From: Albugo candida
Taxonomy: Eukaryota > Oomycota > Peronosporomycetes > Albuginales > Albuginaceae
NCBI GenBank assembly: GCA_905220665.1
Contig: CAJNAR010000144.1
Coordinates: 124,001 to 188,000 of the forward strand
Length of the DNA: 64,000 bases
Direction of reading: 5' to 3'
The translations under genes and the position numbers were made by a program. The notes beneath the pieces were generated by a model. The model saw only the letters and a list, made by a program, of their open reading frames with translations. It had not been told where the DNA came from and did not search any database. This document shows positions 1 through 64,000 of this stretch, one piece after another. Each line of letters opens with the position of its first letter. Position 1 is the stretch's first letter.

Positions 1-1154
1 GGAGGAATATCACGGCTGACATCTTGAAATCTCACTGCTTCTGTCTGGTATCGACGATCAAATCTGTGCTGAAAAGTATCGATGTCATTAGAGGAGGACA
101 TGTTCTACTTTCTATCTTTTTTGATCGCATAACTTGTCTATGTAGATCGTTGCATCCAAGTACTATGAAGCTGTTGAGACCGGAAGGCAAATCAAATAAG
201 GAAATCCCCCTCTGTAAACCCACAGATTAACTAAGAGCTTTCATTTGACGCAGTTTACATGTTAACTCCACATTGACTCTTTCGTCATATCACACGCTAT
301 TTCCAATGGTCCTTTACGCACCTTTGCTTACTATATGATACATTCGAGTAAGAGCTCTGGGACCTATATATCAATTTTGCAGCTCATTGATTGTCATTGT
401 AAGTAATCTCACCGCAAGCAACTAATAAAAACGCACTCATAATCGCCTGGTGGACATATAAAAAATAGCAGAAGAAAATTATGCGTAACTCCATGCTTGA
501 CAACAAAGCAAGCCACCAATATAGCAATATGTCTTATGTCCAGTACGATCTGTATTGACTATGATCCTTTCGCATTCCACTATGTCGTTATCCTTCAAAT
601 TCCACACAAATTTCCGAAAGATGTTCTCTTGTTTTCAATCCAGCGCTGTTCCTTCGGTTTTCTGATACTATCCAACACGTCTTCCTTCATATATTGATAA
701 AATTCAACGCTTTCCCTTACTTCCTTGTAAACTGCAACGTATATCCCTTACTTTTCTACTGTATGAACAGGATGTATTGCGTCATCATATAATATTCCGA
801 GAGAAAGCATTTCTTACAATGTATAGAGATAGAAAGTGGTTACATATGGGTTTTATAAATCCATGCTTATGACACATGTACCTCTCCGGAAACATTGTCA
901 CCGATCCGAAATATCCATCACACTAGCTTGAGCGTTGCATTTCAACTGCGTCTACGAACATGGCTGAGCTTACTGTTGCCTTACTTGCATCAACCAAATA
1001 TTAGTTCTGGAAGGTAAATGAGAAACTAAATGTATTTGGAGCTTATGATCTTTGGTTACCTTGCCTGTCCGTTATCGTCCGTTACCATCGATCACTCATG
1101 TAAGCCCTTAAGATGTTCCACTTCTTTCGAAAATCGCATGACTTCAACCTCACT

Positions 1155-1216
1155 AGTCGCGCCTTTCACATGAACAGTCGCATCTTTCACGCGAACAATC
1201 GCGGCCTTTCAACACC
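1155..1216. repeat. 21-bp imperfect tandem repeat, about 3 copies
   Basis: Three successive units start at 1155, 1176 and 1197. Each begins with a(g/a)tcgc and carries ctttcac or a close variant about 8 bases in. The 21-bp period keeps reading frame, so it may be the ghost of a 7-residue coding repeat in the decayed gag-like region. No function is suggested. Confidence 0.5.
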
Positions 1217-4200
1217 AAATGCATCGACGGAGCCATAATTGGACATTTTCTCAGCGCTGTTGACATCAGAATCCGGGACCCTTGATTGTGGCATAGCTTT
1301 CGGAAGTACTCAACTTGGGCACTGATATTTCAAGGTTGAAAGCAAATTATCCAGATATCGAGAAACTACTATATATACTGGCATTCGTCAGGCCGCAACA
1401 TAACCAAGTATGGACGATTGGCTCGGATGTAATGTCGCAAAGATGTCAAGTAATTCGATCGGACATCATCGGCGACGAAACGGCAAGATTTTTCACAGAA
1501 CCCAACGGCTGCATACTTTGAAGGCATTGTAGACGTGGCATATTTATTTAGCCATATTCTAATAAAGATACTCGAGACACATATATCCACTGAAACTCCG
1601 CTATCGAGCCTTCAATGTCGTATACATGTCAATAACATCGATTACGAAGAAGGGTGATTTCATTCATCTGTGTCCTGGAACGTGCACACTTGACATCAAT
1701 CCTCGAAGTCGTACAGCTCAAGTTGCATTGCTTTCTCCATCACTGCGGCCTCGTGTTTATGTATATTGATGCATCCCGGTATGCTCCACGATAGTAGAGC
1801 GATTACAGCGAATAACCATAGCCGTTTATGAATTCCCAGCGTTACAAAACGAGAATGCATTCGTATTTATACATCATGCACAGCTGCTGTATACGTCAAG
1901 TCGACGTCTTGAGTCAGCACTCTGTCATACAATTTTAGCCGTTCACGCACACTCAGTTGAACGAGATGCATATCCAAATAACAACACATGTGAAGATATG
2001 ACGTGATGACATTCCAGCTTTTTCTCTGGGTAATTCCTGCATTAACCTGATGAAAGGACACCAGTCCGAGTCGGAAATAGCAATAAACTGCAATGCGAGG
2101 TAAGAGTACCAAGGCGCCTTATTGCAGAAATATGGTAACACTCGTTCCAACAATCGGGAGAGCGAGATGACACTTTGGTATATTTGCATTTTGAATCATG
2201 GGTGTGATGGGAGCTAAGTAGAAGTGTTAAGTTCTCTCTTTGTTGACCTTCTTGAGATTTCTGTACTTACTCTATAAATGGATGTAATGTGCCAGTACTC
2301 GCATCGGGAATTGTTGATTAAATTAATCGGAAAACTCTATTATGGAGAGAATGTGCTACCAGCATTATCAAGCCCGTTTACTGGTATCCATGCCAGGTTG
2401 CATGTCTTATAGGCAAATTTTTAAAAGAAAGCAGCGTTTTCCGATCGTATCCAACTTATACTTCGTGGCGTCACTGAGGAGCTTATATTTGACTCCAGGG
2501 TTGAAGCAATGTCACAAAAAGGATATGTCTAGTGTTGGCTGTCGCTACCAGGGTGCAAAGAATACATGTTCTCTTCTTAGAGTATTGATGGTCGAAAGAA
2601 ACAAATAAAAAGGCATGCAAAACCATCGCCAAATTTGGCGCCCGCTGCTCAACGTTACGCTCGAATCGATAGCCATACGCCCGATAAGACAAGTACTTCG
2701 AGAGTATGATTCAAAATCTTCAAATTCACCTTCTACACAATATCATCATTTCGAGTAGCGTTACTTTTTGGGATGATGAGTCATTTTCGTGGGAGAGGCT
2801 ATGCAACGTAGCGATTGATGAGTACCAAACCGGATATGACTTGGACGACTGGTAGAGACATGTCATCATAGAGACTTTTTACACAATTGATGACAAGTGT
2901 ACTTCCATTGACATGTCGATAAACGAGAAGAAATGTGCGAGAGAGATTAATATCTAAGTATTTTCAATGATGTACGTGCTCAGTACTCGGTAGAAGGGAT
3001 GACAAATGTCGATAAGTGCGGAGGTCTCTTCCGGAAGGCTTTATGTGCTCAGCATCATGTCTTGATCCGCTACAGACCTTAGATGTAAGGTATATTCATT
3101 AGAGCTGATGGAACATGCATCACAGCGTACGAACCGTGTTTTTGACAGCTTTCTCCGTCCAGCTCGCATAATCGATCAAATATATAATCGTTCGTGCATA
3201 TTCAAAGAAGCATAATCCTCTCTTACCGTGGTTGTATAAGCATCTTCTACAGGTATGACCGGAAATAGAGGAAAATATTGAATTCAAGCTGAGTTCATTG
3301 TTATTGTCATAGCTGTCATACCGTTTCTGGTCCATGAAATGTCCAATTTTGTAAATGGGGGAGTAGCGATAGAAGGCAGCTTGGGGGTCGTATTAGAGCT
3401 TTGAGCTGCGAATGCAATTCGAGCTTTTAGATGCAATCGAGTCCCAAACATTTTCCGAAATCCACCTACAGTTGTACGCGTCTCCAATACGCTCCAGGGA
3501 ACGATCGGGATCGATAAAAAATGGATTCATTACTTGCAATATAGGTAGAATTTCGAAAAATAATGGTTGTTTCAATTCATGATATTAAAGATGGTGTACC
3601 TTAATGCGCACAAAAAATACAAAACTGACGTCTGAGGAAGAAAAAAACTTTTTAGAATCAATGTTTGGCAAATATTCTACGCGAGGAACTAGGGTGCATT
3701 ACTGAGCTATAACCATATAATTCTGTTAGTATTTTTAGCCTAAATTACGATTTGCATTCATGATGTCAGGTATCGCTGGATGCGTAGGAAACAGTGATAC
3801 CGACGGCTGAGTATCTTGAGCGTTCTTTGAAGTAAATTTTTGCAGACTTTTCTACAAAAGGAGATAGGATGCCTTACTGAGCTACACAAAAATGTGCATA
3901 ATTGTTTGTGCGTGAGGTAATCTATAAGAAGAAATCAAAGATAAATTGATCTGGAGCTGTCATGTAGAGAAGTTCATTGTGTTTCAGTAAGCTTATAAAT
4001 GACTGGATCGGTTAGGTGACCACCGGGAAATTCAGAGTGCTGTCTAATCTTTTCAATTTTTGTCCATTGGAAAGGGACGATGGAAATATCCCGGTAGCCA
4101 AGTAGCCAGTCGAGAGAAATCGGTATATTTCGTTAGGGTCAATTAGACGCTGGCGGAGGAGAGCTAATGGAGTTAGACATTTATTGATAGCGCGCAAAGG

Positions 4201-5039
4201 TATTGATGTCAATTGTCAGATCTGACGCTTATACGCACAAAGGGAGCGACAGAATGAGTTTAGCGATCACTCCAATGGCATCATAAGTGAGATTCGATAC
4301 TAGCTTTAGTTTTTGTGTGTTGACGGGCTTCTAAGATCGAACAAGAAATAGCTCGCAACCGCCTGATACATCTCACCAACCCCTACCAAGACCATCAAAT
4401 TCTCCAAGCCTACTTCTGTATTCTTATGGACTTCGGTAATCATCTTTGTTTGGTAACTATCTCGTCCTCATTCATGCAAGTACATCCCCGTCCCTGGATG
4501 TTGTAGATTATGAGACTGGTCGCGTAGCGACTTTGGTAGCTACTTTAAGATCTTGTCACTCATCATCGTGGATGAGCATGCGCAGTGACAATATTCAAGG
4601 CGAAGTGATTAGCACGTTAGTGGTATCATTCGAAAATGAACAAATATTGTTGTCATAGTTTGTAGCATGAACTACACGGGCACTTGATTCTGTGCGCTAC
4701 CCAAGGTCTCGATTTTGATGTCATATGTGTTAAGATGTTTGATCTCTTTTTTTTGCTGTTTAGACTGTCAATTCTTTAAAATTTAATCCAACTTCGCACA
4801 TCCATTACCATTTCGCGAGTTTGAAACAGCGTACCACTGGAATTCTGATCTGATTTGAAATGACGGTTGTTACCAAGATATCGGGTGTCATGCGTTTTTG
4901 CCATGCCAGGGACAGACCATGATCATTTCTTCATGAGGCAAAAGATGTCTTCTCCTTCTCGACGAGTAAGCATGTCCGATCCGCTTTCCACTTTTTTCTT
5001 GTTGGAACGAGACCGTGTTTTGTAGCTGATCTTGTCGAT

Positions 5040-5540
5040 CAATATAGGAAATATAAGGCTATGATGGAAAACCAGTTGAATGCGAAAATCAAATGCATCC
5101 GGACTGATCATGGAGAAGTTTAAAATATGTCAAGATTCAGGCATTATACACTAGATCATAGTCCCGTATTCACTACAACAAAACGGATTGGCCTAACGAA
5201 TGAATCGGACAATCGTGGAGCATCTCAGATCCATGAGCAACGACATGCAAGTTGATAAGCAGTGGTGGGTAAATGCGGTATGCTTTACAAATAGCGTCCC
5301 GTGTGGAGCTCATCCATACAAGATGCCATATGAGATATGCTCCAAAGAAAGAAAAACTTGGAGTATCTACAAGAATTTGGTACACATAGCCTCGCACATT
5401 TCGATACTTCCAGGCGCAAAAAAATGGACACAAAGGTAACGGTGCATGTATGTTGGTACCCCGATCAAACAAAAAGATTCCGAGTATTGAATTTGGAATC
5501 CGAAAGAATTAGGTATACTAAGTCGTCGCACTTTTAATAG
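5040..5540 (+). pseudogene. Copia integrase core remnant
   Basis: Around 5061-5115 the plus strand encodes MMENQLNAKIKCIRTDHGE, matching the integrase stretch in which a catalytic Asp lies in an IRTDxGxE motif. From 5200 a frame reads NRTIVEHLRSM, then a K-Q-W-W segment and PYEIC, the usual 'NRTI...W..A.....PYE' portion after the active site. It continues in another frame (5337-5537) with a RRKKMD segment and VLNLESERI, the usual end of the copia integrase core. At least two frame changes break it. This is the clearest sign that the zone derives from a Ty1/copia element. No intact protein can be made. Confidence 0.75.
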
Positions 5541-5859
5541 CACCCTCGAAGTACCAGTCATCCCACCTCGCGCGTTACAAATTAAGGGATCTTGTATGCT
5601 ATACTGAGGGATAGACAGAAATCGATGGATGTAGACATGAATGAACAGTACCCAGCCAGCTATTCGATACCCGGGGATGCAAGTGACGATTCTCACATAA
5701 ATTAGTTGTGAGCAACATGGAACCTTCTCAAAATATTCTGCACAAGGGGGGATTGGATACTTCCGATTGTTCCTGAGTATTAGCGTTGTTTAAGGTGAAC
5801 ACAATATCTTAAGGATGATATCGGCAAGAAAAGACTCACAAGTATTACTTCCTGTTGGC

Positions 5860-6545
5860 TCTGGTTCAATCATTCCGGCAAACAATGATGATATTATCCA
5901 ACGCTCACTCAAGCGATATAGAATCGAAAGGGATCATGCGAATTCAGCACTAGAGATCACATCATCATTTCAAGAAGCATTAAAGTCACCTGCAGCAAAA
6001 CTCTGGAAGGAAGCAATCATATCCGAACTAAGGGCACTGTCAAAGGAAAATACCTGGACAGCAATGACAAATAGAGGAAACCAGAAAGCAATCTAAACAA
6101 ACAGTTATTTACGATTGAGCGTAACGAAAGAGGGGGTGAACAGCGATACAAAGCTAGATTATACAGACAAATATTCTATACTCTCCGGTAATAAGCTTGA
6201 TTTCTATCCGTGCTTTCTTAGCAATCAATTGTCATAGAATCTTCTTAATTCACCAGTTTGACGTCGTCACAGCGTTTCTGAACGGTCACCTCAAAGAAGG
6301 AGTCTTTATATACCCACCTTAAGAAATGAAAGCCAACCCAAAACAAATATGCAAGCGTGATCGATGGTTGTATGGACACAAGCAAGCCGCTGCACCAAGG
6401 TTCAGGACCAATGACACGTATATTCGTCAGCAAGTGGTTCAAATAGAGTGCAACCGACTCGTGTATCTTCATTTGTGAGGATATCAATTCGCGTATATAT
6501 GTCACGTTATACGTTGATGATATGCTAATCAGTGCCAAATCGAGC
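5860..6545 (+). pseudogene. Copia reverse transcriptase remnant
   Basis: The segment at 5950-6060 encodes a stretch with EALKSPAAKLWKEAI followed by SELRALSKENTW, the typical N-terminal entry of copia reverse transcriptase. At about 6257-6320 a second frame gives FDVVTAFLNGHLKEGVF, the palm motif with the first catalytic Asp. At about 6510 a third frame gives YVDDMLISA, the YVDD active-site box. Stops and frame changes separate the three blocks. The order matches copia RT and supports the integrase call upstream. Confidence 0.8.
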
Positions 6546-6800
6546 GAAACGAAACATAGTCATATTCACACGGTTAGGGGCTCATGATAGGAAAGGAAGC
6601 TAGTTCAAGAATGAGATAGTCACTGTAATAAAATCCTTAAGACTCTATGCACTCTCTAAACACATAGTTTTATTCCTTGAAATGGTAAGCAGGAAAAAGA
6701 AATGTAAAAGTAAGATAAGAAGGTTGTTTAAGGCTCATCTCTTCACTCGGAATATACAATATACAATTCAATGGACATCTTATAGGCCTCGCCTTCCAGT

Positions 6801-8705
6801 TTATCCGATTTTGTTGAGGAACTCTCTTCGCTCCATTTCGGTTCGAATGAGCGTTTCTGGAAAAGTTTTGCGACTAAATTTCAAAATACTCGTAATGCTG
6901 AAAGAATTCAGAGGTTGTGAGTTTAACCCGGTTGGCAACCTTTCATGAAAGACGACTTGGATGCCCTCGGGTAAATTGCATAAGGTTTCGGCATGCATGT
7001 AATCAAAGGGAGTCGTTAGAATGTACCATGATGCTGTTGACAAAACGTAAACATTGCTCACTGCTGCAATGCAAAACATCAATTTTTCGAGTACTTTTCC
7101 TCTACTTTGGCGATTCTCAAATTGAATAAACCACACAATGTCGCTTGGCATGTTCTTTCGGAGAAGTTTTAATGCTCCAAGAAGTCCTAATTTTTCGCTA
7201 CTCCTTGAATTTGGTGCAAAAATGTGACTCGATGCCGCGTAGTATTTCCCCTCAAAAACATTGACAGACGTACTTGCTTTAACTGTCGGGACCATACTCA
7301 TTGTAAATGCACACATAGAATCGGAAAGACCTGTCACCCATATACAAGATTCTTGGCACCATATCGCCATTCCATGCACATTTAGCGTCTGTCTAAAAAA
7401 AACAAGAGCACTGGCATGTGAAGTCGGTTGAAAATGGTGTACCAACTTGTGCATATTGATGTGAGGCTCTTCATCTCCAATTACTTCCAGCAAACACGTC
7501 AAACATTTTGAGAAAAAGTTTTCATGGTCCTGTTCTCCACCATCCGGAACGATCGGATATTTGTATAGATCTCCAGGATTTTGTGAGCGAAACACAATAT
7601 GCATGCATTGATGCGGAGATGTCCATGTACTTCGCCTAGATATAGCCTTTGACTCTTTTAGAGTGTCGTCAGTAAGCAATTCCTCTTTGAAATTCTCCAA
7701 CGGGTTCTTTGTCACTCTAGCCGTCTGATCAATCTTTGAGCAGAATTCTCTCGGTTCACGACATGCACTATCTAAGTTTGATTGAGAAACTTGTCGCCTC
7801 ATGATCCCTCGAAACTTGTTTTCGCCCACGGTGTCTGGAACGAGTGAGTCGACGATCGTTAAAAGACACTTTAAGCAAGAATCCTTCGTCAGTGGCGAGT
7901 ATTTCACATCCAATCGAGTATAAGTATACTGAGCCAATTCCATATAATATTTCTTGAGTGTCATAGTGTAGAGTTCTGCAACAAGACAATCGTCTCTCGA
8001 TCCCCATCGGATAGTACCACACGTTCCACTGCATCGAATCGCAATAGTTTGGCTGCTGTCTTCTGATGCAAAGCGTAGAAGCCAATGATAAGAAGTATGT
8101 TTTTCATTTGATAACGAAAACCTTGAAACTAATTCGTTAGGTGCCAAGCATTGAAGGCAAGCATGCATCCACATTTCGTAAAAATTATCCATTCCCAAAA
8201 GTACGCAATGCGTCGGACGATTTGATTCGGCTGATGTAAAAGCTTCATAGAAGTCACTATGGCTTTGTTCACCTCGCGAGCTTGCACCTGCAAACACGGC
8301 TTGCTGGGGGAATCCTTCCGCTGTATAGCCACTATTCCCAGCCCATATTTCTTTTCCTTTCACGTCCATGTCCACGCCAAATAAGCGAAATTTGGTCGGT
8401 GCATCGTACTCCTTGATATTCAAACACAAGTCGCTACCTTGACACGTGGATGTGATAAGAGCAATCGGAATAGCATCTGCGATATCAGCAATCATCTTCA
8501 AATTCAGCGATGAAGGAGCTTGCGAGTCGTCCTCTGGAAGGAGGTTGTACGTAAAATCAGCGTGCGGGATAAAGCGTTCAAGACAATTTCGACAGTTGGC
8601 AAATTTTCTATAATCATATAATATAGTTACTTGAACCGGATATGCGCAGATTTGAAGCATTTCAAATGCATTCAAAAGAATCGGTACGGTAGTGCTGATC
8701 CTCAT
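6801..8705 (-). CDS. Uncharacterised 634-aa protein
   Basis: A single uninterrupted frame of 634 codons begins at an ATG (8703-8705); a stop lies seven codons upstream in the same frame, so the start is well bounded. I do not recognise a family. The protein is rich in Cys (several spaced pairs near residues 40-50, 230 and 290-300), has no clear signal peptide and has only modest hydrophobic stretches near the C terminus (roughly residues 545-570). It is intron-free while nearby genes have several introns, which could mean a retrocopy or simply a single-exon gene. It begins the gene-dense core after the retroelement zone. The length makes it almost certainly coding; function is unknown. Confidence 0.75.
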   Translation of the reverse strand: MRISTTVPILLNAFEMLQICAYPVQVTILYDYRKFANCRNCLERFIPHADFTYNLLPEDDSQAPSSLNLKMIADIADAIPIALITSTCQGSDLCLNIKEYDAPTKFRLFGVDMDVKGKEIWAGNSGYTAEGFPQQAVFAGASSRGEQSHSDFYEAFTSAESNRPTHCVLLGMDNFYEMWMHACLQCLAPNELVSRFSLSNEKHTSYHWLLRFASEDSSQTIAIRCSGTCGTIRWGSRDDCLVAELYTMTLKKYYMELAQYTYTRLDVKYSPLTKDSCLKCLLTIVDSLVPDTVGENKFRGIMRRQVSQSNLDSACREPREFCSKIDQTARVTKNPLENFKEELLTDDTLKESKAISRRSTWTSPHQCMHIVFRSQNPGDLYKYPIVPDGGEQDHENFFSKCLTCLLEVIGDEEPHINMHKLVHHFQPTSHASALVFFRQTLNVHGMAIWCQESCIWVTGLSDSMCAFTMSMVPTVKASTSVNVFEGKYYAASSHIFAPNSRSSEKLGLLGALKLLRKNMPSDIVWFIQFENRQSRGKVLEKLMFCIAAVSNVYVLSTASWYILTTPFDYMHAETLCNLPEGIQVVFHERLPTGLNSQPLNSFSITSILKFSRKTFPETLIRTEMERREFLNKIG

Positions 8706-10150
8706 GAAACGAGTTTTTGAGTCTCAACTGACTGGCTAGTGTGAAAGTGTTGCAATCGTGCTTGATTACATCGTTGTGTCCAGTATGCAACTTGGTATCT
8801 CAGCTCGTCATTATGGCCAATCGATGGATAAGGTTGTGCGTCCGGCTTATTTATACACAATTTGCGTGGCATTATAGTAAAAGTAGAAGCAGTGTAGGGG
8901 AAAGTTGATCCACATCAATTCGTGAGCGCGAATGAGAGGTCAGAAATATAAAAACTGATACAATACAATCTATTGACATGATGAGTTGGAACAATGTTCA
9001 CACGTTGGTACTCTTCTGATCCTGAGTAAGCTTCTCAGAAAAGCCGTCTATTTTTTCTTTTTCAGCACAATTTTTTGCAAAAAACGTTGGCCACTTTTGC
9101 TCAACGTTGGCTACATTGCGCATGCAAGACGTGGGGGTGATAGACAGGACCGCGAATGTCATGGCGTCGTGCTCGCTGATCTCTTGAGTTGATGAGGTAA
9201 GTCTTTTTGGGGCTATTAGATGGACAGAATTTGATGGTGGGCAGATTAAGTCGCACATTATGGAGATCCTTGGGCAATTCCATCTGCAGTGACGTATTAT
9301 GGTTACTCAATGAAAATAACAAATGCACATCAACCTCGCTTCATGTTCTTGTAGATAATCTGCTCTTCTTCTACTCTACCCGGGGATTTCTACCATTAAC
9401 ACTCTTAAATCGCATAAAGTGTCGAGTTCGAGTTTTATTGCACGCGCTTACTTCACGACAGCAAATTGGCTAATAATGCGCGGTAGCGATGAGAGTGGTA
9501 TTTGCTGCAACCATCGTGATTGAAATTTGGGTTGGTGGCTGCGAGAAAAAAGTCGTGTCAACGAGCAAAGTAAGACGGCAATATGTGGTCGCTCCTCCAG
9601 ACTACCATGAGCCTATCTAAGCAAGTGTTGCCCAGATCAAACACGTTTCCGTCATCTTGTCGAGTTTGACTGGTTTGCTGGTCGTTTTTACCTGCGTTGG
9701 ATGACTGCATGGAAACTCTAAAAGTCTGTAGTATTTTTGCCTGCCACCGCACGAAATATGGCTTTTGAGATATATCAGCAGTCTACTATAGTGAATAAGT
9801 CTTGGCGATCAGCATCAATTCAGATTTTATCACGGATTGTGAGTCTTATCACTTTGGAGACAAATGCTCACTAATCGGTTTGAGCGTGCCTTGCAGCTCG
9901 GTCGATGTGTCGCGAGTGGTATAGAAATTCAATATTCCCCCTATTCAAATGGAAAGTTACGCTTTTCGACGAAGCCGCACGGCTTGTCCGAATTACAAGT
10001 CATTTCATGACCGATCAATTCGCGTTGTACTTAAATTTCGAGCTGCGCAATATTAACACTCATCCCTGAATAGAAGACCCTACACATATACGTCTTTTTC
10101 ACGAATGAAATTCGATTGCGCATCAGTGTTCAGCGTCTCTCTGATAGGCG
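8706..10150. other. 1.4-kb spacer between divergent genes, possible small spliced gene
   Basis: This stretch holds the promoters of the orphan gene (-) and the TauE-type gene (+). Intron-like signals occur on the plus strand: GTACTC...TTTTTCAG (about 9009-9064), a perfect GTAAGT donor near 9197 with an ACAG acceptor about 30 bp later, and GTGACG...CTTGTAG (about 9291-9356). An exon-like frame at 9207-9473 runs to a stop. However, every frame I tried across 9066-9196 meets a stop, so I cannot support a gene model. A short frame at 9490-9620 starts with ATG but is unremarkable. Confidence 0.3.
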
Positions 10151-12163
10151 ATGAAGCTCCTTACTATAATGCTACTGAACCAAACAGCTTTTGGGAATGA
10201 TGGTGACAATTTTATTCCAAATAAATGGAATATCTCCCTAACAAGAAATGAAACTTTGATCGGCCGTCAATGCTCACAACAGTCCGATTGTGGCTTTTTA
10301 CCAGCGCTTGCTTGTGTCCACCGCACCTGTCGACATTGTACGGATGATTCTGATTGCTCAGATAATTCTGGAGACCACACAAAGCGCTGTAAATTGTTTA
10401 AAACCAATGACAGAACGCACGCGTATTGCATCGAGAAAGATTTGTTCGATCCCTTCACAAGAACAGATATCATTGCAACAACAATGACTCTATTGATTAC
10501 AGCTCTTGGCGCTAGTTGTGGCGTCGGTGGTGGTGGACTTTTAGTTCCATCATTTATAGTCGTTGTTGGTCTCAGTCCGAAACACGCTATTCCGTTGTCA
10601 AAAGCTACCATTTTCGGAACAAGTGTTGCCAACTTTTGGTTCAATTACCACCGCAAACACTCGAGTACGTCTCAATGCATTCTATCGAGTTGTATCGATT
10701 TTTACTGAATTTTGATAGTAAAAAATGGTGTGCCAATAATCAATTACGCAATGGCTGCAATCATGGAACCTCCGACGTTGATTGGTGCGGCTATCGGCGT
10801 CATGCTGAATCATGTCGTTCCCAATTGGCTCATATTTGTACTTTTGATATCGCTACTTACAACCATCACTCTTCGTACATTTATAAAGGGGAATCGCGTA
10901 AGTTGGATCGATTCCATTGAGTGACATCTCTGTTACCTTATGGAATTTGTAGCTGCGTGAGAAAGAAACAAAACGACATCAAACTCTGATAAAAAGTGTA
11001 TTTATGGGCAACGTTCAGAGCAGAAATAGGAAGCGCTTGTGGTCTCTGTATCCCGTACGTGAGAACCGAACGCAATGGTCGCAACATTCAAATAAGATTA
11101 TGATACGTTGTAGCGCTTTGATGCACAATCTGCCGCGAGGCATTGGCTTTCTACCACACGCAAAAGGCAAAAAGAAAGACGAGTGCGTTCTGAAGACGAA
11201 AAAGATTTTCAGACTCTGCCTCCGCTATCTTCAAAGTACTCAAGCATCGGTTCAGATGCACTTAATTTCGGTACATTTCGCTCATCGGGTATGCTCTAAA
11301 TATGGTCGCTTCTGTATCAATACCAATTTGCATTGTAGCTCTTGAAGCAGAAAAAGACTTAGAAGCGATCTCGAGTATCAAAGCAGCGGACTCGGACAAA
11401 TTTCCCAAACGGTACATTCTACCGTTATTGTTCGCGTGGGTGAGTGTTACGTGACCACATCGATTGACGCATACAAATAACTTGAACTTTGTAGGTTGTT
11501 GTGTTCCTTCAGGCAATGCTTCGTGGTGGTCACGGATGTCCGAGTCTCATTGGCGTAAAATGTAATAGTCGTCTGTATTGGATTCTGACGGTACTTCCAT
11601 TGGGTCTTTTAATGTACTTGACGTATCGAATTGGGCTTCGACTTCGGCTGGACAATCGCTTTCGTGTGTGCAGTGGATACGAGTTTTCTGACGGGGATTT
11701 GCATTGGACCAAAAAGAAGACTACTCGACTTCCATTTTATTGCGGAATCGCAGGTATCACCGCAGGTTTGTTAGGAATCGGCGGTGGGATGGTGAAAGGT
11801 CCAATCATGCTCGAAATGGGAGTGCTTCCTGTGGTTCAAGTCGCTACTGCCAACTTTATGATATTATTCACGTCGGCCTCAACAACGTTACAATTCGCGA
11901 TTGCGGGACAGTTTCCAGGATCCTTGCAATATGATTATGCAATTTGGTTTGCGTGTGTTGGATTCGTGGGCGCGTATTGTGGTCAGAATGTGGTAGCATA
12001 CTTGCTTCGGAAATATAACCGAGAATCGATGCTGGTTTATATTTTAGCTGTTATGATTGGATTTTCAGCTATTTGTATGGGAATTGTTGGGTTACAAACG
12101 ATTAAGCATGATATCGCGCATTGTATGCATCTTGGATTTAGCGGCTTATGTGACGCGCAATAG
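10151..12163 (+). CDS. TauE/SafE-type membrane anion transporter
   Basis: Predicted exons are 10151-10664, 10719-10897, 10953-11054, 11114-11288, 11339-11439 and 11495-12163. All phases agree and give about 579 aa. The N terminus is a short hydrophobic leader followed by a Cys-rich lumenal or extracellular segment (about residues 40-95, roughly ten Cys). Then come two halves of hydrophobic helices, each carrying the family's Gly-rich signature: CGVGGGG in exon 1 and GIGGG in exon 6. The halves are separated by a charged, Lys/Arg/Ser-rich soluble linker encoded by exons 3-5. Bacterial relatives export sulfite or organosulfonates; eukaryotic members are poorly characterised, so the substrate is unknown. 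Stops lie just upstream of the ATG. Confident family call, uncertain function. Confidence 0.85.
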
Positions 12164-12466
12164 ATGAAAATCACACGGAGTACGAAAGGTCGATTGAGTT
12201 TTGCTCGACGTACTGATGTGTGCAACACTTTTATATGAGTGTAGATTTTCTCATAGAATCGTAGTTAATTGTGAGGGTAGTATTACTCGAGGAACGTATT
12301 TTGAACTATCTGCGTTCATCGTTATAGGGAGCACCTCTACAACTTTATGTGTTCGTTACTGCGTCATGTCATGAATGTCTGGATGACTTGCCCAAGCTTT
12401 CTCGTATGAATTCATTATCAATACAACGACTTGGAACGCATTCAATTTTTATAAGAAAAAGACAGC
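12164..12466. other. Convergent intergenic spacer
   Basis: About 300 bp lie between the 3' ends of the TauE-type gene (+) and the 166-aa gene (-). It should hold both polyadenylation regions. I see no further gene or repeat. Confidence 0.5.
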
Positions 12467-12967
12467 TTAGCTCTTGAGCCAGCTTTCATCCAGCCACGAG
12501 TTTACTGACTCTGGCTTCTGATCGCAATCATTCTTCCAGATGTTGCGGCCAGCTTCTCGGTTCGCATCCGAATTTACGAGGGGTGACACGGTGAATTCCA
12601 AGGAGCTGGTGCTGCGAAGCTTTCTCCACATACAATTTTGTGTATCTTTATCGTCCGCAGTAAATCCTGGTGGACATGTAGGTGTGATATGAGTGCTCGG
12701 CTTTTGCGTGCCGTTGACTGCGATAGACGAATACCGCCGGACAATGTACCCCGCAGGGTCCGCGTTTGCTTCGACCGGTAAAGCGCTTTTGCGCTTTTGA
12801 TTGGAAATCTTATCAGCCTCAAGTGCTTCATTTATCGACGCGTACAGCATTTTTTTGCCAGTTGTACATTTGCTCTCTTCAGACCGATTCGAGAAAGAAT
12901 CAGTTTCTCCAACAGTGATGATATTTCCGAGGGATGACCGGAATGTTCTTGAGGAATTTCTCTCCAT
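12467..12967 (-). CDS. Hypothetical 166-aa protein
   Basis: A single open frame starts at an ATG (12965-12967) with an in-frame stop four codons upstream. The product is polar and Ser/Asn/Lys-rich with no signal peptide or membrane segment. It has one short Cys/Pro patch (TPTCPPGF, about residues 96-103) and ends WLDESWLKS, an acidic-aromatic tail. I recognise no family. It lies about 140 bp downstream of the next minus-strand gene, whose stop is at 13108. Length and clean limits favour a real gene, but it could be a lineage-specific or poorly conserved protein. Confidence 0.55.
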   Translation of the reverse strand: MERNSSRTFRSSLGNIITVGETDSFSNRSEESKCTTGKKMLYASINEALEADKISNQKRKSALPVEANADPAGYIVRRYSSIAVNGTQKPSTHITPTCPPGFTADDKDTQNCMWRKLRSTSSLEFTVSPLVNSDANREAGRNIWKNDCDQKPESVNSWLDESWLKS

Positions 12968-13107
12968 GAGTTACAATTGTGATTTGCATGATACGTGAGG
13001 ATGTCATCAACTGTCACAAATCAAACCCGTTTTTGCAATATACGATACGATACGGAATACATAGTAAAATTACAAAACGTTTCTATTACCAAACGGTTTG
13101 TTGCATA

Positions 13108-14161
13108 TTATAACCAAATACTTTCAGGCTTTTCCTCCAACAATGCGTTTGCACTGAGACTTTTGGCCATTCCAGAAGTGGCTGTTGTCCTTTGTAAATC
13201 TAACCGTGTCCTTCCTGGTACAATCCGAAGGTTGGCAAGTGTTGCAGCGTTGCTTTCCGTACCAATCGCTGATTGTGACGTAGGAACTACACATGTATAT
13301 CAGTATACGGGTTCAAAAAGTATACAAACGAGTATTTCGTACGGCGAGAATTCGTTCTATCTTTCTTCGTTTCCTGATGTTGCATGCGCTCAAGTTTGGT
13401 CAGGATATCTCTCCGCTGCTTCAGCAAAAGCGCTAAATCAACGTCGGATTCTCGTGGTTCTATCACTTCTGATTTGCTTGCATTCAACGCGGCTGGATTG
13501 TTTGCTGCGTTTGCTGCTGTTTTTGCGACTGCGGGTCGAGCAATCTTCTTGAATTCTTTTTTTGACATGATAAGTCCGGAGCACGTAATGTCGTGTTGTT
13601 TCTGACAAGTAACACAGAACCCAAACTTGAAAGGATTGGGAACGAAATCACAACACATATTCGTTTCATCTGGATCATCCACAGGCTCTCCCCATCGAGC
13701 GTGGATTTCTGAAGGCGAATAAGACGGACTTCCCAAGATAAAGTCTGCGTCTGTGTCTAGAATCGCCACCGAGTCGGTACTGAGAAACGCGCTGTACGAT
13801 TGAGAAGGATTCAAAAGGGCTGCTGCTTGAAATGTAGTTTCATCATTCTTTCTGATAAAAGTCTGATACGTTAAGCCTGACGCATCGCTATCCAAAACGT
13901 GTGAGTGTTTGTATGAGGTAACATACCACAATGAATGTACCGTGAGTTCTCAGCGCGGGTTAAGAGTGTTGATCGATGACTAGCTTCACTCTTTGATTTA
14001 TTGCGCGTTCTTCTCCTCCGAAGTCGACTCAGTCGTACGGGTGAGTTAGAGGGTGAGGGTGCGTCGACTAACGCATCTAAATCAACACTCCGTTCGAATC
14101 CGGCGGTCGACCAGCGTCCTCTTCTTAATGAGTGTTCTTCGGTTCTGTAAATCAACAACAT
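13108..14161 (-). CDS. Hypothetical protein with short Cys/His zinc-like motif
   Basis: Three predicted exons (14161-13941, 13887-13343, 13286-13108) join in phase with introns of 53 and 56 bp and give about 314 aa. The N terminus is basic with an RLRRRRT patch and Ser/Pro-rich flanks, resembling a nuclear or RNA-binding tail. The middle of exon 2 has WGEP, then CCDFVPNPFKFGFCVTCQ and a following His: a C-x-F-x-P-N-x-F-x(4)-C-x2-C-x(3)-H pattern that looks like a small zinc-binding knuckle seen in signalling and cytoskeletal proteins. An Ala-rich region and a DVDLALLLKQRRDILTKL helix follow. The C-terminal exon is Ser/Thr-rich. No firm family; the exon phases make coding likely. Confidence 0.6.
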
Positions 14162-14767
14162 TTGTATTTTTCTCCCACTAAAATAGAATACATGAGATAC
14201 CGAAGGGGCAGATACGACATCTCATCTATTCCCAACACTTGTGTCTATCAGAAGAGTTGTTACTGTGTGTCAGATAGTAATGAATCACATCAATCACCTC
14301 GCTTCGAGTGCAAGAATTTCCCATTGCGATTATGAGGAGCACAGAATGCGTGTAAGTCGCTGTATTAAGAGTAACTCACGCAGCTACATTATCAACAGGT
14401 ACTTATCCCTAGCCCGTCCAAGTGGCGAAGGGTAACCGCGTTCAATAAGTGTGTATAATTAGGTTATCATTTTGTGACTTTACATGTGAAAACGCATTCT
14501 ATTCTGTCGTGTGGACCCGAAAGCGCTCTTTATTTGTCACGTTACACTGTTAGTAGAGTCTTAACCCGCAACAACGTGGAGAAACCGTTCTTTTGGTACA
14601 TGGTATAGATGAGGAGGATCAATAGTCAGATACCATATCTGTTAAACGCAGCGTGATACGTGCATCATAGCAATACGTTGTTAAGAACCTTTTTGTCGAC
14701 TACAAATCTCCAAGCAGCGTCTACCCCATAAAACTAGGAATTCCACTTCAACCCGCGACGCATTTCC
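14162..14767. other. Spacer with no recognisable gene
   Basis: About 600 bp lie between the start of the zinc-motif gene (-) and the stop of ValRS (-). Short open frames on the plus strand do not resemble known proteins. The part nearest 14161 should be the promoter of the zinc-motif gene. Confidence 0.4.
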
Positions 14768-17700
14768 TCAAAGAAGTCGTCGAAATCCTTCAATTGCGTT
14801 ATGAATTGTCTCCTTCTCTTTCTGCAGCGCTTCCATCTTCCGATCGTCCGCCTCTCTCACATTCTCCGGTACGCGCGCGACATAGTCCTCTTTTCCCATT
14901 TTCCTCTCAAGTGCGCTCATCGACGGAGTGATTTTCGACAATTTCTTTTCCAATTTCCCAATTTCATTCGCGAAATCGACGAATCCGATCAAAAGCACAA
15001 AAACTTGAATTTTCTCATTGACACTGTGCACCGCACATCCTTTGGGTACGTCTCCATCGACGATACATTCTGTCTCGCCGGCTTTTGCGAGTGTGTTGAA
15101 ATCGTCCAAATACGGCTGTAGTCGATTTTTCACGTGCATATCGGCGCATTTGAGAAAGTAATGAGGTCGGACGCTGTTGAGAAGATTGTATTCCGCTCGA
15201 ATGGATCGTGCAGCGTGAATCACTTCTTTCATCATTTCCATATCGCTCTCCACAATTGTATTCGCCCATTCTTTTGTGCCGAGTGGGTACGAAGAGATCG
15301 TAATACTTGGCGTTGGTCGTTTGCCAGGAAGCCGTTGCCATAATTCTTCAGTGACAAAAGGCATTACGGGATGAAGGAGTCGGAGACCGTGGTCCAAGCA
15401 TACATACAGAGTTTCCAATGCTGCTTGTTTGGCGTGCTTATCGTCGCCATTCATAATCGGCTTGCTCAATTCCAAGTAGACGTCACATAAGTCGTACAGC
15501 CAAAAAGAGTACAAAGCATTTGCAATATCGCCGAATTCAAATGCTGCAAATGCGTTACTACACGCGACAGTTGTGTGATTAAGACGACTCAGAATAAAGC
15601 GATCACGCGGCTGAAGCGCAGAGTTTGATAAAATTCGATCCGCTGTTGTGTCATTGACATCAAATCCTTTGGGAAAATTTGAAAGCGCGAAGCGAACCGC
15701 ATTCCATAATTTATTGCAAAAGTTGCGGTATCCAACCAATCGATTGATATCCAAATTGATATCTCTTCCTTGCTGAGTGTATGAAAGCAATCCAAAGCGT
15801 AATGCGTCAGCACCGCATTCCGGAATCCCGTTGGGGAAATCGAGTTTCTGCCCCTTTTTCGCCTTTTCAATTTCCTTTACCGGAAGATTTCCCAATTCGA
15901 GCTTTCTGAAGAGATTCTCCAATGTGCAACCAGAAATGATTTCGAGCGGATCGACGACGTTGCCCAAACTTTTCGACATTTTGCGGCCATACTTGTCCCT
16001 CACCATAGAGTGAAGATACACAGTCTTGAAAGGCAGTTTTCCTGTGAGTTTCTGTCCCATAAACACCATACGAGCGACCCAAAAAAATAAAATATCGTAT
16101 CCTGTTTCCATCAAATCTGTCGGATAAAAGCTTTCGATGTCGAGTGATTCGTTCGGCCACCCGAAAACAGCAAATGGGAACAGACCAGCACTGACCCAAG
16201 TATCGAGTACGTCTTCATCTTGCGTCAATTCAATATCATCGATGGAAATTCCCAGTTTCTCTGCAGCTCTTTTCTTAGCATCTTGTTCAGATAATCCAGC
16301 TACCCAGCGTGCTGCATTCTCATCCGAATTCACATCGAGTCGTTTTTCTCCTTTCACGTGTGCAAAATACGCAGGGATTCGATGGCCCCACCAAAGCTGA
16401 CGCGAAATACACCAATCACGGATATTTTCAAGCCATCGAAACCATGTTTTCTCGTGCATTTCAGGAACGATCTTTAATTTTTTCTCGCGAACCGCTTTCA
16501 TAGCATCTTGAGCCATATCATTGCAATTGATGAACCATTGGGGTTTGATCATTGGTTCGATTACATCTCCAGAGCGCGAGCAGAGACCAAGACGCATTTT
16601 GTTGTCTTCTTTTCCATGAAACTGCCCCAATCCAACCAGAGCTTTTTCCACTGCGATACGAGCGTCATATCGCATCATTCCTTGAAAAGAACCTCCATTC
16701 TCATTGATTGCACCATCATCCGAAATCACTGTTATGAACTCGAGATTGTGTCGCTTCCCGCATTCGTAATCGTTGGGGTCATGAGCCGGTGTGATTTTCA
16801 CAGCTCCAGTTCCAAATGTCATGTCAACCAAATTCGAGTCGAGGACTATGGGAATTCGTCGGCCATCAAATGGATGGATCACATGCTTTCCATGCAGATG
16901 TGTATACCGCTTATCTTCTGGATGAATAGCAACGCCAGTATCTCCAAGCATCGTCTCTAATCGCGTCGTGGCAACAATGAGTTGTTCTTCCGAGCCTTCT
17001 ACTTTGTATCCAAACGAAGTCAATACTCCAAACTCATATTTGCGATCAGACGCATGTCCCGGCACCAAAAGCTTCGTACGTTTCTCAATATCGATGTAGT
17101 CGACCTCGATTTCAGATAAGGCTGTTTTCAATTTACAACTCCAATTGATCATTTTAGTAGCCCGATAAATAAGTTTTTCCTCCCACAATTTGCAGAATGC
17201 ATGTCGTACAGCACGTGAGCAGTTTTCATCCATTGAGAAGTATTTTCGTGTCCAGTCCACAGAGCATCCCACACTTCGAAATTGGTGATGGATTTGAGCT
17301 TCATATTGATTTTTCCATTCCCACACTTTTTCCAAAAACGCTTCACGCCCCAAATCGTGTCTGCTTTGATTCGTTTCTTTCAGTAATCGTCTTTCCACAA
17401 CAGACTACGAAACAAAAACAATCAAAAGAGCTTTATGGGTCATTGATCCACTCAGAAAGCAATGTGAGGATACAGACTTGAGTAGCAATTCCAGCATGAT
17501 CTGTCCCAGGGATCCATAGCGTTGCATGTCCTCTCATCCGATGCCATCGAGTCAGAGCGTCTTGAATTGCGACAGTGAGTGCGTGTCCAAGATGCAGCGA
17601 GCCAGTGATATTGGGAGGGGGAATGACCATTACAAATCGCTCGTCTGCTTTTGCATTTCGTATCTTTTCTTCCGAACACTCGAAAAAACCGCATTTCTCC

Positions 17701-17983
17701 CACCAGTTTTGCCACAAAGCTTCGACGGCCACAGGATTGTATGCTATTACCGTAAATAGTGTGACACACCAAATTAATTGGTGCCGGAGGGAATGTATGT
17801 TTTTGGAATGTTACCTGCTGCCATTGCCACATTCATATCTTTCATCGCTCCTTGCGGTGTACTGTTGACAGAGTCATTATTTTTCAATCCCTTTCCATCA
17901 CTCGCTTTGCCATCAGTTTGATTTGCGCTTTCGGTTTCGTTTTTTATCGCATTTACATTCGTTTCCTTTTCAGTGGTTTGCAT
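14768..17983 (-). CDS. VARS: Valyl-tRNA synthetase (class I)
   Basis: Predicted exons are 17983-17815, 17743-17478 and 17404-14768; all phases agree and give about 1023 aa. It charges tRNA-Val. The class I ATP-binding signature [14 protein letters not shown] lies in exon 2 and the KMSKS loop appears as [10 protein letters not shown] in exon 3. The [10 protein letters not shown] segment at the exon 2/3 junction and a [14 protein letters not shown] block are typical of ValRS, as is the CP1 editing region that precedes it. The N-terminal extension (Asn/Lys/Thr-rich) leads into MAAAYNP exactly across the first splice site, as in cytosolic eukaryotic enzymes. A coiled-coil tail closes the protein. 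I start at the first real ATG (17983). A longer in-frame N-terminal region has no ATG, so a separate mitochondrial form is not evident. Confidence 0.95.
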
Positions 17984-18309
17984 TGTTTCCGTTAGTGAGC
18001 CAATCGAATCCTCTTGACGGATGATGATTGGTCGAAAATAATAATAATAGTTCAAGTGCAACTTCAACTTTTATCCATTTCGCAAAGTGCTTTGCAGATG
18101 CCAAAAGACAGAACAATGCGCGCGACGGCGTACATAAGCTATGCGAGATAAGTGATGGACCAACGACATGCCTATCGCCAATGTGTAGCGAGTAGATTGG
18201 CGCCGGTCATATCGCAAAAGCTCGAGTTCGGACATAACACATACTTTGAAGAGTGTTTGTCGACATAGGAAAGTACCGTTTTCATTCGCGGAATTCCGAA
18301 ATATTCGCA
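17984..18309. promoter_or_regulatory. Shared bidirectional promoter region (ValRS / TDRD3-like)
   Basis: Only about 330 bp separate the predicted ATGs of two divergent genes, so both promoters must lie here. I see no clear TATA box at a fixed distance. The arrangement suggests possible co-regulation of two RNA-metabolism genes, but that is inference. Confidence 0.5.
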
Positions 18310-19350
18310 ATGGAAAACTTTGAAAAGGAAATAAATGCTCGCGGTTTAAGCTTAAAGCCAGATTTTCTCGCTTCAAAAATGGATGCAATAGCAACTCAGT
18401 CGGTCTCTGTAAATGATATTCTTAACTGTATTCTCTCACGCGATTTGCGTGCGGTTGCAACTTCGAAATTCTCGAATTTCAATGTATCATCGATGCGGGA
18501 ATTCAGCGAGCCGGTGTTATTTCAAGTCATTTCAGTGCTCAATATAGCACAACCATCCGCCAAACAAATGGTTCCCGGCCTACGACCAGCCCTCTTACAG
18601 CTTAAATTGACAGATGGACAGAACAAATACGTCGCAATTGCGCTGGAAGACATTCCGAAATTGAGGTATGCGTATCCCGAGGACGTGGGATGTGATGTGA
18701 TGTTGCTTCAAGTGTTTCGACAGCGCCGGGAACGAAATTGCTTCTGAAATGCTGCATTATTCGAAAGGGGAAATTCTTACTGTCAAAGGAAAACGCACAA
18801 GTTTTAGGCGGACAAGTGCGGGAACTGATGGAACAATGGAAAACGCAAAAGGTTTGATGCCCAAAGTGTCTATTGCTTGTATTTAAAGCTATTCTGCAGG
18901 ATCTGAGAGAGAGGAAGCGAGCATGTGCAGCTGATCAAGAGGACCCTCCTCCCGTCTTTACAGACTTTGAGCCGACACAAAAGGTCTGACGTACGCGCTT
19001 TTGTATCCGTCTCAAAACAGTTTTTGCAGTGTTCACAAAGTTGCAATCAAGAGAATAGCACGATTCCAAAAGCGTACAGACCAGAAACCTCTCGACCCAA
19101 AACAGGGAAACCATCAGTCAGGAAAGCGACTCCTTCTTCCAAAAAACCCTCCATGACGAAAAAGAAAGACATTAACGATGCAAGCAAGCAAGCTAAAGGC
19201 CACCATGTCAAATCAACGGATAAGAAAAGCAGGAATGCACAGTGTGAAAGTCAAAAGACCGGGAAAAAGGAAGAGAAGAAACGATCCAACTTATCCAAGC
19301 CAAAACGATTCCCTCGAGGATCGAAAAAGACGGATTCCTCCACGCTATAA
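18310..19350 (+). CDS. TDRD3/RMI1-like OB-fold protein, short form
   Basis: Predicted exons are 18310-18665, 18713-18851, 18900-18983 and 19030-19350, all in phase, about 299 aa. After a helical N terminus with DILNCILSRDLR comes the OB-fold: VLFQVISVLNIAQPS, then a L-Q-L-K-L-T-D-G strand, DIPKLSVSTAPGTKLLLK across the first splice, and AQVLGGQVRELMEQWK at its end. This order matches the TDRD3/RMI1 N-terminal domain, which binds topoisomerase III and helps process DNA or mRNP topology. A PPPVF segment follows. The tail is very Lys/Ser-rich, and no Tudor or UBA domain is visible, unlike animal TDRD3. An RMI1 identity is possible; I favour TDRD3-like because of the PGTK and VLGG patterns. Confidence 0.75.
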
Positions 19351-19893
19351 TCATCAAATGCATCCTTGTTTTCACCAATTATTTTACGAAGGAGTCTCAA
19401 AGAGACTATCAGCAGTCTCTTTGAGAGTGTGTAGCTGTTTCTTTTGCTCTTCGCTCAACAATCTGTCCGTGCTGCTCGACAAATTCTCTCCAATGTGCTT
19501 ACAAAAACACGTTATCGACCGCTTTTGGAAGTAAATGTCAAAGAGAAAGAATATCGTACCAATTTCGGCTTTGAACGCAAAGTATCTTCATATTGCTTCC
19601 ACTCCGTCAGAAACGGCGAAACGTATTCCATGGATGCATTTTTATGTCGTTTGAACTCTTCTCTTGAGTACGAGTCAATCAACGCAACTCTGACAAGTGT
19701 ACAGTATGGAATTCATCATACCTCACGTATTGATCGCCAATGACACGTAATTGAGGATCTAATTGGCGTTGATGCAGCGACAAGATGCTCTTATACAAAC
19801 GCAATACGTCACGACGATGCTGCATCTTTGAACCACCGTCGACGGTCGTACTTAATCCGACACTCACTGTGGTACCTATTCCTACACAACGTT
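19351..19893. other. Spacer upstream of UPF3, uncertain short ORF
   Basis: This region holds the terminator of the TDRD3-like gene and the promoter of UPF3. A plus-strand frame at 19444-19743 (about 99 codons, no upstream ATG that I trust) begins with an Arg-rich amphipathic segment resembling a mitochondrial leader, but no family is recognisable. A short inverted pair, ctcaaagagact and agtctctttgag, occurs near 19396-19422 and could form a hairpin in the TDRD3-like 3' region. Confidence 0.35.
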
Positions 19894-21380
19894 ATGGAAA
19901 CTAATCGACCAAGCGGGAAGCCGCAAAGTCGCGGAGGAAGGGGGAGAATCGAAAAGGAAGAATCTTTTGAAACAATCAAAGGATCCAGTGTCCAAGAATT
20001 CATTCCGGCGGCTCACAAAGCGATCGAACAACAGCGTACGACACGAACGAAAACCAGCAATATCGAACGTGTTCTTCTGTCCAGATCAGCCGCGAAATAT
20101 AAGAAAGCGGATGCGAAAAAGAGAAAGAATGCAGCAAAATGGCGTGGGAACTCTTTGAATACGGATTCAAGAATCTCGAGATATAAAGAAACGACCTCAC
20201 CATGCAAAGTTCTCATTCGGAACATTCCCCCATCCGTCAGCTTTGATGAAATGCGAGAGATTCTTACTCCATACGACATTTCCGATAAGATGATTTGGCG
20301 TTATGTAATGGGAAAAACACGAATGAATGAGCGTCCGTGCACCACCGGTAGAATGTATTTGGATTTCAGGTCAGATACTGCCAAAGCTGTTGACTTTATC
20401 GCCTCATTAAATGGATACGCCATCGAATGCACTCAAAAAGGTTTGAATTGGAAGAATTCTCATATTGCTTATCACATTTCTTCTTTTGTCGTAGACAGTA
20501 AACGCAATTTGGAAGTGGCTTATGCTCCGTCTAGGAGACTGCCTGGCGATAGAAAACGTCGAGATACAAATGCTGAAGAAATCTTTCAGGATCAATCGTA
20601 TTTGGACTTTATTGAAGCGTTGAATGCACCCGCTCAGGTGGGAACCGCACGTACCTTTCGCATGTTCAAAATCTCACTCGTTGAATGTGCAGAAACCGAG
20701 CGTCGATTCGACATCGCAAGAAGTCGAACGGATCGAGCAGCCGATCCCAGCGCTTGTTCAGTTCTTAAACGAAAAGAAAGGAAGAGAACGAGTAAGCAAA
20801 CCAATGCATCGATATCCTCACCGCTCAGTTTTGTGCTCTTCAGCCTCGTAAAGGGAACAATTTTGACAAAAAGAAACCCACCACCAAACATTTCCGCAAG
20901 CACGAAGTACGTCCACGCTCCATAACTCTATTCCAAGCAATAATTTGTTGTAAAGGATTCAAAGACAAAGAAATCAAAATCCATCAAAAACGACACGCAA
21001 ACGGTCGAATCAAAGGATAAGATCGGTTCGTAGTGGTGAGCTCATTCTTTTTACTCCCTGATATCGTATTATGACGTTAGAGAAAGCAAAGACACGGAAA
21101 CCGAGTCGACGACAAGAAAGCAAATCAGATATCAAAGCGAATATGACGACTAATATTTGCTTACAGAACGGTGCGAATAAGACGGAAGCGAATGTCAAAC
21201 CCTTACAAAGCGCAGGCAGCAAAAGCGGAACGTATTCAAAGCATAAAGACAGTCAATCTGAAAAGGTAAGCTTTTGACTTTGGATATCATACGTAATCTG
21301 ACCATTTCCTTTAGACGCGTAAAAAAGTCTTTGCACCAAAATCGCGTCCCGCAACAGAACCGCAATCGTTACTCGTTTGA
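19894..21380 (+). CDS. UPF3: UPF3 (Smg4/UPF3 family, nonsense-mediated mRNA decay)
   Basis: Predicted exons are 19894-20637, 20693-20791, 20844-20906, 20956-21025, 21081-21265 and 21315-21380; phases agree and give about 408 aa. UPF3 links the exon-junction complex to UPF2/UPF1 in nonsense-mediated decay. The Smg4/UPF3 domain spans roughly residues 104-245: CKVLIRNIPPSVSFDEM opens the RNP-like fold, LNGYAIE follows, LEVAYAPS corresponds to the conserved V-E-x-A-P strand, and DQSYLDFIEAL matches the D-P-E-Y-x-x-F-L-E-x-L helix. A basic, coiled N terminus precedes it and a long Lys-rich tail split by four short introns follows. The donor of intron 4 (GTTCGT) is non-consensus but is the only one that keeps frame. 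The final exon (TRKKVFAPKSRP) is very short. Confidence 0.85.
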
Positions 21381-21702
21381 TCCTTTCGTATCTCCTCGCT
21401 CGTCAGCCTTCATCATCATCGAAGAATGGAATTTATGGTCATCCATTGCAATGCTTCCAATGTGACCGCGTCAGAAATGTCATGCAGCATTCCTCCGTAC
21501 ATCAAAGATCACATGAGAGTATTGCTTGTGGATCTCACGACCTGAATTTCTTTTTCAATTCTGAATCATTGTCAGATTGTCGCAGCTACGGGAGCATCCA
21601 AACAAGCGAGCGAATGGAAGCGAAGCTAATTTTAGGTGATAATAGATCGCATTCTATCCGCCCGTCCATTCATTCTCGTTCGTTTGTCTATTGTCATTTC
21701 GT
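21381..21702. other. UPF3-RAB28 spacer / promoter
   Basis: About 320 bp lie between the UPF3 stop and the RAB28 ATG on the same strand. A frame at 21377-21736 overlaps it but has no recognisable product. It should contain the UPF3 3' UTR and the RAB28 promoter. Confidence 0.4.
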
Positions 21703-22401
21703 ATGTCGCTGCATGCGACGCCATCGTGCAAACTGATTCTTCTCGGCAATGGATCTGTAGGGAAATCGAGCATTGTGTCACGTTTATTGGAAAATGATTT
21801 CATTCGCGTGTACAAGCAAACCATTGGCGTCGATTTTTACGAGCGTTTGCTTTTGTATCCGCGCAATCAGAGCGTTCTCTTACAAGTTTGGGACATTGGC
21901 GGGCAGAATATCGATAGTAAAATGCTGTCAAAGTATGTGTACGGAAGTGATGTCGCGTTTTTATGTTACGACGTTACGGATGCTCAGTCATTTGGCGATG
22001 TAAACGATTGGTTTGCTTTGATTGAGAGAAATGTGGCGGTGTATCTCATTGGGAATAAAAGCGATCTCATTGGAAATCGTGTCATTTCAGAGGCGAAACA
22101 TATTCAATTTGTGGAGAAATTTGGGCTTTGTGGCGGATTTTGTATGTCGGCGCGAAATGGAGATACTGTGTTGAGGTGTGTATACACGGCAGTAGCGCAA
22201 GCAAAGACGATACGAATCTCGACGGAAGAGCTGTCCATGTACGAATCGATTGTGAATGCAAACAGCATCCAATTGTCGCGTGACGATGAGCCACGGACGA
22301 AGTTTGCTGATGAAATTGAGGAGGAAGATAGGAGAGCGAAAGAGAGAAGGGATGTGCGTGACAGATTTGCTTGTATTCCTTCCATTTGCTCGATTTTGTG
22401 A
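21703..22401 (+). CDS. RAB28: RAB28-like small GTPase
   Basis: A single-exon frame of 232 codons from the ATG at 21703. All GTPase boxes are present: P-loop GNGSVGKS (residues 15-22), switch I KQTIGVDF (about 38-45), switch II WDIGGQ (63-68), GNKSD for guanine specificity, and an SA motif (SARNGD). The WDIGGQ form (Ile and Gly where most Rabs have WDTAGQ), the KQTIGVDF core and the single-Cys CaaX end (CSIL) are hallmarks of RAB28, whose animal and trypanosome members act in ciliary or endosomal traffic. CSIL predicts prenylation. The gene sits 113 bp before the p24 gene on the same strand. Catalytic Gln68 is present, so hydrolysis should be normal. Confidence 0.9.
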   Translation: MSLHATPSCKLILLGNGSVGKSSIVSRLLENDFIRVYKQTIGVDFYERLLLYPRNQSVLLQVWDIGGQNIDSKMLSKYVYGSDVAFLCYDVTDAQSFGDVNDWFALIERNVAVYLIGNKSDLIGNRVISEAKHIQFVEKFGLCGGFCMSARNGDTVLRCVYTAVAQAKTIRISTEELSMYESIVNANSIQLSRDDEPRTKFADEIEEEDRRAKERRDVRDRFACIPSICSIL

Positions 22402-22514
22402 GGAAAAAAGCTTTTGCGCAAATTGCCGCGTTTAAAAAGGGATTAATTGATAGAGGGTATTGTCATAGATAGGGTATGACATACTGCAGTTTCGTTGGAA
22501 ACGGAAGAGGAAAA

Positions 22515-23265
22515 ATGCACGCAACGCGATGTAGTCAATGGATCGCTGTAATGATGTTGGGGAGCTCGCGTTTGGTAGCAGGGATACAAAGTAAAATAGA
22601 CCCCGCATCACAAGAAGAGTTTTATATCCACACGGAAGGCTATAAAGCCGGGATCTCGTTGACTTATGATGTTATACATGGTGATCCAAATGCGCTTAAA
22701 GTGGAAATACGAGGGCCCAACAAAAATGTCATTTACACAAAAACGGGCGACGCAGGACATTACTCACAAGAAGTCGAAAGTCATGGAGAGTATTCGGTCC
22801 ATTTTTATAATACGGATGCGACTGAGAGTGAATTATTTGTTGGATTCTCATTCCATTCCGTCACTCCGCTGAGCGATGTTCTTTCGAATGCGGACGCCAC
22901 GACCATCGGTACTGTGTGATTTCTCTTTATATTGACTTTTGAAAACTATGTCGCACGTAGTACAAACTCAGAAGTTGGAAAAGCTCGTACTCGATCTCAT
23001 TATGCAATTGGATGCTGTCAAAGACTCGGAATCATTTTTGAAATCGTTTGGTGTCGTGCAACATCGAGGTACCGTTAAATACAGATTAAGTACGTATTAG
23101 GTGTTGAAGACTTATTCTGCCGTTTTTGTGGGATGAGTAGTGATGGAGCAGACGCATAGAAAAGTAATGTGGTGGTCAATGCTTGAAGCGGTCATTCTTT
23201 GCGTGATTTCGGCATGGCAGATTTCGTATCTTCGGCGCACGCTCGAAGTCCGTCGTGTCCTTTAA
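22515..23265 (+). CDS. p24/TMED (emp24/gp25L) cargo receptor
   Basis: Predicted exons are 22515-22913, 22972-23068 and 23141-23265, in phase, about 206 aa, the usual length for the family. It is a type I membrane protein cycling between ER and Golgi that packages cargo into COPII/COPI vesicles. The N terminus is a signal peptide (hydrophobic IAVMMLG core). A GOLD domain follows (EEFYIHTEGYKAG to GFSFHSV). Then comes the coiled-coil KLEKLVLDLIMQLDAVKDSE, the membrane helix VMWWSMLEAVILCVISAW and a short cytosolic tail with LRRTLEVRRVL. The canonical tail has paired aromatics and KK; here RR pairs are seen. An upstream in-frame ATG at 22476 is possible, but the inner one gives a better signal peptide. 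Confidence 0.9.
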
Positions 23266-23291
23266 TTGTGTAGCAGTACACTATTACAAAC

Positions 23292-24900
23292 ATGAGTCAA
23301 GCTATCAAAAAGCTCAATGCGCGAGGCTTAATTTCCGCAATGACACATAAGAACATGGGACAACAGATGGATCACATGCTTAATAGATCTCTGCCTTCTT
23401 CTTTATTGAATCCTCCATCTATTTACTGCGGTTTTGATCCTACTGCAAGCTCATTACATATCGGAAACCTCTTGCAAGCAATCGCATTGCGTCACTTTCA
23501 AATGAGTGGATACCGTCCAATTCTTCTTGTAATTGAACTCACTCCACTCATCATTAATGCTGAATATATGTTGAGCAGATTGGAGGCGCAACGGGAATGA
23601 TTGGTGATCCGAGTGGCAGAGCACAAGAGCGTTCATTGCTATCGGATACGATGGTACGAAGCAATGCTGAGAGCCTTTTAAACGGGTTATCGACTGTACT
23701 GGATCTCAGCGACTCAGTGACTGGAGCAATCGTTGTTAATAATGCAGATTGGCATGGGAAAATGACCGTAATGGAGTGGATGCGTCATGCCGGACGGTTT
23801 GTGACTCGCACGAAGTGAACCCAATCAATTTGACGTGTATGGGTTTCAGACACTTTCGAATCAACAAAATGCTCGCACGAGAAAACGTCAAACGAAGATT
23901 AGAATCAGAAAATGGACTCAGCTTTCTGGAGTTCTCGTATCAGCTTTTTCAAGTCTGTTATGAATTAAAACATAACATGAAAGCTAATTGTGTGCATGTT
24001 AGGCGTACGATTTCCTTCATCTATTCAACCAGTATGGCTGTAATGTGCAATTGGGAGGCAGTGATCAGTGGGGAAATATTGTCGGTGGATGCGATTTGAT
24101 CAAAAAAACGACAGGAGAGGTAATTATTGTGATGATTTTGCATGTCACAAGTGATGAGATCTTGTCAATAGGAAGCATTTGGACTGACATTATCGTTGCT
24201 CACGACCGTCTCTGGCGAAAAGTATGGCAAATCGGCTGGAAATGCATTGTGGCTCGACTCCAAGAAGACATCTTTTGTACGTTGAAAACGCCAGCATCGA
24301 CAAGGGTTGCACTCACACTCAAGTAGTTTGCGTTCTATCAATATTTTCTCAGAGTTCAAGATTGCGACGTGGAAAATCATTTGAAATGCTTTACATTCAT
24401 GGAGCTGGATGAAATTCAACGAATCTGTTTGGAGCATCTAAGAGCGCCAGAAAAACGATTGGCTCAAAAGGTGCTCGCGGATAATGTTATGCGAATGATT
24501 CATGGAATGGACGGATTGGAAAAAGCCAAACGTGCTACAAATGCTCTCTTCAGTGAGAATATTAGCCACTTGCAATCGTCAGAATTGCATCAGCTCGTAC
24601 AAGATGCTCCGGTTCATATAAAACGATATGAAGAAATCGTTAAGCAGCAATTGGTCGATCTAATGGCAGCCACAGGGATATGTAGATCCAAAGGTTTGCT
24701 CCAAATTTGTCGTGCCATCCGTACTCACCCACTTTACCGTAGCGGAAGCAAGACGTTTGATCCTCGCTGGCGGTGTGTATGTTAATAATATTCGAGTGAA
24801 AGCCGTCGATTATGTGATCGAATCCGATGTAATTATCGATACCGGTTTCATGTTAATACGAACAGGGAAACGTAACAGCCATATACTGAAGGTTGCATAA
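23292..24900 (+). CDS. YARS2: Tyrosyl-tRNA synthetase, bacterial/mitochondrial type
   Basis: Seven predicted exons (23292-23528, 23579-23796, 23850-23952, 24003-24119, 24172-24276, 24327-24693, 24743-24900) join in phase to about 434 aa. It charges mitochondrial tRNA-Tyr. Exon 1 has [16 protein letters not shown] (HIGH motif at about residues 56-59). Exon 2 has [13 protein letters not shown], and exon 3 has [11 protein letters not shown]. Exon 4 has [12 protein letters not shown] for tyrosine binding. Exon 5 carries the KMSKS-like loop as [13 protein letters not shown]. The C terminus is an S4 RNA-binding domain ([21 protein letters not shown] across the last splice). The start lies 26 bp after the p24 stop, so the promoter must overlap the p24 3' end. 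A decayed copy of exon 6 occurs at 43.2 kb. Confidence 0.93.
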
Positions 24901-24967
24901 CTCAATAGAATTTTTTTGATTGGATCATACACGCAACATTCTGTTTTATTTGCTCCAATCCCTCTCA

Positions 24968-26900
24968 ATGAAGACTCTTATTCACTTGATATCGAGTAAA
25001 TGCGACAGAATTCCGCTACGATACGCATTCGCTTCGTCTCGATTTATTTCTACAAAGGCTGAATACGACTACATCATTATTGGTGGTGGATCTGCAGGAT
25101 GTGTTCTTGCCAATCGACTCACAGAAGACGGACAAAATAAAGTTTTATTAGTGGAAGCCGGTTTGAGTGATATGCATCAATGGGACTCGTGGAAAATCCA
25201 CATGCCGGCCGCATTGACGTACAATTTGGCTAATGATAAATACAATTGGTGCTATAACACACAAGCGCAAAGACATTTGAACAATCGTAGACTATCGTGG
25301 CCGCGAGGACGCGTGCTCGGCGGTTCGTCCTCTCTCAATGCAATGGTATACATTCGAGGTAATGCAAACGATTATAATGATTGGGAGAAAAGTGGTGCAA
25401 TCGGATGGAGCTATGCCGATTGTCTACCGTACTTTCGTAAATCACAGTCGCATTCTTTAGGTGCGAATGCGTATCGTGGAGGATCAGGTCCTTTACATGT
25501 CACACGCGGGAATCAGAAGAATCAGATCTTATTCCAAAAGTTCATTGATGCCGCGATGCAAGCTGGTTATCCTTTCACAGACGACATGAATGGGTATCAG
25601 CAAGAAGGATTTGGCTGGATGGACATGACCATCCACAAAGGATGTCGTTGGAGTGCTTCGCAGGCGTACCTTTGGCCTGCTATTAAACGTCCAAATCTGA
25701 AAGTCATCACCAATACAATGACCACGAAAATCGAGTTTCAAGGTCATCGAGCCACTGGAATCAATGTCGAATGCAACCGAACGCGTCGTCAGACCAAGAT
25801 CCGAGCCAATAAGGAAGTAAGTTGATTCTGGAATACAAATGAGTGTCAGACATCAGTTGAGTGATGTTACTATTTGTAGATCATTCTCTCTGGCGGTGCG
25901 ATCAACTCACCTCAACTCTTACTGCTATCTGGCGTGGGCGATGCTGATCACCTGAAGCAGGTCGATGTACCACTTGTGCATCATGTACCGGCTGTTGGAA
26001 AAAATCTTGAAGATCATCTAGACCTTTACGTTCAATATGAATGCACACAGCCGATCACATTGCATCATGCGACTTGGTACGAATTCAATCGTCTCGTTCT
26101 ATTTTGACCTGATGCTTTCTTGAGCGATTAGGAAATATCCTCATAATATGTTCCAAATCGCTTTGGAATGGCTACTTTTTCAGACTGGTTGGGGTGCAAG
26201 CGCTCATCTCGAATCAGGTGGATTTATTCGAAGGTATTTTATCGGATGCTTGAATGTGATGCATCCTGATCTTATTGTGCTCTGTAGTGCGCCAGGCAAA
26301 TGTCAGCCCGATTTGCAGTATCATTTCTTACCAGGAGCGCTTACTGGACAACTGATTCCTGGAAACGTGCACGCAATGCAAGCACATTGTTCTCCAATGC
26401 GAGCAACCAGCCGTGGATCTATCAAGCTCCAAAGTGCTGACCCTCGTGCCCATCCGATCATCGACCCAAATTACCTTGACACCTTACAAGATCGCATCGA
26501 TATTCGAGCTGCTGTTCGACTAACTCGCGAAATATTTGAGCAGGAGGGTTTCGACGCATACCGTGGGAATCCAATTTCACCAGGCGTTAACGTCCGATCA
26601 GATGAAGAAATTGATGCGTGGGTCCGTCAGCATGCAGAGAGCGCATATCATCCCTCCTGCACGAATCGCATGGGATCAGAATGTGATTCTGTCGTAAATC
26701 CTCAGCTTCAGGTTCACGGACTGGAATGTTTACGGGTGGTCGATGCGTCGGTGATGCCAAATATTGTTAGTGGGAATTTGAATGCTCCAACAATCATGCT
26801 CGCAGAGAAAGCAGCCGATGTGATACTCGGAAATGAGCCGCTGGCCAAAGAAATCGTACCAGTTTATGAGCCACCGAGCTGGAAAGATACGCAACGATAG
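24968..26900 (+). CDS. CHDH: Choline dehydrogenase-type GMC oxidoreductase (intact copy)
   Basis: Predicted exons are 24968-25816, 25880-26076, 26132-26233 and 26288-26900, in phase, 586 aa. This is the usual length for choline dehydrogenase (BetA/CHDH), which oxidises choline to betaine aldehyde on the mitochondrial inner membrane. Residues 1-30 look like a mitochondrial leader (Arg/Ser-rich). The FAD motif IIIGGGSAGCVLANRL is at about 36-51, GMC signature 1 is [17 protein letters not shown], and signature 2 is GAINSPQLLLLSGVG in exon 2. The active-site His segment is AYHPSCTNRMG, and the C-terminal FAD contact is NLNAPTIMLAEKAAD. Substrate could be another alcohol, since GMC enzymes are hard to split by sequence. 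Two broken copies lie at 43.3 and 58.4 kb. The start is 67 bp after the TyrRS stop. Confidence 0.9.
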
Positions 26901-26939
26901 AAAGAATTTTATAATACATGATTTTTCATTGAGAATTAC

Positions 26940-27200
26940 TTCTCACGCTTGAACGCGAACTTGAACATGTACTAGTATCAGATTCAGTGTCATCACGACT
27001 AGAATCAGATTCAGAGGCTTCACTGTAGCTAATGCTTACACAAAGCTTGAGACTTCTTTAAGGTCGTAGTGCTTTTGGGTCGCTGGTATTCTCGCGATTG
27101 AGTGGCTGACGTAATTTCGGATTCCGAAGGCTTCGGGACCACGATGCACGGACTCGATACGCTGGTGTATTATTGCATTCATAGACACGAAATCATTACT
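26940..27200 (-). pseudogene. ZCCHC10-like remnant, copy 1
   Basis: The minus strand reads NNTPAYRVRAS, then a run matching LRNPKLRQPLNRE of the intact copy at 44.7 kb, and the Ser/Asp-rich tail DNA (tcagattcag/tcatcacgac pattern) follows. The Cys-rich start of the zinc knuckle (CQKC...GHWTYEC) is missing: at about 27195 homology stops and unrelated sequence shared with 60.2 kb begins. The gene is therefore 5'-truncated. It lies tail-to-tail with the intact choline dehydrogenase. Confidence 0.65.
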
Positions 27201-27235
27201 GAATATGAAGCCAATCTTTCCTTGGGGAATGGCGA

Positions 27236-27600
27236 GCCTATATATGCGAGTCAGAACATCGCCAGTCGACAATGGATGCAACCAAGTTCCCATTTTATAG
27301 CGTTATCTCACAGCTTTTCCTTGCACTGCACTGATGCTTCGCAAACTCGTAGAGATAGCAGGCGAAGAATCGTCTTTTTTGGAAGGCAATGGAGCTAAAG
27401 GTGGGCACGTAAGATGAGATAGTCACGATAACATGCGAAAGTATGGCCTGTTGTGAAGGGATCTTTTGATTGAAACTGGCAGCGATAATATAGCAATTGT
27501 CATTGTATAAGGCAGTGTCTCTGCATTGAGACTAGAAGCCCCGTGCTTCGCACTAATTGGAGAAAGCGTATATTTCTCGAAAAGGAATATATTTGATGGT
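27236..27600. repeat. Shared accessory segment, copy 1
   Basis: This stretch matches 60236-60610 closely over its length, for example the blocks ccagtcgacaatg, cattttatag and gatgagatagtcacgata occur in both in the same order. No protein is recognisable. It joins the ZCCHC10 remnant to the 3' end of candidate secreted genes A and D, so it marks the same duplicated unit. Confidence 0.7.
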
Positions 27601-27676
27601 ATATTGTCTGTTCTGTGCTGGATCGAAAGAATTCGTTTTCACACTTGGTGTTACTTGTTCTGTTTCTTCCCCTTCT

Positions 27677-28501
27677 TTAAGTCGCTGGAGTTGTTACTTT
27701 GCTCGCAGTCGCAGATGGCCCGTATGTTTGTATACAATGATTTATGAGACAATTTTTAAATTTATCTTTTTCGTCATTTATAAGGCCAATGACGGTCCAT
27801 TCCGATGGCTGTGGTGTCGTAAGCTGAGCCTGTCCACTTAAGGATTTCTTTCTTTGCATTTTTGCGTAATTTTGTCGTGCACCCGGGTCTCTTGAATAAA
27901 GCCAATTTACGACAATTCCGTTTTCCCCAAGCTCGCTCTTTACAGTAGAACTGGAAGCACTACTGCTTGCCGGCGTGGACGGAAGGCGCAACACTGGATC
28001 CAGTGAATCGAGTACAAGTAGCAACACAGTGATACATTCCCATTTATTTTCCTTGGTCACGCCTATGTACGCCCACACGCCAGAACAAGGTTATGTATTA
28101 TATAGGCAAGAATTGTAAGTACTGCTTTTACCCTCCTTATCCAGGTTTTCTTTAATCCAGGTATGCGCCTTTATCGCTGCACTTTGATAAGTTGATGAAA
28201 GTTTTGGTTTCTGAAGAATGGCCTCGCATTGCGGGCGTTGATTTTTTGGTAAGGATTTCTTTTTTTTCTCAATATACTTGGGATCGTCAGAAGTGCGCAA
28301 ATCATATTCCAACTCGATTTGCTCTGATCGCTCCTTATAAACGGTTATGACGTAGTTGCACAAGTTTTGGAATTCCTTCTTTAACAGTATCTTTGGCTCA
28401 AGCTTACGGTTCTGCGCTCGACCATGCTTACCCATCTGCCGACTCGGATTGATCATCATGAATGCAATGATCCCTATCAGTTGAACAGCAATGTTGTTCA
28501 T
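27677..28501 (-). CDS. Candidate secreted protein, family member A
   Basis: Exons 28501-28132 and 28062-27677 join in phase (intron of 69 bp, GTAAAA...ACATAG) to about 251 aa. Residues 1-22 (MNNIAVQLIGIIAFMMINPS) form a signal-peptide-like segment with a short polar start and hydrophobic core. The mature part is highly charged (several KKKK-like runs, KKEFQNL, WIKENLDKEG). Exon 2 opens with GVTKENKWE, a brief hydrophobic patch and a Ser-rich stretch. Compared with member D the C-terminal KKKKN tail is lost by a small frame change. No RXLR, CHxC or LFLAK motif is visible. No known family. Secretion and an effector role are inferences from the leader, the accessory location and rapid divergence. 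Confidence 0.6.
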
Positions 28502-28780
28502 TCTTCTCTATTCGTCCAGACTGAAATGTTTAGCCGAAAGCGAATCGAATAATGGGCACTCAAAATTCACAAGGTAACTCGGAGGATGAGAGTGTGCTAT
28601 TTGCGAGTGTTCCATATTTAATACTGTACAACTTCGAGCCTAACGAAGGAACTACAGAAAACCTCTATACTTTTATTGTATCAGGACAAAATTAGGTAGG
28701 CTACGCCTTAATCAGGTGGAAACTCCTGGACAGGAAACGAAGACATGATGTTTGTGCTGCTTTGTTCATTCTTAAATGCA
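28502..28780 (-). promoter_or_regulatory. Conserved 5' flank of member A
   Basis: The 250-280 bp before the ATG match the flank of member D (61547-61830) at many blocks, such as agcgaatcgaa, aatgggcactcaaaat, gtgtgct and ttttattgtatcaggaca. That is as similar as, or more similar than, the coding parts, which points to a retained promoter or to recent copying. No defined motif can be named. Confidence 0.5.
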
Positions 28781-28899
28781 TGAAAAAGGATTCTCGAAAA
28801 TGCAAGAAACGAGGCAAATGAATAGGTGAAAATCTTGACCCGAGCAGGAAGTTAAAGCTTCGTCAACAGACATTTACCCGGTTGAGTTATTTTCGACTT

Positions 28900-29960
28900 C
28901 TGATTCCCTTATAAATCCTACATATTTCCCCAAGGCTTCTCACCTGCGCGTTGTTCTCAAATTTTCACCAAGTCGAACGCATCTCCGTACGATTCACAAG
29001 ATACTCCTACGCGATTTTGCAAAAGATACCACGCATTTCCTAAGCTTTTTGATAAAATGCGACTCATTTTCCTGAGATTTCTAATAAAGTTCCACGCATT
29101 CAAGTGTGAAGCCAACACTTACTCTCTTCGTTATCAAATTACAGCCCTGGTCGCTCCTTCTTTCTTTATTTACATTTACGATCAAAGTGTCAATGCTATC
29201 TCTACTGCTTACTGCCTATGCTATCATCAATAGAACATATACTGGTGACAAGGGAGTGGCTCTGCCACTTGGTCATGCATCCCAGTCCTCTAGGTAATTT
29301 ATATAATACATCCTTGTAGTACTTGTATACATCCATCCTTCCAGCAATAAGCATCTACGCCCTTCTTTTCTAAGATTGTAGCAATATGATTTCTAAGGTT
29401 GCGATGGCAGTAGCGATGTAACCAAGTCAAAAAATTCTAAACCACTTGCCGTACCTGCAGCATTCATCAGCGAGAACGAACACGCGCATCAGATGAAACA
29501 TGCTTGCTAGTCATTCGGCACTTTGCCACTTAATGATACTTCTTTTCTACCTTTTGCGGCTTTCGGTATTACCGATTATGGGTAAGTCATAATCACATAA
29601 TACCAGCTGTCAAGCAACTGAGTAGTTTATCGTTTCTATCCGCATCATACTCTTAAAACGCAATGTAATGAAATGTCTAAGGATTACATTAAGCTGCTTT
29701 ATTGGAGCTGTTCTTGATGTAATGATCTATCAGCCATTGTCAAATCAGAAGACTCATTACCAAGCCAGCACCGTTGTGTACCGTGTCGGGAAACAAGCGT
29801 CTTTCACTCGATTCTTGAGATTTGTGATTAACTCAATCACATGTGAATCGACTTGTTAGAAATTCTATACTTCGACCTGGGAAATCTTCCAGGTCTGTTG
29901 GTATAGGTTTTGCCCATTTGGCGCCATACAAATGGTATAAAGTGTCCATTTGGATGATCA
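28900..29960. repeat. Accessory repeat R, copy 1 (with degenerate minisatellite)
   Basis: This is the first of four main copies (others at 38.1, 52.1/54.6 and 61.9 kb). It opens with imperfect 30-40 bp units built on 'ttctaataaaatcc.acgcattt.cctgag', followed by a conserved block (tctcttcgttatcaaattacag, then tttacaattacgatcaaagtg-like sequence) and a segment coding a decayed frame with YQPLSN. It always lies on the 5' side of a candidate secreted gene. I see no intact gene inside. Confidence 0.7.
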
Positions 29961-32780
29961 TCGTATTGCATCAATTGCGTCTCTTCTTTTCCATGATTCG
30001 ATAGCAATCAAATTTGACGCGTACAGCTTCTTTTGAAGTTCATAAGAACACCAAACAGATAATCAATTTTTTTTCATATATTGCAACTGGATACTGAGAA
30101 ACTCACTCAGCATCAAGTCCACGAGCTAAGACAACCCTCTAGGATCCCTTATCAAGACGCTATGTACTCGCAGTCGAATTAGTGCAAGGAAATACCCAAA
30201 AAGGCAATCACTTGAAGGTTTGAGACGATAGCGGTCTTAGGCTCCCTTTTTTCGTGATTCTCACTGTACTTCACACATCAAGTGAGAAACATTTGAAATG
30301 GCTATATCAGTTCATTGAAAAACGAAGGTATTTTATCGCCTCTGCTTAGTAAATGCTCCATCAACAAGTGATGGGAAGTTGGTTAGTCACATTCCCGATC
30401 ATTGTTGTGATGAAGTGGCTTAGATTGGGACCATGATTCACGTCCAAAATCCCTGAGAACCATTTAGCGTGAGTTATTCCTCATTATTTGAAGCATGATC
30501 GGACCGTGCTTGTAATCACGTTGAAGAATATTGACTGTGTGGGAAAACCTTACTTCAAGTAAATATGTATAGTTCTTGATGCAGTGGGATTAGCTGGTAC
30601 CCTAAAGCAAATTTCCGGGCTTTGCTATAGCATGGCAATTACCGATTCTCAGAAGCTACACGGATGGGTTCTTCGGTAGTGAGGCTTTTCGAAATGTGAA
30701 AGAAAGACTTGGAAACCTCGCTCCACGCTTCTAAGTCGCTTGCTGACTACCTCAGCAGCCGTAAAACTACTCGCTGCAGCAGAGTCAACAATCGATAAAC
30801 ACCCACGCAATAGGAAGGCATGCCGAGAAACTGAGATATGGCATCATGAGCTCGAGGAATGACTTCATCTTGAATGTTCACTGGACCGTTCGCAATCATG
30901 AGTAATTATATCACCATGTTGAGTAGCATTTTGTTTTGTACAGCTCAAAGTTTAATTCGTTTGTGGAGAACTCGATACCGCTTTAGTATAAACATTACAA
31001 TTCGCTTCTACATTTTTCCAATGAAGCCGGAGAAAATCCTGCAGATATTCATGACATTATATGAAAAGAATGCTTGGATCTTCATCACCACTTCTGACAT
31101 TCGATTCACGTATTTAACGGCCTCCACTTTCATCGGTGTTTGATTTCATCCGGAAGAAAAACATATAGACCCACAATGCACTTACATACTTTATTCAATA
31201 TCGCATTCGTTCATCTTAATTGCCGAGTGGCCAAATCCCCGAACTAAATTCGTAAGATCAATTGTAATTATTGTGCTACTGGCTTTCATGAGCTTGAGCG
31301 CTGATTGTACGATTGATTGATCGCAGTAGAGCTCATTGATGCGTCCCAATAATTTAGTGATAATGGGGGTGTATCCAGCGCAAACGTATGAAATTGCTTT
31401 CGATGTGCCATTGAACAATGAGTACTATCTCTTCTGTGATACAGTACACTTCGGATGCCTCAGTAATGCTTTTCGATCAGAAAAAATAAGTCTTGAGAGA
31501 GGCCTCCAGGCATTTGGAGGTAATTATTTAATGGCTATTCGGAGAACAACGTTGCGAAACACTTGCGATTTTGTGCGATCTGGTACGCATTCGACAATCG
31601 TCCGCTCTTTTCTCACTGAAATCTGATGCTAACACATATACACAAAAACGGACGGAATGGGCAACAATTCAGCTGGAAATTGGGGAATTATGGTACAGTT
31701 TGCACAAGGGTTTGTAATTTTCCGAACTAAATTCATTTTGAGACACTTTACTACCACTCGTGAAGGAAGGAACCATACTATTGAAACTTGCTCCAGCATG
31801 TGGCCTTTGATTATGAGTCGTTGCTCATGCACTACCCTACCACTCGCGATATCAATTACGCATGGTCATGTTTATACAACATCATAGGATCGCTCTGTGC
31901 ATTTTGATGAGATAAAATATAGACAATAAGACCATATCGGAGTAGTTGACATGCATTAGCTCAAAGAATGCTAAAGACAGATGGAGAATTGCTGTACTGT
32001 ACATTCAATAGTCAGCACAGCCAAATACCGATAAATTTCCTAGTCGAATGATGAGTTGGCGTCGCCCTGAAAATCGTATCCACCTGATTGGCAGGGCAGC
32101 TGTTTACACGCAAATAAAGCTATGAAGCTACTATACTACGTCTGACACGATATTCAAGTAAACCTGCAAGCCGATGCTCTCTCCAGTTTTTGAAAAATAG
32201 CCTTTGAAAAATTGGGATGTACCCTACTGACCTTCGGTTCTTCCGAAGCGTATCGCTTGTGACCCGATGATGTGAGCGCATACTGAATCAATATCACCCG
32301 GTTCTTCCATAGCGTCTCCAATGTGTGAATTCAAATTTCACTAAGGCTGAACGAGGACGGTTGAGGATCGCCATACTCGACTATCAAAACAGCGCTACGA
32401 CTCGCTAAAATTTTCTTGCATGATTGGTATGCTGACAGGTGAGTCTTGGAGGTAACCTACGATTTGCTTTTCAGTATCATAAGCTTCTCATCATCACATG
32501 CAGCTGATCGAATCAGATTGGAAGAATTGTGCAGCGGTGTTGAACCTGGCGATGGCACGATTCGGAGAGCTGGTTCCCGCACTCAAGTTGAGAGTCAATC
32601 AAATGCTACGCCAGCCTCTGAATAAAATTTCGATGTGGATTGATCAACAAACCAATTCGCGGAACCTACCGTTCTGTATGTTCGAATTGATGCAAACGCA
32701 TCGCAACAAAAACTTTTGAGGTTGAAACTAATTTGATTCCTCATGTAAGGAACATAAACAAGTTACTCACCTGAGGAATG
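29961..32780. other. Accessory DNA without supported genes
   Basis: About 2.8 kb of low-information sequence. The longest frames are 31336-31626 (+, 96 codons from an ATG, starts MMRPNNLVIMGVYPAQ) and 31191-31418 (-, 75 codons). They overlap on opposite strands and match nothing I know. The codon pattern looks eroded and stops are frequent around them. Probably decayed gene copies. Confidence 0.4.
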
Positions 32781-33420
32781 ACAAGAAGAGTTTTTTTAGG
32801 CACATCAGAGAGACTTGTGCGCCATTACAGAGATTTAATCTCAACAACACTTTTCAGCATCTCATTTTGTATCTTGTCAAGCGGGAGAGAACCGCATCAG
32901 ACATATCATATGCGAAGATCTTTAGTCGGTCCTTACCAGAACTAATCTCAATCATGTGAACTTGCAACGCACTATGTAAACGTGGTAACGATCAACACGT
33001 GCGCATAAGTCGGACACGAGACTCCCTCTTTCTGGACCAAGCTCCACAATGTTGATAGTTCGGGTGATCCCATTTCTTTCCATGTGGGAATACACCAAAT
33101 TGCGATCAGACATTTGACGGATTTACGGAGCCGTGGTAAAGTCGCCCTTTACGCCGAATACGTCTTTCTTCATGTAATGCCCATGTGTAGGATGCGCTAG
33201 TGCCTTAAGTAGTTTGAGAGCGAATTGTACGAGCAAATTCACTCTTTGCATGTATTCTGCCACGGTTATCGGTCCTTTAACGTCGATCGAGCTACATAAA
33301 ATAGAAGCAAGCTCCTTCTATTGTCCGATTTCGCTTTCAAATCCAACGCGTTGTAGCTGTCATGACCAAAGTGTCCTGGGCGATTTCACTGCAGAATTCT
33401 CTACTTGTATATAAACGTAT
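32780..33420 (-). pseudogene. NDUFAF7/MidA-like methyltransferase remnant, copy 1
   Basis: Read on the minus strand, the DNA gives GPITVAEYMQ, a short intron-like gap (GTGAAT...CTTAAG), then ALAHPTHGHYMKKDVFG, a K-G-D-F-T-T-A-P segment and NIVELGPERGSLVSDL. This is the N-terminal order of NDUFAF7 (formerly MidA/DUF185), the mitochondrial arginine methyltransferase needed for complex I assembly: P-x-T-V-A-E-Y-M, H-x-x-x-G-Y-Y, G-D-F-x-T-x-P-E-I and L-V-E-L-G-P-G-R-G. Here a stop replaces the Glu after TAP, and the SAM-binding GPGRG has become GPERG. The downstream part is scrambled. No intact parent gene is in the window. Confidence 0.7.
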
Positions 33421-33959
33421 CGTTCGTCATTTTGGGGCACTTTGATGTCTTTCTTACACACAATGACTCGAGTCTGCGTGAACGAATCGGTGGTTTTTAT
33501 CGAGGCTGAATGAACGCGTGAGAACGATTGAATAGCGTCTTTATAATGTCGGAATCGGAACCACATATATTTGTATTTTCAGACTCAGATCAGTACAGCA
33601 ATGGACTAGTGTCAGACTAAGGTCGAATGCGATCATGTAGGTCTCCAAGACATTCCATGCGATTTAGACTGAGCGCATACAAAAGTACTTTCGAAAGTTT
33701 CGATACGATCAGCAGAAATATACCGTTTTCAGGTAGCAGTATTCACATTCAGCAGTCACATCGCATAGTACCAGCTTCTTCCAGGCATGTTTGAATCGCT
33801 GCGTTCAAAGTCGATATGAAGTTTCATGTAGCATCCACTCCATGGAAGACTATAAAAGGCTTCCATTTTGGTCCTTCTGATCAATTGCTTGTTAGGCAAA
33901 GTTTCGTGCAGATGTATACCCCAGATGTGCGCTTTAACGGGTTTGGCTACTCTTTAGGT

Positions 33960-35500
33960 AGACGGCAATTACATCGATCTCCTGGGCAGCTTTGATGTAT
34001 CATACACTTCACAAACATGCAGAAATGCTCACCGCAGAGGTTGCATTGGAGAATATCCAGCAATATGCAGATTGTCAGTTTCTCAAGCTACTCAGCACTG
34101 AGGAAGCGCTGTTTTAAACGTTGAATGATCATGCATATTGAGTCGGCTGATGCTGAAATATCTTTTGAGTGTGCAATATTCGTTAATTTAGCTATCGTTT
34201 TGTAAAGAGCACTATCTTACAGTGTTAAGTGTCCAAGGTTTAGAATGATATGCGATACAGAATCGAACTATTGCAACATTTGAAGTGATGCTACTGAAAG
34301 ACACTTCCGCCATAGACCTGGAAAGGATACTGAAAAATTAGATGATTCGTAGCAACTGAGATTTAAAATCCTCTTCTTCTCTGCTTAAGCATTAAATCTT
34401 CTATGAGTGTCCGCGAGAAGACTTGATCTACTTGAAGAAGCACAAGTGAATTCCATCTACAAGCCCAGGTCATTGTGCCTTGAAGGACTATCACCCCAGC
34501 CAAACATCTTGCTACAACCACGGGAAATCAAGAGCTATTTCAAAATGGGATGCAAACTAAGGAAGAGCGATGAATATTATGGCGACAGAGAAGACAAAAA
34601 GCGCAGAACAAATGCAGGAATACTGGGTTGAAAGCGGGATATGATGCTTTAGGTGTAAGCTCAACAGAATCGAATTCACAAAGCGATGGAATTGAAAGGA
34701 ACTGGCAGACTTTAATTGACGATGAAAAGAGCAAGAGCATCAACAGAGGACATGGTTTGTAGAATGCAGCAAATGAGATGGTCGCATGTCCTTCAACCCT
34801 TTCACCGTACCGAGTCTGTGAAGTTTGAAAAATTCGCTGCATTACTTCGGATACTTGCAATAGATTTCTACAATATTTTTGCTATATCGCTTTGACAAGA
34901 GACGCATTTGCCGTGGGAAAATGTATCCGTTTGAAACGAGCAACTTTTGTATTGATTTTGACTGCGTTTTACGTCGATACGGAGATCAATCATATTGGCT
35001 TTGTTACTTTTATTGCTCTCTGATAACAAATATCACGAGCCGAAGAGTGACTAAAATATCTGAATTGGGATTGGTCGTCCATTCCGGTGGAAAGCACGTC
35101 AAGTATTCATCCAGTCCACCAAATGCCTCGACATCCGCACTCTTCACGTCGATCTTCCGTCCGAGAGGTCCTATTGGTACGTCTCAATGGTTCACTTAGT
35201 ACCACGTACGCCAGCGAAGCTTGGCTGAATATACTTATAGCTCCCTCTGAACAGCAATACACGAATTTGCGATGAGTACTTTTGATTACAAATTCACTTG
35301 CATAACGATTGAATCAGTGGTTTGGCTCGGCATTTTCGCTCATTTTTTTCAGGTATGTAACGAAGCGATCCGAATCATTCACTTAAGTAAACACAAGCTG
35401 AGCTATTCGCGACATGATAGCAATCCGTCAACGATTATACAATCGAAGAAGAGTTCAATTCAAGCAGGTTGCGCGTACTTCAGCGATTGTAACTAAGAAT
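33960..35500. repeat. Accessory repeat D, copy 1
   Basis: This segment is paralogous to 39830-41360 and, in part, to 49200-49460. Shared blocks include aagagctatttcaaaatggg / aagagctttgccaaaatggg near 34530 and 40450, ggtgtaagctcaacagaatc near 34650 and 40570, and a frame ending KHKLSY...HDSNPSTI...SDCN at 35.4 and 41.3 kb. The copies share coding-like patches in changing frames, so it probably derives from a gene that decayed after duplication. I cannot name it. Confidence 0.6.
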
Positions 35501-36170
35501 CGGCTAGAAGAGAAGGGAAAGAGGGTAACTCGATACAGCTGATTCTTGTGTCCCTCTATTTCTTGCGATATCATTGGCTTCCTTTGAGACGAGATACGCG
35601 TTGCAAGAATTTGACCCGTTTGGAGGCTTCATGCCTCAATAAAGTGATGTGAACCGAAAGATAGAAGATTCTGCAGCTCATTTTTGTACTCAGACTCGAT
35701 GTGAGACAAGAGAACGAATAGAAAATTATCTGATTCATTTATTTAAAAGAAATTAGTGTACAGGTCATCCAGATATATGATGTGCGAGCAGATTCTGCAC
35801 TATACTGAAGTATTGATTGCCTATGTCTACGTCCGAGTTATCCCAATAGAGTTTATGCTGTCTTTCCAATGCGTATAAGATGCACCAGCAAGTTTTTATT
35901 CATCGAAATAAACACAGAGTTATTACCGGATCTAAGCTAAGGCGAGCGTAAGTGCATTGATTTCTATGCAAAATATAAGGAGTCAAAAATATACGCACCC
36001 AACTTCTCATTTTAAATAGAGATAGTCAGGGAAATACACGATCGTGTGGCTTCTTGTGCGCATAATTTACCATCATCAGGAACCGCATACGGGAAGAGAA
36101 AATATATAGTCCAATATTTTGATTCCAATCTATTGCTCCAGTGAGAAGCAAACCAGCCATCAATGTTACG
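35500..36170. other. Accessory spacer
   Basis: I see no gene, RNA or clear repeat in this stretch of about 670 bp; it separates repeat D from the 3' flank of candidate secreted gene B. Confidence 0.4.
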
Positions 36171-36850
36171 ACAGCTTCAAGGGATTTGCATCAAGTATTG
36201 GTATATGCCCAACTCCGAGAGCGACATGCATTCCTGTCTTCCCACTAGCAGCCACTTCTCAAAAAAGTGTCTATGAAAGATGATGGCGATCTGATTATGG
36301 TGAGAGACCCTGTGCTTGTATAGTAACTTGAGATTTCGCTGGAAGAGAACGACGTGATGATTTCCCTCTCCCATGAAAGAATTGATAAGTGGGCGTTTCG
36401 ACATTACGGAAGAAGTCGAAAACAAAGAAGCAGTAGAGCTTTAGAGAACAATGCACTTGAGTGATATAGGGGTCGTACACAACCACCGATTCAGTTTGGA
36501 TATATGTTATGAAGGATGGAATGTGAAGCTTTCATTCAGTTGCGGGAAGTATTATTATCGTTCTGCTACACATAAATGAGACTCTTCACCAAGTGATCGC
36601 TATACCGACACTAAACGTTCTGTATGAAGAGAGAGGTCCATTGTAATTTACGCTGAAATTAACACATGCAATTGCAAAAGCAGTGAGACCACAACGATGG
36701 AAGCAGTTCATAGTATAGCTTTGAGCTAAAGAAGCAACATAAGAGGTTTCAATATGCTTTGCACTCTTCTGCAAAAAAGTGGATTCCTTCAATAGCGGAT
36801 GTATTGTATAGTTCACAGCTTGGTTTTATGCTAACAACTTGAATTCAAAA
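36170..36850. repeat. 3' flank segment of member B (copy 1 of 2)
   Basis: It matches 50400-50900 downstream of member C: both carry a block with tttatgaaagctgatgagg or its variant, 'gtgcttg(a/t)ata' and a 'gagactctt.a.caagtg.tcgctacaccga' stretch just before the gene's 3' end. This shows that B and C were copied with their downstream DNA. No protein is recognisable. Confidence 0.55.
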
Positions 36851-36920
36851 GAACCTAGTTTTTCGCGTTGTGCCTCCTATTCTTCTGTTGTTTGTCGCAG
36901 TTGATGTTCTTATCGCTTGT

Positions 36921-37792
36921 CTACCTGTGTGTCTCATACCATGGCTTTGATAGTAGCGTGATCTTATCCTTGAGATCGTCTCCATCTACTTTGGTGTCTA
37001 TTTTTCTTCGCAGTCCTTTTCTTTTCTTTTTCTTGCCGGCGTTGACGCACTCATTGCTTGCCGACGCTTGTGTCCACAGTGATGCCTCCGTTTGTGTCAT
37101 GAACTCCTCCTGCCCTTCGTCTACATCGTTACTGTTCGTATCCCTCGTATAGACGACTTTCCCATTACTTGCCGGCGTGGTTGGCTCGTCCATTTGGCTT
37201 ACTAATCTTTTCAATTCGTGCTCGAGTTCCTCTATATTCATCCTGGCTACTGAATTTTTCCGCAGCTCTTTATCTTTCATTTTCTTTTTGGAACTGACCA
37301 TCTCATTGTTTGTAAATTTGGATGCCCCATCAGCCTCGTTCGATCGTATCGTGAGCTTGTTCATGGAGCTTCTTTCATCTTCAGGGGGTCCGTATACGTC
37401 TTCCCATACGCGAGAAGAAGATTGTTTGCAAGCATTTCTTTTCCCTTGTCGTATCGCCTCTTGCTGATACCCTACCCAATTCCTCAAAGCTTGAACTAGG
37501 TGTACAAGAGATTTAGGTGGTGAATCTATACATGCCCGGACAAAAGAAAAGAGTGGGATTCAGTTAAACTTTCCAATGTTGGCAATTGTACACAACCTGT
37601 ACCTATGCAAACGATGCAAGCTTTCATTTCGCCATCTACTTTCTCAATAAGGGGCATCCAGAAGGCTTTCTGGTCATCGGGAAGCTTTTGCTTTAATAGT
37701 TCAAGTTCGCGAGCCAACTCTGGTTGTTGCTGACTCGAATTGAACATCATGAACGCGATGGTGGCGAGGTATTGAGCAGCAATGCGAGTCAT
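36921..37792 (-). CDS. Candidate secreted protein, family member B
   Basis: Exon 1 runs from the ATG at 37792 to about 37603 and exon 2 from 37525 to 36921; the phases agree (about 264 aa), though several nearby GT donors exist. The first 20 residues (MTRIAAQYLATIAFMMFNSS) form a signal-peptide-like leader, closest to member C. The mature region starts with Glu/Leu/Lys-rich helices (ARELELLKQKL, about 27-37). Exon 2 has a W-V-G-Y segment, Glu/Lys-rich coiled-coil stretches (MNIEELEHELKRL) and a Pro/Thr/Ser patch. A basic tail (NAGKKKKRKGLRRKID) resembles a nuclear-localisation stretch and is shared with C. It has no RXLR motif. Function unknown. Confidence 0.6.
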
Positions 37793-38099
37793 TCTTGCCA
37801 ATTCGTCCAATTTGAGGTGTGCAGTCGATAGCGTCTCGAAAAGTGAGATGTCGGATGCAACCACGATAGCTAACCCGGACGATGAAAGTGGCACCTGCGA
37901 CGGCGTTACGATTCGGAATCTTACGAAGCAAACTCCCTGTACGTCTATATTTTGTCTTCCCTGAATATAAAGATGACGCTTTTTGGTGCATGAAAAAAGA
38001 TATCTTTTGGATGAAAAAGGAAAACAAATAAATAGGTGAAATCATGACTCGAGCGGGAAGATAAGGCCTACTCACCTACTCGCCTACTCACCAGACACT

Positions 38100-39200
38100 T
38101 TCTAAGAAATCTCGGTTTGCTAAGACTCGACTCCTGATTCCTTAAATTTTGCTTGATTTTCCGATGAATTCCCACACGTAGCTTGAGGCTTCTGGTACTT
38201 GAAATACTACGCGTTTTTCTGAGGCTTCTAGTACCAGTAAAATAATCGAACGTATTATTACCAATAGCTTCCACGCGTTTTCTCTGAGCTTTCTAGTAAA
38301 TCCGACGCATCTCCCTACATTTTTATTTTTATAAATTACCACACATTCACTGGCATTCGAGTATAAGGTGGATAAACGCTCTCTTGATTCTTAAAACACA
38401 GCTATGATCTCTCTTTCTTCTTTATTTACAATTACGATCACTGCTCAGGTTACGGCATAGGCTATCTGTCATTAGCAGCACATATACTGGTTAAATGGGA
38501 GGAACTGTACCACTTGATGATGCATCGCAAAAGCAGGCGTCCCCTCATGACTTGATATAGTCCATGTTTGTGATTATTCGTCTTCTTCCATCATTCCAGC
38601 GACAAACAAGTATTGTACCAATATTACAAAGCTTAGGATTGCGATACCACTTGTCGTGCCTGCAGCATTCGTCATCAAAAGAGAACGAGCGCAATAGATG
38701 GAACATGCTTTATTATGCGTTGGCCATACCAACCAGCTAATTCTCCGCCTTTTTTACTTTTGGTAGTGCCAATTAAGCTGTAACGTAACATAAAGAATAA
38801 TTATGCAGAAAATGAACTGTGTATATCGCTAACGTGCACCATACTCTTGCATAAGGTGATGAAAAGTGTCTGATTCATATCGGGATACTCTAATGGAGAT
38901 GTCCTTGATGAATACTGAATTACTCCATTGAGCATTCAGAAGCGGAAAGAACAATAGCAAGCCATTATTTGTAGTACTCTTACGCAATCCTAGCTTAAAA
39001 AGGATACTCCACTTCTATCACGTTTGTTATCGGTTTTGTAAGAATTTTGAACTTTGATCAAACGAGTGGTTCAGGTCAAGTCGGACTATTATCCCGACTT
39101 GGGCATCTTACTACCTCATTTACCATATGGATGATCATTGATGGCCCGTAACGCATCGAATGCATCGACTTCGTTACTTGATGTGCTGACAACTCAATTT
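38100..39200. repeat. Accessory repeat R, copy 2
   Basis: It corresponds to R copy 1. The minisatellite portion is at 38130-38350 (units around 'gcttctagtaccagtaaaat', 'acgcgtttt' and 'tctgaggc'), followed by the conserved ctctctttcttctttatttacaattacgatc block near 38400 and the decayed tail. It lies on the 5' side of member B. Confidence 0.65.
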
Positions 39201-39379
39201 TCGTACCCGACCCTAACAGCTCTGTATGCTATATGTCACTAGAGCAATCATAGCTAGCGGCCAAAGCTTTTTTCGAAGCTCTCAAGGATACCAAACAGAT
39301 GATGAGTCCAGAAGATGACTCACCACTTTAGAATCATTCTTCAAGACAAAGCTCATAGAACCATTCGAAACTAGCAGGA

Positions 39380-39760
39380 GTAAGATCAACCATGTGTATT
39401 TGCAACGCACTATGGTAAGATGGAAATGATTGGGGCGAATGAAGAAAATCCGACATGACACTCTCCGTTGCTGGTCCAAGCTCCACCAAGTGCGATCAGT
39501 TCTCCAAACATTTGAATGATTTCCGGAGCGTTGGCAAGGTCGCTCTATACGCCGAATGCATCTTCTTCTATATAAATTAAGTGTGTAGGATGCGCTAATG
39601 CCTTGATCGTTGTGAGAGAGAATTCATGAGCAAATATACGAGCAAATTACAACGCTGATCAGACTACTTAGAATATCAGAGAGCTCGTTCCAATACCGCT
39701 TTCGCTGTCAAACGCAACGGGACGTGTATTTGCTGACCGCAAAGTCCTGAACAATTTCAT
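39380..39760 (-). pseudogene. NDUFAF7/MidA-like remnant, copy 2
   Basis: On the minus strand the SAM-binding region is still visible as HLVELGPATESVMSDFL, followed by SALQIHMVDLTP, which matches the family's 'sihLVExSP' strand. The region upstream (39540-39760) aligns by position with copy 1 but carries stops and small deletions. It is more eroded in the first motifs but better preserved after the LVELGP box than copy 1, so the two copies decayed independently. Confidence 0.6.
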
Positions 39761-39829
39761 TGTAGAACAATCAGCTTGCACAGAGACGGATGTTCTAAAA
39801 GTCTTAAATGCTTTAGAAACATGCAAAAA

Positions 39830-41360
39830 TTCTCACTGCAGACGTGACATTGATGACCATATTCAGATACTTACTTTCTCAAGCTATTTCATAACGTTCA
39901 GGTGTAACGATTGAAGAAGCGCTGTTTGAATGCTACATGATCGCGCATCTTTACTCGTTCGATGCTGCAATATCTCTCAAGTGTGCAGATTTCATCACTC
40001 CAGCTATCGTTTTATCAAGAATACTAACATATAGTATTTTTAGAGCACAGGAGAAGGATTAAGTCTCCGAGCTTTAGAAAGATGTGCGATACAACTCGAA
40101 CTATTGCAACATCGAAAGCGATGCTACTAAAAGACACTTCAACCGCAGACCTGGAAGTAAATCGGGAACTCACGTGCATCTTGGGAATTGATATTGCAAT
40201 TATCTCGGTCTCTGCTTCAGTGGTGAATGTCCTACGCACTGATCGATGCGAAGGCTAGTGGAAAAGTATTTGTTTCTATGAAGTACGTGCAGCTTCATCA
40301 GAAGAGAAACAACAATGAGCGCCCGCAAGAAAGACCTGATCTGCTTGAAGAAGCGCAAGCAAAATTTACATCTTCAAGCTTAGGTCATGGTCCGTGAAGG
40401 AGAATCAATCTCGCTAGAAAACCACTTTTGCTACGACTACCAAGGTTTCAAGAGCTTTGCCAAAATGGGTGCAACCTAAGGAAGACGCGATGTAAATTAT
40501 GGAGACGCAGCATAGAAACAGAACAAATGTTGGAATACTGGGCTCAAAAGCGGGATACGATGCTATTGGTGTAAGCTCAACAGAATCATAATTAATCAAG
40601 CGATAGAACCTAATTGACGATGGAAAGAGAAAGAGCATCAATAGACGGACATGTTTTGTAAAGTGCAGCAAATGAGTTGGTTGCATGTCCTTCAGATCCT
40701 TTAACCGTACCGAGTCGGTGAAGTTAGAAAAAATCGCTGCTTTATTTCGGATCCTTGCAATAGATTTCTACGATAATATTGCTACATCACTTTGACAAGA
40801 GACGCATTCGAAACGAGCATCGTAGGTATCGATTCTGGAAGGCCTTCTTTGTTGAAACGGACATCAATCACGCTGGCTTTGTTACTTGTATGGATTCTCT
40901 CATCTTAAATATTACGAGCTAACGACGGACTGAAACAAAGCAAAGCAGGTCAAGTATCCATACAGTTCACTGATTGCTTCAATATCCACACTCTTCACGT
41001 CGATCATCTTATCTTGCCGGTCCCGTCTGAGAGTTCATATTTGGGTCGTGCGACAATAATCTTACAGCTTCCTCACAAACAGCAATACACCAGTTTGCGA
41101 TGAGTAGTTTTGATTACAGACTCACTTGCGGGATCACTGGGCAAGAATTCTGCATTACGATTAAATCAGTGTTTTGGCTCGACATTCTTTCGCTCATTTT
41201 CTTCAGGTATGTAACGAAGCGATACGAATCATTCAGTTATTGTAAGCACAAGCTGAGCTATGTGCAACATGATAGTAATCCATCAACGATTTTACAATCG
41301 AAGAGGCGTGAAATTTACGTTCATTGCGCCTACTCCAGCGATTGTAACTAAGAATCATTT
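39830..41360. repeat. Accessory repeat D, copy 2
   Basis: It is paralogous to 33960-35500. Both copies end with an ATG-led frame beginning MS(T/S)FDY and ending SDCN (35272 and 41100). The copies differ by many substitutions and small indels, so the duplication is not recent. Confidence 0.6.
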
Positions 41361-41990
41361 AGAGCAACAAAAAAGGTTTATTCGAAACAGCTGATTGGCG
41401 ACAAAAACGCCTCGACCAATGCAAGCTATTACGTAATCGGAACCGAGTGTGCAGCTTCTTGTGCCCCCAATAGTGCTCTACTTTTCGCGATATCATCCGC
41501 ACCCATCCTGTGAGACTAGATAACCGTTGCAATTATTGGACACGGTCCGAGTGCTTCGTGTCTCAACGACTTGGTTCATAAGCCAAAAGCGTAAACGTTT
41601 TTTGCAGCTAGTTGATAGTCCAAGACTTGATGTGAGAGAAGATGTAGATCGATACAGTGAGTGAAACGTCGAGAATGGATTGGTAGCATCTCTGTTACCG
41701 TCTTTTTCGTTTTTCATTCTTCGAGTTTGCTCCATTCTGATCAAAATGTCATCACCGTATGCTATTCAAAAGTAAAACGTTATGCAAGTGGTCAGGAATT
41801 ATGGTGCGGCAGCAGATTCTTCACTCCGTTTTGTACCTGGGCTACGTGATCATGCTGCTCATGCCTCGCAAAAACGGTTACCGCTAATGGATTGATTTCT
41901 TTTATGCTTGTAATATCATCATTGTTCCTATATCTCAGCAACAAACATCTATGCACCTAGCAAAATTGATTGTAGCAAGATGACTGAGTC
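41360..41990. other. Accessory spacer
   Basis: No gene or clear repeat recognised in about 630 bp between repeat D copy 2 and a fragment of repeat R. Confidence 0.35.
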
Positions 41991-42570
41991 TTAGGATGCG
42001 GTGCCAGTAGCAATGTGATTGAATCGAAAGATATGCTGCCACTAGCAATATCACTTATGCGAATTATGATATCTCACTTGCTGTGCCTGCTGCATTAATC
42101 AGCGAGAACGAAAAGCGCATCTGGTATAAGATGCTTTTCTAGTCGTTCGCCATGTCAACCAGCTGTTCATGCTCCTTTTAATTGTTCTGCTACTTGCTCT
42201 AATAACCGATTGTTAGCATTCAATGATAATGTATCGACTGATTATAAAGAGAACCGAGAAGCCTCTATCCTTAGCGTGCACCATCCTCAATGTATCAGAA
42301 TTTTGTGAACTGAATTGGGACTGCATCACATCAGCCCACCCCTTGAGAAGTGCGGTCTACTGGCATTCGGTTGAAGCTCTATTGTTTGATATTGAATTTG
42401 CAGACTCAACGGGTGCATGCAAGTGACCAAGCTGATGCGGCACGTATAAGTGTCTTAGATCAATGGATCTATCAGCCAAAGTCAGAAGCAGACGTTCCGA
42501 TTTCTAGCTTGACTATTATTATCGAGTCGGCGCATTATACTTGTCTCAATCCTCGATCTCGATGATCATC
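41990..42570. repeat. Fragment of accessory repeat R
   Basis: Short blocks such as gatgcggtgccagtagcaat and the frame with DQWIYQPKSEA recall the inner half of repeat R (55.0-55.4 and 62.4-62.7 kb), but the minisatellite part is absent. It is a partial and strongly diverged copy. Confidence 0.5.
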
Positions 42571-43214
42571 GGGAGGTTCAAAAATGCATCTTATTCTAAT
42601 GACCCGGCATGCTTCACGGTACTAGAGCAATCGAAATCAATGCCTGTTGATTTCTCCAAAGTTTCCAAGGATTTCAAACATGATGAAATCGTGTTTATGT
42701 AATGCTTATGGCTGCTGGGATTTTTTTCCAACATCAAGTCCACTTGATGACTCAACGCTTTGAAAACAGTTTTGAAGCAAAGCGCATACAACCAGTCGGA
42801 TAGAGTCGTTCAGCGATTTGAGTGCGAAACCAGTGCCAATTTCCCGGAAGTATGATGCAGTTAAAACGCCGAACCGAATGGTGCGAACGAATTCTCGTAC
42901 CATTTCTTTCAAAAAGCTCGAATCACCAGCTCAAAAGAAGTTTGACAGACTCCGGCTTCCTTTCTCTGTGTAATATTCGCTATATCCAACAAAGCGGGCG
43001 TCGAGTCGGCTTTGTCGATTCACTGCAGAACGAGAATGCCAAACGCCTCTATTGAACACTCTCTAGCATGCGTTCTAAGCAGCAGGCGAATGGGATTGAA
43101 ACTTTTATTTTCACGTTATTGTTCCCTAATGAAGGTGCGAATGCGTTGGCTTCTCTGTACAGTTCAGCGTGAGATAATGTCTACTTATCTGAGAAGGATC
43201 AGACAGCAGTTGCA

Positions 43215-43305
43215 ATTGCGTTGAAGAAAGCTGAACGTGCGAAAAATGCTCTCTTCGGTGAGCATATTTGCCAATTCTAATCGTCAGAGAGCACCAGCAT
43301 GAATT
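43215..43305 (+). pseudogene. TyrRS exon 6 scrap
   Basis: The DNA aagctgaacgtgcg followed by aaatgctctcttc matches exon 6 of the intact TyrRS at about 24522-24595 (aagccaaacgtgct, aaatgctctcttc), and homology runs on to the ctcatgc/gtcag segment. It ends abruptly and is followed directly by choline-dehydrogenase exon 1 sequence, so roughly 900 bp that separate these points in the intact locus have been lost. Confidence 0.7.
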
Positions 43306-44655
43306 AGAAGAGTCAGAAGAACCAGATCTTGTTCCAAAAAAATTCATTGATATCCCGCGATGCAAGCTGGTTATGTCTTCACAGACGACATAAATGGATG
43401 GAGCGCTGCGTAGGCGGACCTTTGCCCTGCTATCAAACGTCCGATTTATAGTTATAACCACTACAATTACCATATATAAAGGTCGTAGAGCCACTGTAGT
43501 CAATGTTGAATGTAATCGGACGCATCGCCAGACCCAATCACGAGCCAATAAGGAAGTAAGTTGATTTTGAAATGAGAATGTCTGTCAAACAATCACTGTT
43601 TCAAATAGACTTTTGTAGATTATATTCTGTGATGGTGCGATCAACTCACCTCAACTCTTACTGCTATTTGGCGTGGGCGATGCTGATCACTTGAAGCAGG
43701 TCGATGTACCACTCGTGCATCATGTACCGGCTGTTGGACAAAATCGTGAAGATCATCTAGACCTTTAAGTTCAATATGAATGCACACAGCCGATCACATT
43801 GCATCATGCGACTTGGTACGAATCCAATCGTCTCGTCCTGTTTTGACCTGATTACTTCTCGACCGAATTAGAAAATATCCTCATAAAATGTTCCAAATCG
43901 CTTTGGAATGGCTATTTTTTCAGACTGGCTGGGGTGCAAGCGCTCATCTCGAATCAGGTGGATTTATTCGAAGGTATTCTATCGAATGCTTGAATGTAAT
44001 CCATCCTGTTCTTATTGTGCTCTGTAGTGCGCCAGGCAAATGTCAGCCCGAATTGCAGTAACATTTCTTACCAGGAGCGCTTACTGGACAACTGGTTTTT
44101 CGAAACGTGCACGCAATGAAACACATTGTTCTCCAATGCGAGCAACCAGCCGTAGATCTATTGAGCTCCAAAGCGCTGACCCCCACGCCGATCCGATCAT
44201 CGAGCCGAATGATCTTGACACCTTACAGACTCCCATATATTCGATCTGCTGCTCCACTAATTCGCTAAGCATTCGAGCAGGAGGGCTTCGATGCATACCA
44301 TGGGAATCCAATTCCATCAAACTTAAATGTTCAATTAGATGATGAAATTGATGCGTGGGTCCGTCAGCATGCGAAGAGCGCGTACCATCCCTTCTGCACG
44401 AATCGTTTAGGATCAGAATCTGATTTTGCCATAGATCCTCACATTCGGGTTTGCGGGGTCGATGGTGTAGGGATGATCGATGCGTTGGTGATGCCAAACA
44501 TCATTAGTGGGAAAGTAAATGCTCGGACGATCATGCTCGTAGAGAAAGAAGCCGATATAATAGTCGGGAACGAGCCGCTCAAAAAGAAACCGTACCAGTT
44601 TATGAGCCACCGAGCTGAAAAGATTCGCAATGATAAAGAGCTGCACAAAACATGA
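43306..44655 (+). pseudogene. Choline dehydrogenase, decayed copy 2
   Basis: It starts inside exon 1 of the intact gene (the N-Q-K-N-Q-I-L-F-Q-K segment) and continues to the C terminus with introns in the same places. It has frame changes in exon 1 around 43340-43400. The FAD-contact segment of the C terminus is altered (LNAPTIML to VNARTIML). The active-site HPSC has become HPFC, the Arg-Met of NRMG is NRLG, and 44215-44300 carries small deletions. The N-terminal FAD motif is missing altogether. It cannot make an enzyme. Confidence 0.85.
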
Positions 44656-44689
44656 CTTTTTATTTGTAATTGAGTATATCTTTTCCGGC

Positions 44690-45001
44690 TTAATCAAATT
44701 TAGAGTCATCACTACTCGAATCAGATTCTGAGTCTTCACTGCTTGAGTCGCTAGAGCTACTGCTTTCACTCAACGTATGATTCTTTGATGTCGTAGTGGC
44801 ATCTTTAGTCGGTGGTTTCTCGCGATTGAATGGCTGACGTAATTTCGGATTTCGAAGTTGTTGCGACCGCGAAGCTCGGACTCGATATGCTGGTGTGTTT
44901 TTGCATTCATAAGTCCAGTGCCCCGACTGCAGACATTTCTGACATTGTCGAGAAGATTCTAGAGATGCGTTTTGTCTCGCACGCTTTCGTGCGGGATTCA
45001 T
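44690..45001 (-). CDS. ZCCHC10-like zinc-knuckle protein (intact copy)
   Basis: An open frame of 103 codons from the ATG at 45001. The N terminus is basic (MNPARKRARQN), then a CCHC-like knuckle reads CQKCLQSGHWTYECKN (Cys-x2-Cys-x4-His-x4-Cys), followed by PAYRVRASRSQQLRNPKL and a tail of alternating Ser, Asp and Glu. This order is that of ZCCHC10, a small nuclear protein of poorly known function. It lies tail-to-tail with the decayed choline dehydrogenase copy 2. The frame stays open upstream of the ATG, so a longer form or an upstream exon cannot be excluded. Confidence 0.7.
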   Translation of the reverse strand: MNPARKRARQNASLESSRQCQKCLQSGHWTYECKNTPAYRVRASRSQQLRNPKLRQPFNREKPPTKDATTTSKNHTLSESSSSSDSSSEDSESDSSSDDSKFD

Positions 45002-46387
45002 TAAGCTTGATAGAATCCAGCGGTTTGATTCGTGTAAAATACTTTTTCTATAGGGAGGATTGGCGGAAAAGGATGGAGTTATTAATCGATTGTGTATCGC
45101 TACAGCTTTCAAGGAACACATTCATTCGGCTGGTTATGTTTTGTTGTGGTGTTATCAACAAAAGGCAAGTGCATTCGATGTTCAGTGTGTTTATTGATTC
45201 AAAGAAACTCACGTCAAAAAAAAGAGTGCATCACTCCCATTATTGATAAAGCAATATCTTTATCCACCGCTCAGGATTGTTACGCTCAACGCAACAACTG
45301 GCTCATTTGGCGAGCAATCCAAAGTGATTGGAAATCTCAATATGATACCAAAAGACAGCGATGGAATAGAAAATGTTAATTTTGCTTGTTACAAACGAAA
45401 GCAGCTAACGATATATCGATGTAAGGTGAATTGAACTACTGCTCGTTTTCTAGAATATCGGGGCTATTCGTACCGGCTGAAAAAAATCATCGACTGGATG
45501 TTGATTTCTCCCTCAACAGCACTATGCAATCAATTCTTTTGTATGTATACGTGGCTTTATGTATCCAGTGAACCCGTACCATGTGACAAAGCGCACGGAT
45601 GAGGGCCTATCGGTGAGAGGAGGGACCGCATCCAACAATAATATACAGGTCGTCTGCCAAAATATAAGTGTAATCCGAAGAGATCCTATATTGTGAGAAA
45701 ATTACGGCGGAAAGAAATAGCGTGAACAAGAAGTTGGACTTGTCCAAATCAAATTTGTTGAGGCATATAGCGGTGAGGAAGAAGAAATTGTTTCTCACAC
45801 AGATTTCAACAGCATAAAAGGTAAAGCCTTGCACCATTGATCCTATCATCAGTTACAGTTTGGGAAGAGATTCTACGCAATTGTTAACCAGGTATCAGTC
45901 ATGAAGCATGTTTCCCTACCCACTATTGGTGCCAGACACTACTTTGATTGGTGGACGTTCATGAAGGAAGCCAAACGAATTTATACAGAGTCGATACATC
46001 TTTATTTAATACTCTTCCATGTAGCGAAGGAGCTCACAAATCAAACACAATGCCGTCACGCGACTACAACGATACAGCGAAACGGTGACCTGTATATATT
46101 ACACAAAAGTCAAACCACTTGCCGTCTCTGGACGCAAGGGACGATAATTAGCATAGCGGATGTATCGATGGAGACCGTCCGTACCATCTAAACGACCACG
46201 AGTTATGGTTCACTCCAAGGACATTCGAACTACGTTTTGCTGCTTTTAGCAATTGTGGACCAATCAATGCGGTATATAAACCCTATTTTAGGGAGCCTTC
46301 AAAGAGGCCGACTTGTGGAATATGTACATGAAAACTATCTTTTACATTCGCATCAAATAGATTATAAGTACTGTCCCGTGAAGCTAA
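45002..46387. other. Accessory DNA without supported genes
   Basis: It contains the presumed promoter of the ZCCHC10-like gene. Short frames (45243-45434 +, 45607-45849 -) have coding-like composition but no recognisable family or consistent splicing. No repeat unit was matched. Confidence 0.35.
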
Positions 46388-47033
46388 TTGGCTGAGCGTT
46401 GGAAGAAGGGATTTGTCAGTCAAACTTCAGCTCAAAGCTACTGTGGAAACCTTAGCTGGATGAAGATCATTACCATTACGGTGGAGTATTCATCGGCTAC
46501 ACTCGAATCAATCCCATCGGATGACAGGAAAAGGATTCGACTGGAGGTTTTTAATCAGGAGTTTCTACAAGCGCTGGGAAAGAAGAAAAAGCATCTCTAC
46601 GAAACTCAAGATTGAACTCGAAAACTCGAAGGGGAAGCTGTAGTCTTAATTGCGACCGGAGAACAGGCATTGCAAATCGGCACAGAACTCGACAGCGGCA
46701 TCCAATGCGGTTCACGCGGATGATACAGCGAAACAACATTACTCAAAAAGTCAATCAATCATTAATTGCAAGCGTTGGAAAAAAATGAGGCATCTCTACG
46801 AAGCACAAGATCAAGTCCGTGATCTTGAAGTGAAAGTTGAAGAATTGCTCAAGCGGTTGGAGAACAGAAGTTTGACTTATATCAAGTGTCGAAGCAAGCG
46901 ACTCGATGCTTATGAGAAGAGATTTAAATACGTCATTGGAGATGAAGTAAATGACGCGTGCAATTGGGAAATACTCACTTTTATAGATGACCTCATTACG
47001 TCAGTTGATGTGAAAGTGCTGGAAACTTTCTGA
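46388..47033 (+). pseudogene. Coiled-coil gene remnant with internal duplication
   Basis: Two adjacent frames, 46388-46615 and 46650-47033, each carry a version of the same segment: KKKKHLYETQD near 46590-46614 and KKMRHLYEAQD near 46784-46816. The second continues with a Leu/Glu/Lys heptad-like stretch (VRDLEVKVEELLKRLENRS) that could form a coiled coil. The first meets a stop just after ETQD. This looks like a partial tandem duplication of one exon in a decaying gene; the family is unknown. Confidence 0.4.
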
Positions 47034-49190
47034 TGACCTAATTACGTCTTTATTATGGATTGAGCTCTTCCACTGCAACTGAATCGATTTGTAATACTTC
47101 ATTGTATTTCATAGAAGTTATTTTGTCGTATTTGTAGTTGTATTTATTGTTTTTGGAAGAAAGTTTGCATGTGACTTCTTTATTACACTAAGAGGTTCAG
47201 CAAGAAAGCGTTATTTCACCAAAAGTAGATTGCATCACATATATGCTCGTCAGCTTGCATTGCTTTACTAATTACGAACAAAGATCAGCTTTTATTTTAA
47301 ATATCGCATATTTTTCAGAAGCAGTATGAACACGTGAGTTGTTTGTGGGGAAATGCATACGGAAAGCTTGTCTATCTCTGTTATCAAAGATTCATTTCAA
47401 ATAGTACAAGTACAAACAGATTACTCAAACAGTTTACATTTTGTGGTCTAAACGGCATTATACTCCAGCTGTCATTCCGCAACGCAAAGTTGAGTCATCC
47501 TTTTAGACGCATCTGTCGGGTTGAAATAAACGGCGGGTATGCAAGTGCTCATCCAGCTCTAATGTTAAATACGAAGTGGTTCGAGCCGAAAATTAGAGCG
47601 GAGTGTGTTAACAAAATGGCATGCCTTCACGATCATACAAGATATGGAAGCACACTCGTACACCATATGCGACGTCGTATGATGTAAGAAGAATGAATGA
47701 ACGGGGCACGTTGTAACTGATCAATGTTCACTAAATTCAAGAATATTGAACGAGTATGGTCAAACTAGTTCTTGTATGGAATCTTGAAGATTTATTAGAA
47801 GGCTCCTCAGTGTGCAATCAAAACAGCAATCGAGGACGTCATCTTTTATAAAATTCGTAACTGGAGAGAGAATTCACACCTGAGTGAACGAGGACGGAAT
47901 TCGACAAGCGTGAAGAGGATCCTGGACTTGCATAAAACCGCATCGAGTTATTTATAAGGAAACGATTGTATCAAGAGATTCGAATGCAAGATCGTGCATT
48001 CGAGATGAGAAGCAATGAAATATTGGCAAAAGCCGCAGGAATATATTAGAGAAGACGTGAATCTCAGGAGGAAGCTATTGGGTCGGTGTTGGATGTGGCA
48101 AAGGCACATTTACAGACGAAGGGTACTCGGAACCTTGGCAACGAACACGAATTTGACGCCATACTGAAATAACTTTGTATTCAAACTCAAAAGAGAGGCC
48201 ATCATACTACATTGTGAGATTCAAACGACATCACTTGCTTTTTATGATTGGTTGCCTGCATTATTGACGATTTGTAACTCTTGAAGTGTACCAGGTGACA
48301 AATACATATCAACGTATCTTTTTTTAGGAGTCTCACAATAAACATTTGCATCATAGTATATCGTATTGCCTTCAAATCAGCAAACAAAAGGTCTCAGAGC
48401 AATTATTTGCATCACAATGGTGATCAAAGACGATAGCATTTATCGCAGCATTCACACAAATCCCAAAACGCAATCGACCGAGAGCCTTCGACCACCGATC
48501 TGGTATCGCCAGTATGCGTCTCAAAAAAGATTAAACGTCATTTATTGATTGCTAAGATTTGCCACTCGCGTACGCTTCCCCAATAAGTATTAGTGCGGCA
48601 TGTGTCATAAGTGTTCGCAAGCGCAAAATTCAATATAGTACGTAATTGGCGAAAGGTGCTATTTTGATAAGTGGGTGTATGCAAAGTCGGTATAGCCACA
48701 ATGACATCAATGTGTGGACGTACCCACCATGGGCCATCGCTCCTTCCAAAGCACCATATACCAGTCCCGGTTCCACTTCTATCGTCTAAGGGGTGGCTCG
48801 CTTCGCGCGCCGTTCCAATGAGACTTGATGGCAACGAAAAAGCATTTGATACAAGCAGCACCGAAGCACATTCGAACTCCGTCTGGATCCAAGTCGAACA
48901 ATCAAGTACACTCATTATAGCGGAAGCTCAGAAATTGATAAAGGCTACGAGCTGTTCCGAATGGAATGTAGCATATACATGATGCAAACACTTCTTGTTG
49001 ATTCTATAGCCGTGTTTGGTAACTATCAAGTTGCTTTCGTTGCATGGACACCATTAATCTACAAATCTACTATCTATAACAATATATCTCCTTACATCTG
49101 CTTATGACGCGATCTTTGTGTGATACATACGACAGCGGTGAAAGCAAACGGTGAGGATCAGAATTAGAGCCTTCTTCTACGCAAAATTGA
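47034..49190. other. Accessory DNA without supported genes
   Basis: About 2.2 kb. A plus-strand frame at 47334-47687 (ending in an HHMRRRMM run) and eroded frames near 48000-48170 and 48538-48982 (both strands) look like old coding sequence, but none has a recognisable motif. No tRNA or repeat was matched here. Confidence 0.35.
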
Positions 49191-49199
49191 CATCTTTAA

Positions 49200-49460
49200 G
49201 CCAGATGAAGGACCCCGTTAGTGAGAATACGTTATTTCAATTACGAGAGTATCAAGAGCTTCTCCAAAGTAAGAAAGTGAGAAAAGACATGGAGACACAG
49301 GAGAAAACAATGACACAACAGAGAGAATGATAGTGAGCTTCAGTACAGAAGATATTGCTTCAAGTGTGAGTTGAATAAAATGAAACTTGTCAAGTGACTG
49401 ATCATAGAAGGAGAAAAGCTGTGAATTTAATGACTGGCACAGCAACAAGCTCGTTTAAAG
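49200..49460. repeat. Accessory repeat D, fragment 3
   Basis: It matches the centre of repeat D (34.53 and 40.44 kb): tatcaagagcttctccaaa then acatggagacacaggag corresponds to atcaagagctatttcaaaa then atggcgacagagaag. It is shorter than the other copies. Confidence 0.5.
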
Positions 49461-49822
49461 TTGAAGTGTTGTGCAAAGTGACAATCAAGCAGATTAAGGG
49501 AATAAACAGCTGGCGATGGTTTGTAAATTTGCAGGTAATGAGGTGGTTCCATGCCATTTGAATTCATCAACTGTACAGAGTTGATGAGATACAAATCTGC
49601 TGCTGTACGTCAGATCCTAGCAACCAATTCCTCCAATAACCGAGCTATATCTTTTTGATAGCAGATTCATTTGTTGTGGCCAAACGTGTATTAATGCCGC
49701 AAAAAATGAAGAGCGCTTTCTTAAAGATAGTCCTTATGAAAAGTTGTTCGCACGTGTGCAAAGGTTTCCGGAAGTAAAAAAGTGAAATAGATTGAGCGTC
49801 AATTATTTGTTCCTAGTTAACC

Positions 49823-49890
49823 TTGCCATATGCATATGACCAGCACTTGCTGGTCCTGATCCCATACGACCAGCACTTGCTGGTCCTGAT
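49823..49890. repeat. 30-bp tandem repeat carrying a palindrome
   Basis: Two head-to-tail units of 30 bp (cata(t/c)gaccagcacttgct, then ggtcctgatcc) lie at about 49833-49893. Each contains the near-palindrome gaccagca-ct-tgctggtc with 8-bp arms. Nearby at 49960-50000 are further inverted pairs (gaggttgacc / ggtcacctc around acctgtaacaggt). The whole stretch could fold into several stems. No gene overlaps it. Confidence 0.6.
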
Positions 49891-50399
49891 CCCATATGAC
49901 ATCCGTATGTCAATGCCTCTCCCATCATTACCATATGTCAGCTTGTCGGCCAGTCAGGTGAGGTTGACCTTAACCTGTAACAGGTCTTGCGGTCACCTCT
50001 GGGGATCCTCCATACCTGTTAAAAACAACATCTTCTAAAAGTCCTCAAACGGATGCGTCAAATACCGCAAGAAAAGGCGGATTGGCTTTTTGCGGGTATC
50101 ATGATTATCGGATCTGAATGAGCTTTAACGTCGAAAGAGACATCATAACGCTGGATTTGTTCCTTTCATTGCTCCCACATCAAAAATACCACGGCCAGAG
50201 AAGAGAATAGAAGATAACATCCGACAACATCCGAATTGGGATCGGTCCTCCAATACGGGCATGAGAAAATCTAAATTCTGACCATTTCGACTCGCATAAA
50301 TTGCTTCATTGTTCAGAAGATTTCGTCAGCTTTAACAGAATGCCTTCAAGAATCTTGCATCAGGGATTGCGTCGTGATTAACTCCGACAAGAATATGTC

Positions 50400-50900
50400 A
50401 CTGCTGCCTACACACAAGCAGCCATTTGTATACAAATGTTTATGAAAGCTGATGAGGATCTTAATTTGATTGAAGACGTTGTGCTTGAATAGAAATGTGC
50501 ACGTCTACTGGAACTGCAGAAGCACGACGTGATTATCCCGCTCTGGCATGGAAGAATGGACCAGTCCGCGCTAATGCAGGAAATGGAAGCAATCGCAAAC
50601 GGAGTGACTACCAAGTAATAGAGCAGAAGAGAAGGAAATGCTCGAATAGCATGGAGGTCGCACAACACCAATGGGGAACACGGATGTATATTGTGAGAGA
50701 TGGAATGAAGTGTTCATTTAACTGCGTGAAATATTATGTCTTCTACCCTTGATTAGGACTCTCAACAAGTGGTCGCTACACCGAAACTAATCACTTTGAA
50801 TGAACAGAGGGACTCATTGACGATTTTGCTGAAAATAATATTTGCCATGGCAAGAGGCAGTGTCACCACAAACGGAGCGGAAGTTCATAGCAAAGCTCTG
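50400..50900. repeat. 3' flank segment of member C (copy 2 of 2)
   Basis: It is the counterpart of 36170-36850 downstream of member B, with the same order of short blocks. A frame at 50495-50752 (+) is incidental. Confidence 0.5.
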
Positions 50901-50902
50901 AG

Positions 50903-51914
50903 CTAAAGAAGCAAGATAAAAGGTTTCATAGTGCTTTGCACTTTTAAGCGGAATACCCTAAAAAGTGGATATATTGTATGATACACAGGTTGGTTTTGTG
51001 TCATCAACTTGAATAGAAAGAACCTAGTTTCACCTTTTCTATCCCCTGTTCTACTTTTTTTTACCTTTCGCTCTCTTGTTGGATTGACATTCTTATCGAT
51101 TGCCGATGTCTTTGTCTCATGCGAAGGCTTTGGTGGTAGCGTGATTTCTTTTTTGATCTCCTCTCCATCTTTCATGTTGTCTGGCTTTTCACGAAGTCCT
51201 TTGCCTTTTTTTTTCTTGCTGGTGTTGACATTCTTATTGCTTGACGACAGACTCATCTCGTGGATATGCTGAAGAATATGAATAACAGTTGGATCTTCTA
51301 AAGATATCATTTTGGTGACTGGAACGGCGAATCCAGGGTTTGACGAGGTGGATGGCTCATCCGATTGCGTTGGAAGTGTAGTAAGCACCTTGACGCAATT
51401 TTCCAAATCTTTGTTGATTGCGTCTGAGTATGCTTACACGCGAGGAGAAGATCATGATATAAATATACATTTGGAAGCAGTACTTTTACCGTTTTGCGAC
51501 GCCAATTTCATTAGCGCTATATAATGATCAGCGATGATATGAAAGAATTCCTTGGAAGGCTGCGAGAGCAGCCCAATTGTAGTTATGTAACAGAGTATAT
51601 ATGAACCCTCATCTAAATATCGATGCATATACATACAGATCTGAACCTGTATATGTATCGATATTTAGATGAGGGTTATATATATACTCTGTTACATAAC
51701 TACAATTGGGCTGCTCTCGCAGCCTTCCAAGGAATTCTTTCATATCATCGCTAATCTGCTCGGCCTTAGAGCCCGAAAACGTCTGTGAGCGCTTTGAATT
51801 TACCACATTTTTCGATACATGTTGCTGACTCGAAGTGATCATCTTGACTGCGATGAATGCGATAATCACCAGGTATTGGCTGGCATTATGAGTTATTCTT
51901 GTGAATTCGTCCAA
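50903..51914 (-). pseudogene. Candidate secreted protein, family member C (broken)
   Basis: Exon 1-like sequence (51908-51640) aligns with member B but the start codon has changed from ATG to ATA, and no other ATG precedes the hydrophobic leader; the first in-frame ATG lies after it (MITSSQQ). A fold-back palindrome interrupts the gene downstream of the leader and removes the normal exon junction. The exon 2-like part (about 51435-50903) keeps a long open frame with TSSNPGF, the shared NTSKKKKGKGLREK basic patch and IKKEITLPPKP. As it stands it should not yield a secreted product. It is grouped with B as one subfamily. Confidence 0.65.
51529..51753. repeat. Fold-back inverted repeat, arms about 105 bp
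   Basis: The left arm (51529-51632) and right arm (51649-51753) are reverse complements with only a few differences (a 2-bp indel near the centre and 1-2 substitutions), around a 16-bp loop. The right arm is the native coding sequence of member C (minus strand, D-M-K-E-F-L-G-R-L segment). The left arm repeats it on the opposite strand, so the same peptide can be read on plus at 51540-51600. It would extrude as a cruciform or give a long RNA hairpin. Confidence 0.9.
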
Positions 51915-52079
51915 TGTGAAATATGTGGTGAGAATGAGTGTATCGAAAAATGAGAAATCAGATTCTAGTCAGATAAGTAACCGGAGAAAAAGAGAGTGAT
52001 ACTTGCAATGGTATTTCATATTTAGTGCGACTTCGAATCTAACAAGTACCCACAGGAAACCTGTATAATGCTATTGAGC

Positions 52080-52365
52080 TACGCGTTTTACTGATAGTTT
52101 TGATATTTTTAATACATGCCACGCGTTCCCTGGGCTACCAGGAAGGATGACGTTATAATTTGTTGTTGGAGTTTGATAATATGAAGATGTGAAAAGAGAC
52201 TCTTATTTGTAGTCTCTTTTCACATTTTCTAAGTGAACACGACTATGTAAGGTCTCCTTAACGGTCAATTGCTAAAAACTCTCCGGCTTGCTGTATTTTG
52301 ACTCCTGATTCTTGATTCCCTTGGTTTCCCGATTAAATCCTACATAGAGGCTTCTAAAAATAAAG
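52080..52365. repeat. Accessory repeat R, copy 3, left part
   Basis: It contains minisatellite-like units (ctacgcgttttactgatag, catgccacgcgttccc) matching R copies 1, 2 and 4. It is cut off by the Mutator-like element at 52366 and resumes at 54625. Confidence 0.6.
52184..52230. repeat. Short hairpin, 19-bp arms
   Basis: Arm gaagatgtgaaaagagact (52184-52202) pairs with agtctcttttcacattttc (52212-52230) with one mismatch and a 9-base loop. It lies in repeat R upstream of member C, just before the transposon. Confidence 0.7.
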
Positions 52366-54624
52366 GGAATTGCTATTTCCACCCATCTTTTTGCTATATC
52401 CACCCACCAATGTAATTTTTTGACCAATCAGATTATGACGTTATTACCACACCAATTTTTACTATTTCCACCCACCTTTTTATTATTTGATTGGGCAAGA
52501 TTAGTATGTGCAAATTCAGTTTTTCGTTTTACTTTGCTCACCTGCATTTTGCCTACAAGATGAAGATAGTGTTGAAATCTTCGTGGGACATTTTCGCAGA
52601 TCATGTCCCTCCCTGTTACATTTTTTACATCGCCGCTTAGGCTTCATTGCATACTCAAATGCTGACGGTTCGCGATTTGTTGATGAATTGAGAACCTTAT
52701 TTTGGGCCCCAAGTGGACGTCCTTTCGCCTTCACGACAGAAGGTTCAGCAAGGACTGAAAATTCCCACTTACCAATTCCAAAATTCTAGCATGAATGATT
52801 GACTGTTGGGCTGGCGAACATTTTAAATAGCGGCTTTCCAGTGCTTTCAACTAGAGCTCGATGTTGTTCGGCATCATGGAAACTTGCTTGGCCCCTTCCG
52901 TTATTGCATTGTAATTAATGTCACCTAGGTGCCAATGCTGGTGGATCAATGTTAAGGGTATGGGGCTGTTACAAAGATCACGGATTTCATGCACACATGG
53001 TAATCCCATAGTACTCCGCAACGTATGACTGCAGGCATTCTTCAAAGCCTCTTCCGGTCTATTAAATTCCTCTTTGATTTTTTTCAGAGCAAAAACGGAG
53101 ACGCGTCCAACCAGCTGCTCATAACTTACACTACCACGGAATACATGTGGGATTCGGATGCGCTCGCTAGCAATTTTTGCTTCAAGCTCCCGGGCTTGGT
53201 GCTCAATGGCTTGCTTCATTCTTGCCTGAACAATCCAGATTTCCAGTAGATGTTTGTAGGTACCGCTTCAAAGCTGAATGCGCTCCTTCAACCGCCTACG
53301 TCGAAGTATTTTGAAAATGCATCACCTTGTCTGTCCAGGCACGCACAAATTTTGCTTTATGCGGAATCCAGGTTTTCTCTAAATAGCTGACAACGTCCAA
53401 TTTTCCAGCATACTTAAATTTAAATGTACTCCATCCTGCATCATTGTTTGCAATTGTCTTTAATCTCTAAACATTTGTCCAACTTTCCAATAAATCCTCC
53501 CATTCCTCGTTTGTGCCAAATTCTTTCTTGCAATTTGCAACTACATTTTTTCGATGTGCCACATGCATAGGAGATGTGCGCAGTCCGGAAATATTTCTTC
53601 AATGGCACCAGCTAGTGTCAAGTCGCGATCTGTCACCAGAGCGTCTGGAGTTTGTACCAACATGTTTCGCAACTGCTCAAGTGCCCAGTTATAATCTGCC
53701 CTCCCTGATAAAAATGCAAAGGCCAAGTAAAATGTTGAGTTCATTCCCGTTCGTCCAACAATGCTCAGCAGAGGCATCCTGAATCTGCTCTTTGTACGTA
53801 CAATCCAAGAGAAGAATCCCACAATACCGGCGAGCTAAACGGATGGATGTTGGATGGGCCATGAACAATTGTGTGACGCACCCATCACCGGTGGTTTTTA
53901 CACTATACGTCCACGTGCTCGATGTGAGTTCATCCATCAAAGCCTGGATTGGGGACCTGCCTTCCAATTCCTTCAGACGACATTGCGCTTTGGCGCTGTA
54001 GAAGGTTTTCGTCGAAGCCAGAGATTCGGGAAATTCACGACGCATAGAGTTAACCCCTGACGTGCGGAAACTCCAGCTGATACGAGTTCCTGTACGCGGC
54101 CCTTTTCTTCTTCAGTTATTCTTCGGCATCCTGGGTGCCCAGTCATACTCTCTAAAGGTTCATGATTGTGTTAGATGTTGCGCATTTTGACCTTCCAGCA
54201 ACCATCTCCGTTTTTCTTTCCAAATGCCTCCCAAGGACACCCCTGCAGTCTGGCTCCTGTTTTTCGTGTCTTTCCCTCAACGTTTCCAGCAGAGCGTCTC
54301 CTATACTCCCCACCAAGATCACAAGCAAGCAAAACTCGCCTGTCTCCATCTGAACGCTTTATTGACACCCCATAGCCAGACTCACGACACACGTGGCGAA
54401 CGTGTTTAATGAGATCACAACGAGTGGCAAAAGATTGGTTGCAATTGATGAAATAGGACATTGATAAAGGTGGGTGGAAATAGTAAAAAGTTAGGTGGAA
54501 ATAACGCCGTAATCTGATTGGTCAAAAAGTCACATTGGTGTGGTAATAACGTCATAATCTGATTGGTCAAAAAAATGGATTGGTGGGTGGAAATAGCAAA
54601 AAGATGGGTGGAAATAGCAATTCC
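52366..54624 (-). mobile_element. Mutator-like (MULE) DNA transposon
   Basis: The 2.26-kb element has terminal inverted repeats beginning ggaattgctatttccaccc on both ends. Nested subterminal copies of the 'ctatttccaccca' and 'ttgaccaatcagattatgacg' blocks extend about 140 bp inward. The flanking 10 bp, aaaaataaag (52356-52365) and cagaataaag (54625-54634), agree at 8 of 10 positions and fit a Mutator target duplication. The inside encodes a MULE transposase with FAR1-like, DDE, SWIM and zinc-knuckle parts on the minus strand. It is inserted in repeat R upstream of member C. The imperfect target duplication and internal frameshifts indicate an old, inactive copy. Confidence 0.88.
52516..54461 (-). 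pseudogene. MULE transposase, frameshifted
   Basis: Pieces in order on the minus strand: an N-terminal Cys-containing domain (54461-54171, RCDLIKHVRHVC); then 54045-53689 with RYCGILLLDCTYK, where the first catalytic Asp lies in LLDCTYK; a one-base frame change near 53793; 53822-53541 with SRFRMPLLSIVGRTGMN, ALVTDRDLTLAGAI (second Asp) and CAHLLCMWHIEK, the core of the MULE domain. Then 53219-52851 has a SWIM-type CxHx tail (MGLPCVHEI), and 52734-52516 has KGRPLGAQNK plus a zinc knuckle CKKCNREGHDLRKC. Stops between 53541 and 53219 also interrupt the frame. No functional enzyme is possible. Confidence 0.85.
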
Positions 54625-55990
54625 CAGAATAAAGTCCTATGCGTTTTCCTCCAATTTCTAACAGAGTCTAACACGTTTCCCCTAGATTCCTTATAAGGTC
54701 ATACGTGTATTTCTGAAATTCCCAGCAACTTCCATGCTTTTCTCCGGGCTTTCTAATAAAATCCCCTGATAAATTCCCACGCGTTTAAGTGCAAACTTCA
54801 ACATCTACTCTCTTCGTTATCAAATTACAGGTCTGGTCTCTTCTTCTTTTCTTATTTACAATTACGAACAAAGTGTAACAATGACATCCATGCTCCTTTC
54901 CGCCTAGGCTATCATCAATTGCACCTATATTGGTGGCATAGGAGTGGCTATGACACTAGATCCTATATCACAGTCCGCTAGATAATTGATGTAATACTTG
55001 TGATACTTTCTATTATTATTTCAAGTCTAAGGACGCGGTGCCAGTAGCAATATAACAAGTCAAAACCTATTGTCTACCTACCGTACCTGCAGCATTCGTC
55101 GCCGAGTACGAATGAGCGCATCAGATGAAACATGGTTGCTAGTCATTCGGCCTCTTACCAGTTGGTAATGCTACTCTTTTACCTTATGCTGCTTTCGGTA
55201 CTACCGATTGTTCTCGATTTCTGATCGCAACGTTACCAGCTCTCAAGCAGCTGAGACACCGTATAGTTTTAACCCGCATCATAATTCTACGCAATGTAAT
55301 GAAAAGGCTGTGGACTACATGGGGATGCTCAATCGGTGTTGGCCTTGATGAAAAAGTCTATCAGCCATTGTCGCCAAGATAGCACACCACCAAGCCATCA
55401 CTCAAACCTAGCGTTTCGCGAAACACGCTTCTCTCATTCGATTCTTGAGAAGTGTGATTAACTCAAATCACGAGTTTTTTTCGACTTCCTCGAAATTATA
55501 CATTTCGATCCAGGAAATCATTTAGCTGATAATGAACTAAATTTGTCCGTTTGCCGCCATATGCGTGTCTAAAATGTCGATAGAAATGAAATTGTGGATG
55601 ATGCACGGACACAACTACGTCCACTATCAACTTCCCCCATAAGCCTACTAGGCGCAGTTTACTGCAATAGTAGTCATTCTAGCGCATGCTAACTTTATAT
55701 TTGTCCGGTGCTCGTAATTATTGACATCTGTACGAGCACACGTATGTCAATATTTACAAGATAATTCATCACATGCGCGACCAACGATGCACGGCATAGC
55801 CGTAATCTTGTTGCTCAGGCGCTATACGGATCGAATGTGTCAACTACGTAGACTATACACGCACCCTGTTCAGACTGTGTGCTTTCAGACTCCTGAAGGC
55901 AAAACATCCATTGGGCTCATTTACTTATTAGCCGTGTAATAAAGCTGCAACAACTCCGCATGAACAATCGAATTGAGGTCACAATAAACA
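54625..55990. repeat. Accessory repeat R, copy 3, right part
   Basis: It resumes the minisatellite (atttctaacagagtctaac, ctttctaataaaatcc) and continues with the conserved ctcttcgttatcaaattacag block near 54820. From 55640 on it matches 62930-63290 almost base for base (gcctactaggcgcagttta, gcgaccaacgatgcacggca). The latter part is therefore shared only with copy 4 and leads directly into DAHP synthase in both. Confidence 0.7.
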
Positions 55991-55999
55991 GAAAAACAC

Positions 56000-56073
56000 T
56001 TATCCATGCAAATTACTTCGTTAAGGATATAAACAATTATCCATGCAAATTACTTCGTTAAGGATATAAACAA

Positions 56074-56096
<23 letters not shown>
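56000..56096. repeat. 37-bp tandem repeat at DAHP synthase 3' end, 2.6 copies
   Basis: Units start at 56000, 56037 and 56074 (ttatccatgcaaattac, then ttcgttaaggatataaacaa); the third is partial and includes the DAHP synthase stop codon and last residues. The other DAHP synthase locus (63309-63368) has only 1.6 units, so a copy-number change occurred after duplication. Confidence 0.85.
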
Positions 56097-57440
<1,344 letters not shown>

Positions 57441-57487
57441 TGCACCAATTGATAACTCGGCAAGATGCTTTTTACTCCTCTTACGAC

Positions 57488-57676
57488 CTAAAATGTCTGA
57501 AACGCTCCTTGACGACCAAGAAGATATCCAACAGCGCCAAAACTTCCTGCAGTCAATAAATATAAAGTTGCAGCGAATATCCCAGCGCCGATGGACACCA
57601 TACTCGTGACTGCTTCAGTTCGTCCATTCATTTTTGTTAGCACAACGCTTTTGGCCCACCTCATAGTAACTTTCAT
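57488..57676 (-). CDS. Possible short membrane protein or exon
   Basis: An ATG-led frame of about 62 codons with one strong hydrophobic, Gly/Ala-rich helix (VSIGAGIFAATLYLLTAGSFGA) that could span a membrane. It ends GRQGAFQTF. It could be a first exon or a small mitochondrial-type protein. It lies just upstream of the broken DAHP synthase on the same strand. I recognise no family and no splice partner, so this is tentative. Confidence 0.3.
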   Translation of the reverse strand: MKVTMRWAKSVVLTKMNGRTEAVTSMVSIGAGIFAATLYLLTAGSFGAVGYLLGRQGAFQTF

Positions 57677-57884
57677 ATCTAGCACCCCTCACAGATACAT
57701 ACTCACTTAAATCTAAATATATTGTTTGACTCGAAAAGCGTCAGTTTCCACGGCAAAGCACAGTGGATGAAACGTTGGTATATTGTTGCGAGTGTTTCGG
57801 TCACTTTGATCAATGGAGTGCGAATTAATCACACCTCTCCCAGAGACGCACGCTCTCCCTCACTCACTTCAATTAGAATTGAAT

Positions 57885-58355
57885 GAACTTCCAGCTGCAA
57901 ATCTCAAAAAACCACTGACCGTGTCGAAGGTCTTCAGGCTTAAAGCAGGACACGATGCTTCATCAGCACGCTGGAGTGTTGACAATATCTTCAGGAGAGA
58001 ACGATCGTATATTTTATTGGCATTTTGAGGCTTATTAGAATCCCGAAACAGCTCCACTGCTAATTTGGCTGAATGGAGGTCCAGGGTGCAGCAGCATGGA
58101 AGGTCTTTTCTAGTAGGTGCTATGCATACAAAAATGATATTTGGTTACTTACTTTTCGTAATGATTGTAGTGGAATCTCACCGTTCTTTTTAAAGAACGA
58201 CCAAGATATTCGACTGAATCCGCATTCCTGGTTGAATACAGCCAATTTGCTGTTCCTAGATCAGCCTGTGGGCACCGGGATGTCGTACACACACAGAAAT
58301 GAGCATAGCGTCGATGAGGAAACAACCGCCAAAGACTTTTACGATTTTTTATGCC
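57885..58355 (+). pseudogene. Serine carboxypeptidase (S10) fragment
   Basis: The plus strand gives HAGVLTISSGENDRIFYWHF, a stop, then PLLIWLNGGPGCSSMEGLF: the S10 signature around W-L-N-G-G-P-G-C-S-S. A predicted intron (GTAGGT...GATTGTAG, about 58113-58175) follows. Next come PFFLKNDQDIR, NPHSWLNTANLLFLDQPVGT and GMSYTHR, the usual 'NxxSWxxxANLLFLDxPVGxGFSY' block; the catalytic Ser region lies further on and is absent. The fragment ends in KDFYDFL, where it joins choline dehydrogenase sequence. One in-frame stop and the truncation make it non-functional. Confidence 0.85.
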
Positions 58356-59843
58356 GGCCGCATTGACGTACAATTTGGCCAAGGATAGATACAATTGGTG
58401 CTACAACACACAAGCGCAAAGACATTTGAACAATCGTAGACTATCGTGGCCGTGAATACGCGTGCTCGGCGGTTCGTCCTCTATCAATGCAATGGTATAC
58501 ATTCGAGGTCACGCAAAGGATTATAATAATTGGGAGAAAGTGGTGCAACAGGATGGAGCTATGCCGATTGTCTACCGTACTTTCGTAAATCACAATCGCA
58601 TTCTTTAGGTGCGAATGCGTATCGTGGAGGATCAGGTCCTTTACATGTCACACGTGGGAATCAGAAGAATCAGATCTTATTCCAGAAGTTCATTGATGCC
58701 GCGATGCAAGCTGGTTATCCATTCACAGACGACATGAATGGGTATCAGCAAGAAGGATTTGGCTGGATGGACATGACCATCCACAAAGGATGTCGTTGGA
58801 GTGCTTCACAGGCGTACCTTTGGCCTTCTATCAAACGTCCAAATCTAAAAGTCATCACCAATACAATGACCACGAAAATCGAGTTTCAAGGTCTTCGAGC
58901 CACAGGAATTAGTGTTGAATGCAACTAAGTTGATTCTGGAATACAAATGGGTGTCAAACATCAATTGACTGATGTTACTATTTGTAGATCATTCTCTCTG
59001 GCGGTGCGACCAACTCACCTCAACTCTTACTGCTGTCTGGCGTGGTCGATGCTGATCACTTGAAGCAAGTCGATGTACCACTAGTGCATCATGTATTGGC
59101 TGCTGGACAAAATCTTGAAGATCATCTAAACCTTTACGTTCAATATGAATGCAAACAGCCAATCACATTGCATCGTGCAACTTGGCACGAATTCAATCGT
59201 CTCGTCCTATTTTGACCTAATTCTTTCTCGCGCGATTAGGAAATATCCTCATACTCTGTTCCAAATCGCTTTGTAATGGCTACTTTTCCAGACTGGTTGG
59301 GGTGCAAGCGCTCATCTTGAATCAGGTGATTTATTCGAAGGTATTCTCCTGATGTTAGATATCTTCCGTCCTGATATTGTTGTGCCTCTTGCCCATCCGA
59401 TCATCGACCCAAATTACCTTGACACCTTACAAGATCGCATCGATATTCGAGCTGCTGTTCGACTAACTCGCGAAATATTCGAGCAGAAGGGCTTCGATGC
59501 ATACCGTGGGAATGCAATTTCACCAGACGTTAATGTCCAGTCAGATGAAGAAATATATGCGTGGGTCCGTCAGCATGCAAAGAGCGCGTATTATACCTCC
59601 TGCACGAATCGGATGGGATCGGAATCTAATTCTGACGTAAATCCTTACCTTCAAGTTCACGGACTCGAATGTTTACGGGTGGTCAATGCGTCGGTAATGC
59701 CAAACGTCGTTAGTGGGAATTTGAATGCTCTGACGATCATGCTCAAAGAGAAAAGAGCCGATATAATACTCAAAAGTGAGCCGCTGGTCAAAGAAATCGT
59801 ACAAGTTTATGAGCCACCGAGCTGGAAAGATTCGCAACGATAG
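58350..59843 (+). pseudogene. Choline dehydrogenase, decayed copy 3
   Basis: It begins at ATGCCGGCCGCATTGACG of exon 1 (codon about 77 of the intact gene), directly after the carboxypeptidase fragment. Differences from the intact gene: CGAGGA to TGAATA makes a stop in the PRGRV signature; a base is lost near 58538. About 40 bp with the exon 1 donor are deleted at 58926. One base is missing in the SGGFIR segment near 59330, and about 160 bp of exon 4 are lost at 59388. From there to the stop at 59843 the frame is open and close to the intact gene. It cannot be functional. Confidence 0.88.
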
Positions 59844-59879
59844 AGAATTTCACAGAACATGATTTTTTCATTAAGAATT

Positions 59880-60120
59880 ACCTTTCTCTTGAACGCGAAC
59901 TCGAACTTTTACTAGACTCAGATTCCGAGTCCTCACGACTAGAATCAGCTTCTGAGTCTTCACTGCTTGAGTCGCTGGAGCTACTGCTTACACTCAAAGC
60001 TTGGGAGGTTTTGAGGTCGTAGTGGCTTCTTTAGTCGTTGATTTCTCGCGATTGAATGGCTGACGTAACTTCGGATTCCAAATTTGTTAAGACCGCGAAG
60101 CACGCACTCGATTTGCTGGT
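59880..60120 (-). pseudogene. ZCCHC10-like remnant, copy 3
   Basis: The Ser/Asp/Glu-tail DNA and the 'NRE...NPKLRQP' region are recognisable on the minus strand next to the decayed choline dehydrogenase, as in the other two units. The zinc-knuckle part is missing beyond about 60120, where the sequence switches to the segment shared with 27.2 kb. Confidence 0.6.
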
Positions 60121-60235
60121 GTATTCATGTATCTATCATCCAAGAAATCATTACCGAATCTAATGTTAATTTTTAGCATAAGTGCGTTAATCCTCTATTT
60201 TGGTGTATGGCGGGCCCCCGGTATATCCCTTCTTT

Positions 60236-60610
60236 ACATATGCGAGCGAGAAGATTACCAGTCGACAATGTATGCACACAAGTTCTCATTTTATAGTGTT
60301 GTCTTACAGCTTCTCCTGGCGCTGCACTGATGCTTCTTCAAAGCGTAGAGGCAGCAGACGAAGAATCTTATCTTGGGAAGGCAATGGAGCCAAAGGAGGA
60401 CATGCAAGATGAGATAGTCACGATAGTATGAGAAAGTATGGCATGTCGTGAAGGAGGCTTTTCATAAAAACTGGCGACGATAATATAGCAATTGCCACTG
60501 CAAGAGGTGGTCACTGCATCGAGACTAAAAGTCCTTAAAAAAACATCGCACTAGAGAAACCATTATAGAAGGTTGTAGTGTGCTTCGCACTAATTGGAGA
60601 AAGCGTATAT
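60236..60610. repeat. Shared accessory segment, copy 2
   Basis: Counterpart of 27236-27600; the same block order and similar length. It precedes member D as copy 1 precedes member A. Confidence 0.7.
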
Positions 60611-60699
60611 CTGCTCAAAAAGCGAATGTATTTGACGGTTCATCATTTATTTTGTGCTACCGACTTGGACCGAACGACTCGTTTTCTCACTTGGTGTCG

Positions 60700-61546
60700 C
60701 TAGTTCTTCTTTTTCTTCCCCTTCGTCTTATTGCTGGAGTTAATATTCTTGCTCGTAGTCGCAGACGGCCCATCTGGTCGCTTTGAAGATGCTGTGAGTT
60801 CATCCTGCAGCTCCTCTCCATCGTCTTTGGTGGATGGCTTTTTATTCATTGCAGCCGTGTGTATCCCATCCGATGACCGGGGCAGTGTCGTGTGCTGACC
60901 TTGTTCGATAGGGGTTTTAGGTAGATACAATTTCACGTACCTTTTTTTTATTTTCTCGTATCGTTTATAAAGAGTCCGAGCCTGACCAGTTTCCTCTATG
61001 ATCCTAGCTTCCTCTTTGCAACTCTGCTCACCTTCAGCGGAAGTGGAAGTCTCCTCGCTTGACGACGTGGATGGGTCAACGCATGGATTTGTTGCATAAA
61101 GGTTTTGGTACAACCAATTGATGTATTCTTCTTTGTCTTGCCGGGTCACGCCTATGTACGCCAGGACAACGCTAATTATTATATAGATCAGAATTACAAT
61201 TACTGTTTTTACCGTTCTTATCCAAGTTCACCTCCAGCCACATGTACGCCGTTGCCGCTGCATATTTCCGCATGATTGAGAGTTCTGGGAATTTTGGGAT
61301 AGATGCTTCCTTAACTAAGCCATTGAATCTTTCGATCGTATCCTTTGTTGCGTATGGGAACTCATGGAAGCGCTTTTCTTCACGAACGCGAATTGCGAGC
61401 TCGAGCTCGATAACAGGTCTTCTTCTTTTATAATCGTCTATCATACTTTTGGACACCTCATTCTTCGACACTTGATCCGTCTGCGAACTCGAATTGATCA
61501 TTATGAATGAGATGATCCCTATCAATTGAACAGCAATGTTGTTCAT
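60700..61546 (-). CDS. Candidate secreted protein, family member D
   Basis: Exon 1 (61546-61213) and exon 2 (61151-60700) join in phase (intron of 61 bp, GTAAAA...ACATAG) to about 261 aa. The leader MNNIAVQLIGIISFIMINSS (residues 1-20) is nearly identical to member A. The mature part has charged helices (ELAIRVREEKRFHEF) and WLEVNLDKNG at the exon junction, where A has WIKENLDKEG. Exon 2 starts GVTRQDKEEYINWLYQN, has a Ser/Glu-rich patch (STSSSEETSTSAEGEQ), a YKRYEKIKKRYVKLYL basic helix and ends in KTKGKKKKN. No RXLR or CHxC motif. The intact start, splice sites and tail suggest this is the best-preserved member of its subfamily. Function unknown. Confidence 0.65.
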
Positions 61547-61830
61547 TCTTTTCAATTCTTTAGTATGAAATGTTTAGTCGAAAGCGAATCGAACAATGGG
61601 CACTCAAAATTTACAAGGATGGGTAACCCGGAGGATGTGAGTGTGCTACTTGCGAGGGTGTTCCATATTTAGTACGACTTCGAGCCTAACGAAGCAACTA
61701 TATAATTTTATTGTATCAGGACAAAGTTAAGTGGCTACACCTTGACCACGTCGAAAATCCTAACGGAAAGTTGACATTGGTGCTGCTTTGCTCAATCTTA
61801 AATGCAGGAAAAGGAATTCTCAAGAACGCA
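61547..61830 (-). promoter_or_regulatory. Conserved 5' flank of member D
   Basis: It matches the flank of member A (28502-28780) in order and spacing. It is the most probable promoter region; no named element is seen. Confidence 0.45.
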
Positions 61831-61929
61831 AGAAACAAGGCGAATGAATACCTAATTAGTATGAACCGAGTAGAAGTTAAGCAGTCAACAGACATTTGCC
61901 CAGTTGGCTAAATTTCGAAATCTAATTCC

Positions 61930-63290
61930 TCTGATTTCTCGTTAAAATCCTAAACGTTTCCCTATGGCTTCTAAAATTGCGCGTTGCTTTCAAAATTTTA
62001 CCGAGGCCGACGCATTTCCTTAAGATTATAGTCCTATGATGTACAAAAAATGATACGACGCATTCCTGAGCTTCTAAGAAAAATCCGACTCATTCCTTGA
62101 GATTTTTCTGTTAAATTCCCACTCATTTGAGTATAAACTCCAACACATACCCTCTTCGGTTTGAGATACAGCCCTGATATCTCTCTTTCCTTTTTTACAA
62201 TTACGATCAAAGTGTCTATGCTATCCCTGCTACTTACTGCCTGGGCTATTATCTATAGCACATATATTGGAGACACGGGAGCGGCTGTGCCACTTGACCA
62301 TACATCACAGTCCCCTAGATAATTGATCTAGTCAATACTTGTGATACTTTCTATTATTCCTGCAAGTGTAGGATGCGGTGCCAGTAGCAATAGAACAGAT
62401 TGAAAACCACTATCCACCTGCCGTACCTGCAGCATCCATCTGCGAGAACGAACGAGCGCATCAGATGAAACAAAGCTGCTAATCGTTCGGCCTTTTACCA
62501 GTTGGTTATGCTACTTTTCTATCTTATGCTGCTTACGGTAGTACCGATTGAAGGCGATTATTTATCGCACTAATACTCGCTATTAAGCAACTGAGACAGT
62601 GTATAGATTCCACCGGCATCATACTCTTACGCAATGTAATGTAAAGGCTGTGGATTACAAGTAGATGCTCTATGGAGGTGGCCTTGATGAAAAGATTCAT
62701 CAGCCATTGTCGAACAGAAGGCACATTACAAAGCCATCAGACAAAATATACCGTGCCGTGAAAAAAGCGTCTCTCAATCGATTATTGAGAAGTGTGATTG
62801 ACTCAGATAAAGTGTGTTTTCGACTTCTTAGAGATTCTACATTTCGATCAGGAAATCATTTAGGTCAAGTTGGACTAGTTTTGTCCTTTTGGCGCCATAC
62901 ACGTGTCTAAAGTGTCGATAGATTTTCCTCATTGGCCTACTAGGCGCAGTTTATTGCAATAGTAGTCATTCTAGCGCATACGTTTTGTTTTTGTCCGGTG
63001 CTCGTAATTATTGACATTTATAGCCCATTCGCTTGGCGTTTATTACCTGTACGAACACACGTATATTAATATTTACAAGATAATTCATCACATGCGCGAC
63101 CAACGATGCACGGCATAGCCGTAATCTTGTTGATACGGATCGAATGTGTCAACTATGTAGACTACACACGCACCCTGTTCAGACTGTGTGCTTTCAGATC
63201 CATGAAGGCAAGACATCCATTGGACTCATTTACTTATTAGTCGTGTAATAAAGCTGCGACAACTCCGCATGAACAATCGAATTAAGGACA
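61930..63290. repeat. Accessory repeat R, copy 4
   Basis: It contains minisatellite units (cttctaagaaaaatccgac, tctgttaaattcccac), the conserved tctttccttttttacaattac block near 62185 and the inner frame with HQPLSNRR (62665-62910). The last part (62930-63290) is nearly identical to 55640-55990 except for an insertion near 63020-63050. It leads into the second DAHP synthase. Confidence 0.7.
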
Positions 63291-63345
63291 CAATAAACAG
63301 AAAAACACTTATCCATGCAAATTACTTCGTTAAGGATATAAACAA

Positions 63346-64000
63346 TTATCCATGCAAATGTTTTCGTCGTTTTCGAACAGAAGCGGCGAGTTTGCGCAAT
63401 ACATCCATAGTAGTGTTCCATCCCATGCATGCATCCGTAATACTCTTCCCATACTTTAATGGTTGACCGGGAACAAGTTTCTGATTTCCTTCCTCCAAGT
63501 TCGACTCGAGCATTACTCCAATGATGCGAGCGTCTCCATTCTCAACCTGCTGTCCCACGTTCTCGGCTACTAGCGGCTGATTCGCGTGATTCTTGCTTGA
63601 GTTGCCATGTGAGCAGTCCACCATCACATTTTCGGTTACATTCGCTTTGCGCATCAGATCACATACTCTGTCAATGTGCTCCTTTTCATAATTCGGTCCT
63701 GAGCTCCCACCACGGAGTATTGTGTGACAACACTCATTACCCTGAATAAGAGCCTCAGATTCACAAGTATGCAACATTCATGGCACGTACTGTTGTATTC
63801 ACAATAGAAGCCAGACCTTGCGTGCTGACACTCAAAAAGCAATGCGGATGACGAGCAGCCACAACTGCGTCCACTGCTAATTCCCTGCATATATAGAATC
63901 GTCAGTGTCATTTAAGTGTGCAAACGACCGCAGGATACTCACAAAGAGCCTCCAGTTCCATTTTTGAATCCAATTGGCATGGAAAGCCCTGACGTCAACT
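63346..64000 (-). CDS. DAHP synthase (class I), better-preserved copy, cut by window end
   Basis: The visible part covers the C-terminal exons: the last exon (63741-63346) encodes GNECCHTILRGGSSGPNY, VMVDCSHGNSSKNH, IIGVMLESNLEEGNQ and YGKSITDACMGWNTTMD, all class I DAHP synthase blocks with metal and phosphate ligands (Cys/His/Glu/Asp). The next exon reads ELAVDAVVAARHPHCFLSV, including the seven residues missing from the copy at 56 kb. Introns agree with that copy. The gene continues past 64000, so intactness of its 5' half is unknown. Product: first enzyme of the shikimate pathway. Confidence 0.85.

What the first reader, a model, noticed from the sequence alone, without database searches (positions are those of the whole stretch)
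27677..61546. Four-member family of unknown, probably secreted two-exon proteins in a duplicated block
Members A (27677-28501), B (36921-37792), C (50903-51914) and D (60700-61546) share strand, a two-exon layout, a leader of the type M-x-x-I-A-x-Q-x-x-x-I-I-A-F-M-M-x-N-x-S, charged helical middles and, in B, C and D, a Lys-rich end (GKKKKRKGLR / KKKKGKGLR / KGKKKKN). A/D and B/C form two subfamilies. The leaders and splice positions are better kept than the mature parts, the usual sign of fast-evolving secreted proteins. No RXLR, CHxC or LFLAK motif is seen. In an oomycete pathogen this could be an undescribed effector family with basic, possibly nucleus-targeting tails.
Basis: partly seen in the sequence, partly recalled or inferred. 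Interest (0 to 1): 0.85.

Follow-up and report, generated by a model that had tools for sequence, protein, structure and literature searches.

The report
White-rust protein family, conserved ends
A plant-infecting white-rust microbe, very probably Albugo candida, carries a clustered family of genes, many of them damaged, whose predicted proteins keep a signal-like start and a lysine-rich end but change quickly in between, as expected of proteins sent out to the host plant.

Summary
The four relatives are real, but the description needs correcting. The genome is very probably Albugo candida: a same-family protein record is named so. Members share a 22-residue hydrophobic leader and a lysine/serine-rich tail. 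The family is larger: 15 leader-bearing loci plus two fragments, 12 of the 15 within about 167 kb of one contig. Six of 15 give models running from leader through tail. A is open but stops before the tail; C is broken.

Splice positions are not shared: A and D use one intron, B another, and B reads as coding DNA that resembles its relatives' intron. DNA identity falls from 0.79 in the leader to 0.51 behind it; shuffled sequence gives 0.47. Against database relatives, change concentrates in the middle and spares the tail in four of eight comparisons; three are too close to tell and one leans the other way. No known domain, solved structure or relative named from another species was found.

Best reading: a lineage-restricted, fast-evolving candidate secreted effector family. 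Secretion and expression are untested; nuclear targeting is weakly supported.

The parts
27677..28501 (-). Member A: exon 28132-28501, intron 28063-28131 (69 nt), exon 27677-28062; 251 codons, ends before the basic tail
36921..37792 (-). Member B: exon 37603-37792, intron 37526-37602 (77 nt, upstream intron position), exon 36921-37525; 264 codons, KKKKRKGLRRK tail
50903..51896 (-). Member C, broken: leader-like stretch without an in-frame ATG at its start (51831-51896), intron-like stretch about 51424-51489, open tail frame 50903-51310
51526..51756 (.). Near-perfect inverted repeat inside C (77-nt arms, 99% complementary, with a further 30-nt pair inside)
60700..61546 (-). Member D: exon 61213-61546, intron 61152-61212 (61 nt), exon 60700-61151; 261 codons, KGKKKKN end
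28436..28501 (-). Leader of A (22 codons)
37727..37792 (-). Leader of B (22 codons)
61481..61546 (-). Leader of D (22 codons)
60703..60912 (-). Conserved C-terminal tail of D (PIEQGQ... to the Lys-rich end)
24968..26900 (+). GMC oxidoreductase gene pieces beside A, duplicated beside D
58351..59843 (+). Partial GMC oxidoreductase copy beside D (PF05199 in 59352-59843)
56074..56939 (-). Partial DAHP synthase copy in the repeated block

Best explanation
A lineage-restricted, clustered family of small proteins in Albugo candida, most likely secreted and acting at the host interface. Shown here: a constant 5' part (untranslated region plus a 22-residue hydrophobic leader), a shared lysine/serine-rich C-terminal tail, and a rapidly changing charged middle; expansion by local duplication and inversion together with neighbouring gene pieces; many copies damaged. 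Inferred: the leader is a cleavable signal peptide; the tail does one constant job, most simply electrostatic binding or localisation; the middle is the part that meets host targets or immune receptors and is diversified by selection and/or recombination between copies.
For: Leader identity is 0.79, the 60 bases before it 0.68, the next 66 bases 0.51, shuffled 0.47 (10 members, 45 pairs; C, F, J, O, P not included). The leader core occurs 14 times genome-wide, at 12 family loci and the 2 C109 copies, and nowhere else within 3 mismatches. In 8 comparisons with database relatives, 4 have significantly more change in the middle than in the tail: D/P0008 24 of 79 against 1 of 70; L/P0009 10 of 46 against 1 of 86; I/P0010 26 of 98 against 9 of 86; I/P0012 36 of 74 against 2 of 31. 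Long spliced frames are not expected by chance. No Pfam model reaches its cut-off for the family proteins scanned, NCBIfam gives only one E=0.057 match, and there is no significant PDB match. The 10 database proteins found are unnamed ORFs except one named Albugo candida. The cluster begins where a stretch of ordinary conserved genes ends.
Against: No signal-peptide predictor was run; hydropathy puts the 10 leaders tested among the top 0.2-10.7% of 421 chance ORFs, B and L least. Purifying signal is weak: leader pN/pS 0.67; tail dN/dS between copies 0.35-1.38 over 28 pairs. One comparison goes the other way (B/P0011: tail 17 of 43, middle 8 of 38, p=0.09) and three are too close to tell. Nine of 15 loci lack a full leader-to-tail model, so much of the family may be decaying. 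A conserved tail could reflect gene conversion. No expression data.
Confidence: 0.6

Rival explanations
1. Relic family: a once-functional gene duplicated with its neighbours and now mostly decaying; the varied middles reflect loss of constraint, and the conserved ends reflect recent shared duplication.
For: Nine of 15 loci lack a full leader-to-tail model, A among them; many tail dN/dS values lie between 0.6 and 1; neighbouring GMC and DAHP copies are also partial.
Against: Six loci keep frames running from leader through tail; for the six two-exon models 0 of 2000 shuffles each stayed open. The middles of four database relatives stay open while differing at 22-49% of sites. Eight copies keep the tail frame open, though these eight were taken because an open tail was found.
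Confidence: 0.25
2. Non-secreted nuclear or nucleic-acid-binding proteins of the microbe itself; the Lys-rich tail is a nuclear signal and the leader a hydrophobic helix or anchor.
For: K-[KR]-x-[KR] runs in B, D, E and I; the leader of B and L is only moderately hydrophobic.
Against: No such run in L, and only KKER in E. The leader is the best-kept of the five 5' stretches compared. Behind the leader the most hydrophobic 19-residue stretch averages 0.39-1.10 in five of six models and 1.58, borderline, in A.
Confidence: 0.12
3. Open frames carried by a mobile element.
For: MULE transposase domain at 53541-53834 and many repeats in the block; C holds a large inverted repeat.
Against: Only 14 leader-core matches in 38.9 Mb, mostly clustered; copies travel with GMC pieces over kilobases, as in segmental duplication; no transposase-like match in the family proteins.
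Confidence: 0.03

Closest known systems
CCG (formerly CHxC) effectors of Albugo (PMC10087428 and PMC3130010, passages)
   Same: Albugo; candidate secreted proteins; polymorphic between races with frequent pseudogenes; for recognised CCGs the part just after the signal peptide is what is recognised
   Different: No CX2CX5G or CHxC match in any of the 6 two-exon models; 0-5 cysteines in the mature parts; lysine-rich tail; most copies in one locus
RXLR / RXLQ / Ac-RXL candidates of Albugo (PMC3206522 and PMC4384639, passages)
   Same: Leader followed by fast-evolving sequence
   Different: No RXLR, RXLQ or LRxL match in the 6 models
Crinklers (CRN)
   Same: Oomycete effector class; Crinkler-like genes are reported in A. 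candida (PMC3206522 and PMC4384639, passages)
   Different: No LFLAK-type motif, no Pfam match over a cut-off
Unnamed A. candida protein record (P0009)
   Same: 90% identical to member L over 81% of its last exon; tail differs at 1 of 86 positions
   Different: Its aligned part begins within the last exon and it carries no leader, so it would not be scored as secreted

Membership tests
CCG/CHxC effectors | CX2CX5G (or CHxC) motif after the signal peptide | tested here: not met
   No match in 6 of 6 two-exon models; B has a CxxC without the rest
RXLR/RXLQ effectors | R-x-L-R/Q within about 100 residues of the signal peptide | tested here: not met
   No match in 6 of 6 models
Crinklers | LFLAK-type motif | tested here: not met
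   No match in 6 of 6 models
Fast-evolving secreted effector family (general kind) | N-terminal signal peptide, no other transmembrane helix | tested here: inconclusive
   Hydropathy only; SignalP/TMHMM not available
Fast-evolving secreted effector family (general kind) | Conserved leader, variable mature part | tested here: met
   for the leader against the part behind it; middle against tail in database relatives: 4 of 8 comparisons significant, 1 leaning the other way
Fast-evolving secreted effector family (general kind) | Positive selection (dN/dS above 1) in the mature part between races | not testable with these tools
   Only protein letters of the database relatives were available
Fast-evolving secreted effector family (general kind) | Expression during infection | not testable with these tools
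   No transcript data
Nuclear-targeted proteins | Classical nuclear localisation signal in all tail-bearing members | tested here: not met
   K-[KR]-x-[KR] in 4 of the 5 tail-bearing two-exon models (B, D, E, I), E only KKER; none in L; K not tested

The most novel reading that the evidence does not exclude
The family is a diversification locus: constant leader and constant basic tail frame a middle that is rebuilt in each copy by recombination between copies and by switching the same DNA between intron and exon (B reads intron-2-like DNA as coding; I probably reads intron-1-like DNA as coding), so that new host-facing middles arise behind an unchanged secretion and tail module.
Probability: 0.15. 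Interest if true: 0.65.

Novelty: new member of a known kind. Interest (0 to 1): 0.42.

Why it matters
Albugo candida races differ in the Brassicaceae they infect, and the effector work seen here centres on the CCG class. A second, motif-free family with constant ends and changing middles would add candidates for race-specific recognition. The one named database record found lacks the leader, so secretome scans based on such records could miss the family. The intron/exon switching, if transcripts confirm it, would be a concrete case of new coding sequence arising inside a fast-evolving gene family.

Tried and rejected
Rejected: four-member family (more loci); shared splice positions; C as a gene; RXLR/CHxC/CCG/CRN membership; mobile element as the main explanation.

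Led nowhere: Pfam, NCBIfam and PDB searches. Two structure predictions from alignments of 2 and 3 rows gave mean pLDDT 47.7 and 47.8, too low to search with, so no fold search was made; the helices they show are only a hint. A full-length profile search, in which only the 7989 candidates sharing most words were scored, returned four ORFs already found. PF05630 (NPP1) gave no match in the genome, nor in any of the 14 controls, so that absence proves nothing. Seven paper searches (listings and starts of abstracts) listed no paper that, as far as seen there, describes this family; the 2022 Ac2V long-read paper is not held, so a description there cannot be excluded. PMC10087428, PMC4384639, PMC3206522, PMC3130010 and PMC12503489 were seen as passages only.

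Full report
Where it is. The window is C142:124001-188000 of a 38.9 Mb, 196-contig assembly, about 42% G+C. It has 21 matches to the elicitin domain, 20 over the curated cut-off, and none in the 14 control genomes. A protein 90% identical to family member L over 81% of its last exon is named Albugo candida in a public record. Published A. candida assemblies are 33-34 Mb with 43% G+C (PMC4384639, passages). I take it as Albugo candida; the race is not known.

What is there. C is broken: its leader frame has no ATG before residue 43 of that frame, and a 231-bp inverted repeat sits in the gene. Searching the genome with leader DNA, leader protein, tail protein and a 27-nt leader core gives 15 distinct leader-bearing loci: A, B, C, D, E (C142:224.0 kb), F (243.5), G (252.6), H (264.7), I (283.4), J (286.7), K (291.6), O (319.1), L (933.9), M (C18:94.1) and P (C171:386.3). 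There are also two leader fragments (C142:243.0 and 287.2) and second copies of A and B on C109, a 22 kb contig that matches this region at 98.7-99.7% and is identical over A and B. Twelve of 15 lie between C142:152 and 319 kb. The tool warns that such counts are lower bounds.

Which look intact. B, D, E, I and L run from leader to basic tail with one intron; K does so with two. A is open but stops before the tail. G, H, M and O give open models that end early or leave the tail's frame (226, 149, 122 and 177 codons at best). C, F, J and P are broken in or near the leader; P was judged from its translations only. So six of 15 are full by this measure, before any transcript evidence. For each of the six two-exon models, 0 of 2000 dinucleotide shuffles kept the body open.

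Anatomy. The first 22 codons are near-constant (consensus M-x-x-I-A-V-Q-x-x-G-I-I-A-F-M-M-I-N-S-S-R-Q). DNA identity is 0.61 at 120-61 bases upstream, 0.68 at 60-1 bases upstream, 0.79 in the leader, 0.51 in the next 66 bases and 0.46 after that, against 0.47 for shuffled stretches (10 of 15 members). The tail is a lysine/serine-rich module shared by both subfamilies: B and C match at 46-55%, C and L at 32% with E about 1e-4. Within the leader, pN/pS over 45 pairs is 0.67; over 28 pairs of eight tails (B, C, D, E, G, I, L, M, taken because an open tail was found) dN/dS ranges from 0.35 to 1.38. That is weak constraint, not strong.

Introns. A, D, E, I and L use a downstream intron of 61-69 nt and B an upstream one of 77 nt, all in phase 1. 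K uses both. Intron-2 sequence was sought with three probes in seven further members. It is clear in G, H, K and M (0 of 300 shuffles reach the score with any probe) and weaker in C (0-31), F (0-23) and B (1-6). In B it lacks the splice signals and is read as coding. Member I reads as coding a stretch that resembles intron 1 of H, K and M (1-2 of 300 shuffles) but not of B (227 of 300). So the same DNA is probably exon in one copy and intron in another; without transcripts this stays an inference.

Evolution. Protein-database searches returned 10 distinct proteins. P0006 is the window's own D exon apart from its first residue, and P0005 contains L's last exon unchanged. I compared the other eight with their nearest member. 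Four show significantly more change in the middle than in the tail; three differ at 1-2 sites, all in the middle; one (B/P0011) shows more change in the tail, not significantly (p=0.09).

Surroundings. The first 23 kb of the window hold ordinary conserved genes (valyl-tRNA synthetase, Ras, UPF3, p24, TauE). From about 23.5 kb (C142:147.5 kb), near a tyrosyl/tryptophanyl-tRNA synthetase piece and the GMC oxidoreductase gene, it is a patchwork of direct and inverted repeats reaching C142:294 kb in the 194 kb compared, with partial GMC and DAHP synthase copies and a MULE transposase domain.

Mechanism. Best supported: duplicated, quickly diverging secreted proteins acting at the host interface. 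Secretion is inferred from the leader; hydropathy places 10 leaders in the top 0.2-10.7% of 421 chance ORFs. The nuclear idea is weak because L lacks and E barely has a classical signal. AlphaFold models are too poor to use (mean pLDDT below 48).

Known or new. No family model over its cut-off, significant PDB entry or relative named from another species was found. It fails the motif tests for RXLR, RXLQ, CHxC/CCG and Crinkler. A 2011 assembly paper reported a largest secreted family of six members in A. candida (PMC3206522, passages), and a structural survey found the CCG class to be the largest cluster of its secretome (PMC12503489, passages). In kind it is familiar; the family itself I could not find described in seven searches of the held open-access papers, with the main 2022 Ac2V paper not held.

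Noticed in passing
24968-26900, 43399-44911, 58351-59843: GMC oxidoreductase gene pieces duplicated beside members A and D and once without a family member.
   Followed up: partly
56074-56939, 63346-63777: Partial DAHP synthase (PF00793) copies in a repeat about 82% alike.
   Followed up: partly
53541-53834: MULE transposase domain on the minus strand.
   Followed up: no
51526-51756: Near-perfect 231-bp inverted repeat inside broken member C.
   Followed up: partly
about 32658-33935 in the window, against contig C109: In the second block compared (C109:6363-22426), all 54 differences from the second copy fall in this pocket; the rest of that block, including member A, is identical.
   Followed up: partly
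44690-45121: Short zinc-knuckle protein (PF13917) with a Ser/Asp-rich end, overlapped by an open frame on the other strand.
   Followed up: no
6801-8705: 634-residue open frame without a Pfam match.
   Followed up: no
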